DNA from: Candidatus Rokuibacteriota bacterium
Lineage (GTDB): Bacteria > Methylomirabilota > Methylomirabilia > Rokubacteriales > CSP1-6
Assembly: GCA_016184125.1 (NCBI GenBank)
Contig: JACPDG010000062.1
Location: 33,145 to 97,144 of the forward strand
Length of the DNA: 64,000 nucleotides
Direction of reading: 5' to 3'
The translations under genes and the position numbers were made by a program. Below the pieces are notes generated by a model. That model did not search any database, was not told the DNA's origin, and worked only from the letters and a program-made list of their open reading frames with translations. Shown here piece by piece: positions 1-64,000 of this stretch (positions are counted from its first letter, which is position 1; every line of letters begins with the position of its first letter).

Positions 1-391
1 GAAGGCGGACGAGATCATCACGGAGCTCAGCAAGGACACCCGGATCATCCTCGTCGACATGCACGCCGAGGCCACGAGCGAATCGCTCGCGATGGGCTGG
101 TACCTCGATGGCCGCGTGACCGCCGTCGTCGGCACGCACCGCCACGTGCAGACGGCCGACGAGCGGGTGCTGCCCGGGGGCACGGCGTACATCACCGATC
201 TGGGGCTCACCGGTCCGACCGACGGCGTCATCGGGGTCGACCGCAACCAGATCGTCCAGCGGTTCCTGACGCAGATGCCGATCAAGTTCGAGACCGCGAA
301 GGGACCGGCGGCGCTGTCCGGCGCCGTCATCACGGTCGATCCCGAGACCGGCCGCGCCTCCGGCATCACACGGCTGCGACTGCCCGCGTGA
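1..391 (+). CDS. YmdB-like (TIGR00282 family) metallophosphoesterase, C-terminal part; 5' end outside window
   Basis: Translation ...VDMHAEATSESLAMGWYLDGRVTAVVGTHRHVQTADERVLPGGTAYITDLGLTGP typical of the family; reading frame open to window start. Confidence 0.85.
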   Translation, partial: KADEIITELSKDTRIILVDMHAEATSESLAMGWYLDGRVTAVVGTHRHVQTADERVLPGGTAYITDLGLTGPTDGVIGVDRNQIVQRFLTQMPIKFETAKGPAALSGAVITVDPETGRASGITRLRLPA

Positions 392-1239
392 TCCTCGACG
401 GCAAGGCAGTCGCGCAGAAGGTGCTGGACGAGGTCCGCGCCGGCGTGGTGCGCCTCAAGGAGACCCGAGGCATCACGCCCGGTCTCGCGGCGGTCCTGAT
501 CGGTGAGGACCCGGCGTCGAAGGTCTACGTCGGATCGAAGAAGCGGATGGCGGCCTCGCTCGGGCTCGCGTCGCCGGACTACCTGTTCCCGGAGGGCCTC
601 GCGCAGCGCGAGCTGCTCGACCTCGTCGACCGCCTGAATGCGGACCCGGCGGTGCACGGCATCCTCGTCCAGCTGCCGCTGCCGAAGACGCTCGACGAGG
701 ACGAGGTGATGGCGCGGATCGCGCCCGCGAAGGACGTGGACGGCTTGACGCCGACCAGCCTCGGTCGGCTGCTCGCCGGAGCGCCCGGGATGGTCCCGTG
801 CACGCCGGCCGGATGCCTGGAGATCCTCGACCACTACGGCGCGGAGCTGAAGGGGGCCGAGGCGGTCGTGATCGGCCGGTCGCGGCTCGTCGGCAAGCCG
901 CTCGCGCAGCTGCTGCTGGCGCGCCACGCCACCGTCACGATGTGCCATACACGAACGCGGGATCTCGCCTTCCACACCCGGCGTGCGGACTTCCTGTGCG
1001 TCGCCGCCGGTCGTGCCGGCGTCGTCACCGGTGACATGGTGAAGCCGGGCGCGTGGGTCATCGACGTCGGGGTCAACCGCCGTGCCGACGGCACGCTGAC
1101 CGGCGACGTGGACTTTCCCTCGGTCAGCCAGCGCGCGCACGCGGTGACGCCGGTGCCCGGCGGCGTCGGCCCCATGACCATCGCGATGCTCATGAAGAAC
1201 ACCCTGCTGGCCGCGGAGCGCCAGGGCCGCACGCAGTGA
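388..1239 (+). CDS. folD: Methylenetetrahydrofolate dehydrogenase/cyclohydrolase
   Basis: GEDPASKVYVGSKKRMA, VQLPLP, PAKDVDGL, GRSRLVGKPLAQLL, PVPGGVGPMTIAMLMKNT motifs. Confidence 0.97.
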   Translation: MILDGKAVAQKVLDEVRAGVVRLKETRGITPGLAAVLIGEDPASKVYVGSKKRMAASLGLASPDYLFPEGLAQRELLDLVDRLNADPAVHGILVQLPLPKTLDEDEVMARIAPAKDVDGLTPTSLGRLLAGAPGMVPCTPAGCLEILDHYGAELKGAEAVVIGRSRLVGKPLAQLLLARHATVTMCHTRTRDLAFHTRRADFLCVAAGRAGVVTGDMVKPGAWVIDVGVNRRADGTLTGDVDFPSVSQRAHAVTPVPGGVGPMTIAMLMKNTLLAAERQGRTQ

Positions 1240-2603
1240 GCCAACGCAGGGTTCTCACCGTCTCCGAGCTCTCCCAGCAGCTACGCGAGGCCCTCGAGCA
1301 ACGGTTTCCCGCGGTCTGGGTCGAGGGCGAGATCTCGAACTTCAAGGTCTACGGCTCCGGCCACGCGTACTTCACGCTGAAGGACGCGCAGGCGCAGGTG
1401 CGCGCCGTGCTCTTCCGCAACCGCACGCGCCGCATCCGCTTCGAGCCGAGGGACGGGCAGCACGTGCTCGCGTTCGGCGCGATCGAGGTGTACGCGCAGC
1501 GCGGCGAGTACCAGCTCGTCGTCGAGCTGCTCGAGCCGCGCGGACTCGGCGCGCTCCAGCTCGCGTACGAGCAGCTCAAGTCGCGTCTGGCGGCCGAAGG
1601 GCTCTTCGATCAGGGCCGCAAGCGCCCGCTGCCGCGGTTCCCGCGCACGATCGGGATCGTCACCTCCCCGAGCGGCGCCGCGATCCGCGACATGCTGCGC
1701 GTCATCGGCCGGCGGTTCGGCGAGCTCCACATCGTGATCGCGCCGGCGCGCGTGCAGGGCGAGGGCGCGGCGGAGGAGATCGCGCGGGGGATCGCGGATC
1801 TCAACCGGCTGCCCGGCGTCGACGTGATCATCGTGGGGCGGGGCGGCGGTTCGCTGGAGGACCTGTGGGCCTTCAACGAGGAGGTCGTCGCGCGCGCGAT
1901 CGTCGCCTCGAAGGCGCCCATCATCTCCGCGGTCGGGCACGAGGTCGACGTGACCATCTCGGACTTCGTCGCTGACCTGCGCGCGCCGACGCCATCGGCC
2001 GCCGCCGAGCTCGTCGTGCGCGAGAAGCAGGCGCTCGTCGAGACGGTCCACGACCTCACCGCCCGGCTCGAGCGCGCGATGCGGCGCAGGCTCGACCGCG
2101 AGCGGCAGCACCTGGGGCAGCTCGCCAGCCGGCGCGTCCTGACGGACCCGGCGCGGCCGTTGCGCGACTGGCAGCGCCGCCTGGACGATGCGACCGCGCG
2201 CCTCGGACGCGCGATCCACGCCCGCCTGCGCGACGCGGGCCACCGCTCCACGGCAGCGGCTGTCGGTCTCAGGCGCGGCGGCCTGTTGACGCGGCTCGCC
2301 GGCCAGCGGCGCCAGCTGGACGAGCTCGACCGGCGGCTGCGTGCCGGCGTGCGGGCGCGGCTCGAGCGCGACCGCCATCGGCTCCGCGCGCTCGCCGGCC
2401 GGCTCGACTCGCTGTCGCCGCTCGCCGTGCTGGCGCGCGGCTACAGCCTCGCCCGCCTCGAGAACGGCGACATCGTGAGGGATGCGCGGCAGGCGCCGCC
2501 CGGCTCGCGCGTCGACGTCCTGCTGTCCGAGGGACGTCTCGCGTGCCGTGTCGAGAGCGCGACCGAGCACGACGTCAGACCGCACGTCGAGGACGTGGCA
2601 TGA
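1236..2603 (+). CDS. xseA: Exodeoxyribonuclease VII large subunit
   Basis: LTVSELSQQLREALEQRFPAVWVEGEISNFK; GRGGGSLEDLWAFNEE; GTG start overlaps folD stop (ORF track start 1053 is too far upstream). Confidence 0.95.
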   Translation: MSQRRVLTVSELSQQLREALEQRFPAVWVEGEISNFKVYGSGHAYFTLKDAQAQVRAVLFRNRTRRIRFEPRDGQHVLAFGAIEVYAQRGEYQLVVELLEPRGLGALQLAYEQLKSRLAAEGLFDQGRKRPLPRFPRTIGIVTSPSGAAIRDMLRVIGRRFGELHIVIAPARVQGEGAAEEIARGIADLNRLPGVDVIIVGRGGGSLEDLWAFNEEVVARAIVASKAPIISAVGHEVDVTISDFVADLRAPTPSAAAELVVREKQALVETVHDLTARLERAMRRRLDRERQHLGQLASRRVLTDPARPLRDWQRRLDDATARLGRAIHARLRDAGHRSTAAAVGLRRGGLLTRLAGQRRQLDELDRRLRAGVRARLERDRHRLRALAGRLDSLSPLAVLARGYSLARLENGDIVRDARQAPPGSRVDVLLSEGRLACRVESATEHDVRPHVEDVA

Positions 2604-2847
2604 ACGAGCCGAAGACCGACCTGAAGTTCGAGGAGTGCCTCGAGCGACTCGAGCAGATCGTGCACGCGCTCGAGGCCGGCAACCTCCCGCTGGAGGAGTC
2701 GCTGCGCGTGTTCGAGGAAGGCGTGGCGCTCGCTCGTCACTGCGGCCGCTACCTCGAAGAGGCCGAGCGCCGTGTCGAGCTGCTCGTCAAGGACGAGGCC
2801 GGCAACCTCGCGGCGCGTCCGTTCCGGCCCCCGGCCGAGGAGGGTCA

Positions 2848-2851
<4 letters not shown>
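2600..2851 (+). CDS. xseB: Exodeoxyribonuclease VII small subunit
   Basis: FEECLERLEQIVHALEAGNLPLEESLRVFEEGVALARHC; overlaps xseA stop. Confidence 0.93.
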
Positions 2852-5331
<2,480 letters not shown>

Positions 5332-5343
5332 CCGGGAGCCGGC

Positions 5344-6828
5344 ATGGAGCTCGTCTGGCTCTGGCTGTTTGCCGTCACCATGGCCGCGAACTTCCGCGCG
5401 GCCTTCAAGCTCTTCGTCGACTGGCGCGGCATGCTGACCACCGTCCGGTTCGTCGAGGACGCCTACGCCCGGCTCGAGTCCCTGCCGGACGAGGGCGCGC
5501 TCGAGCACCCGGACGCGCCCGTCTTCCTGCACGTCGTGCCGGCCTACGAGGAGCCGGAGATCGCGGACACGCTCCGCGCGCTGCTGTCGTCCCGCTACCC
5601 GCACGCGAAGCTGCACGTCGTCGTCGTGACCAAGGAGGCGGAGGACCTGGCGCCGCACCCGCTGATGGAGGCGCCCACGTCCGAGCTCGTGCGCCGCTTC
5701 CAGCTCGAGCTGCCGGCCTACCTGCAGAAGATGCTGTCGCTCCTCGTCATGCCGGGTCCTGGCCGCAAGGCCGAGCAGCTCAACTGGGCACTGCGCCCGG
5801 ACGTGCTGCGTGCGCTGCTCGGTCCCGGCTGCGATCCCGCGCACGTCTACGTGGGCGTGAGCGATGCGGACTCGGTGCCGGACCCGAACGTCTACGCGTG
5901 GATCGCGGACGACGTCCTCGCGGCCGGCGGCAGCCTCGCGTACCAGGGCGTGACGCTCTCCCTCAAGAACTTCCACCGCCTCGACGAGCGCGCCCGCGTC
6001 TGCGCGATCCAGCAGTCGTCGATCTTCGTGCGCGTCTCGATCGCGCGCCTCATCAGCGAGACGAAGCGCGTCGCGTGGTTCGCGCGGTGGCGGGGGCGCG
6101 CGCCGCGGACTGCGGCGCTGATCAGGCCGCTCTTCGACCTCGGCTTCCGCCGCTCGCAGATCTGCCTCGGCCACAACCAGTTCGTGCGCCTCGACACGCT
6201 CACCTCGCTCGGCGGCTTCCCGACGAGCGGCGCGACGGAGGACTCCACGATCGGCTACGCGCTCGGCGCGCGCGGCATTCTCATGGCCGCGATGCCGATG
6301 CTCGAGCTGAACGATCTCCCCGAGACCGGGGACAAGATGGTTCGCCAGAACGCGCGCTGGTACAAGGGCGTGCTCGACGACGTCTCGTTCCTGTGGCGCA
6401 CCTGGCGGGAACGTCCCACCGCGTACAACCTCGCCCAGCTCGCTCGGCACCTCGGCAACAAGGTGATCGAGTGGCCGATCGCCGCCGTCGTGTACCCGAT
6501 CGTCGGCTTCCTCGGCTGGCACCTCGCGTACCGCTTCTCGGATCACCCGGTCCTGTTCGTGCTCGGCATCGCGTTCCCGTCGATCTCGCTCGGCATGTCG
6601 ATCTGGGTGGGCGGCGTCGTGACGCAGGAGCTCATGGAAGCGCTGATACCGTACTGCCCGCGCGAGGTCGACGTCAGGCGTCGCACCTGGCGCGCGAAGT
6701 TCTACGGCATCTTCCGCTGCCAGACCTACTGGCTGCTCGCGACGCGGGGCGCGTGGCGCGTGATCGCCGCGCTCGCCCGCGACGGCCGGTTCGAGCCGGC
6801 GAAGACCGACCGCGTGGCGCGGCGATGA
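5344..6828 (+). CDS. GT2-like membrane glycosyltransferase
   Basis: VVPAYEEPEIADTLRALLSS, GVSDADSVPD, QNARWYKG, multiple C-terminal hydrophobic segments. Confidence 0.75.
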   Translation: MELVWLWLFAVTMAANFRAAFKLFVDWRGMLTTVRFVEDAYARLESLPDEGALEHPDAPVFLHVVPAYEEPEIADTLRALLSSRYPHAKLHVVVVTKEAEDLAPHPLMEAPTSELVRRFQLELPAYLQKMLSLLVMPGPGRKAEQLNWALRPDVLRALLGPGCDPAHVYVGVSDADSVPDPNVYAWIADDVLAAGGSLAYQGVTLSLKNFHRLDERARVCAIQQSSIFVRVSIARLISETKRVAWFARWRGRAPRTAALIRPLFDLGFRRSQICLGHNQFVRLDTLTSLGGFPTSGATEDSTIGYALGARGILMAAMPMLELNDLPETGDKMVRQNARWYKGVLDDVSFLWRTWRERPTAYNLAQLARHLGNKVIEWPIAAVVYPIVGFLGWHLAYRFSDHPVLFVLGIAFPSISLGMSIWVGGVVTQELMEALIPYCPREVDVRRRTWRAKFYGIFRCQTYWLLATRGAWRVIAALARDGRFEPAKTDRVARR

Positions 6829-7262
6829 GCGACGGGCGCACGTCGCAGCCTCAGGCCGCCGCGGCCTCTCCCGGATGGGGAGGCCTCGCGCGCCTGCTCG
6901 GCATGAAGCCGGGTGAGCTCGCCGACGGCCGCTGCTCGGTCAGCCTTCGTGTCGGTCCCGAGCACACGAACCCGTACGGCGCCGTGCACGGCGGCGTGGT
7001 GTACTCCCTCGTCGACACGGCGATGGGCGGCGCGATGGTGTCGCGGCTGAACCCGAACGAGCGGTGCGCGACGCTCGAGGTCAAGATCAACTACCTCGCG
7101 CCGGTGGCGGCGGGCGAGCTGCGCGCCGAGGCGCGGCTCGTGGAGCGCACGAGCCGCATCGGGGTGCTCGAGGCGCGCGTCCACGCCGACAGCCGGTTGA
7201 TCGCGCTGGCGACGGGCACGTTCTACATCCAGGGCCCGACGCCGAGCGCGCCCGGCGTTTGA
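6825..7262 (+). CDS. PaaI-type hotdog thioesterase
   Basis: NPYGAVHGGVVYSLVDTAMGGAM. Confidence 0.85.
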   Translation: MSDGRTSQPQAAAASPGWGGLARLLGMKPGELADGRCSVSLRVGPEHTNPYGAVHGGVVYSLVDTAMGGAMVSRLNPNERCATLEVKINYLAPVAAGELRAEARLVERTSRIGVLEARVHADSRLIALATGTFYIQGPTPSAPGV

Positions 7263-7298
7263 CAGCCTTCGGCGCGTCGGGTATCTTGAGTGGGTCAC

Positions 7299-7375
<77 letters not shown>

Positions 7376-7384
7376 TTTCGGATC

Positions 7385-7415
7385 AAGGGGTTAGCGCTCA
7401 CCGCGCTAGCCCCTT
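7385..7415 (+). terminator. Terminator-like hairpin just 3' of tRNA-fMet
   Basis: aaggggttagcg / cgctagcccctt arms (12 bp, one G:T), 7-nt loop. Confidence 0.6.
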
Positions 7416-7464
7416 CGCCGTTTCTGCTCCCATTTTGCACCCGCTACGCTGCGTCAACCGCGCG

Positions 7465-7564
7465 GCTGAGCATCGCGTCAACGCGCTCGGCCTCCCGCGA
7501 GCAGCCCGTCCCAGACACCGACGCCTGGACTTGTCGATGAAGAGCTGGCAGCAGCGCGCGTCCG
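7465..7564. repeat. 100-bp direct repeat, copy A
   Basis: gctgagcatcgcgtcaacgcg...cagcagcgcgcgtccg identical by eye to 11524-11623. Confidence 0.93.
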
Positions 7565-7678
7565 GCTCGGCCGGCCCGGCGTCGAGCGCCACCGGCTGGC
7601 GGGCACGTCGACGGCCGTCGGCATTCTTGGCGCGAAGCGCGCCTCGGCGCGCGCCGCGCCCGGCGCGCCGCGCGGCCC

Positions 7679-8146
7679 TCAGCGCCGCCGGCGGACCAGC
7701 CCGTGCGCGTGCAGCACGCGACGCACGGTCGAGTACGACGGCCTCCCGCCGAGCCGCGCGTCCTCCTCGACCCGCACCGCCAGATTGTCGGCGTGGAGCT
7801 GCGCGCTCCAGCTCGGATGCTCGTCGTACTGCGCGCGGAGCACGCGCGTGAGCAGGTCGCTGATGGCCCGGCGCCGGCCGTGATCCTTGCGGACCTTGCG
7901 CCGCAGGACGCCGACCGGGTCGGCGCGTTCGCGCTTGGCCTGGTACAACCAGCGCTCGATGGTCGAGAACGCAAAGCGCGCCGGCTCCGCGGTGCTGGGG
8001 TGGCGCCACGGCTGACCGGCGAGCGCGGTGAGCGCTGCCTTCAGCGTGCCGGGTGCGGGGGGTGCGGCCAGGAGCGGCCCGACGACCGCGAAGCGCAGCT
8101 GCGCCCAGCGATCAGGGCTCCGCCCTTGGCCATGGTCGTGGGTCAT
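7679..8146 (-). pseudogene. Truncated IS transposase-like protein (N-terminal HTH part only)
   Basis: ...STVRRVLHAHGLVRRRR then stop; no downstream DDE/integrase core in frame. Confidence 0.5.
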
Positions 8147-8224
8147 GGCCGTCCTCCTTGTCTCGGCGACCGCGAGGCCGCTCTGAGGGTCGGCGACAGC
8201 TCTACACGGCGAGGGGGGCGGCGC

Positions 8225-8911
8225 TCAACGCGCATCCTCTGCGGGCCGGCGTCGACCCTCGAAAAGCGCGGCGCCGTTGGACGCGGTCGTCGTCGGCACC
8301 ACGAACCGCAGGAGCGCGACGAGCGGCTCCCAGCTGTCGCCGGCAAAGCGCCGCACCAGCGAGTCCGGCAACGCGGTCGTCGGCACGGGCGGCACGAAGC
8401 GCCCCCGCGTCGCCGTCCACCACCGGCTCTCGGCAAAGGTGTCGCGCCACCACTGCCGCCACCGTGCGAGCGTCCGGGCGTCGACCCCGAGGAGCTCGCG
8501 CAGGTATGCCGCGCGCGTGCGCGTCGGCCCGTGGCGCAGCGCGGTCGCCAGCACGACGACGGCGCCGAGGTAGATCTTGCGGCCGAGAAAACGCACCGAG
8601 GGCGGCGTCCGCCGCTTCCGGCAGCCCTCGATGGCGCAGCAGAAGCTGTGGCGGCGGTCGTACGCCGCCGGCAACCCGGCGGGACCGCCGCGGGGCTTGC
8701 GCGGGAAGCGCGCACTGTGCAGCACGTCGCCGCAGACGCGGCACCCGGCCTGCCGGGTCGTCTCGGCCAGGTCCGCGTCGATCCGCGCCAGCACCTCGTA
8801 GAGTCTCGTGTCGGCCAGCCAGGTCAGGTACAAGAGAGGGACTCCTCCATGGAGCGAGCGGATGATGAGCACGATCGGACGCAATGAGCCCTGCCCCTGC
8901 GGCAGCGGCAA
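8225..8911 (-). CDS. Zinc-ribbon-like protein, probably mobile-element associated (true start probably downstream, ~8851-8870)
   Basis: CRVCGDVLHSARFPRKPRGGP...FCCAIEGCRKRRTPPSVRFLGRK with paired cysteines, same strand directly upstream of the transposase-like ORF. Confidence 0.5.
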   Translation of the reverse strand: MPLPQGQGSLRPIVLIIRSLHGGVPLLYLTWLADTRLYEVLARIDADLAETTRQAGCRVCGDVLHSARFPRKPRGGPAGLPAAYDRRHSFCCAIEGCRKRRTPPSVRFLGRKIYLGAVVVLATALRHGPTRTRAAYLRELLGVDARTLARWRQWWRDTFAESRWWTATRGRFVPPVPTTALPDSLVRRFAGDSWEPLVALLRFVVPTTTASNGAALFEGRRRPAEDAR

Positions 8912-9300
8912 GAAATATAAGCGCTGTTGCCTGCACGAACACGAAGCGGCGGCCGCCGAGCGCGCCGCGACCGCAGCGGCGCAGGCGGCCGCCCAGTCGC
9001 TGGCGCCACCCGGGTTCGCCTGGGAGGACGACGACGGTCTCGATGAGGCATCGAACCGTGTCGTCGATCTCGTGCACGACGGACAGCTCGACGAGGCCGA
9101 ACAGGCCGCCCGGGATCTCCTCGTCCGCTACCCCGACGTCCACGACGGCTTCGAACGGCTCGCCATGGTCTACGAGGCGCGCGGCGACCGCACGCAGGCC
9201 GTCGAGTACTACCGCAAGGCGCTCCGACCGGCCATCGCTGAGCGTGATCGGGGAACCGGGGGATCGCCCTCAAAAAGCGTGCTCACGCTGAGCTCCGGAA
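8865..9300 (+). pseudogene. SEC-C motif/TPR protein, apparently truncated at its 3' end
   Basis: MSTIGRNEPCPCGSGKKYKRCCLHE followed by TPR-like segment; homologous-looking sequence stops near 9240-9300 where NirK-like sequence begins. Confidence 0.65.
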
Positions 9301-9309
9301 AGGAACCGC

Positions 9310-9847
9310 ATGAAACTCACGATCTGGCTGATGCTCGGGTCGTCCAACAGCGCCATCGTCGAGTTCATGATCCCCGAGGCGGGCCAGTACATCATGGTGG
9401 ATCATCACTTCGCCAATGCCTCGCAGGGCGCCGTCGGCCTCCTCGACGCGACCGGCAAGGCGGCTGCCACGCCCGACCTCGAGCATCACAACATCCCGGC
9501 CGTTGCCGCAACGCCCACCGATCCGGATGCGGTGAAGGGGCAGCTCGAGTTCCAGAGCAAGTGTCTGGCGTGCCACTCCATCGGCGGGGGCAAGAAGCTC
9601 GGACCGGATCTCGCGGGCGTTACCAAGCGGCGCACCGAGCGGTGGCTCACCGCGTGGCTCAAGGCGCCGGACAGGATGCTTCAGTCCGACGCGGATGCCA
9701 AGCAGACAGATGCTCAAGGAATACAACAATCTCCCGATGCCCAATCAGAATCTCAGCGACGCCGAGATCCGGCAGTACATCAAGTACTTCAAGTGGGCGG
9801 ACGAGCAGCCGGCCGGCTCGCTCGCATCGGGCGGAGCAGGGCACTGA
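9310..9847 (+). pseudogene. C-terminal fragment of a Cu nitrite reductase/multicopper-type cupredoxin fused to cytochrome c, frameshifted
   Basis: SAIVEFMIPEAGQYIMVDHHFANASQGAVGLLDATGK then CLACHSIGGGKKLGPDLAGV (CxxCH); frame moves at 9703-9710 to MLKEYNNLPMPNQNLSDAEIRQYIKYFKWADEQPAGS. Confidence 0.75.
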
Positions 9848-10016
9848 CGACGTGATGACCACTCACGCGAGCGACTCGACGGACCGGCGCTCTTGGCGCC
9901 GGAGTCTCCCACCGCGCAAGTAATGCCAGCGTCGGAATGCTCGATCCCCCGCCGTGCGCGGCGCCGCCGCTCCAGGGGTTGCGTGGCCAAGGCCAACGAT
10001 CTATATTGATCGAGGA

Positions 10017-10430
10017 GTGGCGAAGAGGCGTCCCAAGACCACGCGCCGCCGCCCGGGCCTCAGCGGAGGACGCAAGCGGGTTCTCGTGGTCTTGTTCGTC
10101 CCGAGTGTCGAGCGCGATGGAATGACGGCCATTGACCAGCCCCGCTGGGTCGATGGGGCCTTGGAGATGTTCGGGCGCGTCTTCGGCGGCGCAACGGCCT
10201 ACCCGAAGGCACAGGGCATCTGGCGCGATGATGAACGAGGCGGTGCACTCGTGAAGGACGAGCCGGTCGTCGTGCACTGCTACACGACGCCTGCCGACAT
10301 CGAAGACGCGAGCAACCTCGCCGAGCTCGGAGCGTTCTGTCGGAGAATGGGTCATAACGCTCGCCAAGGAGAGATCGGCTTGGTGGTCGGCGATGAATAC
10401 TTCGCCATCCGAGACTTCGCAGAGGAGTAG
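10017..10430 (+). CDS. Hypothetical protein
   Basis: VAKRRPKTTRRRPGLSGGRKRVLVVLFVPSVERDG...; complete ORF, GTG start assumed. Confidence 0.5.
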   Translation: MAKRRPKTTRRRPGLSGGRKRVLVVLFVPSVERDGMTAIDQPRWVDGALEMFGRVFGGATAYPKAQGIWRDDERGGALVKDEPVVVHCYTTPADIEDASNLAELGAFCRRMGHNARQGEIGLVVGDEYFAIRDFAEE

Positions 10431-10451
10431 ACGATAAAAAGGCAACTCGAC

Positions 10452-10799
10452 ATGGACAAGATCGCCAGGGGGCTCGGCGCCGAGCGCCAGGGCAAGGTGT
10501 CCGCGACGGGCGGCTACTTCGGCGCAATGCAGCTACTCGCGGACGTCGAAGCTAGATTCCGCGTACCGGCGCGCGGCGGGCGGCCGACGGATCCTCGGTG
10601 GACGGAACGGCGACTCGTCCCCCTCGCACCAGAAACACTCGAGCGTCTGGAGAAGATCACGTCCAGGGTGCGCGCGCACGGGGGAGTGAACGTCGAACCG
10701 ATGCAGCTCGCTGCGCTGCTACTCGAGAAGACGGCGAGGCATCTCAGCGAGGCTGAAGCCGAGCAGCTCGTCCGGCCGCGGCGACGAGCGAGCCGGTGA
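10452..10799 (+). CDS. Hypothetical protein, possible DNA-binding partner of the preceding ORF
   Basis: MDKIARGLGAERQGKVSATGGYFGAMQLLADVEARF...; 21 nt after the preceding ORF. Confidence 0.5.
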   Translation: MDKIARGLGAERQGKVSATGGYFGAMQLLADVEARFRVPARGGRPTDPRWTERRLVPLAPETLERLEKITSRVRAHGGVNVEPMQLAALLLEKTARHLSEAEAEQLVRPRRRASR

Positions 10800-11012
10800 G
10801 CGAGGCACGACGCCCGCGGGCAGACCTCGTGCGCATCGAGACGCGGCCCGCGGAGATCTTGCGCGGTCGTCGAGAAGCATTGCGAGTGCAGGGCGACAGG
10901 AAGCTCCGGCGAAGGTTGATTCGTCGATGCGCCTTTGCGTCAGTGCTCGGATGTCTGATCAGGACGAGATCCGGAGTTATCGCCGGTGGCGAGGGAGCAA
11001 GGGGGGTCGCTG

Positions 11013-11330
11013 ATGCGTACGGCGACGGCAAGGAAGGGCAGGATTCCGAAGTTCCGTAGCGACCAGGAAGAGCGTGACTTCTGGGCGCGTCACAGCGTGG
11101 AGGAGTTTGCCGAGGATCTGCAGGACCTCGACGTCGCCATTCGTCCCCCCCGCACGGAACAGATTGCGGTCCGTCTCTACAAGGAGGATTTGCAGGCTCT
11201 TCGTTCTCTCGCGGCCCAGCGCGGCATCGGACACACGACCTTGGCGAGAAGTGTCCTCGAGGGATGGCTCGCGCAGTCGCGCGGGAAGAGCAGAGCGGTG
11301 CGTCGCCGGCAGCCTCGCCGATCGGCGTAA
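11013..11330 (+). CDS. CopG/BrnA-type antitoxin-like protein
   Basis: IPKFRSDQEERDFWARHSVEEFAEDLQDLDVAIRPPRTEQIAVRLYKEDLQALRSLAAQRGIGHTTLARSVLEGWL. Confidence 0.7.
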   Translation: MRTATARKGRIPKFRSDQEERDFWARHSVEEFAEDLQDLDVAIRPPRTEQIAVRLYKEDLQALRSLAAQRGIGHTTLARSVLEGWLAQSRGKSRAVRRRQPRRSA

Positions 11331-11375
11331 CGCTGTAAGGCTCCCTTCCCGGGGCGGCTCTCGTTCATCGCGCCA

Positions 11376-11529
11376 ATGTCCCGCGATCGGATTCCCGAGC
11401 GGCTTCAGGTCTGGATCGACGCGCGCACGCGGCATCACCTCTCCGACGCCCACGTGCAGATGGCGCGCGAGCTCGGCCTGAACCCGAAGAAGCTCGGCAA
11501 GCTCGACAACCACCAGCAGGAACGCTGAG
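11376..11529 (+). pseudogene. 5' fragment of a paralog of the gene at 12782, truncated at the 100-bp repeat
   Basis: MSRDRIPERLQVWIDARTRHHLSDAHVQMARELGLNPKKLGKLDNHQQER closely matches MSRRRMPERLQVWIDARKRHHLSHAQVQMARELGMNPKKLGELDDHRQEP. Confidence 0.8.
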
Positions 11530-11623
11530 CATCGCGTCAACGCGCTCGGCCTCCCGCGAGCAGCCCGTCCCAGACACCGACGCCTGGACTTGTCGATGAA
11601 GAGCTGGCAGCAGCGCGCGTCCG
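11524..11623. repeat. 100-bp direct repeat, copy B
   Basis: Identical by eye to 7465-7564. Confidence 0.93.
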
Positions 11624-11625
11624 AA

Positions 11626-12771
11626 GACGACACTGGCGCGCGCGTACATCGCGCGGTCTCGAAGCCGGGCCACCATCTTCGATCTGGAGAACGCGGCGGA
11701 CCTCGCGAGGCTCGCCGACCCGTCGCTGACACTCCAATCGCTGCGCGGACTGGTCGTCCTCGACGAAATCCACCGACGTCCCGAGCTGTTCCCTGTGTTG
11801 CGAGTGCTCGCGGATCGGCCCGCGTCCGAGACGCGGTTCCTCGTGCTCGGGGGCGCCTCACCCGAGCTTCTGCGTCAGACGTCCGAATCGCTGGCCGGCC
11901 GGATCGCCTACTACGAACTGCCAGGCTTCACGCTGGACGAAGTCGGGGCGGCGGAGATCGACGATCTGTGGCTCCGTGGCGATTTCCGCGATCGCTCCTC
12001 GCCGACTCGGACAGGGCCAGCGCGGCATGGCGACGCGACTTCATCCGGACCTTCCTCGAGCGCGAGCTGCCCCAATTCGGGGTGGCGATTCCAGCGGCGA
12101 CTCTGGGGCGGTTCTGGTCGATGCTGGCCCACGACCACGGCCAGATCTGGAGTTCATCGGAGTTCGCCCGGTCCTTCGGGGTCGCGCACACGACCGTTCG
12201 GCGGTACCTGGACCTGCTGACGTCGACGTTCGTCGTGCGGCAACTGCCCCCGTGGAGCGAGAACCTCGGCAAGCGCCAGGTCAGGGCGCCGAAGGTGTAC
12301 CTCGCGGACAGCGGCCTGCTCCATACGCTGCTCGGGGTGGAGAACAGCGAAGGCCTGGAAGTTCATCCGAAGGTGGGGGCTTCCTGGGAAGGGTTCATGC
12401 TCAGCACCGTGGTGCACGTGCTCGGCGCGCATCCCGAGCAGTGCTACTTCTGGGCGACGCACGCGGGAGCCGAGCTCGATCTCCTGATCGTTGCCGGCCA
12501 GCGCCGGCTCGGGTTCGAGTTCAAACGCACGAGCGCGCCGGACGTCACCAAGTCAATGCGGGTGGCGCTCGAGGATCTGAAGCTCGCCCGGCTCGAGGTG
12601 GTGCACGCCGGCTCCGAGACGTTTCCGATGGCGACGAACGTGCGAGCCGTCGCCGCGACACGCCTGTTGCGGGATATCGAGCCGCTGCCGTTCGGGCGCT
12701 GGGCTGGTCTCACCGCCCGCCGGCGACGGCCGGCGGGCGGCGGCCGATCCGGCGCCCGGCGCCGCGCGTAG
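11626..12771 (+). pseudogene. AAA ATPase/DUF4143-type protein, 5'-truncated and frameshifted
   Basis: Begins at KTTLARAYIARS (just after the expected Walker A), then LVVLDEIHRRPELFPVLR; frame shift ~11985 restores (G)FPRSLLADSDRASAAWRRDFIRTFLERELPQFG...VYLADSGLLHTLLG...WEGFML...ELDLLI. Confidence 0.8.
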
Positions 12772-12781
12772 GTTCCGAGCC

Positions 12782-13282
12782 ATGTCCCGGAGGCGGATGC
12801 CCGAGAGGCTGCAGGTCTGGATCGACGCGCGCAAGCGGCATCACCTCTCTCACGCGCAGGTGCAGATGGCGCGTGAGCTCGGCATGAACCCGAAGAAGCT
12901 CGGCGAGCTCGACGACCACCGTCAGGAACCGTGGAAGCTGCCGCTCCCGGAGTTCATCGAGCACCTGTACGTCAAACGGTTCGGCAAGCGACGTCCGGAC
13001 CTCGTCGTGTCGATCGAGGAACGGGCCCGCAAGGAGGAGGACAAGAAGGCGCTCAAGCGTGAGATGAAACGCCGGCGCGCTGTTGGCGATGTCCAGACCT
13101 ACAATGAAACGCTGACGAACTTCGTGGGGACGCTGTCGTCTCGGAGGCTGGACGATTCGAAGCAGGGGTTCGCGGGACGCGGTGACGACCTCGGCGAAGA
13201 GCCATCATGGGAGAACGAAGGCGACCGGACGCAACGCACGGGCGGATGGGGTCAGCGGGACGTGAACGAAAGAGACCGATGA
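12782..13282 (+). CDS. Hypothetical conserved-looking protein (a paralogous fragment exists at 11376)
   Basis: Complete ORF, ATGA overlap with the next gene, paralog in island. Confidence 0.65.
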   Translation: MSRRRMPERLQVWIDARKRHHLSHAQVQMARELGMNPKKLGELDDHRQEPWKLPLPEFIEHLYVKRFGKRRPDLVVSIEERARKEEDKKALKREMKRRRAVGDVQTYNETLTNFVGTLSSRRLDDSKQGFAGRGDDLGEEPSWENEGDRTQRTGGWGQRDVNERDR

Positions 13283-14538
13283 GCCGAGCCGGACGCGACG
13301 ACGAGGACCCGGCCGAGCTGGACAAGCTGATCGAGGCGATCACCGTCGACGCCTCCAGCGACGATGAGAAGCTCTGGGCGTTTCGGCAGGCTTTCGAGGA
13401 CGACGTCGTCCTGCCGTCCGACGGGTTTGTCATCGGCGAGCCGGTCTCTGTGATCGCGATCGACTACGACGGAAACGCGCGCCGCGGGCTGACGGCGCAG
13501 TGCCGCCGCGAGGACGGCTCCGAGCACGTCGTTGCGGTCTCCGATGTCGTGCTCGCACGGAGATCGAGCGGCGCGCGCCACGTCGCCGCCTATCGCAAGT
13601 GGCTCGGCATCGAGCCGTACCCTTCCGAGACTCCCGGGCCGGCGCGCCGCACACGCCACCACAAGGTCACGGCCGAGGACCTCGACCTGAGCGGGGGCGC
13701 GCCCGTCGAGCTGGTCGTGCTCGCGGTCAAGGAGCGCGCCGCGCGTTGCCGAGTGCTGGGAAGCGACCGGCGAATCACGCTGCGCGCGAGTGGGCTCTGG
13801 CACGCGGTGCCCGGCTGGATCGCGACGGTCAGGCCACGAAAACAGTGGAGCTATGCCGGCCATCCGTACCTTTCCGGAGAGATCGAGTCCACCCGGCTCG
13901 ACGTGGGCGCTCTCGGCCTGGTGCCGCTGCGGCTCGAGGACAGCGGCACGTGGGATCCCCGCACGCACTACTGGGGCGAGGACGGCGAGCCGATCGAGGC
14001 GTGGGCTACGGCGATCATCGCTCGCGGCCCGCGTCCGGAGTTCGAGATGGAGCAGGTGCTGCCCGGCGGCGATCCCGACGATCCGTTCGCCGATCCCATC
14101 ACCGAGTCCAACGATCTCAGGGACGCCGGCGAGCACGTGGAAGCGCACCGGATCTTGATGGAGCTCTGTGAGTCCGACCTGCGCTGCCTCGACGCCCATG
14201 CCCATCTCGGCAACGTCGTCTTCGATCACAATCCCGGGGATGCCATCCGCCACTACGAGGTCGGCCTGCGCATCGGAGAGCTGTCGCTGGGGGAGCGCTT
14301 CGAGGAAGTGCTGCTCTGGGGCCACGTCGACAACCGTCCATTCCTGCGCTGCATGCACGGGTACGCACTGTGTCTGTGGCGACTGGGGCGCGTCGACGAG
14401 GCGGAGCGCGTCTTCGAGAAGATGCTCTGGCTCAATCCATCCGACAACCAAGGCGTGCGATTCCTGCTCGAGGACGTCAGAGCCGGCAAGGCCTGGGCAG
14501 AGGACCGAGAGGAAGACCTGAAGCACGGAGCATCATGA
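13279..14538 (+). CDS. TPR-containing hypothetical protein
   Basis: C-terminal TPR-like AHRILMELCESDLRCLDAHAHLGNVVFDHNPGDAIRHYEVGL; ATGA overlaps on both sides. Confidence 0.65.
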   Translation: MSRAGRDDEDPAELDKLIEAITVDASSDDEKLWAFRQAFEDDVVLPSDGFVIGEPVSVIAIDYDGNARRGLTAQCRREDGSEHVVAVSDVVLARRSSGARHVAAYRKWLGIEPYPSETPGPARRTRHHKVTAEDLDLSGGAPVELVVLAVKERAARCRVLGSDRRITLRASGLWHAVPGWIATVRPRKQWSYAGHPYLSGEIESTRLDVGALGLVPLRLEDSGTWDPRTHYWGEDGEPIEAWATAIIARGPRPEFEMEQVLPGGDPDDPFADPITESNDLRDAGEHVEAHRILMELCESDLRCLDAHAHLGNVVFDHNPGDAIRHYEVGLRIGELSLGERFEEVLLWGHVDNRPFLRCMHGYALCLWRLGRVDEAERVFEKMLWLNPSDNQGVRFLLEDVRAGKAWAEDREEDLKHGAS

Positions 14539-15146
14539 GGCGCTTCACCATCGACGGTGGAATCCCGACGCTCGTCGCGGCGCTGTCCGAGCACATGAGC
14601 GCGGGCGAGCTCAAGAAGCTCGCCTCGCTCACCGGCGGCCCGATCCCAACCCGCAAGGCCAAGCATCTGGAGGGCGACGGACTGCGGGCCGCGTGGCAGA
14701 GTCTCGACGACCTGCAGAGGGCCGCGGTGGCGGAGGTCGTGCACTCGCCGGGCACGCAGGTCCAGGCGGACAGGTTCCAGGCCAAGTACGGGCGCGCACC
14801 GCACTGGGGCTCCCTCGACAGCTACCGCCGCGACGACCGTCCCGCCGCGCTTCACTTCTTCTTCTATGGCGGCGTCATGCCCGACGACCTGAAGGCGCGG
14901 CTTGCGGCCTTTGTGCCGCCTCCTGCCTCGGCGACGGTGAAGTCCCTCGCGGAGCTTCCGGCCGTGTACGAGCGGCCCTGGGAACGCTGGAATCCGACGA
15001 CCAATCTTCACGCTGGTCTCCCGCGACACGCGCGAGGAGGACTTCGCCCATCGCCGCAAGCTATTTCTCACCGAGCAGGGCTACTCGTACCAGGTGCGGC
15101 TGGCGAACCCGATCGTCCCCCACCGCCGCTGAACGCCGGCGGCTGA
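14535..15146 (+). pseudogene. Chimeric remnant: N-terminus of a helicase-associated protein joined to a C-terminal XPB-type helicase tail
   Basis: MRRFTIDGGIPTLVAALSEHMSAGELKKLASLTGGPIPTRKA...; a different frame from 15004-15132 reads IFTLVSRDTREEDFAHRRKLFLTEQGYSYQVRLANPIVPHRR*. Confidence 0.55.
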
Positions 15147-15264
15147 CCGAGTCTGCGCTGTGGTCAACGAAACCGCCGCTCCTGCGGGTGCCGCTCTCGG
15201 CGCTTACCCGACCACTTCCAAACTGAAGATGAGCGGCGTTCCGTTCTCGCGTACACTCAGTCGG

Positions 15265-15277
15265 GCCCCCGCAACCA
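15265..15277 (+). repeat. Putative att core (right) gcccccgcaacca
   Basis: 13-bp direct repeat of the tRNA 3' end, followed by a hairpin as at the tRNA. Confidence 0.55.
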
Positions 15278-15291
15278 ATCGATCTTCGACA

Positions 15292-15330
15292 CATCAAGGG
15301 CTTACGGCCGTGCGCCGCAAGCCCTTGATG
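15292..15330 (+). terminator. Perfect 12-bp inverted repeat hairpin next to the putative right att site
   Basis: catcaagggctt - 15-nt loop - aagcccttgatg. Confidence 0.65.
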
Positions 15331-15409
15331 CGTTTTCGGGTCCGGGTGTGCCCAAAGTGTGTCCGGCCGCGAGTCCGGGGTCAGCGCGGCCTGGTCCACG
15401 CCACGACGC
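15304..15409. repeat. 106-bp direct repeat, copy 1 (left flank of AbiE module)
   Basis: acggcc[g]tgcgccgcaagcccttgatgcgttttcgggtccgggtgtgcccaaagtgtgtccggccgcgag...ccacgacgc; one mismatch to 18310-18415. Confidence 0.93.
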
Positions 15410-16148
15410 ACGCCGTCGAGCTTCCTGAAGCCCCGCTGGAGGCCCTGCTGCCCATCCAGTGCAAGCGCGCCGCGGCAGAGCCCTGTGCCCCCGCCGAAAC
15501 CGGTGAGGAGCTGCAACACCTCCATCACCCCCTGGCTGGCGATGAGGCCATTCAGGCTCACCACCTGGGTCTCACCCTCGCGATTCTCGAAGTAGTTGCG
15601 GTCGGGCCCGCGGAGTTCGGCGGCGAGCTTCTCCCCCGAGAGGAAGCCGCAGCACCACATGCAGAAGCCCCCGGGGATGAGGGTGAGCACGTTCCCGCCG
15701 ACCACGACGCGCGGCCGTCGGGATCCGGCTTCTCGATCGCTCGGATATTCACGCCCACATCCACGCAGGGGATCGCGAAGCGCCAGGCGAGCTCCTGGAG
15801 ATCCGCCCGCGCGTGCAGGTTGTCGGCGCAGCCTACGATCACGTCGGCGCGCGTCAGCGCCGTGATCATGTTGGGCCCCGGCATGCGCTCCGGAGTTAAT
15901 TCGCGTCGGGTGCCCATACCGATCCGCCTTATCGCCCGCCGGATCACCCGAGTCTTCCTCCGCCGAAACCACACGTCGGACGGCGTGAGCCCCACCAGGC
16001 GGTGGTGGTCGGTTTTCGAAGCATGATCGGCATCGACGAGGATGAGTTCTCCGACGCCTTGATATGCGAGCTGCTGAGCCAGCTGCTGACGGATGAAGCC
16101 GAGCAAATCGTGGGCCCCGTGCTCCTTCGAATCGGCCCGCCAGTCCAC
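15410..16148 (-). pseudogene. ThiF/E1-like adenylyltransferase family remnant, frameshifted, 3' end joined to the 106-bp repeat
   Basis: QQLAYQGVGELILVDADHASKTDHHRLVGLTPSDVW...ADVIVGCADNLHARADLQELAWRFAIPCVDVGV then, in another frame, RVVVGGNVLTLIPGGFCMWCCGFLSGEKLAAELRGPDRNYFENREGETQVVSLNGLIASQGVMEVLQLLTGF. Confidence 0.75.
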
Positions 16149-16228
16149 GATCGAGGCGCCGAGCCAGCTGCGCTCGCGGCGTGCCCCCGCGGGGGCCGTC
16201 CTCGCGGCAAAGTTCAGTAACTGAGAAT

Positions 16229-16263
16229 GTTCACCGATAGTGAACGATTTGATATAGTGAACG
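16229..16263. promoter_or_regulatory. Candidate operator of the AbiE-like operon
   Basis: GTTCAC-CGATA-GTGAAC palindrome (16229-16245) plus a repeated ATAGTGAACG (16237-16246, 16254-16263) ending 1 nt before the ATG. Confidence 0.5.
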
Positions 16264-16264
16264 C

Positions 16265-17341
16265 ATGCCGCCCGAGTCGGAGATCGTGGCCCTGTGCCGG
16301 AGCCATCTCGAGGGCCTACCAGGGATCCGGAAGGCTACGATCCGCACGCCGATCCGCTTCACCGATTTCCCCTCGGCGGACCTCAGCCTTATCGTGGAGA
16401 CCGACGTCGGTCAGTTCGCCTACTTCGGCGCCGTGAAACGGCGGCTGACACCCGCAAAACTCGACCACTGGCTTCTTCTCACCCTCGCACGAGTCCAGCG
16501 GCAGGCAGACGAACGTAAGCCGATTCTGTTCGCCGACTACGTCTCTCCGGCGAACGCTCAGCGCTTGAGAGAGGCCGATGTCGATTACGTGGATGCAGCG
16601 GGAAACCTGCTGATCCACAGACCACCGAAGCTCCACCTCCTCAAATCGGGCGCGCGGCCTCGAACGCTGCCGGAGTCACGGCCGGCCCGCCTCTTCATGC
16701 CAAGCGGTTTACAGGTCCTCTTCGTCCTCTTAGTCGAGCCGGCCGCTGCGGAGATGCCCTACCGCGAGCTCGCGGTCCAGAGTGGAGTCGCGCTCGGCTC
16801 GATCGCCGTCATCATGAACGAGCTCAAAGGGAAGGGGTATCTCACCCGCCGCCGCGCAGGGTCGCGGCTCGTCCGCCGCCGGGAGCTGCTCGAGCGATGG
16901 GTGTCCGGCTATAGTGAGCAGCTGCGGCCGAAACTCCTTCTCGGCGTCTTCGTTGCACGCGAAAAGGACGCCGGCGCGAACTGGCAGCACCTTCGCGACG
17001 TTCTCCGCGAGCGCGAGATCGAATCCGCAGTGACCGGCGGTCTCGCGGCCTACGAGTTGACGCACCACTACCGAGGAGAGGACCTCATCGCGTTCGTATC
17101 CGATTGGCCGAAGGGCGTCCTCGAGCAACTCCGCTGGCTACCATCGCCGACGGGGCCCATCACGCTCCTCCGACAGTTCTGTCCCGCGGTCAGGTGGTCG
17201 ATGGGAGGCGAGCAGCAGGTCGCCCATCCGCTCCTGGTCTACGCTGAGCTGCTGCATTCCGGACGCGAACGTGAGCGCGAGACCGCTCGCATGATCTACG
17301 AACGCTACGTGGAGCGAATCGCGGCGGACGATGCCGATTGA
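16265..17341 (+). CDS. AbiEi-type antitoxin family protein (type IV toxin-antitoxin)
   Basis: Winged-helix-like region (ELAVQSGVALGSIAVIMNELKGKGYLTRR), AbiEi-like arrangement followed by an overlapping nucleotidyltransferase. Confidence 0.75.
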   Translation: MPPESEIVALCRSHLEGLPGIRKATIRTPIRFTDFPSADLSLIVETDVGQFAYFGAVKRRLTPAKLDHWLLLTLARVQRQADERKPILFADYVSPANAQRLREADVDYVDAAGNLLIHRPPKLHLLKSGARPRTLPESRPARLFMPSGLQVLFVLLVEPAAAEMPYRELAVQSGVALGSIAVIMNELKGKGYLTRRRAGSRLVRRRELLERWVSGYSEQLRPKLLLGVFVAREKDAGANWQHLRDVLREREIESAVTGGLAAYELTHHYRGEDLIAFVSDWPKGVLEQLRWLPSPTGPITLLRQFCPAVRWSMGGEQQVAHPLLVYAELLHSGRERERETARMIYERYVERIAADDAD

Positions 17342-18143
17342 TCCCGCCGCTCTCGAGGCGCTACGCCTGCTCTTGGACGCCGCAGGTTCTGATCGTGTCG
17401 TAGTGATCGGCGCCTCAGTGCCCATCGTTCTCATAGACCTGCGTTACGGCTTGACCGGAGGTCGCGCGACACGGGATGTCGACGCGGTTGTGCGCGCGAC
17501 GAGTTGGGAGGAATACGAAGAGTTGAAGCGGCGCCTGCTCGCCGTGGGCTTCCGGCAAGGGAGGGTGCCTCACCGACTCGAGTATGGACCTGCCGAGCTC
17601 GACCTTATCCCATACAGCAGAACTCTGGCACCAGGGGACGCCCTTGAATGGCCAGGCCAGGACCGAGTGATGAGCACGCTCGGCTTGGAGGAGGCCTTCG
17701 AATCAGCACACCCCGAGCGAGTTGGAGGCCTTGTCGTGCCGATCGCCTCAGTCGCGGCCTGCGTACTGCTGAAGTTCGTCGCTTACAACGACCGGCCTGC
17801 CGAGCGGGTTCGCGACCTGATCGACATCGTCCATTGCTTCGAGCTCTACGGCGACGAACCGGACGCCCGTCGTTACGAGATTGGTGAACAGGAAGTGGAC
17901 GGAACTCCGGTTTCGTACGACGAGGCCGGCGCGCACCTGCTCGGTCAAGAGGTCGCGGCCCTCGCGCGTCGTGATTCTCTCACCGTGGTTCGCGCCGTGC
18001 TCGCTTCGGTCGACGACGAATACGCCAGACCCATCCAACAGATCCTCGCCGAGGAGCGGCGTCTCTTCGACGACGGGACGCGCCGACGCGCGCTCCGTAG
18101 GCTCTTTCGCGTGTTCTCCGCCAGCCTCGGGGATGCTGCCTAG
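17331..18143 (+). CDS. AbiEii-type nucleotidyltransferase family toxin
   Basis: LIDLRYGLTGGRATRDVDAVVRA, PAELDLIPY, LLKFVAYNDRPAERVRDLIDIVH; start overlaps the AbiEi stop. Confidence 0.78.
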   Translation: MPIDPAALEALRLLLDAAGSDRVVVIGASVPIVLIDLRYGLTGGRATRDVDAVVRATSWEEYEELKRRLLAVGFRQGRVPHRLEYGPAELDLIPYSRTLAPGDALEWPGQDRVMSTLGLEEAFESAHPERVGGLVVPIASVAACVLLKFVAYNDRPAERVRDLIDIVHCFELYGDEPDARRYEIGEQEVDGTPVSYDEAGAHLLGQEVAALARRDSLTVVRAVLASVDDEYARPIQQILAEERRLFDDGTRRRALRRLFRVFSASLGDAA

Positions 18144-18194
18144 AGTACGGTCTCCCATCTCACAGAAGGACATTCGAGCCAACGTATCCAGGCG

Positions 18195-18310
18195 GTGGAG
18201 ACGACTACAGTGAGCGTCCGGTTGCCCCGTCGTGCCGATCTCCATGAAGCGATGCGGGAACTCGTGCTGCCGTTCGTGCAAGCGGTTCGCGAGGCTGGTC
18301 GCAGACCGGA
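18195..18310 (+). pseudogene. 5' fragment of an ORF truncated at repeat copy 2
   Basis: METTTVSVRLPRRADLHEAMRELVLPFVQAVREAGRRPD runs directly into the 106-bp repeat. Confidence 0.4.
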
Positions 18311-18415
18311 CGGCCATGCGCCGCAAGCCCTTGATGCGTTTTCGGGTCCGGGTGTGCCCAAAGTGTGTCCGGCCGCGAGTCCGGGGTCAGCGCGGCCTGG
18401 TCCACGCCACGACGC
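18310..18415. repeat. 106-bp direct repeat, copy 2 (right flank of AbiE module)
   Basis: Matches 15304-15409 with one visible mismatch (g/a at 15310/18316). Confidence 0.93.
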
Positions 18416-18437
18416 CTCCGGGGACCGCTCAGCGCGC

Positions 18438-19430
<993 letters not shown>

Positions 19431-19439
19431 GGCTGACCC

Positions 19440-20417
19440 CTAGTAGAGGAAGCAGGCCACCTTGTGGCCCGGCCGGACTTCCTTGAGTGGCGGTGTCTGC
19501 TCGAAATGCATGGGCTTGGCGAGGGCGCACCGCGGCGCGAAGCGGCACCCGGGCTTGATGTCGCCGCGGAGCGTTGGCACCGTCCCCGGGATCTGCTCGA
19601 GCCGGACCCTGCTGGTCGCCGCGAGGTCGATGCGCGGGATCGACCGGAGCAGGCCCTGCGTGTACGGGTGCAGCGGCTCCTTGAAGAGCTCCGTGACTTG
19701 CGCTTCCTCGACGACCTCCGCCGCGTACATCACGACCACGCGCTGCGCGGTCTCGGCGATGACCCCCATGTCGTGGGTGATCAGCATGATCGCCATGCCG
19801 AGCTTCGCCTTCAGCTCGTTGAGGAGCTCGAGGATCTGGGCCTGGATCGTCACGTCGAGCGCCGTCGTCGGCTCGTCGGCGATCAAGAGATTTGGGCTGC
19901 AGCTGAGCGCCATCGCGATCATCACGCGCTGCCGCATGCCGCCCGAGAGCTGGTGCGGGTACTCCTTCACGCGCCGCTCGGCGTTCGGGATGTGGACGAT
20001 CCGCAGCATCTCGACGGTCTTGTCCATCGCGTCCCGGCGTCCGAGCCCCTCGTGCAGGCGGATCGCCTCGGCGATCTGCTCGCCGACGGTGAACACCGGG
20101 TTCAGCGAGGTCATGGGCTCCTGGAAGATCATGGAGATCTCTTTGCCCCGGATCTTCCGCATCTGCGCGGGCGGGAGCTTGAGGAGATCCTTGCCGTTGT
20201 ACAGGATCTGGCCCTCGGTGATCCGGCCGGGCGGCTGGGGGATGAGGCGCATCACGCTGAGCGCGGTGACGCTCTTGCCGCAGCCCGACTCCCCGACGAT
20301 GCCCAGCGTCTCGCCCTTGTGGATCGTGATGTCGATGCCGTCCACGGCGCGCACCACACCCTCGTCCGTGTAGAAGTGTGTCTTGAGCCCTTTGACCTCG
20401 AGGAGCGGTTCGGGCAT
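19440..20417 (-). CDS. Dipeptide/oligopeptide ABC transporter ATP-binding protein (DppD-like)
   Basis: [46 protein letters not shown]. Confidence 0.92.
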
Positions 20418-20427
20418 GGGACCTCCC

Positions 20428-21507
20428 CTAAGCCTTCCAGCCGGCTGTGATCTCGCCGAGCGCCTCGATCGCGCACGCGATGTCGTCGGCGTCGACGTCC
20501 TTGTGGGTGACGCACCGGATCGCGGTGGGTCCGATGGAATGTACCCTGACCTTGCGCGCGGCGCATCCGGCCACGAGGGCCCTCGTCGCCTCCTCCGAGC
20601 CCGGCGGGTCGCCCGGGCGCTCCACGCGGAAGATCACGATGTTCGTCTGCACGCTCGCGAGGTCGACGGAGAGCCCGGGCATCTTCGCGACGGCGTCCGC
20701 CAGCATCCGCGCGTTCCGGTGATCCTCCGCGAGCCGATCGACCATCGTCTCGAGCGCGACGATGCCGGCCGCCGCGATGACGCCGGCCTGCCGCATGCCC
20801 CCGCCGAGCATCTTGCGCACGCGGCGCGCGCGCGCCACGAGGTCGGCGCTGCCGCACACGAGCGATCCGATGGGCGCGCCCAGGCCCTTCGAGAGACAGA
20901 ACGTGACGGAGTCGACGTGACGCGTGAAGTCACTGGCCGGGCGGCCGAGCGCGACCGCCGCGTTGAAGAGGCGCGCCCCGTCGAGGTGGACGGGCACGCC
21001 GGCCGCGCGGGCGACCTCCGCGACCGCGGCGATCTCCTCCGGCGTGCAGCAGGTCCCGCCGTGGCGGTTGTGCGTGTTCTCGATGCACACGAGCCCCGTC
21101 ACCGCGAGGTGGATGTTCGCGGGCCGGATCGCCTCGCGCACCTGCGCCGGCGTGAGGAAGCCCCGCGTGGTCTTGATCGGCCGCGTCTGGACGTTGCCGA
21201 CGACCGCGGCCCCGCCGACCTCGTAGTTGAAGATGTGGCAGTCGGCGTCGAGCACGATCTCCTGGCCCGCCCGCGTCTGCGCCACCACGGACACGAGGTT
21301 GCCCTGCGTGCCGGAGGTCACGAGCAGGCCCGCGTCCTTGCCGAGGCGCCCGGCAGCCATCGACTCGAGCCGCTTGACGGTCGGGTCCTCTTCCCAGACG
21401 TCGTCGCCCACCTCGGCGCCGGCCATCGCCTCGCGCATCGCGGGTGTCGGGAGTGTCAGGGTGTCGGAGCGGAGGTCGACGATGTCGTGCACGGCCCTTC
21501 CCCTCAT
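20428..21507 (-). CDS. ltaE: Low-specificity L-threonine aldolase
   Basis: [55 protein letters not shown]. Confidence 0.92.
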
Positions 21508-22265
21508 CGCTGGACGCGCAAGCGCTGGGCCGCCCGCCGCCCGAACTCGGTGTGCCCGAACTCGCTCGCGAGGCGACGGAGCAGGCCGGACGCCTCCTGG
21601 GTCTTGCCTTCCCGGGCGTTGACCTCGGCGAGCAGCCAGAGTGCCTCGGGAACCACGAGCGCGCGCGGGTGTTCCCGCAGCACGAGCTCGAGCCGCTGCC
21701 GCGCGCCGGCCGTGTTGCCCTGGTTGAAGTAGTAGCTCGCGACCCAGACTTCCTTCTGCGCGAGCCGGCCGCGGCACACCTCGATCTTCGCGAGCGCGTC
21801 CGTCGCGTACCGGCTCTCCGGGAATTCCTTGACGAGCTTCCGGAACTGCTCCACGGCTTTCACCGTCAGCCCCTGGTCCTGCTCGACCGGCTTCATCTGG
21901 TCGTAGTAGCTCATCGCGAGCCGGTACTGGACCAAGTCCGCGATCTGGTGGCGCGGGTAGAACGACATGAACGTCTCGAATTCCGCGATCCCCTTGTCGA
22001 ACTCGCCCTCGCGGTAGAACGCCTCGCCGATCAGGAAGCGCGCACGGGCCGCGAACGACGAGTTCGGATGTCGCTCGACGATCTTCTGGAACGCCTGGCG
22101 CGCGTCCTCGTACTGCCGGCGTTCCAGCTCCGCCTCGCCCCGCGCGTACAGCTCGTCGGCGGGCAGGATCGGGGTCGGTTGCGACCGGAACCAGCCGCAC
22201 CCGCCCGTGATCAGGACGAGGCTGATCAGGGCGATTCGGATGAGGGACGGTGCCTGGGGCATCAA
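21504..22265 (-). CDS. bamD: Outer membrane protein assembly factor BamD-like lipoprotein
   Basis: Lipobox GGCG, TPRs LYARGEAELERRQYEDARQAFQKIVERHPNSSFAARARFLIGEAFYREGEFDKGIAEFETFMSFYP. Confidence 0.85.
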   Translation of the reverse strand: MMPQAPSLIRIALISLVLITGGCGWFRSQPTPILPADELYARGEAELERRQYEDARQAFQKIVERHPNSSFAARARFLIGEAFYREGEFDKGIAEFETFMSFYPRHQIADLVQYRLAMSYYDQMKPVEQDQGLTVKAVEQFRKLVKEFPESRYATDALAKIEVCRGRLAQKEVWVASYYFNQGNTAGARQRLELVLREHPRALVVPEALWLLAEVNAREGKTQEASGLLRRLASEFGHTEFGRRAAQRLRVQR

Positions 22266-22377
22266 AACAGGACGTTACATATACCACAGATCCTTAAGCG
22301 AAAAACCTTTTGACTTCCCGTGGTCAGACCGGTATTAGGTGGAGACCCCCTGGTCAAACCCCGAGGAGGAGACCGTC

Positions 22378-23622
22378 ATGGCGCTGCCACGCATGGTGCG
22401 GATCCGGCAGGCGTTCGCGCGCCCGCGCCTCGACGACATCCCGCGGGCCGTCCGCGCGGCGATCGGGCGCGCGTCGATCCCGGTCGGGCGCGGCGACACG
22501 GTCGCCGTCGGCGCGGGAAGCCGCGGCATCGCGAACATCGACGTCATCGTGAGGGCGACCGTCGACCACCTCCGTGACCTCGGCGCCCGGCCGTTCATCT
22601 TCCCGGCGATGGGCAGCCACGGCGGGGGCACCGCCGAGGGGCAGGTCTCGGTGCTCGAGCACTACGGCATCACCGAGCGGGCGATGGGCTGCCCGATCCG
22701 GGCCACGATGGACGTCATCCAGGTCGGCGAGGCGCTCGGCCTGCCCGTCTGGCTCGACCGGTTCGCCGCCGAGGCGGACGGCATCGCGCTCGTGAACCGG
22801 GTGAAGCCGCACACCGACTTCAAGGGGTCGATCGAGTCCGGGCTCTTCAAGATGATGACGATCGGCCTCGGCAAGTGGAAGGGCGCCATCCAGTACCACC
22901 GCGCGAACGTCACCCACGGCTACGAGAAGGTCATCACGTCCGTGGGGCGCGAGATGCTGGCGAAGGCAAAGATCGCCTGCGGCGTGGGCATCGTGGAGAA
23001 CGCGTACGACGAGACCGCGCTCATCGAGGTCTTCAACGCCAAGGATCTGGAGGCGGGCGAGCGGCGGCTGCTCGCGCAGGCGCGCGAGTGGATGATGCGG
23101 CTGCCGTTCGACCGACTCGACGTGCTGATCGTCGAGCAGATGGGCAAGAACATCTCCGGCAGCGGCATGGATACCAACGTGATCGGCCGTCCGTCGAACC
23201 CGCACGAGCCGTTTCCCGCCACGCCGAAGATCCTGTGGATCGTCGCGCTCGACCTCACCGGCGACAGCTACGGCAACGCCGTCGGCATCGGGAACGCGGA
23301 CTTCACCACGCGCCGTCTCGTCGACAAGATCGACATGAAGGCGACGCTCATCAACGCGATCACCGCCTGCGCGCCGGGCGGCGCCAAGGTCCCGGCGACC
23401 TACGAGACGGACCGCGAGGCGATCGAGACGGCGCTCGGCTGCATCGGCCTGACGCCTCCCGAGGCCGCCCGCGTGATCCGTATCAGGAGCACGCTCAAGC
23501 TGGGCGAGCTCGACGTGTCGGAAGCCTTTCTCGAGGAGGTCGCCGGGCGCAGCGACCTCACGCCGCTCACCGACCCCGCGCCGCTCGCGTTCGACGCGGC
23601 CGGGCGACTGCTCCCACACTGA
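22378..23622 (+). CDS. LarA/DUF2088-type lactate racemase domain protein
   Basis: Nucleotide-rich N domain and PAMGSHGGGTAEGQ, NRVKPHTDFKG, SGLFKMMTIGLGKWKGA. Confidence 0.8.
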   Translation: MALPRMVRIRQAFARPRLDDIPRAVRAAIGRASIPVGRGDTVAVGAGSRGIANIDVIVRATVDHLRDLGARPFIFPAMGSHGGGTAEGQVSVLEHYGITERAMGCPIRATMDVIQVGEALGLPVWLDRFAAEADGIALVNRVKPHTDFKGSIESGLFKMMTIGLGKWKGAIQYHRANVTHGYEKVITSVGREMLAKAKIACGVGIVENAYDETALIEVFNAKDLEAGERRLLAQAREWMMRLPFDRLDVLIVEQMGKNISGSGMDTNVIGRPSNPHEPFPATPKILWIVALDLTGDSYGNAVGIGNADFTTRRLVDKIDMKATLINAITACAPGGAKVPATYETDREAIETALGCIGLTPPEAARVIRIRSTLKLGELDVSEAFLEEVAGRSDLTPLTDPAPLAFDAAGRLLPH

Positions 23623-23633
23623 AGGAGGTCTCA

Positions 23634-24608
23634 ATGGCTCGAGTCCGAACGATCGCCGCGCTCGTCCTGGCCGCCGCCCTCGCGCTGGCCCTCTCGGTGC
23701 CTGCCGAGGCGCAGCAGAAGGCCACCCTGGTGTTCTCTTCCGGGCCGACGGGCGGCTCGTGGATCCCCATGGCCGGGGCCACCGCCGAGCTCGTGAAGAA
23801 GACGTTCCCGGAGATCGAGATCCAGGTCGAGCCGGGCGCGGCGCTCGTCAACATGGAGAAGATGCGGAACGACAAGGCCGACCTCGGCTGGTCGATGACC
23901 ACCGTCCTCTACGACGCCCGGAACGGCAGGGGCCAGTGGACGGGCAAGCAGACGGACAGGCCGATGTACGTGGCGTCGTACTACCCGAACGTCTGGCAGC
24001 TCGTGGTGCCTGCTGACAGCGCCATCAAGAGCGTCAAGGACCTCAAGGGCAAGCCGGTGGCGCTGCCGGCCCGTGGCAACACCAGCCTGGCGGACGGCTG
24101 GGAGCACCTCCTCAAGGTGAACGGGATGAAGCTCGACGACCTGGGGCCGAAGAGCTACGGCCCGGTCGCCTCGAACGCCGAGACGATGAAGAACCGGCAG
24201 GCGCTCGCGGCCGGCTGGTTCACCACGGTCCCGGCGTCGTTCATCCTCGACCTCGGCTCCACGATGAAGCTGCGCATGATCCCCGTGGGCGACCAGGACT
24301 TCGCGAAGATCAAGGAGATCAACCCCGGGTTCGTGCGGCACGCGATCAAGGCCGGCACCTACGCCGAGCAGGGCATGCCGGACGCCATCCAGACCTTCCA
24401 GTCGCCCACGATCCTGATCGCCTCGTCGAAGGCGTCCGCCGACGCCGTCTACAAGATCACGAAGGCCATCGTGGAAGGTCGGGCGGACCTCGCCAACGTC
24501 ACCAAGGCGATGCAGGGCGTGACCGCGCAGGACATGGCGCAGGACGTGGGGCTCCCGTACCATCCCGGCGCCGCCAAGTACTACAAGGAAAAGGGCCTCC
24601 TGAAGTAA
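23634..24608 (+). CDS. TAXI-family TRAP transporter solute-binding protein
   Basis: Signal peptide; FSSGPTGGSWIPMAGATAELVKK; adjacent fused TRAP permease. Confidence 0.9.
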   Translation: MARVRTIAALVLAAALALALSVPAEAQQKATLVFSSGPTGGSWIPMAGATAELVKKTFPEIEIQVEPGAALVNMEKMRNDKADLGWSMTTVLYDARNGRGQWTGKQTDRPMYVASYYPNVWQLVVPADSAIKSVKDLKGKPVALPARGNTSLADGWEHLLKVNGMKLDDLGPKSYGPVASNAETMKNRQALAAGWFTTVPASFILDLGSTMKLRMIPVGDQDFAKIKEINPGFVRHAIKAGTYAEQGMPDAIQTFQSPTILIASSKASADAVYKITKAIVEGRADLANVTKAMQGVTAQDMAQDVGLPYHPGAAKYYKEKGLLK

Positions 24609-24611
24609 CGC

Positions 24612-26660
24612 GTGCGAAAGCTCTCCGGCGCGCGAGGCCTGATCGTCGGCGTGGTGGCGGCCGTCATGGCCGCCTACCACGTCTACGCCCGCCTGACTCC
24701 GTACGCGGCCGACCAGCAGGCCGGTCTCTACATCACGCTCGGCTTCAGCCTGGTCCTCGCGTTCTTCCTCTACCCGAGCCGGCCGGGCGCGACGCCGGAG
24801 CACGTGCCGTGGACCGACCTCGGCCTCGCCGCGCTCTCGCTCGGGTGCGTCGGCTACATGTTCGTGTTCTACGACTACGTCGTGAACCGCTTCCCGACCG
24901 CGCACCCGCTGAGCCCGGCCGACAAGCTCGTCGCCGTGCTCGGCATCCTGCTCGTGCTCGAGGCCACGCGGCGCAGCATCGGCGCCGCGCTCCCCATCGT
25001 GGCGATCTGCTTCATCGCCTACGCGGCCCTCGGGCCCTGGCTTCCGGGCGCGCTGCACTACCGGGGGCTCACGCTCGAGATCCTGCTCGACCAGACCTGG
25101 TTCACGACCGAGGGCGTCTTCGGCGTGCCCCTCGGCGTCGCCGGCTCGTACGTGATCCTGTTCATCGTCTTCGGCGCGTACCTCGAGAAATCCGGCGCCG
25201 GGCAGTTCTTCATGAGGTTCGCCAACGCGATCGCCGGCGGTTCCCGGGGCGGCCCCGGCAAGGTGTCTGTGGTGTCCTCGAGCATGTTCGGCACGATCTC
25301 CGGCTCCGCGGTCGCGAACGTGATGGTCGACGGCTGGCTCACCATCCCGATGATGAAGCGGACCGGCTTCAAGCCCGAAGCGGCCGCCGCGATCGAGGCG
25401 GTGGCGTCGACCGGCGGTCAGATCGTGCCTCCCGTCATGGGCGCGGCGGCGTTCGTCATGGCCGAGTTCCTGGGCTGGAGCTACGGCAAGCTGATGATCG
25501 CGGCCGCGATCCCGGCGCTCTTCTACTACGGCGCGCTGTTCGCGGCGATCCACTTCAACGCCGTCCGGAGCGGGCTGCGTGGGATCCCGAGGGAGGAGCT
25601 GCCTCGCCTGGGCGAGGTCATCCGGAGCGAGGGGCACCTCATCCTCCCCCTGCTGGTGATCTTCGGCCTGCTGCTCGAGGGCTTCACCGCGACGTACGCC
25701 GCGATCCTCTCTTCCGTGGTCGTCCTCTACTGCTGGCTCCTCGAGCACCGCGCGTGGCCCGTCGTCGCCGCGGGCGCCGTCATCTGGGTCACCACGGACG
25801 GCCGGCTCGCCGGCGCGCTGCTCGCGGCGGTCGCGCTGGTCGGCCTGGCGCTCGCGGCTGCGCGCCCCGGCGGGCCGGCGAGGATCCGGCGGCTCGTGCT
25901 CGAGGAGATCCCGATCGGCCTCAGGGACGGCGCCCAGCACACGGTGCCGGTGGCGATGGCGTGCGCGGCCGCGGGCGTCGTGATCGGCATCGTGCTGCAG
26001 ACCGGGCTGGCGCTCAGGTTCACGAGCTTCCTGGTCGACCTCGCCGGCCAGCACCTGATACTCGCCCTGGTGATCACGATGATCGCCGGCATCGTCCTCG
26101 GCATGGGCATGCCCACGACGCCCGCCTACATCATGCAGGCGGCGCTCCTGATCCCCGCGATCATCAAGCTCGGTGTCCCGCCCATCGCGGCGCACATGTT
26201 CGCCTTCTACTTCTCGTGCCTGTCCGCGGTGACGCCGCCCGTCGCGCTCGCGGTCTACGCGGCCGCCTCGATCGGGCGCGCGAACCTCTGGGGCGCCGGC
26301 GTCCAGGCCGTGAAGTTCGCCGCGGCCGGGTTCATCGTCCCGTACTTCTTCGTGTACTCGCCGGCGCTGCTCTTCCAGGGCACGTGGGCGGACACCGTGA
26401 CCGTGCTCGTCACCGGCACGATCGGCGTGATCTCGCTCGCTGCGGGCCTCGAAGGCCAGTTCCTGCGACCCGCGCGATGGTTCGAGCGCGTCCTCTTCAT
26501 CGCCGCGGCGCTCTCGCTGATCGACTCTTCCATACGCACCGACCTGGTCGGTCTCGCGCTCCTCCTCGTCGGGCTGGGGCTCCAGAAGATGCGGCCCGCG
26601 GTCATCGCGCCAGGCCTCCCGGTGCCGGCTCCGGCCGAGCCCGGGACCCCGCGGCTATGA
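24612..26660 (+). CDS. TRAP transporter fused permease (4TM/12TM)
   Basis: GSAVANVMVDGWLTIPMMKRTGFKPEAAAAIEAVASTGGQIVPPVMGAAAFVMAEFLG. Confidence 0.93.
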   Translation: MRKLSGARGLIVGVVAAVMAAYHVYARLTPYAADQQAGLYITLGFSLVLAFFLYPSRPGATPEHVPWTDLGLAALSLGCVGYMFVFYDYVVNRFPTAHPLSPADKLVAVLGILLVLEATRRSIGAALPIVAICFIAYAALGPWLPGALHYRGLTLEILLDQTWFTTEGVFGVPLGVAGSYVILFIVFGAYLEKSGAGQFFMRFANAIAGGSRGGPGKVSVVSSSMFGTISGSAVANVMVDGWLTIPMMKRTGFKPEAAAAIEAVASTGGQIVPPVMGAAAFVMAEFLGWSYGKLMIAAAIPALFYYGALFAAIHFNAVRSGLRGIPREELPRLGEVIRSEGHLILPLLVIFGLLLEGFTATYAAILSSVVVLYCWLLEHRAWPVVAAGAVIWVTTDGRLAGALLAAVALVGLALAAARPGGPARIRRLVLEEIPIGLRDGAQHTVPVAMACAAAGVVIGIVLQTGLALRFTSFLVDLAGQHLILALVITMIAGIVLGMGMPTTPAYIMQAALLIPAIIKLGVPPIAAHMFAFYFSCLSAVTPPVALAVYAAASIGRANLWGAGVQAVKFAAAGFIVPYFFVYSPALLFQGTWADTVTVLVTGTIGVISLAAGLEGQFLRPARWFERVLFIAAALSLIDSSIRTDLVGLALLLVGLGLQKMRPAVIAPGLPVPAPAEPGTPRL

Positions 26661-26755
26661 GCCGGCTCCAGGACCTCGTCCTCGCCTTGCTGTCCGCGGC
26701 GACGATCCTCGGCACGATCGCGTACGGAGTGCTGCGGCTCTACACGTCGTCCTGA
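26657..26755 (+). CDS. 32-aa putative single-TM peptide overlapping the TRAP permease stop
   Basis: MSRLQDLVLALLSAATILGTIAYGVLRLYTSS; ATGA-type overlap. Confidence 0.5.
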   Translation: MSRLQDLVLALLSAATILGTIAYGVLRLYTSS

Positions 26756-26761
26756 CGGGAC

Positions 26762-27044
26762 GGCGAATCGAGGAGCGCGACGGGTTCCGCGGGTGCGTCC
26801 TCGCACCCCCCGGGGCGCTCCGAGCGCCGGGGGGTATGGGGGGCCATTTCGGGGCCCCGGAGGGCGCAGCGTGTGCCCGAGGACGGCCGCGGCTGCGCCG
26901 CGGACGTGCCGAGCGCCGGGGGGTATGGGGGGCCATGTCGGGGCCCCGGAAGGGCGCAGCGTGTGCCCGAGGACGGCCGCGGCTGCGCCGCGGACGTGCC
27001 GAGCGTTGGGGGGTATGGGGGGCCATGTCGGGGCCCCCCATTCC
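26762..27044 (-). repeat. Intergenic multi-hairpin repeat, locus R1; tandem ~89/90-bp units
   Basis: gagcgccggggggtatggggggccatxtcggggcccc...gcggacgtgcc at 26822, 26911, partial at 27001; abuts the GNAT stop. Confidence 0.9.
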
Positions 27045-27542
27045 CTAGAGCAGCTTTTCCATCACAATCGTGTCGACCCACTGGCCGTCGAGCAGGCCCT
27101 GCTCCCTGTAGATCCCGACGGTCCGGAAGCCCATCCGCTCGTAGAGCCGCATGCCGGCCTCGTTGAACGGGAACGCGGACAGCACGAGCTTGTGGAAGCC
27201 GTGCTCGCGTCCGAGCTCGATCAGCCGCGCGAGCAGCACCCGCCCGGCGCCCTTGCCGCGGTACCCGCGCTCGATGTAGACGGAGAGGTCGGCGACGGAG
27301 CGGTAGGCCTCGCGGGCGTTGAAGACGTTCAGGCTGCCCCAGCCGACGACCTCGCCGCGCTCGTTCTCCGCGACGATCACCGGGTGTCGTGCGCTGCGGC
27401 TCGCCAGCCACTGCCGGCGCTCGCCGGCGGTGCGGAGCTCGGTCTCGAGCGTCGCGACGCGGTCCTCGATGCCCTGGTTGTAGACGAGCGCGATGGCGGC
27501 GGCGTCCTCCGGCGTGGCCGGCCGAACCGCGTACGAGGTCAT
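27045..27542 (-). CDS. GNAT family N-acetyltransferase
   Basis: SVYIERGYRGKGAGRVLLARLIELGREHGFHKLVLSAFPFNEAGMRLYERMGF. Confidence 0.92.
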   Translation of the reverse strand: MTSYAVRPATPEDAAAIALVYNQGIEDRVATLETELRTAGERRQWLASRSARHPVIVAENERGEVVGWGSLNVFNAREAYRSVADLSVYIERGYRGKGAGRVLLARLIELGREHGFHKLVLSAFPFNEAGMRLYERMGFRTVGIYREQGLLDGQWVDTIVMEKLL

Positions 27543-27646
27543 GGGCGGGACGATAGCACAGGGCCGTCATCGCTCGACGCTTCATGCGGCGGGGCTATAA
27601 TGCCCGCCATCGACCGCACGCCGTCACATCCGAAAGGAGATCCCGA

Positions 27647-28633
27647 ATGTCCTCGCCCCGCCGCCCCTTCGTCGTCCTCGCCGGACCGACCCACCCCGAC
27701 GGCCTGGCGCTGCTCGAAACCGAGGCGCGCGTGGTCGTGTGCGACGACGAGACCGAGGACGGATTCCTCGCGGTGGCGAAGGAGGCCGACGGCCTGCTGT
27801 TCCGCGTGCGGCCGCGCTCCACGGAGAGCCTCATGGCCGCGTGCGAGAACCTGAAGGTCGTCGGGCGTCACGGCGTCGGGCTGGACACGGTCGACATTCC
27901 GGCTGCCACGCGACTCGGTGTCGCGGTCGTCCACGCGCCCGGCTCCAACGCGCAGGCGGTCGCCGAGCACGCGCTGATGCTCATGCTGGCGTGCGTGAAG
28001 CGGACGCTCGAGGTCGACGAGCAGACGCGCAAGGGCGACTGGACCGCGCGCCGCGTCGGCAACACCGAGCTGGCCGGCAAGACGCTCGGCATCATCGGCG
28101 TCGGGAACATCGGTCGCCGCGTGGCGAAGTTCTGCGGCGCCGTCGGCATGCGCGTCCTCGGCTACGACCCGTACGTCGAGCCGGACGAGCTCGGGCGGCG
28201 CGGCGCGGAGCCCGTCGACACGCTCGAGGCGCTGCTGCGCGAGGCGGACGTGGTCACGTGCCACACGCCGCTCACGCACGAGACGCATCACATGATCAAC
28301 GACAAGACGATCGGGCTGATGAAGCCGGGCGTCATCTTCGTCAACACGTCGCGCGGGCCCGTGCAGGAGGAGCATGCGCTCTTCGAGGCGCTCGTGCGCG
28401 GCAAGGTCGCCGCCGCCGGGCTCGACGTGTGGGAGCAGGAGCCCGTGTCGGCGGACAACCCGATCCTCAACCTCCCGAACGTCGTGTGCTCCTCGCACGT
28501 CGCGGGCGTGACGCGCGAGGCCACGCGGAACACGTCGCTCCACGTGGTGAGCGAGATGATGCGCGTGCTGCGTGGCGAGCGGCCGCTCGTGCTCGTCAAC
28601 CCGGACGTCTGGCCCCGCCCCGTCACGAGGTAG
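27647..28633 (+). CDS. D-2-hydroxyacid/phosphoglycerate dehydrogenase family protein
   Basis: KTLGIIGVGNIGRRVAKFCGAVGMRVLGYDPYV; HTPLTHETHHMI. Confidence 0.92.
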   Translation: MSSPRRPFVVLAGPTHPDGLALLETEARVVVCDDETEDGFLAVAKEADGLLFRVRPRSTESLMAACENLKVVGRHGVGLDTVDIPAATRLGVAVVHAPGSNAQAVAEHALMLMLACVKRTLEVDEQTRKGDWTARRVGNTELAGKTLGIIGVGNIGRRVAKFCGAVGMRVLGYDPYVEPDELGRRGAEPVDTLEALLREADVVTCHTPLTHETHHMINDKTIGLMKPGVIFVNTSRGPVQEEHALFEALVRGKVAAAGLDVWEQEPVSADNPILNLPNVVCSSHVAGVTREATRNTSLHVVSEMMRVLRGERPLVLVNPDVWPRPVTR

Positions 28634-28642
28634 AATCGCCCC

Positions 28643-29431
28643 ATGCCGATCGACACACGCCATCCGAAGGACATCCGCAGCGACATCCGGGCGCAGAAGA
28701 TCACCGGCATCACGGCCGGTCTCGGCCAGGGCTTCGTGCAGGCGAACCTCGCGGTCCTGCCGAAGGACCATGCGTACGACTTCCTGCTCTTCTGCCAGCG
28801 CAACCCGAAGCCGTGCCCGCTGATCGAGGTGACCGACGTCGGTTCGCCGGTGCCGGCCGGCGTGGCGCCGGACGCCGATCTGAGAACCGACATCCCGAAG
28901 TACCGCATCTACAAGGACGGCGTGCTCGCCGACGAGGTCACCGACGCGACGCCGTACTGGCGCGACGACCTCGTCGCGTTCCTCCTCGGGTGCTCGTTCA
29001 CCTTCGAGTGGGCGATGCTCGAGGCCGGCGTGCGCCTGTGGCACATCGAGCACGGCAAGAACGTGGCGATGTGGAAGACGTCGATCGAGTGCCGGCCCGC
29101 CGGGGTGTTCCACGGGCCGACGGTCGTGTCGATGCGGCCGATCGCCGCGGCGGACGTCGCGAAGGCGGTCACGGCGAGCGCGCGCTTCCCGGCGACGCAC
29201 GGCACGCCGATCCACATCGGCGACCCGGCCGCGATCGGCATCGAGGACCTGAGCGCACCCGACTGGGGCGATGCGCCGGAGCTCCGGCCCGGCGACGTGC
29301 CGATGTTCTGGGCGTGCGGCGTGACTCCACAGGCCGTGGCGCTCGCGTCGAAGCCGCCATTCATGATCACGCACAGCCCCGGCCACATGTTCATCACGGA
29401 CGTGCCGAACGGGGCGCTCGCAGCGTTGTAG
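28643..29431 (+). CDS. DUF1445/YcsI-type putative hydro-lyase
   Basis: DIRAQKITGITAGLGQGFVQANLAVLPKDHAYDFLLFCQRNPKPCPLIEVTD; ITHSPGHMFITD. Confidence 0.9.
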   Translation: MPIDTRHPKDIRSDIRAQKITGITAGLGQGFVQANLAVLPKDHAYDFLLFCQRNPKPCPLIEVTDVGSPVPAGVAPDADLRTDIPKYRIYKDGVLADEVTDATPYWRDDLVAFLLGCSFTFEWAMLEAGVRLWHIEHGKNVAMWKTSIECRPAGVFHGPTVVSMRPIAAADVAKAVTASARFPATHGTPIHIGDPAAIGIEDLSAPDWGDAPELRPGDVPMFWACGVTPQAVALASKPPFMITHSPGHMFITDVPNGALAAL

Positions 29432-30150
29432 GGACACGGGCTCTGCGGTTCCGTCCGGCGGGCGACCTCGCCGTCTCGATCGAGCTCGGGGACGCGATCA
29501 GCCTCGGGCTCAACACCCGCGTGCGCGCGCTCGAGCACCTCATCCAGCAGAAGGGCGTCCCGGGCGTCGTCGAGATGGTGCCGTCGTACAGCGCGCTGCT
29601 CGTCTACTACGATCCGCTCGTCGTCGGCTACGACGCGCTCTGCGCGTCGGTCACCGCCGTGACGCGAGAGCTCGACACCGCCGTGCTCCCGCCCGCGCGC
29701 GTGGTCGAGCTCCCGTGCTGCTACGACGATCCGGAGCTCGCCTTCGACCTCGAGGCCGCGGCCGTGAAGCTCGGTCTCGAGCCGCCCGAGCTTGTCCGGC
29801 TCCACGCGGAGGCCACGTACCACGTGTACTTCATCGGGTTCACACCGGGCCTGCCGTACCTGATGCTGCCCGAGCGGCTGCGCATCCCGAGGCTCGACAC
29901 GCCGCGGACCGCGCTCCCGCCGGGCAGCGTCGGGCTCGGCGGGGGCCAGTGCTGCGTGTACTCCGTGGAGAGCCCCGGGGGCTTCTGGATCATCGGCCGC
30001 ACGCCGCTCCGGCTCTACGATCCCGAGGTGAGTGATCCCGTGCTGCTCCAGCCCGGCGACACGGTGCGCTTCCGGCCCATCGATCGCCGCACGTTCGGCG
30101 AGATCGCCGCCGCGGTCGCCGAGCACACGTACCGGCCGGTGATCACGTGA
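29431..30150 (+). CDS. pxpB: 5-oxoprolinase subunit PxpB (KipI-like); exact start codon uncertain
   Basis: HAEATYHVYFIGFTPGLPYLMLPERLRIPRLDTPRTALPPGSVGLGGGQCCVYSVESPGGFWIIGRTPLRLY. Confidence 0.88.
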   Translation, partial: GTRALRFRPAGDLAVSIELGDAISLGLNTRVRALEHLIQQKGVPGVVEMVPSYSALLVYYDPLVVGYDALCASVTAVTRELDTAVLPPARVVELPCCYDDPELAFDLEAAAVKLGLEPPELVRLHAEATYHVYFIGFTPGLPYLMLPERLRIPRLDTPRTALPPGSVGLGGGQCCVYSVESPGGFWIIGRTPLRLYDPEVSDPVLLQPGDTVRFRPIDRRTFGEIAAAVAEHTYRPVIT

Positions 30151-31106
30151 TCCGCGTGCTCGACGCGGGGCCGTTGCCGCTCACCACGGTGCAGGATCTC
30201 GGGCGCCCCGGACACCTCCGGTACGGCATCCCACCGTCCGGTCCCATGGACCGCCTCGCGTTCGTCGCCGCGAACCGCCTCGTCGGCAACGCCGACGGCG
30301 CTGCCGGCCTCGAGTGTGCGCTCGTCGGGCCGCGGTTGGAGGCCATGCGCCCGTGCGCCATCGCCGTGACGGGCGCGGACATGGCCCCGACGGTGAACGG
30401 TGAGCGGCGACCGCGCTGGACGGCGATCGCGCTGCGAGCCGGCGACCAGGTCCGGCTGGGCCCGGCGAAGGCGGGCATGCGGGCGTACGTCGCCTTCTCG
30501 GGCGGCATCGACGTGCCGCCCGTGCTGGGATCGCGCGCGACGTACATGCGCGGGCAGCTCGGCGGGCTCGAGGGGCGCGCGCTCCGCAAGGGGGATACCC
30601 TGCGCCTCTTCGACGCCCCGATACCGCCGGCGCGACGCGTCGTCGATCCTCCGGATGCGGATCCGGGCCTCGAGGTCACGGTGCGTGTCGTCCTCGGCCC
30701 CGAGGCGGACCGATTCACGGAGGCCGGGGTGAAGGCGTTCCTCACGGGCGCCTACGAGCTGCTCCAGCAGTCGGACCGCATGGGCGCGCGTCTCCGCGGG
30801 CCGCGGATCGCGCACGCGCGCGGGCACGACATCATCTCGAACGGTATCGCGCTCGGGACGGTGCAGGTGCCGGGCGACGGTCAGCCGATCGTCCTCCTCG
30901 TGGACCGCCAGTCCGCGGGCGGCTACACGAAGATCGCGACGGTCTGCTCCTTCGACATCGGCCGGCTCGCCCAGCAGAAGCCCGGCCGTCACGTCCGCTT
31001 CCAGGCCGTGGACGTCGCCGAGGCGCACCGGCTCCTGCACGAGCACCGCGCAGCGACGGACCGGCTCGTTCTGGAGACCATCGGACAACGAATGGAGAAG
31101 TCATGA
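30147..31106 (+). CDS. pxpC: 5-oxoprolinase subunit PxpC (KipA-like)
   Basis: TTVQDLGRPGHLRYGIPPSGPMDRLAFVAANRLVGN; GYTKIATV. Confidence 0.9.
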   Translation: MIRVLDAGPLPLTTVQDLGRPGHLRYGIPPSGPMDRLAFVAANRLVGNADGAAGLECALVGPRLEAMRPCAIAVTGADMAPTVNGERRPRWTAIALRAGDQVRLGPAKAGMRAYVAFSGGIDVPPVLGSRATYMRGQLGGLEGRALRKGDTLRLFDAPIPPARRVVDPPDADPGLEVTVRVVLGPEADRFTEAGVKAFLTGAYELLQQSDRMGARLRGPRIAHARGHDIISNGIALGTVQVPGDGQPIVLLVDRQSAGGYTKIATVCSFDIGRLAQQKPGRHVRFQAVDVAEAHRLLHEHRAATDRLVLETIGQRMEKS

Positions 31107-32278
31107 CTGTCGAGAGAGAAGAGCAGGAATACGCGGCGAAGACCGGGCGGTCCCGTGTGCTCTACGAGGAGGCGCTGGCCGTGATGCCGGGCGGGAACAG
31201 CCGGACGACGACGTTCTTCGACCCGTACCCGTTCTACATCCAGCGCGGGCAGGGGGCGCACGTCGAAGACGCCGACGGCAACGTACGGCTGGACCTCAAC
31301 GGCAACTACACGAGCCTGATCCTCGGCCATGCGCCGCCCGAGGTCGTCAAGGCGGCGCAGGAGGCGGCCGCGCACGGGCTGTCGTTCCCCGGACCGACCG
31401 AGCACGAGATCCGGCTCGCGGAGCTGCTCACGCAGCGCATCCCGTCCGTCGAGCGCGTGCGCTTCACGAACTCCGGCACCGAGGCCACGATGAACGCGGT
31501 GCGCCTCGCGCGGGCGTTCACCGGCCGGCCAAAGATCGCGAAGTTCGAGGGGGCATTCCACGGGACCCACGACTGGGTCATGGTGTCGGTGACGCCGGAT
31601 CCGAAGGCTGCCGGTGGACGCCAGCGCCCGAAGCCGATCCCGTGGTCGGCGGGGCTGCCGCCGGCCGTCGCCAAGCACGTCGTCGTGCTGCCGTGGAACG
31701 ACGCCGAGGCCGACGAGGTGATCTCCTTCCGCGTCGCGCCGGGCGGCGCGCAGGAACGCTTCGGCGCCAGACCGGACCTCACGACGCTCGGCAAGATCAT
31801 CGGCGGCGGCCTGCCCGTCGGCGCATTCGGCGGGCGCCGGGACATCATGGACTTCTACGACCCGCGCCGCGGGGGCGCGCGCATCAGCCAGGGCGGCACG
31901 TTCAACGCCAACCCGGTGACGATGGCGGCGGGGGTGGCCACGATGAACGCGCTGACGCCCGATGCGTACGCGCGCCTCGACGCGCTCGGCGAGCGGCTGC
32001 GCGGCGGGGTGACGCGCCTCCTGGAAGCCACGCGCCGCAAGGGACACGTCACGGGCGTCGGGTCCCTGTTCTGCCTGCACTGGACCACCGCGCCGATCAC
32101 CGACTACCGGTCCACGCGGCCGAAGGACCCGGACGCGCCGATGCGCGTGTTCCTCGGCCTGCTGAACGAGGGCATCCTGCTCACGCAGCGGGGGATGGGC
32201 GCGATCTCCCTCGCGATGACCGAAGAGGACATCGACCGGTTCGTCAACGCGCTGGCGAGAGTGCTCGCAAGGGGGTAG
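31103..32278 (+). CDS. Class-III aminotransferase (glutamate-1-semialdehyde aminomutase-like)
   Basis: MPGGNSRTTTFFDPYPFYIQRGQGAHVEDADGN; RFTNSGTEATMNAVRLARAFTGR; LGKIIGGGLPVGAFGG. Confidence 0.88.
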   Translation: MTVEREEQEYAAKTGRSRVLYEEALAVMPGGNSRTTTFFDPYPFYIQRGQGAHVEDADGNVRLDLNGNYTSLILGHAPPEVVKAAQEAAAHGLSFPGPTEHEIRLAELLTQRIPSVERVRFTNSGTEATMNAVRLARAFTGRPKIAKFEGAFHGTHDWVMVSVTPDPKAAGGRQRPKPIPWSAGLPPAVAKHVVVLPWNDAEADEVISFRVAPGGAQERFGARPDLTTLGKIIGGGLPVGAFGGRRDIMDFYDPRRGGARISQGGTFNANPVTMAAGVATMNALTPDAYARLDALGERLRGGVTRLLEATRRKGHVTGVGSLFCLHWTTAPITDYRSTRPKDPDAPMRVFLGLLNEGILLTQRGMGAISLAMTEEDIDRFVNALARVLARG

Positions 32279-32280
32279 GT

Positions 32281-33063
32281 ATGGCGGCCAAGTACGTCGA
32301 CCTGAACTGCGACATGGGCGAGAGCTACGGCCGGTGGACGCTCGGCGCCGACGAAGAGATCATGCCGTGCATCACCTCGGCGAACGTCGCGTGCGGCTTC
32401 CACGGCGGTGACCCGCACGTCATGCGCAAGACCGTCGCGCTCGCGCTCGAGCACGGGGTCGCGGTCGGCTCGCATCCGTCGCTGCCGGACCTCATCGGGT
32501 TCGGACGGCGCGTCATGGACGTCTCGACGCAGGAGCTCAAGGACTACCTCTGCTACCAGACCGGCGCGCTCCGCGAGTTCGCGCGCGCGGCGGGGAGCGA
32601 GCTCCAGCACATGAAGCCGCACGGCATCCTCTACGCGATGGTGGAGAAGGACGGGCCGCTCGCCGCCGCGATCGGTGAGGCGGCGCGCGAGTCCGGCAAG
32701 GACCTCATCCTGATGGCGCTCGCCTCGGGCCGGTACGACCGGACGTGCCGGAAGATGGGCGTCCGCGTGGCGTCCGAGGGCTTCGCCGACCGCGCCTACA
32801 ACGTGGATCTGACGCTGGTCTCGCGGAAGCAGGCGGGCTCGCTCATCACCGACCCGGAGCGCGCGGCGGCGCAGGCGGTGCGGATGGCGATGGAGGGCAA
32901 GGTCCGCACGATCGACGGCGTCGACGTGGACATCGCCGTGCAGACGATCTGCTGCCACGGCGACACTCCGGGGGCCCAGAAGATCGTCCGGACGGTGCGC
33001 GAGGCGCTCGAGAAAGCCGGGTGCGTGGTGAAGCCGCTGCGCGACTGGCTGCCGAAAGTCTAG
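32281..33063 (+). CDS. pxpA: 5-oxoprolinase subunit PxpA (LamB/YcsF family)
   Basis: VDLNCDMGESYGRWTLGADEEIMPCITSANVACGFHGGDP. Confidence 0.93.
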   Translation: MAAKYVDLNCDMGESYGRWTLGADEEIMPCITSANVACGFHGGDPHVMRKTVALALEHGVAVGSHPSLPDLIGFGRRVMDVSTQELKDYLCYQTGALREFARAAGSELQHMKPHGILYAMVEKDGPLAAAIGEAARESGKDLILMALASGRYDRTCRKMGVRVASEGFADRAYNVDLTLVSRKQAGSLITDPERAAAQAVRMAMEGKVRTIDGVDVDIAVQTICCHGDTPGAQKIVRTVREALEKAGCVVKPLRDWLPKV

Positions 33064-33110
33064 GAGCCTGTCGGGGTTACACGGTCAAGTAGACCCCGGA
33101 CACCCAGGTC

Positions 33111-33539
33111 TTACAAGGGGCGCGACGGCGACGCCGTGGCCTGGGCGACCACGGCGTCGGGCTCGGACGCCGTCAGGTGCGGCACCAGCTCGTTCCAGCC
33201 GATCGGTTTGGTGAGCACGACATCCGCGCCCGCCACGCGCGCTCGGCTGGCGAACGGCTCCCCGTAGCCGGTGATCGCGACGACACGCGGGCGGCGCGGG
33301 GCGTCGGCGAGGACCCTGCGAATGAGCGCTTCGCCCGGAATATCGGGCAATCCGAGGTCGGTGAGGAGCACGTCGATCTCGTGTACGGCGGCCAGCTCCA
33401 CGGCGTGACGCGCCGATCCGGTGGCCAGCACCTCGGCGCCGTCGGCCTCGAGCAGCCGCTCGAGCACGTCGCGCGTGTCGGCGGCATCCTCGACGAGGAG
33501 CACGGTCAGCCCTCTCAACGGACGATCCAGAACTTCCAT
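33111..33539 (-). CDS. Single-domain response regulator (receiver only)
   Basis: LTVLLVEDAADTRDVLERLLEADG, VLLTDLGLPDI, VVLTKPI. Confidence 0.88.
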   Translation of the reverse strand: MEVLDRPLRGLTVLLVEDAADTRDVLERLLEADGAEVLATGSARHAVELAAVHEIDVLLTDLGLPDIPGEALIRRVLADAPRRPRVVAITGYGEPFASRARVAGADVVLTKPIGWNELVPHLTASEPDAVVAQATASPSRPL

Positions 33540-33659
33540 AGTCTCCGTCCCAACCGCCGCATCACGCGGCTACCTCACTCGAGAGCAAACACAATGCCGG
33601 AATGCCCAGCGCCCGGTCGTCTTGACCGGCCCCGCACGGAGTGGTCTACTACATCGCCC

Positions 33660-34778
33660 GTGGGAAGCCCGCTCAAGCGCACTCCGCTCTACGAAGCGCA
33701 TCTGAAGGCCGGCGCCCGGATGGTCGAGTTCGGCGGCTGGGACATGCCCGTCCAGTATCGCGGGATCATCGAGGAGCACCGGACCGTCCGCTCGGCGGTG
33801 GGCCTCTTCGACGTCAGTCACATGGGCGAGCTCGAGGTCGAGGGCCCCGATGCGCTCGCGACGCTCCAGTGGCTCACGAGCAACGACGTCGGGGCGCTCG
33901 AGGTGGGCCAGGTGCAGTATTCGGTCCTGTGCTACCCGCACGGCGGCATCGTCGACGACCTCACGGTCTATCGGCTCGCGCCCGACCGGTTCATGATCAC
34001 CGTGAACGCATCGAACATCGACAAGGACTTCGCCTGGGTGACGGAGCGCTCGCGCGAGCGCGCTGGCCGAGCCGCGTGGAAGAACGTGTCCAGCGAGACG
34101 GCGCTCCTCGCGGTCCAGGGCCCGAAGGCCGAGGCGCTCGTGGGCCGGCTCGCCGACCGCGACGTGACGCGCGTCGGGTACTACCGGTTCGAGCGCGGCA
34201 CGGTGGCCGGCGCACCGACCGTCATCTCGCGCACCGGGTACACCGGCGAGGACGGCTTCGAGCTCTACACGCCGGCGGACGACGCGCGGGCCCTGTGGGC
34301 GGCGCTCCTCGATGCGGGCGCCAAGGACGGCGTGGCGCCGATCGGGCTCGGCGCGCGCGACACGCTCCGCCTGGAGATGCGCTACGTGCTCTACGGCAAC
34401 GATATCGACGAGACCACGAACCCGCTGGAGGCGGGGCTCGGCTGGATCGTCAAGCCGGCGAAGGGCGAGTTCATCGGGCGCGGCGCGATCGAGCGCGTGC
34501 GCGCCGAGGGCGTCACGCGCCGGCTCGTCGGGCTCGAGATGGCCGAGCGGAGCGTGGCCCGCCACGGCTACCCCGTCGTGAAGGACGGCGCGCGCCTCGG
34601 CGTGGTGACCTCGGGCTCCTACGGGCCGTCGGTCGATCGCTCCATCGCGCTGGCCTACGTCGACGCCGCGCACGCGGCCGTCGGCTCGGAGGTCGGCGTC
34701 GAGATCCGCGGCCAGGCGAAGGCCGCCAAGGTCGTCAAGACTCCGTTCCTTCCTCCGCGCGTCAAGAAGTCGAGCTGA
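33660..34778 (+). CDS. gcvT: Glycine cleavage system aminomethyltransferase (T protein)
   Basis: TPLYEAHLKAGARMVEFGGWDMPVQY; RTGYTGEDGFELY; GTG start. Confidence 0.95.
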   Translation: MGSPLKRTPLYEAHLKAGARMVEFGGWDMPVQYRGIIEEHRTVRSAVGLFDVSHMGELEVEGPDALATLQWLTSNDVGALEVGQVQYSVLCYPHGGIVDDLTVYRLAPDRFMITVNASNIDKDFAWVTERSRERAGRAAWKNVSSETALLAVQGPKAEALVGRLADRDVTRVGYYRFERGTVAGAPTVISRTGYTGEDGFELYTPADDARALWAALLDAGAKDGVAPIGLGARDTLRLEMRYVLYGNDIDETTNPLEAGLGWIVKPAKGEFIGRGAIERVRAEGVTRRLVGLEMAERSVARHGYPVVKDGARLGVVTSGSYGPSVDRSIALAYVDAAHAAVGSEVGVEIRGQAKAAKVVKTPFLPPRVKKSS

Positions 34779-34797
34779 TCTCTCGAGAGGGCCAGCC

Positions 34798-35190
34798 ATG
34801 TCGAACATTCCGGCAGATCTCCGTTACACGCGTGAGCACGAGTGGGCCAGACGCGAAGGCGATCAGGTGCGCGTCGGGATCACGCACTTCGCCCAGGAGC
34901 AGCTCGGCGACGTCGTCTTCGTCGAGCTGCCGAAGCTCGGCACGCGCGTGACCGCGCACAGGACCTTCGGCGTCGTGGAGTCGGTCAAGGCCGTCTCGGA
35001 TCTCTTCGCGCCGATCTCGGGGGAGATCGTCGAGCACAACACCGAGCTCGGCGACGCGCCGCAGCTCGTGAACCAGGACCCGTACGGACGCGGATGGATG
35101 ATCGTCGTGACCCCGTCGAGCCCGGGGGACTGGGACGAGCTCCTGACCGCGCAGCAGTACGAGCAATTCCTCGCCGAGGCTGCGCACTGA
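34798..35190 (+). CDS. gcvH: Glycine cleavage system H protein
   Basis: YTREHEWARREGDQVRVGIT; VESVKAVSDLFAPISGEI. Confidence 0.96.
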   Translation: MSNIPADLRYTREHEWARREGDQVRVGITHFAQEQLGDVVFVELPKLGTRVTAHRTFGVVESVKAVSDLFAPISGEIVEHNTELGDAPQLVNQDPYGRGWMIVVTPSSPGDWDELLTAQQYEQFLAEAAH

Positions 35191-36533
35191 TGCGATACCT
35201 TCCCACGACCGACCGCGAGCGGCAGCAGATGCTCGCGACGATCGGAGCCGGCGGCATCGAGGATCTTCTCGTCCGCCTGCCCGCCAAGGCGCGTCTCGAT
35301 CGCCCGCTCGCCATCGGGCCCGCGGTCGCGGAGACCGACCTCGTGCGCGAGCTGCGCGCGATGGCGGGGAAGAACGCGGACGCGGACTCGCACGTCTGCT
35401 TCCTCGGCGCCGGCTCGTACGACCACTACGTGCCGAGCCCGATCAACCACCTCGTCCTCCGCGGCGAGTTCTTCACCGCCTACACCCCGTACCAGCCGGA
35501 GGCCAGCCAGGGGACGCTCCGCTCGATCTACGAGTACCAGACGATGATCGCCGAGCTCACCGGCATGGACGTGGCGAACGCGTCGATCTACGACGGTGCC
35601 TCGTCGCTCGCCGAGGCGGTGCTCATGTCGCGTGTCGCGACCGGTCGCGCGGAGGTCGTGCTCCCCGGCAGCCTCCACCCGCTCTACCGGCGCGCCGTCG
35701 CCTCGTACTGCCAGGGGATGGACCTGCGCCTGCGCGACGCGGCGGCGCCGGACGGCGTCGTCGATCCGGACGCGGTGCGGGGGCTGGTCACGGAGGCGAC
35801 GGCGGCGGTCGTCGTGCAGTCGCCGAACTTCTACGGCTGCCTGGAGGACGTCGCCGCGCTGTCCGAGATCGCGCACGCCGCCGGCGCGCTGTCGATCGTC
35901 GTCGCGGCGCCGGTGAACCTCGGCGTGCTCGAGGCGCCGGGACGGCAGGGCGCGGACATCGCGGTCGGCGAAGGGCAGGGGCTCGGGGTGCCGATGTCGT
36001 TCGGGGGCCCGAACCTCGGCGTCTTCGCGGCCACGCAGGCCCTGGTTCGCCGCATGCCCGGCCGGCTGGTCGGCGCGACGGTGGACCTCGACGGGCAGCG
36101 CGGCTTCGTGCTGACGCTGCAGGCGCGCGAGCAGCACATCCGCCGTGCGAAGGCGACGTCGAACATCTGCACGAACGTCGCCCTCAACGCGCTCATGGCC
36201 ACGATCTACCTCGCGATCCTCGGCAAGCAGGGGCTCAGGAAGGTCGGCGAGCTCTCGACGGCGAAGGCGCACTACGCGGCCGAGCGCCTCGCGGCGATCC
36301 CGGGCGTGTCGCTCCGGTTCGGCGCGCCGTTCTTCAAGGAGTTCGCGGTGCGGCTGCCGAAGTCGCCGGACCAGGTGGTGCGGAAGCTGCTGCGCGAGAA
36401 GATGCTCGCTGGCGTTCCGCTCGGCACGTTCGACCGGAACCTCCGTGACTGCCTGCTCGTGGCCGTGACGGAGACGCGCACGCGCGAGGAGATCGACCGC
36501 TTCGCGGCAGCGCTCGAGAAGGCGGTGGCGTGA
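35190..36533 (+). CDS. gcvPA: Glycine dehydrogenase (decarboxylating) subunit 1
   Basis: [50 protein letters not shown]. Confidence 0.96.
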
Positions 36534-38002
36534 TGATGGTGAAGCGGGCCGCGTACGACCGGCTGATCTTCGAGCTGTCGTCCCCGGGACGGATCGCGCA
36601 CTCGCTGCCCGAGTGCGACGTCCCGACGAGCGACCCGCGCGAGCTGCTGCCCGACAAGCAGCTGCGCTCCTCCCCGGCCGAGCTGCCGGAGGTCTCCGAG
36701 CTCGACGTCGTGCGTCACTACACGCGGCTGTCGCAGCTGAACTACGGCGTCGACACGCACTTCTACCCGCTCGGCTCGTGCACGATGAAGTACAACCCGA
36801 AGCTCAACGAGGACACGGCTCGCCTCGCCGGCTTCGCGCGCCTGCATCCGCTCGTCCCCGAGGCCGCGGCGCAGGGCGCGCTCCAGCTCATGCACGAGCT
36901 CGGCGCGATGCTGGGGGAGATCGCCGGCATGGACGCCGTGTCGCTCCAGCCCGCGGCCGGCGCGCAGGGCGAGCTCGCGGGCGTGCTGATGATCCGCGCC
37001 TATCACGCCTCGCGTGGCGAGCGACGGACGAAGGTGCTGATCCCCGACTCGGCGCACGGCACGAACCCCGCGTCGACCGCGATCGCCGGCTACGAGGTCG
37101 TCGAGGTGAAGTCGGACGCCGACGGCGGGGTGGACCTGCTCGACCTCGAGCGCCATCTGGCGGACGACGTCGCGGCGTTCATGATCACCGTGCCGAACAC
37201 GCTCGGCAACTTCGAGCCGCGCATCATGGAGATCACCGCGCTCTGCCGCAGCAAGGGCGTGCAGGTGTACATGGACGGCGCGAACCTCAACGCCATCCTC
37301 GGCATCACGCGGCCCGGCGACCTCGGCTTCGACGTCTGCCACTTCAACCTGCACAAGACGTTCACCACCCCGCACGGTGGCGGCGGCCCGGGCGCCGGAC
37401 CGGTCGGGGTGAAAGCGCACCTCGAGCCGTTCCTGCCGGTCCCCGTCGTGACGAAGAAGGGCGAGCGCTACACGCTCGACTGGAAGCGGCGGGCGTCGAT
37501 CGGCAAGCTCCAGGCGTTCTGGGGCAACTTCGCGATGCTCGTCCGCGCCTACACGTACATCAAGACGATGGGCGCCGACGGGCTCCGGCGCGTGTCGGAA
37601 GACGCGGTCCTCAACGCGAACTACGTCATGAAGCGCCTCGAGCGCGACTACGACCTGGGCGCGCCCGGGCCGTGCATGCACGAGTGCGTGCTGTCCGCGC
37701 GGCGCCAGAAGAAGCTCGGCGTGAATGCGATGGACGTGGCCAAGCGGCTGCTCGACCTCGGGTTCTACGCGCCGTCCACGTACTTCCCGATGATCGTCGA
37801 GGAAGCGCTCATGATCGAGCCGACCGAGACGGAGTCGAAGGAGACGCTCGACGCGTTCTGCGACGCGATGATCCAGATCGCCCGCGAGGCCGAGACCGAG
37901 TCGAAGATCGCCGCCGACGCGCCGATCACGACGCCGGTGCGGCGGCTCGACCAGACCAAGGCCGCGCGCGAGCCGGATCTGCGCTGGCGCCCGCGGGACT
38001 AG
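36530..38002 (+). CDS. gcvPB: Glycine dehydrogenase (decarboxylating) subunit 2
   Basis: [41 protein letters not shown]. Confidence 0.96.
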
Positions 38003-38008
38003 GGACGT

Positions 38009-38085
38009 GGGGGGCCCCGAAATGGCCCCCCACACCCCCCAACGCTCGGAGCGCCCCGGGGAACCCGTGGCGCTCCTCGATTCGC
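38009..38085 (+). repeat. Intergenic multi-hairpin repeat, locus R2
   Basis: ggggggccccgaaatggccccccacaccccccaacgctcggagcgccccggggaacccgtggcgctcctcgattcgc, 7 nt after the gcvPB stop. Confidence 0.9.
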
Positions 38086-38214
38086 TATTTCTCCGACAGG
38101 CTCGGCATTCGTGACGTGCCCCTCCCGGCACGCACCGCGAGCGCCGAGCCGATCCACGCACGCGAGCCTGACGACCGGCAGTTGCGTGACGCCTCGGTAT
38201 ACTGAGCACCGAGC

Positions 38215-39072
38215 ATGAGTTCGATCCCATCGGTGTCCCCCTCGGATTCTGTCGCCGCCAGGTCGTCGCCTCCCCGGCGGGACTGGCGGCTGCTGATGAC
38301 CGAGCCGTGCGACGGGGCCACCAACATGGCGGTCGACGAGGCGCTCTTTCGTGGGCGCCAGGCCGGGACGTCGCCGCCCACGCTCCGGTGCTTCGCGTGG
38401 GATCCTCCGGCGGTATCGCTCGGGTACGGCCAGCCACTCGACGAGCACGTCGACGCGGGCGCGTGTCGCGCGCTCGGCGTGGGGATCGTCCGGCGGCCGA
38501 CGGGCGGGAGCGCGATCTATCACGACGGGCCGGAGCGTGAGCTGACGTACTGCGTGACGGCGTCGGCCGACGACCTCGGCGGCGTGACCGATCTGCTCGG
38601 CACGTACCACTGGATCGCGAGCGCGCTGTGCCGCGCGCTCCGCGATCTCGGTGCGCCCGTGGAGATCGTGGCGATCCCCGCCGGCGCGGGACCAACGCCG
38701 GCCTTCTGCTTCGCGCGCACCGGCCGCTACGAGCTGGAGATCACGGGCCGCAAGATCGTGGGCAGTGCGCAGCGCCGCCAGGGCGCCTGCTTCCTGCAAC
38801 ACGGCAGCATCATGCTCGGCGCCGACGAGCCGCGCCTGCGGGCGCTGTTCCCGACAACCGCCGATCCGCTCGCGACGATGACGACGCTCGAGGCCGCGCT
38901 CGGCCGCCGCCCGACGTGGGACGAGTGCGCCGAGCGGCTGGCGGCGGCGTTCGAGGCCGAACACGGGCTCGTGCTGCGGCCCGGCGGTCTCGACCCCGAT
39001 GAGACGGCGATGGTCGAGCGGCTCGTGCAGGAACGCTACGGGACCGGGCGATGGCTGGCGGGTGTGCCGTGA
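38215..39072 (+). CDS. Lipoate/biotin protein ligase A/B family protein
   Basis: [57 protein letters not shown]. Confidence 0.9.
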
Positions 39073-39524
39073 CGCGCGAGTATCCTTCGCACCCGCGCGT
39101 CGGTGCCGGAGCCGTCGTGCTCCACGGCGGCCGCGTGCTGCTCGTCCGGCGCGGCGGTCAGCCGTCCCTCGGCAAGTGGACGCTGCCGGGCGGGCTCGTG
39201 GAACTCGGCGAGACGACGGCGGAGGCGGTGCGCCGGGAGCTCATGGAGGAGTGCGGCATCGACATCACGGTCGTCGGTCTGGCGGGCGTCGTCGACCGCG
39301 TCGTCCGGGACGCCGAGGGACGCGTCCGGTACCATTACGTGCTCGTGGACTATCTCGCGTCCACCGACACGGAGGAGGTCACGGCCGGCAGTGACGCCGC
39401 GGACGCGCGGTGGTTCGAGGTCGATCGTGTGCGCGAGCTCGACGTGACGGACGGGCTCGTGGACATGATCGAGCGAGCGATGGCCGTTGCCTCCGAGGGT
39501 GGCGGGCTTGGGGGGCATCGATAA
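39069..39524 (+). CDS. NUDIX hydrolase
   Basis: [24 protein letters not shown] Nudix box; stop codon lies inside repeat R3. Confidence 0.92.
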
Positions 39525-39639
39525 TCCCCCCATGAACGCCGAGCCCGTGAACGAATCCGGTCCTCGAGCCGCGCCCCGGGTTTCCCGGGGCGGGTGCGAA
39601 CGCCCGGGGGGTTTGGGGGGCATCGATAATCCCCCCATG
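39501..39639 (-). repeat. Intergenic multi-hairpin repeat, locus R3 (two core copies)
   Basis: ggggggcatcgataatccccccatgaa at 39510 and 39615; upstream of pepA. Confidence 0.9.
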
Positions 39640-39647
39640 AAAATCGG

Positions 39648-41147
39648 ATGAAGGTCTCCGCGCTCGGCAGGCCCCTCTCCGAGGTCGTCGCGGACGCGGT
39701 CGTGGTCGCGGCACACTCGGACGACGCGAAGCCGCCCGCGCCGCTGCGGCGGCTCGACCAGAAGCTCGGCGGCGCGCTCGTGCAGATGCTCGAGGCGGAG
39801 AAGTTCCAGGCGAAGCCGGGGTACGTCACGCACCTGCACACCGCCGGTCGCCTGCGCGCCGACCGTCTCGTCGTCGTCGGGCTCGGACCTCGCGACGGCG
39901 TCACGCCCGAGCACGTGCGCCGCGCGGCCGCCGCCGGCGTCCGTCGCGCGCGGGACCTCGGGGCCCGGCGCGTGGCGCTCGATTGCTTCGGCGAGCGGCT
40001 GGCCGTCCGCCAGCGCGCGCACGCGCTCGCCGAGGCGGCGATGCTCGCCACGTACACGTTCGAGCGGTACAAGCGCGAGAAGTCGGACAAGGTCGTCGAC
40101 GAGGTGCTCGTCGTCGCCGCCGACCCGCAGGACCCCCGCGGCGCGGCAGAGGGCGTGCGCACCGGCACGATCTTCGGCGCGGCGACGAACTTCGCCCGGG
40201 ACCTGGTGAACGGCCCCGCCAACGACGTGCATCCGACGCGCCTCGCGGAGGTCGCGGGCGAGATCGCCCGTGACGGCGGGCTCGGCCTGCGCGTCTACGA
40301 GCGGGCCGAGTGCGAGAAGCTGGGCATGGGCGCGTTCCTCGGCGTGTCCGCCGGCAGCCTCCAGCCGCCGAAGTTCATCCACCTGACGTACGCGCCGTCC
40401 GGTCGCGCGCGAAAGCGCGTGGTCGTCGTCGGCAAGGGCGTCACGTTCGACGCCGGGGGCCTGGACCTCAAGACCGCCGACGGCATGCTGCGCATGAAGG
40501 ACGACATGGCCGGCGGCGCGGCGGTGCTCGCGATCATGCGCGCGCTGCCGGCGCTCAAGCCGCGCGTGGAGGTGCACGGGCTGATCGCGGCCACCGAGAA
40601 CATGCCGTCGGGATCCGCGATCCGCCCGGGGGACGTGCTCCGCGCGATGAACGGCACGACGATCGAGATCGGCAACACGGACGCCGAGGGGCGGCTCACG
40701 CTGGCCGACGCGCTCGCGTACGCCGCCAAGCACATCGAGCCCGACGAGGCGATCGACGTCGCCACGCTCACCGGCGCCGTCGGTGCGGCGCTCGGGCCGC
40801 TGTGCGCGGGGCTCTTCGCGAACGACGAGCGGCTCGCGGAGCGGCTGGTGACCGCGGCGAGCATGACCGGCGAGCGGCTGTGGCGGCTGCCGCTCGTCGA
40901 CGACTACCGCGAGTACCTCCGGAGCGACGTCGCCGACATCAACAACGTCGCCCGCGGCGTGGGCGGCGGCGCGATCAACGCGGCCGTCTTCCTCCGGGAG
41001 TTCGTGGGTGGCATGCGATGGGCGCATCTCGACATCGCCGCGACCGCGTTCACCGAGAAGGAGGGCCCGCTCCAGCCCAAGGGGGCAACGGGCGTGATGG
41101 TCCGCACGCTGCTCGCGTACCTGACGGCGGACGCGGAGAGTCGATAG
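39648..41147 (+). CDS. pepA: Leucyl aminopeptidase (M17)
   Basis: VGKGVTFDAGGLDLKTADGMLRMKDDMAGGAAV; NTDAEGRLTLADAL. Confidence 0.95.
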   Translation: MKVSALGRPLSEVVADAVVVAAHSDDAKPPAPLRRLDQKLGGALVQMLEAEKFQAKPGYVTHLHTAGRLRADRLVVVGLGPRDGVTPEHVRRAAAAGVRRARDLGARRVALDCFGERLAVRQRAHALAEAAMLATYTFERYKREKSDKVVDEVLVVAADPQDPRGAAEGVRTGTIFGAATNFARDLVNGPANDVHPTRLAEVAGEIARDGGLGLRVYERAECEKLGMGAFLGVSAGSLQPPKFIHLTYAPSGRARKRVVVVGKGVTFDAGGLDLKTADGMLRMKDDMAGGAAVLAIMRALPALKPRVEVHGLIAATENMPSGSAIRPGDVLRAMNGTTIEIGNTDAEGRLTLADALAYAAKHIEPDEAIDVATLTGAVGAALGPLCAGLFANDERLAERLVTAASMTGERLWRLPLVDDYREYLRSDVADINNVARGVGGGAINAAVFLREFVGGMRWAHLDIAATAFTEKEGPLQPKGATGVMVRTLLAYLTADAESR

Positions 41148-41149
41148 GC

Positions 41150-42001
41150 ATGGCCGGCGTCGATCTGCACTCGCACACCACGGCGTCCGACGGCGCGCTG
41201 GCGCCGCGCGACCTGGTCCGCCTCGCCGTGCGCCACGGGGTTCGCGTGCTGGCGATCACCGACCACGACTCCACGGACGGCATCCCCGAGGCGCTCGAGG
41301 AAGCGGCCAGGCACCCGCCCCTCACGATCGTGCCGGGCCTCGAGATCAACTGCGACGTGTCCGATGCCGCGGGCCGGACGACCGAGGTCCACGTCCTCGG
41401 CTACTTCGTTCGCTACGAGGAGCCGTGGTTCCAGGAGTTCCTTCGCGAGCAGCGCGTCGAGCGGGTCGCGCGGGTGCACCGCATCGCCGAGCGGCTCGCC
41501 GAGCTCGGCATGCCGATCGACCCGGCGGAGGTCTTCGCGCTGGTCCAGGAGGGATCGCCCGGGCGCCCGCACGTCGCGCAGGTCATGGTGAACCACGGCT
41601 ACGTCAAGTCCATCCGGGACGCATTCGACCGGTACCTGCACGCGAACGGTCCCGCCAACGTCCCGCGCAAGCGGCTGACGCCCGAGGACGCGATCCGCGT
41701 CATCCGGAAGGCCGGCGGTGTCCCGGTCCTCGCGCACCCGGGTGTCGCGGACCGGGACGACATGATCCCCGGGTTGATCGAGGCCGGACTCGGCGGCATC
41801 GAGGCGTACTACGCGGAGCACTCCGCCGTCCAGGCGGCGACGTACGTCGAGACGTGCCGCACGCACGGGCTGGTCGCCACGGGCGGCTCCGACTACCACG
41901 GCACGCAGACCGGCCGCCTCCATCCGCCGGGGACACCATCCGTGCCGATGGCCGCGTGGGAGGCGCTCAAGCAGGCGGCCGCGCGCGCAGCGAACGCGTG
42001 A
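41150..42001 (+). CDS. PHP-domain metal-dependent phosphoesterase
   Basis: DLHSHTTASDGALAPRDLVRLAVRHGVRVLAITDHDSTDG; GGSDYHG. Confidence 0.92.
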   Translation: MAGVDLHSHTTASDGALAPRDLVRLAVRHGVRVLAITDHDSTDGIPEALEEAARHPPLTIVPGLEINCDVSDAAGRTTEVHVLGYFVRYEEPWFQEFLREQRVERVARVHRIAERLAELGMPIDPAEVFALVQEGSPGRPHVAQVMVNHGYVKSIRDAFDRYLHANGPANVPRKRLTPEDAIRVIRKAGGVPVLAHPGVADRDDMIPGLIEAGLGGIEAYYAEHSAVQAATYVETCRTHGLVATGGSDYHGTQTGRLHPPGTPSVPMAAWEALKQAAARAANA

Positions 42002-42375
42002 ACGCGCAGGTCTTCGGATTTCACGACGACTTCGACACGAAGAAGGCGCTGCGCTTCTTCTCGGAGCGGCGCATCCCGGTGCACTTCGTGAACCTCGACG
42101 AGCGCCCGGCGTCGCGCGGCGAGCTCAGGCGCTTCGCGGACAAGTTCGGCGCGAAAGCGCTGATCAACCGCGAGGCCCCGCGCTTCAAGGCCCTCGCGCT
42201 CCATGTCGCCGGTGACTCGCCCGAGCGCCTGCTCGAGCGCGCGCTCGCCGAGCCGCGGCTGCTGCGCACCCCGCTCGTGCGGATCGGCCAGCGGGTGTCG
42301 ATCGGCCACGCGCCGGATGACTGGAAGGCCGCACTGGACGCCGCACGGGGGTCTCACTCGCAGGGAAGGACGTGA
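41998..42375 (+). CDS. ArsC-like (Spx/ArsC thioredoxin fold) protein
   Basis: QVFGFHDDFDTKKALRFFSERRIPVHFVNLDERPASRGELRRF; GTGA overlap with the PHP gene. Confidence 0.7.
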   Translation: MNAQVFGFHDDFDTKKALRFFSERRIPVHFVNLDERPASRGELRRFADKFGAKALINREAPRFKALALHVAGDSPERLLERALAEPRLLRTPLVRIGQRVSIGHAPDDWKAALDAARGSHSQGRT

Positions 42376-42378
42376 GTC

Positions 42379-42535
42379 GCAGAGCGTCGCGGGGACCCGC
42401 GGCGCTCTGCAAGCGTCGGGGGGTGTGGGGGGCCATGTCGGGGCGTGGCCGGGCGTGAACCCGAGCCCCGGCCCGGGTTTCCCGGGCCGGGTGCGAGCGA
42501 TGGGGGGGTGTGGGGGGCCATGTCGGGGCCCCCCA
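42379..42535 (-). repeat. Intergenic multi-hairpin repeat, locus R4 (two core copies)
   Basis: ggggggtgtggggggccatgtcgggg twice; gcagagcgtcgcggg/cccgcggcgctctgc stem; abuts the pilB-like stop. Confidence 0.9.
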
Positions 42536-42540
42536 CTACA

Positions 42541-44247
42541 TCAGTCTGCGGTCACCCGCAAGACTTCGTCGAGCGTCGTGACGCCCTCGAGCGCCTTCGC
42601 GAGCCCGACCTCGCGCAGCGTGCGCATGCCCTGGTTGCGCGCGACCTGCCGGATCTCGCCTGCCGGTGCGCTCCCCATGATGAGGTCGCAGATCTCGGGG
42701 GTGACCGGCATCACCTCGTAGAGCGCGACGCGGCCCTTCATGCCGCTGAAGTGACAGCTCGAGCAGCCCTTCGCCGCGTAGAGGAGGGCGGTCCCGCCGC
42801 GGTCCGGCATGTACCCGTAGGCGGCGAGATGATCCTCCGGGATCTCGTAGGGCTGCCGGCAGTCGGCGCAAACCTTCCGCACGAGGCGCTGGGCCACGAC
42901 GAGCCTCAACGCGGACGAGATGAGAAACGGCGGAAGTCCCATGTCCAGGAGGCGCGCGATCGTGGCCGGGCAGTTGTTCGTGTGGAGCGTCGAGAGCACG
43001 AGGTGGCCGGTCAGCGCGGCGCGGACCGCCATGTGCGCGGTCTCGGTGTCGCGCATCTCGCCGACGAGGATGATGTTCGGATCGTGGCGCAGGAACGAGC
43101 GGAGCGCCGCCGCGAACGTGAGCCCGATCTCTTCCTTGACCTGCACCTGGTTGATGCCGCGCAGGTTGTACTCGACGGGGTCCTCGAGGGTGACGATGTG
43201 GACCTCGGGCGTGTTGAGCGTCTGGAGCGCCGAGTAGAGCGTGGTGGTCTTGCCGGAGCTCGTCGGTCCCGTGATCAGGATCACGCCGTTCGGGCTGCGG
43301 ACGGCCTGCTCGAACTGCGAGAGGGCCCACGGCTCCAGCCCCAGCTGCCCGAGGTCGAGCTTGAGCGCGTCCTTGTCGAGCAGCCGCAGCGCGACGCTCT
43401 CGCCGAAGACCGTCGGCAGGACCGAGACGCGAAAATCGACCTCGCGGCCGTTGTGCCGGAACTTGATGCGTCCGTCCTGCGGCAGCCGGCGCTCCGCGAT
43501 GTCCAGGCTGGCCATGATCTTGACGCGCGAGACGATCGCGGATTCGAGCCGCTTGGGAGACGTCATCAGCTCGGCGAGCATGCCGTCGGTGCGGATGCGG
43601 ACGCGCAGGCAGTTCTCCGCGGGATCCAGGTGCACGTCGGACGCGCCGCGCCGCACGGCCTCGTCGAGAACGAGGTTGACCAGGCGGACGACCGGCGCCT
43701 GGTCGGCCGACGCGCGCAGGTCCGCGGTGTCGTCGCCCGTCCGCGAGCGTTCCGTGTGCCTCGCCTCCGTCTCGGCGAGCGCGAGCACGTCCTGCAGGTA
43801 GTCGGTGCCGGGCTCGTAGCACTCCTCGATCTGCTTGCGGATCGCGGACGACGCCGCGAGCGCCGGCGCGACGCGCAGGCCCGTACGGAACGACACCTCG
43901 TCGAGCGCCGAGAGGTTCGTCGGGTCCGCCATCGCGAGCGTCAGCGACGCCGCGGCGCGGCTCACCGGGATGACGTCGTACTTCCGCGCGATCGCCGCGG
44001 GGACGAGCTTGAGGAGGTCGGGCGGGATCTGGTCCGGAATCTCGACGAGCGGAACGCGGTACTGACGGGAGAGGAACTGGAGCAGCTGCTCTTCGGTCAG
44101 GAGCCCGAGGCGCACGAGGACGGCGCCGAGCTTGTCGTCGGACCTGACCTGCTCGGCGACCGCCTGCCCGAGCTGCTCGGGCGTGACGATGCCCTCGGCC
44201 AGCAGCAGGTCGCCGAGTCGTCGGCCGAATTGTTGAGGCTCCCGCAT
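42541..44247 (-). CDS. Type II/IV pilus assembly ATPase (GspE/PilB) with N-terminal MshEN-like domain
   Basis: GPTSSGKTTTLYSAL, RHDPNIILVGEMRDTETAHMAVRAALTGHLVLSTLHTN, CxxC zinc motifs. Confidence 0.93.
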   Translation of the reverse strand: MREPQQFGRRLGDLLLAEGIVTPEQLGQAVAEQVRSDDKLGAVLVRLGLLTEEQLLQFLSRQYRVPLVEIPDQIPPDLLKLVPAAIARKYDVIPVSRAAASLTLAMADPTNLSALDEVSFRTGLRVAPALAASSAIRKQIEECYEPGTDYLQDVLALAETEARHTERSRTGDDTADLRASADQAPVVRLVNLVLDEAVRRGASDVHLDPAENCLRVRIRTDGMLAELMTSPKRLESAIVSRVKIMASLDIAERRLPQDGRIKFRHNGREVDFRVSVLPTVFGESVALRLLDKDALKLDLGQLGLEPWALSQFEQAVRSPNGVILITGPTSSGKTTTLYSALQTLNTPEVHIVTLEDPVEYNLRGINQVQVKEEIGLTFAAALRSFLRHDPNIILVGEMRDTETAHMAVRAALTGHLVLSTLHTNNCPATIARLLDMGLPPFLISSALRLVVAQRLVRKVCADCRQPYEIPEDHLAAYGYMPDRGGTALLYAAKGCSSCHFSGMKGRVALYEVMPVTPEICDLIMGSAPAGEIRQVARNQGMRTLREVGLAKALEGVTTLDEVLRVTAD

Positions 44248-44532
44248 CACGCCCTGGCGAGCGTTCGACGTGGCCTCATGACTCTCGAGCCTCAATGGAC
44301 CATCCTTTCGCTCTCACGGCTTCCGGCGCGGGCGCCCAGCACAATGCAAACCGAGCACCACGAGGTGTGACATGCCGAATTGCCTCGGCGTACGCCATTT
44401 CGCGCATTCACCGGCGGTCGGCCCGCGCGGGTGGACGAATGGTGACCGATCCCCGGGGGATGATTCCTGGCCGACGGAAAAGGGCTGACCGCGGAGGGGC
44501 GCCGCGATAGGCTGAGCGGGCGAGACGGGCGG

Positions 44533-45354
44533 ATGAGCGATTTCTCGGGCCAAGTCATCTTCATCACCGGGGCGTCGTCGGGCATCGGCGCGGCGCTCGT
44601 GCGAGAGCTCGCACGGCGCGGCGCGGACGTCGGCCTGGCGGCTCGCCGCGTCGAGCGGCTCGAGTCGCTCGCCGCCGAGCTGCGGGGGCAGGGCCGCAAG
44701 GCGGTCGCCGTCCGGTGCGACGTGACGCGCGACGGTGACGTGGAGGGTGCCGTCGCGGCGGTCCGCGAGGCGATCGGTCCGATCAGCGTCGCGGTCGCGA
44801 ACGCCGGGTTCGGTGTCGCCGGCACCGTCGAGCGGCTGACGCTCGAGGACTACCGCCGTCAGTTCGAGACGAACGTCTTCGGGGTGTTGCGCACGATCCA
44901 CGCGACGCTCGACGACGTCAAGCGCACGCGCGGCCGGTTGGTCATCATCGGCAGCGTCAGCGGTCACGTGGGACTTCCGAACGTCTCGGCGTACGCGATG
45001 AGCAAGTTCGCGGTCCGCGCGCTCGCGCAGTCCCTCGGTCACGAGCTGGCGCGCCACGGCGCGTCCGTCACGCTGATCAGCCCGGGCTTCGTCGAGAGCG
45101 AGATCCGCCGCGTGGACAACCGCGGCGTCCTGCATCCCGATGCGCCGGACACCGTTCCGGGTCGCCTCCGCATGCCGACCGACCGCGCAGCCCGGCAGAT
45201 CGCGGATGCCGTGGCCCGCCGGCGCTCCGAAGCCGTCATCACCCTGCACGGCAAGGTCGCCGTGTTCTTCCAGCGGCACACACCGTGGCTGGTGTCCGCC
45301 GCCGTGCGCCGGCTCGCGCTGAAGGGACGGCGCGAGCCCGGACGAGAGGGCTGA
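44533..45354 (+). CDS. Short-chain dehydrogenase/reductase
   Basis: VIFITGASSGIGAALVRELARRGADVGL; SAYAMSKFAVRALAQ. Confidence 0.93.
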   Translation: MSDFSGQVIFITGASSGIGAALVRELARRGADVGLAARRVERLESLAAELRGQGRKAVAVRCDVTRDGDVEGAVAAVREAIGPISVAVANAGFGVAGTVERLTLEDYRRQFETNVFGVLRTIHATLDDVKRTRGRLVIIGSVSGHVGLPNVSAYAMSKFAVRALAQSLGHELARHGASVTLISPGFVESEIRRVDNRGVLHPDAPDTVPGRLRMPTDRAARQIADAVARRRSEAVITLHGKVAVFFQRHTPWLVSAAVRRLALKGRREPGREG

Positions 45355-45391
45355 GCGGCGCGCGCAGTCGCGCACCGCGCGCGCCTGCCGC

Positions 45392-46354
45392 TCAGCCGAG
45401 ATACGCCGGGAACACCCGGCGGATCACCTCCGGCGCGTTGACGGACAGCAATCCATTCACCAGGCGGCGCGCGGCCCCTCGCACGGCGACGAACACGATG
45501 CGGCCCGTGGCGACGACGTTGCCATGATCCTCGGGCGCGGCCGCGCGCCCCTCGAACAGGCGCACCTCGGTCGCCAGGTAGCGGGAGTCGTCAGGCGCCG
45601 GGACGACATGCGCGCGCTCTCCGATGACCGTCAGCGGCCGTCCGAATGCGGGTCGTCGCGCCAGCGAGACGTCGAGGACGGTCGTCATTCCCGACTCGCC
45701 GGTCGCGAGCGCACCGAGCCAGAACGCGGCCTCGTCGAGCAGCGAGGTGACCGCGGCGACCGCGAGCGATCCGTCCGAGCGCCCGAATGCCGGGCGCGGG
45801 TGCCAGGTGCCGCGTACGGAGCGCTCGTCGAAGCGGAGCTGCGCCCGGAGCCCGAGGCCGTTGTCCACGCCGCAGACGAAGCACGTCGACGAGACGGGCA
45901 GTGGCTGATCCGACATCATGGGGGGCCCCGAAATGGCCCCCCAAACCCCCCAGCGCTCGGAGCCGTCCCGGGGAACCCGGGACGGCCCTCGATGACCGGA
46001 TTCGTTCACGCGTTCTGCCGGCACGGGCGGCGTCGGACCGTTCCACCCCGTCACGCGCCCGTCGACCAGCAGGGCACCCGACGCGTCCAGCAGTCGACAC
46101 GCGACGCCATCCGTGGCCGGCGTGACGGCGAGGCGGAGCGGCGCCCCGAGGGGGACGCGCTTGACGTAGTGGCCCACGATGTGTCCGTGTCCGGCGTCGC
46201 CGGCCGCAGCATCGAAGAGCGCGAGCACGGTGCCGCCATGCGCCATGCCCGGCAAGCCCTGGAACGCGGGCGGCAGCGTCACGGAACGGTCGTCGCCGTC
46301 GCCGCCACCGAGCGCGTTCCGGAAGACGTCATCGACGCGGGTCGCGTCGCTCAC
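45392..46354 (-). CDS. Two hotdog (PaaI-like thioesterase) domains in a single ORF, joined by repeat-derived sequence; may be two genes (second alone 45392-45916)
   Basis: Domain 1 VTLPPAFQGLPGMAHGGTVLALFDAAAG; linker NESGHRGPSRVPRDGSERWGVWGAISGPPM; domain 2 MSDQPLPVSSTCFVCGVDNGLGLRAQL; GTG start 46354. Confidence 0.7.
   Translation of the reverse strand: MSDATRVDDVFRNALGGGDGDDRSVTLPPAFQGLPGMAHGGTVLALFDAAAGDAGHGHIVGHYVKRVPLGAPLRLAVTPATDGVACRLLDASGALLVDGRVTGWNGPTPPVPAERVNESGHRGPSRVPRDGSERWGVWGAISGPPMMSDQPLPVSSTCFVCGVDNGLGLRAQLRFDERSVRGTWHPRPAFGRSDGSLAVAAVTSLLDEAAFWLGALATGESGMTTVLDVSLARRPAFGRPLTVIGERAHVVPAPDDSRYLATEVRLFEGRAAAPEDHGNVVATGRIVFVAVRGAARRLVNGLLSVNAPEVIRRVFPAYLG
45920..46009 (+). repeat. 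Multi-hairpin repeat, locus R5, inside the thioesterase ORF
   Basis: ggggggccccgaaatggccccccaaaccccccagcgctcggagccgtcccggggaacccgggacggccctcga. Confidence 0.9.
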
Positions 46355-46385
46355 GGCCCCGGATCCCGACCCGAGTGGATCCCGT

Positions 46386-46519
46386 GGTCGAGGCGGGCCC
46401 CGGCTTTGTCGGGTGCGTCCCCGCACCCCCCGGGGCTCGCCGAGCGCCGGGGCCGGGGGAGCACGAGGGGGGCGTGAGCCCCTTCGTACCAGTGTCGGGG
46501 GCTTCGGGAGTCCCCCCAT
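46386..46519 (-). repeat. Multi-hairpin repeat, locus R6, between divergent genes
   Basis: gggtgcgtccccgcaccccccgggg...gggggcttcgggagtccccccatgac. Confidence 0.85.
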
Positions 46520-46570
46520 GACAAGAATGTCGCACGCGCCGCACGATATCATGGCGCTCGTGCCCGCCCG

Positions 46571-47740
46571 ATGCTGACGACGACCGCTTTCATCCGCGCC
46601 ACGATCACGAACTTCTTCTTCTTCGCGAGCCTCAACGGTTACGTGCTGCTGCCCCTCCACATCCAGGCGCTGGGCGGGACGGAGGTCGAGATCGGCATCG
46701 TGATGGGCATCTACAGCGGCGTCGGCATCCTCTGCCAGCCACTCGTCGGGCCCTGGGTCGACGCCGTCGGGCGGAAGCCGTTCATGGTGCTCGGCGTCGG
46801 ACTCGTGGCGCTGTCGTCCCTGATCGCGGTCCTGGTACCGGCCGTGGGCGTGCTGGCGCTCGTCCGCGCGGTGCAGGGCGTCGGCTTTTCCGCGTTCTTC
46901 GTGGCGAACTTCTCATACGTCATCGACCTCGTCCCGCCCGCGCGTCGCGGCTGGGCGCTCGGCATCTACGGCGTCTCGGGCCTCGCGTCGACCGCGCTGG
47001 CGCCCCTCCTCGGCGAGTGGATCATCCGGCGATTCGGCTTCCGCCCGCTGTTCGTCGTGTCGCTGATGCTCGCGCTCGTGGCGATGGCGCTGGTCCACGG
47101 CGTCCGGGAGCACCGCCGGGGCGAACAGCCTCCGGTCCGCGGTGTCGAGTGGCTGCGCGAGGGGCTGGTGGACGTCTTCCAGCGGCACATGACCGTCGCG
47201 GTGTTCTTCGGGCTGGGCAGCGGCACCGTGTTCGCGTTCCTTCCGACCTTCGCGGAAGCGCTCGGCGTCACGACCCTCGCGCTCTTCTACACGGCGTACG
47301 CGGGAGCCGCGATGGTGGTGCGCGTCTTCGGCGGCCGGCTGATCGACACTCGCGGACGCCGCGCCGTCATCGTGCCGTCGATGTTCGTCCAGGCGGGCGC
47401 CGCGGCGATTCTGGCCGGCGTCGCCGCCGCGGTGACGAGGACCAGCCGCGTTCCGGTCGCGCCGTTCCTGGCGGTCGCGGGTCTGCTGTCCGGCGGCGCC
47501 CACGGCTTCGTGTACCCGGGTCTGGCCGCGCTCGTCGCCGATCGTGCGCCCGAGGCTCGTCGCGCCGCCGTCGTCGGGGTCTTCAGCGCCGTCTTTCTCG
47601 TGGGCCAGACCGCCGGTGCCTTCGCGTTCGGCTACGTCGCCCACGCTCTCGGATACGCAGCGCTCTGGACGATCCTGACGTCGCTGCTCGTCCTCGGGTC
47701 GCTCCTGAGCTTCGGTCTCGCGGGGGAGCGCGCGGCGTGA
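46571..47740 (+). CDS. MFS transporter
   Basis: 12-TM hydrophobic pattern; PLVGPWVDAVGRKPFMVLG; GGRLIDTRGRRAVI. Confidence 0.9.
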   Translation: MLTTTAFIRATITNFFFFASLNGYVLLPLHIQALGGTEVEIGIVMGIYSGVGILCQPLVGPWVDAVGRKPFMVLGVGLVALSSLIAVLVPAVGVLALVRAVQGVGFSAFFVANFSYVIDLVPPARRGWALGIYGVSGLASTALAPLLGEWIIRRFGFRPLFVVSLMLALVAMALVHGVREHRRGEQPPVRGVEWLREGLVDVFQRHMTVAVFFGLGSGTVFAFLPTFAEALGVTTLALFYTAYAGAAMVVRVFGGRLIDTRGRRAVIVPSMFVQAGAAAILAGVAAAVTRTSRVPVAPFLAVAGLLSGGAHGFVYPGLAALVADRAPEARRAAVVGVFSAVFLVGQTAGAFAFGYVAHALGYAALWTILTSLLVLGSLLSFGLAGERAA

Positions 47741-47820
47741 CGCCGGCGGCGGCGCGTGACGGCCGCGCGTCTGCGGCCGGCGAGTATACTGGGCGCCAAT
47801 CGAAGGGAAGGGGGTCCGCG

Positions 47821-48348
47821 ATGGGGACGCTCGCCCGAAGCCTGACAACCGCGCTGGTCGCCCTGAGCCTGGCCGGTGCCGCCGGCGCCCGCGATCGGGC
47901 CGAGGTGACGCCGCCGCGGCCGACCGGGCCGCAGGAGGTGGAGATCCTCGCCGTCGTCGCCGACCAGGGCACGCAGCAACCCGTCGTGCTGCTCGAGGGC
48001 AAGCGCGACAAGCGTCAGGTGCACATCGCGATCGGCGTGACCGAGGCGATGGCGATCGCCGTGCCGCTGCACGGCGTCACGCCGCCGCGTCCGCTCACGC
48101 ACGATCTCGTTCTGAGCGTGTTGGGGCGCGTCAAGGTGACGCTGAGCCGCGTCGTCATCACCGATCTCCGTGACGACGTGTACTACGCGACGCTGCACCT
48201 CGCCGGCGCGGGCGGCGAGATGGTGCTGGACTCGCGGCCGTCGGACGCCATGGCGCTCGCGATCCGCGCGAAGGTGCCGGTGCTCGTCGAGGATCGCGTC
48301 TTCGAGAAGGCGGGCGCCGTGCGGGCTCCGCGGAGGCCGCAGATCTGA
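47821..48348 (+). CDS. Bifunctional nuclease family (DUF151) protein with signal-peptide-like N-terminus
   Basis: VTEAMAIAVPLHGVTPPRPLTHDLVLSVLGRV...VLDSRPSDAMALAIRAKVPVLVEDRVFEKAG. Confidence 0.85.
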   Translation: MGTLARSLTTALVALSLAGAAGARDRAEVTPPRPTGPQEVEILAVVADQGTQQPVVLLEGKRDKRQVHIAIGVTEAMAIAVPLHGVTPPRPLTHDLVLSVLGRVKVTLSRVVITDLRDDVYYATLHLAGAGGEMVLDSRPSDAMALAIRAKVPVLVEDRVFEKAGAVRAPRRPQI

Positions 48349-49289
48349 TGGCGCGTCTCGGGACCGACGATCTCCAGTGGGCGATCCAGCGGCGGCTGGA
48401 GGACGTGTTCGCGCGGCTCGGGGAGAAGTTCGGTGACCTGACGGGACGGGTCGAGACGTCGATCCGCCCCAACGTCTCGTTCGACGAGGTGGGCGGTCTG
48501 AAGTCGGCGAAGGCGATGCTCCGCGGCTTCGCCCACGCGCTCACCAACCCCGATCTCTACGGCCAGTGGGGCATCGCCCCGCCGCGCGGCGTGCTGCTCT
48601 ACGGTCCGCCGGGCACCGGCAAGTCCATGCTGGCGCGCGCGCTCGCCACCGAGTCGGGAGCGATCTTCTACCACCTCAAGCTCATGAACCTGACGTCGAA
48701 GTTCGGCGCGAACACGGGCGAGCTCCTCCAGGAGGTGTTCCGCATCGCTGCGGGGGAGGGGCGAGCCGTGCTCTTCCTCGACGAGGCGGACGCGCTGTCG
48801 CTCGAGCACCTGCTCCCGCCGCCCCAGGCGCGCGAGGCGAGCGCCCGGCTCGTCGCCGCGCTCTGCGAGAAGCTGGACGCGCTCGAGCCGTCGGCACGCG
48901 TGCTCGTCCTCGCGGCCACCAGCCGGACGGACGCGCTCGACTCGGGCCTCATCACGCCCGGCCGTCTCGACCGGCTCGTCGAGGTCACGCTGCCCGACGC
49001 CGCGGCCCAGGAGGAGATCCTCGAGCTGATCCGCACGGGCGCCGAGCGCGCGGCCGGCCGCGCGCTGTTCGCGCCCGTCGATTATCAGAAGATCCTGCCC
49101 GTCATGGGCGGCATGACGGGCGCCGACGTGTCGGAGATCATCCGCCGGGCGCTCGAGGAGAAGGTGCACCAGGTGGCGAGCGGCCGGGAGGCGGCGCCGG
49201 TGACCACGGAAGACCTGCTCGACGCGATCGACGCGTACAAGCGCGTCCGCGGAGTCGTCGAGAAGATCCGGTACGGTCAGTATCTCTAG
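48348..49289 (+). CDS. AAA+ family ATPase (classic AAA type)
   Basis: LLYGPPGTGKSMLARALATESGA, AVLFLDEADAL, GRLDRLVEV. Confidence 0.92.
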   Translation: MARLGTDDLQWAIQRRLEDVFARLGEKFGDLTGRVETSIRPNVSFDEVGGLKSAKAMLRGFAHALTNPDLYGQWGIAPPRGVLLYGPPGTGKSMLARALATESGAIFYHLKLMNLTSKFGANTGELLQEVFRIAAGEGRAVLFLDEADALSLEHLLPPPQAREASARLVAALCEKLDALEPSARVLVLAATSRTDALDSGLITPGRLDRLVEVTLPDAAAQEEILELIRTGAERAAGRALFAPVDYQKILPVMGGMTGADVSEIIRRALEEKVHQVASGREAAPVTTEDLLDAIDAYKRVRGVVEKIRYGQYL

Positions 49290-49350
49290 TCTCGTGCGGA
49301 CCGTGTATGTATAATCCAGGGCTGGCCTCGGCAGTCCCGGCTGGCCTCGT

Positions 49351-50376
49351 ATGATCGACGTCGAGAACCTGACGAAGCGCTACGGTCCCGTCACGGCGAT
49401 CCGCGACGTGTCGTTCAACGTCGCGCCCGGCGAGATCGTCGGCTTTCTCGGCCCCAACGGCGCCGGAAAGTCGACGACGATGCGCATCCTCTCGTGCTTC
49501 ATGCCGGCCACGGGCGGGAACGCCCGCGTCGCCGGCTACGACGTGTTCCGCGAGTCGATGCAGGTCCGCCGGCGGATCGGGTACCTGCCCGAGAACGTCC
49601 CGCTCTACACGGACATGCGCGTGGCGCCGTACCTCGACTTCGTCGCCGAGCTGAAGGGCGTGTCCCGCTCGCACCGCAAGGCGCACGTCGCCGAGGTGAT
49701 GGAGCGCTGCCAGGTCTCGGACATGCAGAACCGCCTGATCGGCAAGCTCTCCAAGGGCTACCGGCAGCGGGTCGGGCTCGCCCAGGCGATCATCAACGAC
49801 CCGCACGTGCTCATCCTGGACGAGCCGACGATCGGGCTCGACCCGCGCCAGATCACGCAGATCCGTGAGCTGATCAAGTCGCTCGCCGGCGAGCACACCG
49901 TCATCCTCTCGACGCACATCCTGCCCGAGGTGTCGATGGTGTGCTCGGGCGTCATCATCATCAACAAGGGGTCGATCGTCGCGCAGGGGCCGATCGACAC
50001 GCTCGTCGAGCAGTTCTTCCCGGCGTCGCGGGTCCACGCCGAGATCTTCGGCCCGCCGGAGGCCGTCCGGACGGGCCTCGCGTCGATTCCGGGCGTGACG
50101 CTCGTCGTCGATGGCGGCGGCACGCAGGACGGGCTCGGCTCGTACCTGGTCGAGGCGCCGCGCGGCCGCGACGTGCGGACCGAGATCTTCATGCTCGCGG
50201 CCCAGCAGCGATGGGAGCTGCGCGAGCTGCGGCGGGTCGGCATGACGCTCGAAGAGGTGTTCATGCGGATCGTCGCCGGCGAGGAGACGGGGCCGTCCGA
50301 GGAGGGCACGCCGGACGGCGCGGTTCCCGTCGAGCCCGAGCCATCGACCCTGACCGCCGAGGAGGTCGAGCGGTGA
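49351..50376 (+). CDS. ABC transporter ATP-binding protein (GldA-like)
   Basis: GFLGPNGAGKSTTMRIL, LSKGYRQRVGLAQAIINDPHVLILDEPTIGLDPRQI. Confidence 0.92.
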   Translation: MIDVENLTKRYGPVTAIRDVSFNVAPGEIVGFLGPNGAGKSTTMRILSCFMPATGGNARVAGYDVFRESMQVRRRIGYLPENVPLYTDMRVAPYLDFVAELKGVSRSHRKAHVAEVMERCQVSDMQNRLIGKLSKGYRQRVGLAQAIINDPHVLILDEPTIGLDPRQITQIRELIKSLAGEHTVILSTHILPEVSMVCSGVIIINKGSIVAQGPIDTLVEQFFPASRVHAEIFGPPEAVRTGLASIPGVTLVVDGGGTQDGLGSYLVEAPRGRDVRTEIFMLAAQQRWELRELRRVGMTLEEVFMRIVAGEETGPSEEGTPDGAVPVEPEPSTLTAEEVER

Positions 50377-51140
50377 GGGTCTGGCCGATCTTCAAGAAGG
50401 AGCTCCGGCTCTACTTCACGTCGCCGATCGCGTACGTGCTCGTGGCCGTGTTCTTCTTCATCAGCGGCCTCTTCTTCTGGTCGATCTTCGACTTCTTCTC
50501 CAAGGCCTCGATGCAGTCCATGATGAACCCCCAGTTCGCGCGGGATCTGAACGTCACGGACGGGGTGTTCCGGCCGCTGCTCTCGAACGTCACCGTGATC
50601 CTGCTGCTGCTCATGCCGATGGTCACCATGCGGCTCTTCGCGGAGGAGCGGCGGTCCGGGACGATCGAGCTCATCCTCACGTACCCCGTGCGCGACGGCG
50701 CCGTCCTGCTCGGCAAGTTCCTCGCCGCGCTGGCGCTCTACGCGCTGATGCTCGTCGGCACGCTGCTCTACGCCGGCGTCCTCGTCTACTTCGCCCGCCT
50801 CGACTGGGGCCCGCTCGCCACCGGCTATCTCGGCCTGCTGCTGCTCGGGGCGGCGTTCCTCGCGGTCGGGCTCTTCGTGTCGTCGCTCACCGAGAACCAG
50901 ATCGTCGCGGCCATCGCGACGTTCGGCGCGCTGCTCGCGCTCTGGATCATCGGCTGGAGCGCGGACTCGGTGGGCGGCACCTGGGGCAAGGTCCTGTCGC
51001 ACCTGTCGATCATCGAGCACTTCGACAGCTTCGCGAAGGGCGTGCTCGACACGAAGGACATCGTCTACTACCTGAACCTGACCATCGTGGCGCTGTTCCT
51101 GGGTATGAAGTCGGTCGAAGCGCGCCGGTGGAAGGGCTAG
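50373..51140 (+). CDS. ABC transporter permease (GldF-like)
   Basis: FKKELRLYFTSPIAYVLVAVFFFISGLFFW; EERRSGTIELILTYPVRD; GTG start overlaps upstream gene. Confidence 0.88.
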   Translation: MRVWPIFKKELRLYFTSPIAYVLVAVFFFISGLFFWSIFDFFSKASMQSMMNPQFARDLNVTDGVFRPLLSNVTVILLLLMPMVTMRLFAEERRSGTIELILTYPVRDGAVLLGKFLAALALYALMLVGTLLYAGVLVYFARLDWGPLATGYLGLLLLGAAFLAVGLFVSSLTENQIVAAIATFGALLALWIIGWSADSVGGTWGKVLSHLSIIEHFDSFAKGVLDTKDIVYYLNLTIVALFLGMKSVEARRWKG

Positions 51141-51148
51141 CGAGCGCC

Positions 51149-52684
51149 ATGAATCGGCTGCTTCGCCTCCTGAAGCCCGACGCGAGCTGGATCGAGGTCA
51201 TCGCCGTTGGCGTCGCGCTGGCGCTTTTCGCCCTCCGGTTCATGGGGCGGACGGGCGTCATCCCGGAGGCTTGGTACTGGCCGGCGATCCTCGCGAGTCT
51301 CCTCATTGCAGGCCTGTATCGCCTTTTCGTTTGGATGGGGTGGCGGGCCGTGAACGTGGCGGCAAGCATTCTCCTGTTACTCGGTGCCGTCGGCCTCGTG
51401 GAGGCGGTGTCGTACCGGCACAACGCGCGATTTGACCTGACCGAGGGCAAGCGGCACAGCCTGTCGCCGCAGACGATCAAGGTGCTGCAGGAGCTCGAGA
51501 CCGACGTGAACGCGGTCGCGTTCTTCCGCTCGGACCAGCCGGGCAAGCGGGTCGCGGAGGACCTCTTCAAGCAGTACGCTCGGTACGGCGGCGACCGGTT
51601 CACGTGGAAGATCGTCGACCCCGACCGCGAGCCTGGCCTCGCGCGCCGCTACGGCGTCGAGAGCTACGGGACCGCGGTCCTCGAGACGAAGGCGAAGTCG
51701 GAGAAGGTCACGGACGCCGAGGAGGAGAAGCTCACCAACGGCCTCGTGAAGGTCACGCGCGAGGGCAAGCGCGTCGTCTACGTGCTCCAGGGCCACGGCG
51801 AGCACGACCTCGCGAACACGGAGCGGCCCGGGTTCAGCGAGGCGAAGGCCGCGATGGAGCGCGCCAACTACGAGGTGAAGCCGCTCGTCCTCGCGCGCGA
51901 GGGGAAGATCCCGGCCGCCGCCGCCGTCGTCATCGTGTCCGGGCCACGGACGGATCTTCTGCGGCCCGAGATCGACGCGCTCGACGGGTTCCTCGACAAG
52001 GGCGGAAAGCTGCTCGTGATGGTGGACTCCGGTCTCGCCGGAAACGTCCAGACCGGCGCGCTCCGCAAGCTCGTTGGGAAGTACGGCATCGAGCTCGGCG
52101 AGAACCTGGTGATCGAGCTGAACCCGGTCGGCCGGCTCTTCGGGGCCACGCCGGACGTGCCGATCATCCAGCAGTACGAGTCGCACCCGATCACGCGCGA
52201 CATGGGCGGCATCATGACTGCGTTCCCGCTCTCGCGCACGGTCGACGTCGCGAAGACGCCCCCGCAGGGCGTGAGCGCGCAGCCGCTGGTCCGGACGAGC
52301 GCCCAGAGCTGGGGTGAGACCAGCGCGGCGGAGATCAAGCAAGGGCAGGTGAATCCGGGCCCGCAGGACCCGAAGGGGCCGCTCCCAGTCGCCGCCGCCG
52401 CGACGAAGGACAAGACTCGCGTCGTCGTCTACGGCACGTCGAGCCTCGCCGCCAACCAGTTCCTCAACTTCCAGGGGAACCGGGACCTGTTCCTCAACAC
52501 CGTGAGCTGGCTCGCCGAGGAAGAGGGACAGATCTCCATCCGGCCGAAGGAGACGAAGCAGACGCCGGTGTTCCTCACCGCCCAGCAGGCGCAGGCCGCG
52601 TTCCTGCTGCCGGTGGTGGTGCTCCCGGGCCTCGTCGTGGTCGGCGGTATCGTGGCCGTCGTGCGCCGCCGCGCGTCGAAGTAA
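51149..52684 (+). CDS. GldG family ABC-associated protein
   Basis: RFDLTEGKRHSLSPQTIKVLQELETDVNAVAFFRSDQPGK; N- and C-terminal TM segments. Confidence 0.88.
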   Translation: MNRLLRLLKPDASWIEVIAVGVALALFALRFMGRTGVIPEAWYWPAILASLLIAGLYRLFVWMGWRAVNVAASILLLLGAVGLVEAVSYRHNARFDLTEGKRHSLSPQTIKVLQELETDVNAVAFFRSDQPGKRVAEDLFKQYARYGGDRFTWKIVDPDREPGLARRYGVESYGTAVLETKAKSEKVTDAEEEKLTNGLVKVTREGKRVVYVLQGHGEHDLANTERPGFSEAKAAMERANYEVKPLVLAREGKIPAAAAVVIVSGPRTDLLRPEIDALDGFLDKGGKLLVMVDSGLAGNVQTGALRKLVGKYGIELGENLVIELNPVGRLFGATPDVPIIQQYESHPITRDMGGIMTAFPLSRTVDVAKTPPQGVSAQPLVRTSAQSWGETSAAEIKQGQVNPGPQDPKGPLPVAAAATKDKTRVVVYGTSSLAANQFLNFQGNRDLFLNTVSWLAEEEGQISIRPKETKQTPVFLTAQQAQAAFLLPVVVLPGLVVVGGIVAVVRRRASK

Positions 52685-52691
52685 CCCCGGA

Positions 52692-54464
52692 ATGCGCTGG
52701 CAGACCACCGCCGCCCTGGCCGTCATCCTGCTCGCCCTGAGCGTCTTCTACTATGTCTACGAGATCCGCCTCGGCCCCGAGCGTGAGAAGGCGGAGGGCC
52801 GCAAGGGCCGTCTCCTCGCCGTCGAGGCCGCCGACGTCAACGAGCTCGTGATCGAGCGCCAGGGCGACACCGTACGCGCCAAGCGGGACGGTGATGGCTG
52901 GCAACTGCTCTCCCCGGTCACGGCGCGGGCCGACCGGGGGACGGTCGAGGACGTGCTGACGAGCGTCGTGACCGTCAAGAGCGACCGGGAGGTGGCCGCG
53001 ACACCGTCGCCGACCGAGCTTGCCGACTACGGGCTGGACAAGCCGGCCGCGAAGCTGAACCTCGTCCTGAAGGACGGCAAGCAGGTCGCGCTCGCGCTGG
53101 GCGCGAAGAGCCCGACCGGCACGTGGGTGTACGCGCGCGAGCCCGACAAGCCGGCCGTCCACACGGTCGGCGACACGCTGCTGCGCGACGCGACGCGTCC
53201 GGTCGCGGACTTCCGCGACAAGTCGATCCTGGCGTTCGACCGCAAGGACGTGACGGGTTTCGAGGTCCAGACGCGCGACGACGCGATGACCGTCGAGGCG
53301 GCGGACGGCACGTGGAAGATCACCAGGCCGGTGACGCTGACCGCCGATGCCGACCTCGTCCGCGACTTCCTCGACAAGCTCCAGTCGGCGAGGGTCAAGG
53401 CGTTCGTCGCCGAGTCGCCGGCGACGCGGGCGTCATGGGGACTGGACCGGCCCGTCCGCGTGTCCGTGCACACCGGCAAGGACAAGAGCCGCGCGACGCG
53501 GACGCTTCTGCTCGGCCGCCTCGACGACCAGAAGAAGGGCGTGTACGCGATGCGCGAGGGCGAGTCGAGCGTGCTGCTGCTGCCCGACGAGGTGTGGCAT
53601 GCCATGCCGCGCACCGTCGCGACGGCGCGCGACAAGACCGTCGTCGACTTCGATCGCGACAAGGTGAAGCGGATCGACGTCGAGAGCGCGAAGGGCGCGG
53701 TCACGGTCGCCAAGGAAGGCGGCACGTGGCGGATCACGGCCCCGGAGGCGCTGCTGGCCGATCAGGTCGAGGCCGGCGCCGTGCTCTTCAAGCTCAAGGA
53801 GCTCAAGGCCCAGGCGTTCCTGAGCGAGGACGCGTCGCTGATCCCGCGGCTGCTCGGGAAGCCCGAGGTCCGGGTGACGCTGACGCAGGATGGTGCCAAG
53901 GAGCCGACCACGGTGCTGCTCGCGTCCTCGACCGAGAAGCGCGGGGGTAAGCCGAGCGCGTACGCCGGCATCGCGGGCCGCGGGCCGGTCGTGCTGGTCG
54001 ACGCGCAGGCGATCGCCGACCTGTCCAAGTCGGTGACCGACCTCCGGGACCGCACGCTGGTCTCCGGGCTCGAGCCGAAGGACGTCAAGCGGATGCGGAT
54101 CAAGAGCGGCGAGAAGACGGTGCTCGTCGAGCGGACGGGCGACGCCGAGTGGAAGGCGATCGAGCCGAAGAAGGGCCCGGCGAAGAGCACGAAGGTGGAC
54201 GACGTGCTCTACATGCTCCGTGCGCTCCGGTGGCGGGGGATCGCGGACCCTGCCGGCAAGGAGCCGGCGCGCTACGGCATGGACAGCCCGACGCTGGAAG
54301 TGACGCTCTACCGCGCGGACGGCGGCGAGATCGCGACCGTGCTCGTCGGCACGCGCGAGCACGAGCGGGCGTGGGTGAAGACGAAGAGCGCGCCGGCCAT
54401 CTACGAGGTCGACCCGAAGCAGCTCGGCGAGCCTCCGAAGATCCCCGACGACCTCGTCGGGTGA
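52692..54464 (+). CDS. DUF4340 domain-containing protein
   Basis: Repeated KDVTGFEVQ / KVKRIDVESAKGAVTVAKEGGTWRITAP units, N-terminal TM, after gldG-like gene. Confidence 0.85.
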   Translation: MRWQTTAALAVILLALSVFYYVYEIRLGPEREKAEGRKGRLLAVEAADVNELVIERQGDTVRAKRDGDGWQLLSPVTARADRGTVEDVLTSVVTVKSDREVAATPSPTELADYGLDKPAAKLNLVLKDGKQVALALGAKSPTGTWVYAREPDKPAVHTVGDTLLRDATRPVADFRDKSILAFDRKDVTGFEVQTRDDAMTVEAADGTWKITRPVTLTADADLVRDFLDKLQSARVKAFVAESPATRASWGLDRPVRVSVHTGKDKSRATRTLLLGRLDDQKKGVYAMREGESSVLLLPDEVWHAMPRTVATARDKTVVDFDRDKVKRIDVESAKGAVTVAKEGGTWRITAPEALLADQVEAGAVLFKLKELKAQAFLSEDASLIPRLLGKPEVRVTLTQDGAKEPTTVLLASSTEKRGGKPSAYAGIAGRGPVVLVDAQAIADLSKSVTDLRDRTLVSGLEPKDVKRMRIKSGEKTVLVERTGDAEWKAIEPKKGPAKSTKVDDVLYMLRALRWRGIADPAGKEPARYGMDSPTLEVTLYRADGGEIATVLVGTREHERAWVKTKSAPAIYEVDPKQLGEPPKIPDDLVG

Positions 54465-54576
54465 GGCGCTGCTCCGCGAACGCCTCCTCGCGCTTCCTCT
54501 GAAACGCCGGGAGGGGCACCACCACCAGCGCGACCGCCGCGATCAGCAGGATCGCGGCGCTGATCGGGCGCTTGCT

Positions 54577-56600
54577 TCAGCGGACACGGCGGACGTCGAG
54601 CCAGGTCGACTGGTACGTCGCGCCGGCGCCGAGATCGCTGAGCCGGTCGGAGCAGAGCACGTTGGCGCTGGCGCGTGATGGCCTGCTCGGACGCTGGCCG
54701 GGGACCAGCGCCACGCCGGGGGCGACCTCGTCGCTCACCTGGAGCGCGAATCGGACGCTCCCGCGATCGTTCACGAGCTCGACCGGGTCGCCGTCCGCGA
54801 GCCCGCGCCGCTCCGCCTCGGCCGGGTGCAGCACGCAGACCGGTGTGCCCTCGCGCGCGTCGAGGGTGCGGTTCGTCGCGAAGACGGTGTGACTGACGAA
54901 GTAGCCGGGCGCCGAGAGCAGCCTCAGCGGCCAGCGCCGCGCCTCGTCGCCGTCGTCCAGCTCGGGCCGCCAGTCGGGCATCGGCGGCAGGCCCTGGGCG
55001 GCGAGCTGCGCGGACCAGAACTCGAGCGTGCCCGACGGGGTCGCGAAGCGCTGCCCGTCCGGATACGGTCGTGCCTTGATCGGCCCCGCCGTCCGGAGCG
55101 TCGCCGGGTCCACGCCCGCCGCCGGGCCGGTGGCGCCGCGGAAGAACAGCGGCAAGAGCTCGTCGGTCGACATCGAGAAGACCGGATGGTCGACGGCGAG
55201 GCGTCGCGCGAGCTCGCGCGCGAGCTCCGCGTTGGCCCACGCCTGCCCGCGCGGCTCGATGACGCGCGGGCCGAACTGCATGTAGTAGGCGCCGTACGAG
55301 CGGTAGAAGTCCTCGGTCTCGAGATACGTGGCTGCGGGCAGCACGATGTCGGCCCATCGTGCGGTGTCGGAGACGGTCAGGTCGTGCACGACCGTGAACA
55401 GGTCCTCCCGCGCGAGGCCGCGACGCACCGCGTCGGCGTCGGGACACGTCACGACGGGGTTGTTGCTCGCCACGAACAGCGCCCGGATCGGTGGATCGGC
55501 GAGCGCGAGCAGCGCTTCGCCCAGTCGCGAGTGGTTGACCGTCCGGGTCGTCTCCGGGCCGGCCGGACGGCGGATGAGGTCGTAGCGCAGCCCGAACCCG
55601 GGAACCGTGATCATGAGGGCGCCGCCGCCGCGCCGGGCATAGGCGCCGGTCACACCGGGCAGGAGCGCGACCGCCCGGATCGCCTGGCCACCCTGCGCGC
55701 AGCGCGACATGCCCGTGCCGATGCGAATGAACGGCGCGTGCGCGCGTCCGTAGTGGTGCGCGAGGCGCTCCACGTCGGCGCGCGCGACGCCGGTGACACG
55801 CTCCACCTGATCGGGCGCGAAGCGCGGTAGGACGTCCGCCGCGAGACGATCGAAGCCCGTCGTCTCGCGCGCGAGGTATTCGCGGTCCGCAAGGCCGTCG
55901 CGCGCGAGCACGTGCATGAGCCCGAGCGCGAGCGCCGCGTCGGTGCCGACGCGCGGCGTGACGTGCCAGTCGGCCTGCGCCGCCGTGCGACTGCGCCGGG
56001 GATCGATCACCACGAGCTGCGCGCCCCGGCGGCGCGCCTCCTCGACCTTCGCCCACAGGTGGACGTTCGTCGTGACGAGGTCGGCGCTCCACGCGATCAC
56101 GAGGTCCGAGTGCACGACGTCCTCGGGATCCGCGCCGCCGACCGGCCCGCACGTCATCTCCCACGCGGTGTCCGCGCACGAGTCGCACACGGTGCCCGCC
56201 TGCAGCCGCGTCGTGCCGAGGGCGTGGAAGAGCGCCATCGGCAGCCACCGGTTGATCTGGCCCTGGTGCGCGCTGTAGCAGTAGCCGAGGATCGCGAGCG
56301 GACCGTCCTCGCGGACGATCGCGCGCCAGCGGTCCACGATCTCGTCGAGCGCCGCGTCCCACCCGATGGGCGTGAACGTTCCCGTCCCCTTGGCCCCCGT
56401 GCGCCGGAGCGGTGTGAGCAACCGATCGGGTGAATAGACGAGCTCGGGCTCGCGGTTCACCTTCGCGCACGCGAATCCCGCGGTGAGCGGCTGGTCGGGA
56501 TCGCCCTGGATGCGGGCGAGGCGGCCGTCCTCGACGTGCGCCAGGAGCGAGCACATGTCGGGGCAGTCGTGAGCACAGACGGTACGGATGACCGTCGTGG
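54577..56600 (-). CDS. Molybdopterin-dependent oxidoreductase (formate dehydrogenase-like); start uncertain
   Basis: VCAHDCPDMCSLLAHVEDGRLARIQGDPDQPLTAGFACAKV (Cys cluster), MoCo-binding and C-terminal molydopterin dinucleotide domain. Confidence 0.9.
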
Positions 56601-56601
56601 G

Positions 56602-56757
56602 TGGTCGAGGAGCGCCCCGGCTTTGTCGGGTGCGTCCGCGCACCACGGGTGCGTCCGCGCACCCCCCCCGGGGCGCTCCGAGCGCGGGGCCGGGGGAGTA
56701 CGAGGGGGGCGTGAGCCCCCTTCGTCCGAGTGTCGGGGGCATCTATAGTCCCCCCAT
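56602..56757 (-). repeat. Multi-hairpin repeat, locus R7
   Basis: ggggcgctccgagcgcggggccgggggagtacgaggggggcgtgagcccccttcg...gggggcatctatagtcccccc. Confidence 0.88.
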
Positions 56758-57378
56758 CACTTCGGTCGGGCGTCCGAGCGTCCACTCGAGCGCATCCGCG
56801 GCCCTCGCGTCGTTCGGCCGGCCGCGGCGCCTGAGCTCGGTGATGATCGCGCGGCGAGCCGCCTCGGGGCGGTTCTGCCCGAGCTTGAACTTGGGACGGC
56901 ACCGCACCACGGTGAGCCGGACGCCGACCAGGAGCGCGAGCCGGCCACGGTACACCGGATCATCGGCCGCGACCGGCCGGTGACCGCCCTCAGGCTGGTA
57001 GCGGGCCAGCAGCCGCTGTTGCTGCGCCGCGAGCACGTCGGCGTCGTGGATCACCTCGCCGCGGCACTCGAGGATCACCGTCCGGTGGTACGCGGTCGCG
57101 GCGCCACCGTACTGCGCGTGGACCCAGTACGACGGGATCGTGCCGAGGATCTCGTCGAGCTCGAACACGCACCGAGGCCGGGCGCGGAGGTCGGTCACCT
57201 GCTCGTCCTCGCGGACCAGGTGCAGCTCCACGGTGTCGCCGTCGTGCACGAAGGGGTAGAGGCCCACGTGCGGAGTGCCGTCGTCGCAGACCGTCACGAG
57301 CCGGCCCATCTCCTGGCTTGCCACGAAGCGGTCGATCTCGGCGCGGTCGATGCCGCTGTAGACCTCGTGGAAGATCAC
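56743..57378 (-). CDS. Pyridoxamine 5'-phosphate oxidase-like FMN-binding (FMN-dependent negative regulator-like) protein
   Basis: MGRLVTVCDDGTPHVGLYPFVHDGDTVELHLVREDEQVTDLRARPRCVFELDE; ends RPTEVMGGL* within repeat R7. Confidence 0.75.
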   Translation of the reverse strand: MIFHEVYSGIDRAEIDRFVASQEMGRLVTVCDDGTPHVGLYPFVHDGDTVELHLVREDEQVTDLRARPRCVFELDEILGTIPSYWVHAQYGGAATAYHRTVILECRGEVIHDADVLAAQQQRLLARYQPEGGHRPVAADDPVYRGRLALLVGVRLTVVRCRPKFKLGQNRPEAARRAIITELRRRGRPNDARAADALEWTLGRPTEVMGGL

Positions 57379-57399
57379 GGCGCGTCCTCCTTTTGGATT

Positions 57400-57555
57400 G
57401 GGGGGACTATCGATGCCCCCCAAGCCCCCCGCGCTCGGAGCGCCCCGGCACAGCCGTGGCGCTCCTCGACCACCGATCGATGCCCCCCAAGCCCCCCGCG
57501 CTCGGAGCGCCCCGTGGTGCGCGGACGCACCCGGGGGACCCGGGCCGCGGCTCGA
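57400..57555 (+). repeat. Multi-hairpin repeat, locus R8 (two stem units), in divergent intergenic region
   Basis: ggggggactatcgatgccccccaagccccccgcgctcggagcgccccgg...gtggcgctcctcgaccaccgatcgatgccccccaagccccccgcgctcggagcgcccc. Confidence 0.9.
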
Positions 57556-57647
57556 TGTCGGAGTCGTTCCCGGCCCTGAGATCGTCGCCGCTCGGGTGGT
57601 TCCAGTAAAGAGCCGCTTCTCGAGAAATCCATGGTACCAATTCACCG

Positions 57648-59114
57648 ATGCTCCTCCGCCTGGACGGTGACGGCGCGCTCGGACAGCGGATCTACGGTGC
57701 GCTCCGCCGTGCGATCCTCGCCGGCGAGCTCAGGCCCGCGTCCCGCTTGCCGGCGACGCGCACGCTCGCGCGCGAGCTCGGCGTGTCGCGCAACACCGTC
57801 CTCGGCGCGTACGACCAGCTGCTCGCCGAGGGATACGCGAGCGGCCGGCGCGGGTCGGGGACGTACGTGGCCACCGCGCTGCCCGATCCACTCCTGCGGC
57901 CGGCGCCTCGTCCGGCGCAGCGGGTGGGCGTCCGCGTGCCGCGGCTCTCCGCGTACGGTCGGCGCGTTGCGCGCGCATCGGCCATTCCCCCGCTGGGCGG
58001 CGCCGAGCCGTCGCTGCGCTGGGACTTCCGGTACGGTATCCCAGCGGTGGCCGATGTGGCCCAGGGCGCGTGGCGCCGCGTGCTCGCACGCCGTGCGCGG
58101 ATCGCCTCGCTCCCCACGATGACCTACGGTCCGCCCGAAGGGTCGCCCGCGCTCCGCGAGGCGCTCGCGGACTACCTGCGCCGCGCTCGCGGCCTAGCGT
58201 GCGATCCCGGGCAGATCGTGATCGTGAACGGCTCGCAGCAGGCGATCGACCTCGCCGCGCGCGTGCTGCTCGACGCCGGCGATCGCGTCGCCATCGAGGA
58301 GCCGCAGTACCAGGGCGCGCGCCGGATCTTCCTCGCGGCCGGTGCGAGGCTCGACCTGGTGCGCGTCGATGGCGAGGGGTTCGACGTCGCGCGGGTGCCC
58401 GCGCGCGGCGTCCGGCTCGCGTACGTCACGCCCTCGCACCAGTTCCCGACCGGCGTCGTGATGTCGCTCGGGCGCCGGCTCGCGCTCCTCGAGTGGGCGT
58501 GGCGCGCCGGCGCGATCGTGCTCGAGGACGACTACGACAGCGAGTTCCGGTACGAGGGCCGGCCGATCGAGGCGCTCGCGGCGCTCGACGGCGCCGCGCG
58601 GGTCGTGTACGCGGGGACGCTCTCGAAGGTCCTGTTCCCCGCGCTGCGCATCGGGTACGTCGTGCTGCCACAGCCTCTGGTTGCGGCGTTCCGGGCCGCG
58701 AAGTGGCTGACCGACCGACACACGCCGACCCTCGAGCAAGAGGCGCTCGCCGCGTTCATCGCCGAGGGGCACTTCGAGCGACACCTCAGGCGGTCGCGCA
58801 CGCGGCACGCCGAGCGCCGCGCCGCCGTGCTGGAGGCCCTGCGCGTGCACCTCGGGGACGGCGTCGACGTTGTCGGCGCCAACGCCGGGGTGCACGTGCT
58901 CGCCTGGCTGCGCCACGTTGCCGCCGCCGGGCTGCCTCGGCTCGTCGCGCGGGCGGCCGAGGCCGGCGTCGGCGTCTACCCGGTCGCGCCGTATTACTCG
59001 CGACCGCCGGCGCGTGCGGGGCTGCTGCTCGGGTACGCCTCGCTCACCGATCGGCAGATCCACGAGGGCATCCGCCGCCTCGCGGAGGTGGTGCGCGCTC
59101 GGCTCACGGGCTAG
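57648..59114 (+). CDS. MocR-type GntR/aminotransferase transcriptional regulator
   Basis: ILAGELRPASRLPATRTLARELGVSRNTVLGAYDQLLAEGY wHTH + PLP aminotransferase fold (EDDYDSEFRYEGRPIEAL, YAGTLSKVLFPALRIGY). Confidence 0.93.
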   Translation: MLLRLDGDGALGQRIYGALRRAILAGELRPASRLPATRTLARELGVSRNTVLGAYDQLLAEGYASGRRGSGTYVATALPDPLLRPAPRPAQRVGVRVPRLSAYGRRVARASAIPPLGGAEPSLRWDFRYGIPAVADVAQGAWRRVLARRARIASLPTMTYGPPEGSPALREALADYLRRARGLACDPGQIVIVNGSQQAIDLAARVLLDAGDRVAIEEPQYQGARRIFLAAGARLDLVRVDGEGFDVARVPARGVRLAYVTPSHQFPTGVVMSLGRRLALLEWAWRAGAIVLEDDYDSEFRYEGRPIEALAALDGAARVVYAGTLSKVLFPALRIGYVVLPQPLVAAFRAAKWLTDRHTPTLEQEALAAFIAEGHFERHLRRSRTRHAERRAAVLEALRVHLGDGVDVVGANAGVHVLAWLRHVAAAGLPRLVARAAEAGVGVYPVAPYYSRPPARAGLLLGYASLTDRQIHEGIRRLAEVVRARLTG

Positions 59115-60076
59115 GTCAGCAGCCCGATCTCGCGGTACCGCGGCTCCACCCGCGACGAGATCAGCTCGAGCCGCTGCAGCCGCGGGATCAGCACCTCGGT
59201 GAAGAGCATCCGGTTGAACGTCTTCGCGGTCTGCGAGTTCGCGATCGTGTCGCGCCAGATCTCCTCGCCGTCCCAGCCCATCTCCTCCCACACGTGCTTG
59301 ATGGACTGGAACCCCGTGCGCTCGTCGCGGCCGTACATGAGGTCGCACGCCTTGAACGCGAAGTCCTCGAGCATCTCCCGCTTGTCCGGCGCCATGTCGG
59401 GGATCGACCGCCGGAGCGCGAAGTACCCGAAGTTGACGTGCCGGCCCTCGTCCTGGAGCACGTAGTCGAGCACGGACGCGAGCGTCGGGTCGGCCGTCTG
59501 CCTGCGCATCACGTTGAAGGCCGCGATCGCGAGCCCTTCGATGATCATCTGCATGCCGAGCAGCTTCAGCTCCCAGAGCGGCGTCGCGAGGATCTCGTCG
59601 ATCAGCGCCTTGAGCAGCGGGTCGACCGGGTAGATCTTCAGCAGCTTCTTCACGTACCGCTCGTACACCTCGACGTGCCGGCCCTCGTCGACGACCTGCG
59701 TCGAGGCGTAGAGCTTCGCGTCCAGCTCCGGCACGGAGTTCACGAGCTGCCCGCAGACCAGCAGCGCGCCCTGCTCGCCGTGGAGGAACTGCGACAGTCG
59801 CCACGCGCTCACGCGGACCTCGACCTCCTTCTGCTCCTCCGAGGTCAGGCGCGAGAAGAAGCTCGTGCCGGAGAACGCCGACGGCACGTTGAGCACCGGC
59901 CCTTCCTTGCCGATGGGCCGGCTCCAGTCGATCGCGGTGGAGGCGTTCCACTGGTTCTTCTTCGCGGTCTCGTAGAGCGACTCGAGCTCGTGGTGCGTCG
60001 GCTCGTAGTCGTAGTCCCAGAGCGTCTCGAGCTGGTAGGAGATCCGGCGGGCGGCGGTCGCGGCAGTGGTCGTCAT
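59111..60076 (-). CDS. Diiron ferritin-like oxygenase family protein
   Basis: Two ExxH-like carboxylate motifs VVDEGRHVEVYERY and VLQDEGRHVNFGYFAL; helical. Confidence 0.75.
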   Translation of the reverse strand: MTTTAATAARRISYQLETLWDYDYEPTHHELESLYETAKKNQWNASTAIDWSRPIGKEGPVLNVPSAFSGTSFFSRLTSEEQKEVEVRVSAWRLSQFLHGEQGALLVCGQLVNSVPELDAKLYASTQVVDEGRHVEVYERYVKKLLKIYPVDPLLKALIDEILATPLWELKLLGMQMIIEGLAIAAFNVMRRQTADPTLASVLDYVLQDEGRHVNFGYFALRRSIPDMAPDKREMLEDFAFKACDLMYGRDERTGFQSIKHVWEEMGWDGEEIWRDTIANSQTAKTFNRMLFTEVLIPRLQRLELISSRVEPRYREIGLLT

Positions 60077-60213
60077 CCGTCACCTCGGAATGCTCGGAAT
60101 GAATGGCGGTTCAGGGGCGTCATTCTAGCGCGAATAGTTCAGATGTCCCGCCGAACGCCTCAGGCGATCAGCGCCGGTTGTCGGTGTCGCGCGGGCTCCC
60201 GGGCTCGGGTACC

Positions 60214-60921
60214 ATGCCGCTGATGAACGACAGCGCGATCTTCGTCAAGCAGATGGAACTCGGGCCGATGCAGAACTTCGTGTACCTCGTCGGTGATCCG
60301 GTCGCCCGGGAGTGCGTGGTCGTCGACCCGGCCTGGGAGATCGACACGATCATCGAGACCGCCCAGGCGAACGACATGCGGATCACGGGCGCGCTCGTCA
60401 CGCACACGCACCAGGACCACGTCGGCGGCAGTCTCGAATCGTGGGGCATGCCGGGGCGCATCCCGGGGGTCGAGGAACTGCTCGAGCGCGTGCCCGCCAA
60501 GGTCTACGTGCACAAGGCGGAGCGCGAGTTCCTGCGGGGATTCGGGTCGGACCTCGTGAAGGTGGACAACCACGACACGGTCCAGGTGGGCCGGCTCACG
60601 ATCGAGTTCCTCCACACGCCGGGCCACACGCCGGGGTCGCAGTGCTTCCTCGTGGACGGACGGCTCGTCTCCGGCGACACCCTGTTCATCGGCGCCTGCG
60701 GGCGTACGGATCTGCCCGGCAGCGATCCGTCGGAGATGTACTACTCGCTGACGCAGCGACTCGCGGCACTGCCTGACGACACCGTGCTGCTGCCCGGACA
60801 CAACTACGGCGGCAGCAACTCCACGATCGGCGCGGAGAAGCGGCAGAACCCGTTCATGCGGTTCGCGTCGCTCGGGGACTTCCTCCGCGTCATGGGCGGC
60901 ACCCGCATCGTCCTCCCCTAG
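60214..60921 (+). CDS. MBL-fold metallohydrolase (glyoxalase II-like)
   Basis: THTHQDHVGG, HTPGHTPGSQCFL, SGDTLFIGACGRTDLPGSDP. Confidence 0.93.
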   Translation: MPLMNDSAIFVKQMELGPMQNFVYLVGDPVARECVVVDPAWEIDTIIETAQANDMRITGALVTHTHQDHVGGSLESWGMPGRIPGVEELLERVPAKVYVHKAEREFLRGFGSDLVKVDNHDTVQVGRLTIEFLHTPGHTPGSQCFLVDGRLVSGDTLFIGACGRTDLPGSDPSEMYYSLTQRLAALPDDTVLLPGHNYGGSNSTIGAEKRQNPFMRFASLGDFLRVMGGTRIVLP

Positions 60922-60924
60922 TGT

Positions 60925-61012
60925 GGGGGGCCCCGAAATCCCCCCCAACGCTCGGAGCGCCCCGGGGGGTGCGAGGACGCACCCGCGGAACCCGTGGCGC
61001 TCCTCGATTCGC
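60925..61012 (+). repeat. Multi-hairpin repeat, locus R9
   Basis: ggggggccccgaaatcccccccaacgctcggagcgccccggggggtgcgaggacgcacccgcggaacccgtggcgctcctcgattcgcc, just after MBL stop. Confidence 0.9.
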
Positions 61013-61031
61013 CGTTCCCCGTCGCCCCGAC

Positions 61032-61706
61032 CTAGCGCGGCGAGATCCAGGCCAGACCGTAGAGGAGTCGGTAGAAATCGGCTTCCACTCCGGCGCCGAG
61101 TGACCCCATCCGGGAGTCCCAGAACTCTCTCAGCGCGCCCTCGCGTGACGCATCGCCGACCTCCACGATCGCGACGAATGGCGTCGCGCCGAGCGCGTGC
61201 TCGCCCACGATCCGCCGTTCCTCGGTCACGGCCGAGGCCGCCTGGGTCTCGGTCTCACAGAGCCCGAAGCCCGTCACGCCCGGGATGCCGCTGAGGCTGC
61301 GGCTGGCCTCGCCCACGAGCCAGTCGCGAAGGGCAGGCTCTCCCCCTGGAGCCGGAGTGATGCGTGCAGTGCACACGTGGCGCTCGGGGGCGTCACCTGT
61401 CGTCGCGAGCATCCGGTAGATGCCGCGCATCATGCGGCGAAAGCTCGGGAGCGCCCGCCGGCTCCAGTCCGTCGGATTGTTCAGGCGCTCGATGTAGGCC
61501 TGGCTGGCGAGCACCCCGGCGTCCGCCGTCTCGTAGAGCGTGAAGTAGCGTGGCCCTCGGTCAGTCGCCTCGTAGCGCCGGCCACGCAGGAACCCGGGCA
61601 CCGACAGGCGCTCGGGCAGATGCTGGCGCGGATACCAGCGGTTCACCTCGTCCTCGCCCGCCGGGTCGACGTCGAACCAGATCGCGAGCGCCGCGTGACC
61701 GATCAT
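61032..61706 (-). CDS. Hypothetical protein, possible ferredoxin-like/EthD-type dimeric alpha-beta barrel
   Basis: IWFDVDPAGEDEVNRWYPRQHLPERLSVPGFLRGRRYEATDRGPRYFTLYE. Confidence 0.6.
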   Translation of the reverse strand: MIGHAALAIWFDVDPAGEDEVNRWYPRQHLPERLSVPGFLRGRRYEATDRGPRYFTLYETADAGVLASQAYIERLNNPTDWSRRALPSFRRMMRGIYRMLATTGDAPERHVCTARITPAPGGEPALRDWLVGEASRSLSGIPGVTGFGLCETETQAASAVTEERRIVGEHALGATPFVAIVEVGDASREGALREFWDSRMGSLGAGVEADFYRLLYGLAWISPR

Positions 61707-61780
61707 ACGACCTCCTTTGACGAAGGTGGGGGCTCGAGGCCCCGCCCGAGGGCACTCAACAGGTCGTGAATGAATCGCGG

Positions 61781-61857
61781 TGGTCGAGACAGGCCCGGGT
61801 TCACCCCGGGCCCGTCGAACGTTGGGGGGGCTTGGGGGGCATCGGTAGTCCCCCCAT
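61781..61857 (-). repeat. Multi-hairpin repeat, locus R10, overlapping the SDR 3' end
   Basis: aggcccgggttcaccccgggcccgtcgaacgttgggggggcttggggggcatcggtagtccccccatga. Confidence 0.85.
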
Positions 61858-62601
61858 GAAGTCAGTCGGTCTCTCGAGGTCGATCGCGACCGTTTGCCCC
61901 GTGATCGACCGCGGGCACGTGGCGAAGAAGACCACGGCCGCGGCCACGTCGCCGAGGCTGACGGTCCGATTGCGGGTGAGTGTGTGCCAGCGGTCCCGTG
62001 GGAAGCCGCGCGGACGCAGGACGGGCCCGGGGGCGACGCAGTTCACGGCGACCCGGCGCGAGCGTAGGGCGACGGCGAGATTCCGGGTCAATGCGACGAG
62101 CCCGGCCTTGGACACCGCATAAGGAATGTAGCCGGGGAGCGGGCGGTCGGCCGCCGCGTCGCCGACGTTGACGACGTGCCCGCCGTCGCGGCGCATCAGC
62201 TCGACGGCCGCCTGCACGCAGAAGAGGGGGGCGCGAAGATTCAAGGCGAGGAACTCGTCGTATTGATCGGATGTTATGCTCCCGAAGGGGGTGCGGCGGA
62301 ACGCGGCCGCGCTGTTCACGAGCACCTCCAGCCCGCCGAGCGCGGTCGCCGCGCGCTCGACGAGGCGAGCGGCCGCCCCGGGGCGCGTGAGGTCTGCCCG
62401 GATCGCGACGGCCCGCACGCCGCGGCGCTCCAGGTCGGCGACCGTACGACGGGCCTCGGAGGACGACCGGTGGTAGCCGATCGCGACGTCCATGCCGGCC
62501 TCGGCGAGCGCAAGGGCGATCGCCCGCCCGAGGCGGATCGCACCGCCGGTCACGAGCGCGCGGACCCGTTTGTTGCCGGTGCGCTCGCTTTCTGATGGCA
62601 T
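61801..62601 (-). CDS. Short-chain dehydrogenase/reductase; C-terminal tail encoded by repeat R10
   Basis: RALVTGGAIRLGRAIALALAEAGMDV; YAVSKAGLVALTRNLA; tail MGGLPMPPKPPQRSTGPG*. Confidence 0.85.
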   Translation of the reverse strand: MPSESERTGNKRVRALVTGGAIRLGRAIALALAEAGMDVAIGYHRSSSEARRTVADLERRGVRAVAIRADLTRPGAAARLVERAATALGGLEVLVNSAAAFRRTPFGSITSDQYDEFLALNLRAPLFCVQAAVELMRRDGGHVVNVGDAAADRPLPGYIPYAVSKAGLVALTRNLAVALRSRRVAVNCVAPGPVLRPRGFPRDRWHTLTRNRTVSLGDVAAAVVFFATCPRSITGQTVAIDLERPTDFMGGLPMPPKPPQRSTGPG

Positions 62602-62614
62602 GATGGGAAGTAGC

Positions 62615-63298
62615 ATGTCCTCGCGCCTCAAGAACTGGCTCAAGGTCCGCTTCATCGCCGGCTTCTTCGTCATCGTCCCGATCGTCGCCACCGGCTGGCT
62701 GCTGTGGCTGTTCTGGAGCGGTATCGATGACATCTTCGGCCCCATGTACGAGCGGCTCTTCGGCCGGTCCGTCCCGGGGCTCGGCTTCCTCACCGCCGTC
62801 GGCATCATCCTCGGCATCGGCACGATCGCCCGCAACGTGGTCGGCCGCCGCATCATCGCATGGGGCGACACGCTGCTCCTCAGGGTTCCGATCTACCGGC
62901 GTCTCTACCCATCGGTGAAGATGTTCGTCGACTCGTTCTCCCCGGAACGCCGGTCGAGCTTCAAGGAGGTCGTGCTCGTCGAGCATCCCCGCGAGGGCAC
63001 GTACGCCTTCGGATTCGTCACGAGCGAGATCCTGCTCGACACGCCGCACGGCAAGCGGGAGATGGTCGCCGTCTTCGTGCCGACGAACAACCTCTACCTG
63101 GGCGATATCGTCGTGATCCCGCGCGAGGACGTGCTCCCCACCGCGCTCGAGGTCGAGGAAGGATTACGCATCATCCTCTCCGCCGGCACGGCCGCGCCGG
63201 CGAAGCTGCCCCGCGCCCGGAGTCAGGCCCCGGACGCCGGCTCCGGCGTTCCAAGCAGGTCACCGAGCCACGCGTCGAGCGCTGCACCCAGGGGGTAG
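62615..63298 (+). CDS. DUF502 family membrane protein
   Basis: FIAGFFVIVPIVATGWLLWLFW; VPIYRRLYPSVKMFVDSF; VFVPTNNLYLGDIVVIPREDV. Confidence 0.9.
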   Translation: MSSRLKNWLKVRFIAGFFVIVPIVATGWLLWLFWSGIDDIFGPMYERLFGRSVPGLGFLTAVGIILGIGTIARNVVGRRIIAWGDTLLLRVPIYRRLYPSVKMFVDSFSPERRSSFKEVVLVEHPREGTYAFGFVTSEILLDTPHGKREMVAVFVPTNNLYLGDIVVIPREDVLPTALEVEEGLRIILSAGTAAPAKLPRARSQAPDAGSGVPSRSPSHASSAAPRG

Positions 63299-63882
63299 AG
63301 CTTGCCGAAGAAGAAATGATTCGCGCCCTCGATCACGCGCACCCTTGCCCGCGGCCGCTCGCTGGCGAGCCGGTCGAGCGCCGCGCGCGGGCAGTACTCG
63401 TCGTGACTTCCGGCGACGACGAGCACGGACACGGCCTCGGGCCACGCGGGCAACCGGGCGAGCTCGGCGATACCGAGCGGCGGCGCGATCATCGCCAGGC
63501 CCGCGACCGGATGTTCGGCGACGACGTGAGCGACGACGGCCGCGCCGAACGAGTATCCACAGAGGACGAGCGGCGCGTTCCGGGGAACGCAGGCGGCGAG
63601 GTGGTCGATCGCGGCGCTCACGTCACGGCGTTCCCTGATGCCCCCGCCGTGCTCCCCGCCGGATGCGCCGACGCCACGGAAGTTGAACCGCAGCGTCGCC
63701 AGGCCGTGCGCCGACGCCACCTCGACGGCTCTGATGACCACGGGGTTGTCCATGTCGCCGCCGTACAGGGGGTGCGGATGGCACGCGACGAGGCCCCCGC
63801 GCACGGCCGCGGGGCGGGCGATCCGGGCCTCGAGCCGTTCGCCGTCCGCTGTCGTCAGCGTCACGGTCTCCTCGGATATCAT
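63223..63882 (-). CDS. Alpha/beta hydrolase family protein
   Basis: ACHPHPLYGGDMDNPVVIRA; LRFNFRGVGASGGEHGGG; LCGYSFGAAVVAHV. Confidence 0.88.
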   Translation of the reverse strand: MISEETVTLTTADGERLEARIARPAAVRGGLVACHPHPLYGGDMDNPVVIRAVEVASAHGLATLRFNFRGVGASGGEHGGGIRERRDVSAAIDHLAACVPRNAPLVLCGYSFGAAVVAHVVAEHPVAGLAMIAPPLGIAELARLPAWPEAVSVLVVAGSHDEYCPRAALDRLASERPRARVRVIEGANHFFFGKLYPLGAALDAWLGDLLGTPEPASGA

Positions 63883-64000
63883 CTCGACGGGAGAATACGG
63901 AGGCCCGGTGCCTCCGTCGAACGGGCGTGCTGACCTGCTACTTCCATCGCCGACGGATCACTGGCTGGCTCGACGGTGCTCTCCATCCTGGCGCCGCCCG

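Follow-up and report, generated by a model that had tools for sequence, protein, structure and literature searches.

What are the ten structured, noncoding repeats scattered between genes in one stretch of a Candidatus Rokuibacteriota genome, and how did they come to be there? The window analysed is a 64,000-nucleotide stretch, positions 33,145–97,144 of contig JACPDG010000062.1, from a host draft genome of 4.09 Mb in 121 contigs. Nearly all the closest matches of a conserved protein from the window come from Candidatus Rokuibacteriota, which places the host in that candidate phylum (part of Methylomirabilota in GTDB). The original prediction had described ten loci, R1 to R10, with one shared architecture, an extra internal hairpin in some copies, and no copies in the first 26 kb. 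These claims held: all ten loci lie where they had been placed and have the layout described, and loop-inserted hairpins occur in R6, R7 and R9. The proposed covariance-model search was run on the host window and on related genomes. All strong matches in the window fell inside the reported loci (E 4e-15 to 1e-3), with none in 1–26 kb. Altogether the window contains 14 cores, and its copy-free 26-kb stretch is atypical for the host genome, where 2 of 227 gaps between copies are longer than that.

Read on the canonical strand, a unit consists of a left flank, CGAG, hairpin 1, CGAGCG, a lone G6 run, 1–4 nt, the core hairpin and A(T/C)G... The left flank is TCAGAGCCCGTGAACGAATCGGG in subtype II and TAGGAGC.TGTCGGAG in subtype I. 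Hairpin 1 has variable arms of 10–13 bp and a loop of mostly 3 nt, while the core hairpin is either GGGGGGCC-ATNTCGG-GGCCCCCC or GGGGGGC-WTCGATAG-TCCCCCC, the G6/C6 hairpin ending in CCCCCCA. In some copies loop 1 holds one or two GGGTGCGTCCGCGCACCC hairpins, in some a third hairpin (TACGAGGGGGGCGTGAGCCCCCTTCGTA) separates the G run from the core, and each unit has two or three G runs.

The individual loci vary this plan. R1 (26762–27044, plus strand) is made of three head-to-tail units with cores at 26838, 26927 and 27017, its right end 5 nt from the TAG of a minus-strand gene (27045–27542). R2 (38008–38080, minus) is one subtype I unit with a CTAG boundary (covariance model E 1.3e-13), located 6 nt past the TAG of gene 36530–38002, and R9 (60924–61012, minus), which has a shortened core and one loop-inserted hairpin, begins 2–3 nt past the TAG of gene 60214–60921; comparison with homologues identified the stops beside R1, R2 and R9 as native. 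R3, R4 and R8 contain two copies each, one of them partial or degraded. In R3 (39501–39639, plus), a solo core (39510–39532) precedes a complete unit (39564–39638), and the reading frame of the upstream gene (39117–39524) extends into the solo core and terminates inside it, which indicates that units can alter C-termini. R4 (42377–42535, plus) has two head-to-tail units, one at 42377–42445 with differing arms (GCAGAGCG/CGCTCTGC) and one at 42461–42535, and its right end lies 6 nt from the stop of minus-strand gene 42541–44295. R8 (57398–57555, minus) has a complete unit (57398–57469) followed by a partial one reaching 57555. Single units were found in R5 (45919–45992, minus; arms GGGCCGTCCC/GGGACGGC; covariance model E 4e-15) and R10 (61781–61857, plus; arms GACAGGCCCGGG/CCCGGGCCCGTC, 5-nt loop). 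R6 (46386–46519, plus; core at 46496) carries a GGGTGCGTCCCCGCACCC hairpin inserted in the loop and, separating its G run from its core, a third hairpin (CACGAGGGGGGCGTGAGCCCC..); R7 (56602–56757, plus; core at 56734) is like R6 with two loop-inserted hairpins, and the weak covariance-model scores of both are due to the third hairpin. The genes bracketed by the inverted copies R7–R8 and R9–R10, considered as possible transposases, were rejected; they are unrelated to each other, one being pyridoxamine-oxidase/FMN-binding-like and the other having no Pfam match.

Copies outside the window, which the original prediction had named as a check, number in the hundreds genome-wide: allowing ≤2 mismatches, the core matched the host genome 408 times (191 + 217), compared to 0 for a reversed-pattern control. 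A looser search covering both core types in a 1.167-Mb sample of the host returned 277 cores in 202 clusters, or 237 per Mb, from which we extrapolate to about a thousand copies per genome. Single units make up 143 of the 202 clusters, the others being arrays of 2–4; among the 59 multi-copy clusters, 53 have their units in the same orientation, head-to-tail, and 6 are mixed. Core counts were 54, 408 and 453 across the host genus, ranged from 0 to 453 across its GTDB family, and were zero for the exact core in all 38 genomes from other families of the phylum. Among the matches listed, the covariance model turned up a single strong hit in G026, a genome from a neighbouring family (E 8.6e-9); three genomes representing other families of the class yielded none. 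The core was absent from the viral contigs searched, and BLAST with one copy as query returned no plasmid match. Judged by these sequence searches, the spread of the repeat is limited to the family. The original prediction could not match it to a named family, and this was borne out for Rfam, where no repeat locus passes the gathering threshold and the sole match in the window is a tRNA (7299–7372). We found no published account of such a repeat in Rokubacteria in the literature searched, a scope outside which most subscription journals fall.

Turnover was judged from Rokubacteria contigs ~77% identical in DNA across the same genes and not from observed movement. First, the 139-bp repeat at R3 is absent from several relatives, in which the leftover spacing agrees within 3 nt (29/26, 57/54, 63/60, 66/63), and R5 is likewise empty in three relatives (64/65, 124/121, 144/141). 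Second, the R2 gap is occupied in two relatives by a unit or array of their own, in the opposite orientation. Third, the window and the congeneric genome G001 have zero copies in common in either direction, and two G001 copies of the syntenic block are missing from the window. Since no copy is shared with the congener and a gap has been independently filled in opposite orientations, copies come and go. Lastly, 76 of the 277 copies each have a counterpart with ≥95% identity at a different locus, which together with the empty sites and unshared copies argues that units move or are copied elsewhere. Comparison of genomes, in short, shows the repeat to be mobile.

The placement of copies relative to genes, as called by a purpose-written caller, was also uneven. 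Of 164 clusters placeable between genes, 124 lie in tandem, 30 in convergent and 10 in divergent gaps, where 132.7, 15.7 and 15.6 are expected by junction count and 109.9, 23.6 and 30.6 by intergenic length; convergent junctions are enriched by the first measure and divergent ones depleted by the second. Orientation within tandem gaps has no significant bias (67:53), and both orientations are intermingled in all contigs, whereas strand polarity is the expectation for replication-coupled single-strand insertion. Roughly 81 of the 207 right ends that terminate an array fall 1–15 nt past the stop of an opposite-strand gene, the distances peaking sharply at 6 nt. A C or T directly precedes that stop in 66 of the 81, compared to 342 of 922 across all genes (p ~7e-15), suggesting that the insertion target or boundary is YTRR-like; selection for mere location behind genes does not explain this bias. 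The YTRR-like tetranucleotide sits 5–6 nt from the G6 hairpin, and 90 boundaries include CTGA in 39 cases, CTAG in 14 and TTGA in 11, with GTAG in 3. The boundary tetranucleotide depends on subfamily: CTAG accompanies GGA..T-type ends in 8 of 10 cases and ..TCAT-type ends in 2 of 26, the latter having CTGA or TTGA in 16 of 26 (Fisher test of end type against TAG or other stops, p 0.007). Left flanks bear the corresponding tetranucleotides, TCAG in subtype II and TAG in subtype I, and left and right flanks share 4-mers marginally more often than under shuffled pairing (42 vs 33 expected, p 0.012; for k=5, p 0.13). A YTRR preference linked to stop codons is thus apparent from the boundaries themselves.

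We consider it likely that the repeat is a mobile palindromic element of one Rokubacteria family: lineage-specific, non-autonomous, present in high copy number and REP/MITE-like in character. The original prediction of a REP/BIME- or MITE-like element therefore stands in part: hundreds of copies, empty syntenic sites and REP-like placement behind genes agree with it, while REP/BIME in the strict sense does not fit a repeat that lacks the GTAG tag, for which 12 copy-bearing genomes yielded no RAYT, and whose clusters are head-to-tail (53 vs 6). The hallmarks of GTAG REPs are the GTAG tag, a RAYT partner and units paired in inverted orientation (PMC3733652, PMC8266576), and REPs in general sit a short way behind genes, in tandem and convergent gaps (PMC3733652). 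The Rokubacteria repeat resembles GTAG REPs, BIMEs and REPINs as a short, high-copy, imperfect intergenic palindrome, mostly behind tandem or convergent genes and with family-specific spread. It differs in that CGA(G), not GTAG, precedes stem 1, in that a unit joins two different hairpins and a lone G6 run between YTRR-like boundaries, and in that its clusters are not inverted pairs and its copy-rich genomes have no RAYT that we found. CGTC REPs likewise have no dedicated transposase and lie no more than 20 bp from the 3′ ends of genes (PMC3733652); unlike them, the Rokubacteria unit has no CGTC (TGTC/CCTC) tag, does not form head-to-head dimers and has G+C-rich stems of 10–13 bp instead of stems of 8–9 bp that start with A-T pairs and carry a CCA tail. 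With bacterial MITEs (Correia, Nezha, ERIC-like) the repeat shares a noncoding, structured, dispersed form, a length of ~75–160 bp and the capacity to extend or terminate reading frames, but no long terminal inverted repeats are apparent, subtype I ends alone showing a short similarity, and no parent transposon was found. Small mobile GC-rich double hairpins are also described from organellar genomes, as mitochondrial double-hairpin elements, as GC clusters in yeast and as repetitive hairpin elements in sponges (PMC4478555, PMC2800124); the likeness is one of description only. Non-autonomous elements derived from IS200/IS605 would insert 3′ of a fixed tetranucleotide beside a subterminal hairpin; the YTRR-like tetranucleotide near the G6 hairpin of the Rokubacteria unit instead varies with subfamily, and no transposase of that kind was found. 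Since the behaviour is REP/MITE-like while the REP tag, RAYT and inverted pairs are missing, we file the repeat under neither heading.

The fold of the unit is maintained. Folded as single strands, units form the G6/C6 hairpins and are stable, with z mostly −3 to −4.5. Across 36 distinct units, pairing is kept in 94.8% of 671 cells, and nine pairs are altered on both sides, in 66 cells total. The covariation score is 0.257, compared to 0.059 ± 0.010 for shuffled data and ≤0.079 with partners slid. Nearly all covariation resides in hairpin 1 (8 of 11 pairs), the G6/C6 core being almost invariant, and 39 distinct arm pairs are 94% paired, compared to 74 ± 1.7% after shuffling arms. These alignments indicate a structural constraint on the unit. 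The original prediction that arms vary while pairing is kept was correct, but its further step, to selection on structure, does not follow uniquely, as RNA function, DNA-hairpin recognition or template switching within the palindrome would each yield covariation. Template switching is a known mutational process of quasipalindromes. That it produced the arm covariation, one arm being copied onto the other during replication with no part played by selection, is a possibility we take seriously while thinking it on balance unlikely; the arms are variable and site-specific function is not apparent, as such a process would have it, yet a near-loop mismatch (columns 13–26) is unpaired in 7 of 36 units, and its persistence in many copies means that any arm correction is incomplete. 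This account of the arms and the mobile-element explanation are compatible with each other.

For the mobile palindromic element that we prefer, both unit ends are seen to lie at short tetranucleotides of the YTRR-like kind, CTGA/TCAG for one subfamily and CTAG for another; the mover and its mode of action are what we infer from these patterns. A trans-acting enzyme would recognise the folded hairpins, as single-stranded DNA or as a cruciform, and join the unit beside a YTRR tetranucleotide. Insertions within genes would be purged by selection, and survivors would therefore sit where a stop codon itself supplies the YTRR, just where the intergenic spacer begins. Arrays of head-to-tail units and loop-inserted hairpin modules would be secondary products, and any effect on mRNA 3′ ends a by-product. 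More speculatively, and with a rather low probability in our estimation, these are hairpin DNA elements moved by a not-yet-recognised, non-RAYT enzyme, with the few bases that separate the terminal hairpin from the unit's end acting in a guide-like manner; if so, the matching of GGANNT ends with CTAG and of NNTCAT ends with CTGA/TTGA would make stop codons natural landing sites.

Other sources of mobility fit less of the evidence. The repeat could be a MITE of a CTAG- or TA-targeting DDE transposon, for instance of the IS5 or IS630 type, with an autonomous parent that is scarce or has been lost, as the similar ends of subtype I (CTAGGAGC.. and, as reverse complement, CTAGGGACGTG), the CTAG on both sides of some subtype I copies and the DDE_Tnp_1 (PF01609) genes in the host (G000), G001, G019 and G059 would allow. 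We find this improbable, since target-site duplication is unconvincing, TCAG, the dominant boundary, contains no TA, and no long copy with an internal gene or transposase was recognised among 104 left ends. As a candidate mover DDE_Tnp_1 was rejected because its presence does not track copy number: copy-rich G017 and G044 lack it, and it is commonest in G016 and G020, which have no copies. We think it very unlikely that a RAYT (TnpA-REP) drives the repeat as a standard REP family, its gene having dropped out of the drafts through poor assembly or binning of repeat-flanked genes. Placement behind genes matches both GTAG and CGTC REPs (PMC3733652), and the CTGA and CTAG boundaries contain the CT dinucleotide at which TnpA-REP cuts near its hairpin (PMC8266576). 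However, the search for a co-resident RAYT that the original prediction had proposed found NF047646 in none of the 12 copy-bearing drafts, which are 90–98% complete, and did detect it in an E. coli control; Y1_Tnp (PF01797) was missing from G001, G017 and G019 and present in the host only as a degraded IS200 fragment; and GTAG boundaries (3 of 90) and inverted pairs are few. A mover gene may possibly have been overlooked in every draft, which would need repeated misses.

Least probable of all is a host-functional 3′-UTR RNA or terminator family under structural selection at gene ends, for although strong covariation, stable folds, location behind stop codons and the shortage of copies at divergent promoters would suit it, copies are not conserved at orthologous positions, both orientations are used (67:53), copy number varies from 54 to 453 inside one genus and the T-rich tract (U-tract) of an intrinsic terminator occurs on either strand in just 2 of 277 copies, leaving the original suggestion of a family of 3′-UTR RNA structures with G-quadruplex potential unsupported as the main explanation.

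REP-type bacterial repeats are usually attributed to RAYT transposases. The best reading of the Rokubacteria repeat is a new REP-like non-autonomous mobile palindrome, and a family with clear turnover and a stop-codon preference, a different layout and no RAYT found offers a concrete system for another route by which palindromes may spread. It also calls for caution in the annotation of Rokubacteria genomes, in which gene ends, starts and C-termini may consist of repeat.

The family extends beyond the reach of a sequence search for its core. In the related genome G009, the structure-aware covariance model built from whole units recovered 45 units, compared to only 1 match by the core pattern, and it gave one strong match (E 8.6e-9) in G026, a genome from a different family; these matches point to diverged subfamilies outside the core pattern's reach. 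Units also vary internally. GGGTGCGTCCGCGCACCC mini-hairpins, single or two in tandem, were observed within the loop of hairpin 1 in R1, R6, R7, R8, R9 and many genomic copies, and the mini-hairpin is a nested module whose copy number changes on its own. For Y1_Tnp the host draft yielded a single match, an IS200-type Y1 transposase remnant that lies within a chimeric reading frame (contig C45:3887-4069, locus L031).

The 26-kb part of the window without repeats includes a weakly coding stretch at 7400-18100 that resembles a genomic island: it adjoins a tRNA gene (7299-7372) and encodes an AbiEi-type antitoxin domain protein (16265-17341) as well as a homeodomain-like fragment (7679-8146).

Two one-gene segments are bounded on both sides by opposed copies: 56592-57597, carrying a pyridoxamine-oxidase/FMN-binding-like gene (56743-57378), and 60921-61891, carrying a gene without a Pfam match (61032-61706). 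The syntenic place in the congener G001 has neither segment, with 77 and 288 bp there instead; gene gain is possible, with the repeats as carriers or as recombination sites.

Within 39501-39533 at R3, a solo core contains the end of gene 39117-39524, whose new C-terminus reads ..GGGLGGHR, showing that the repeat was captured as coding sequence. On G001 contig C51 at ~25727 (reverse complement, loci L178-L182), a unit lies immediately 5' of a TATAAT -10-like box, the same box being found in the window at ~27.6 kb; given this adjacency, a divergent promoter may have lost its -35 region to the copy.
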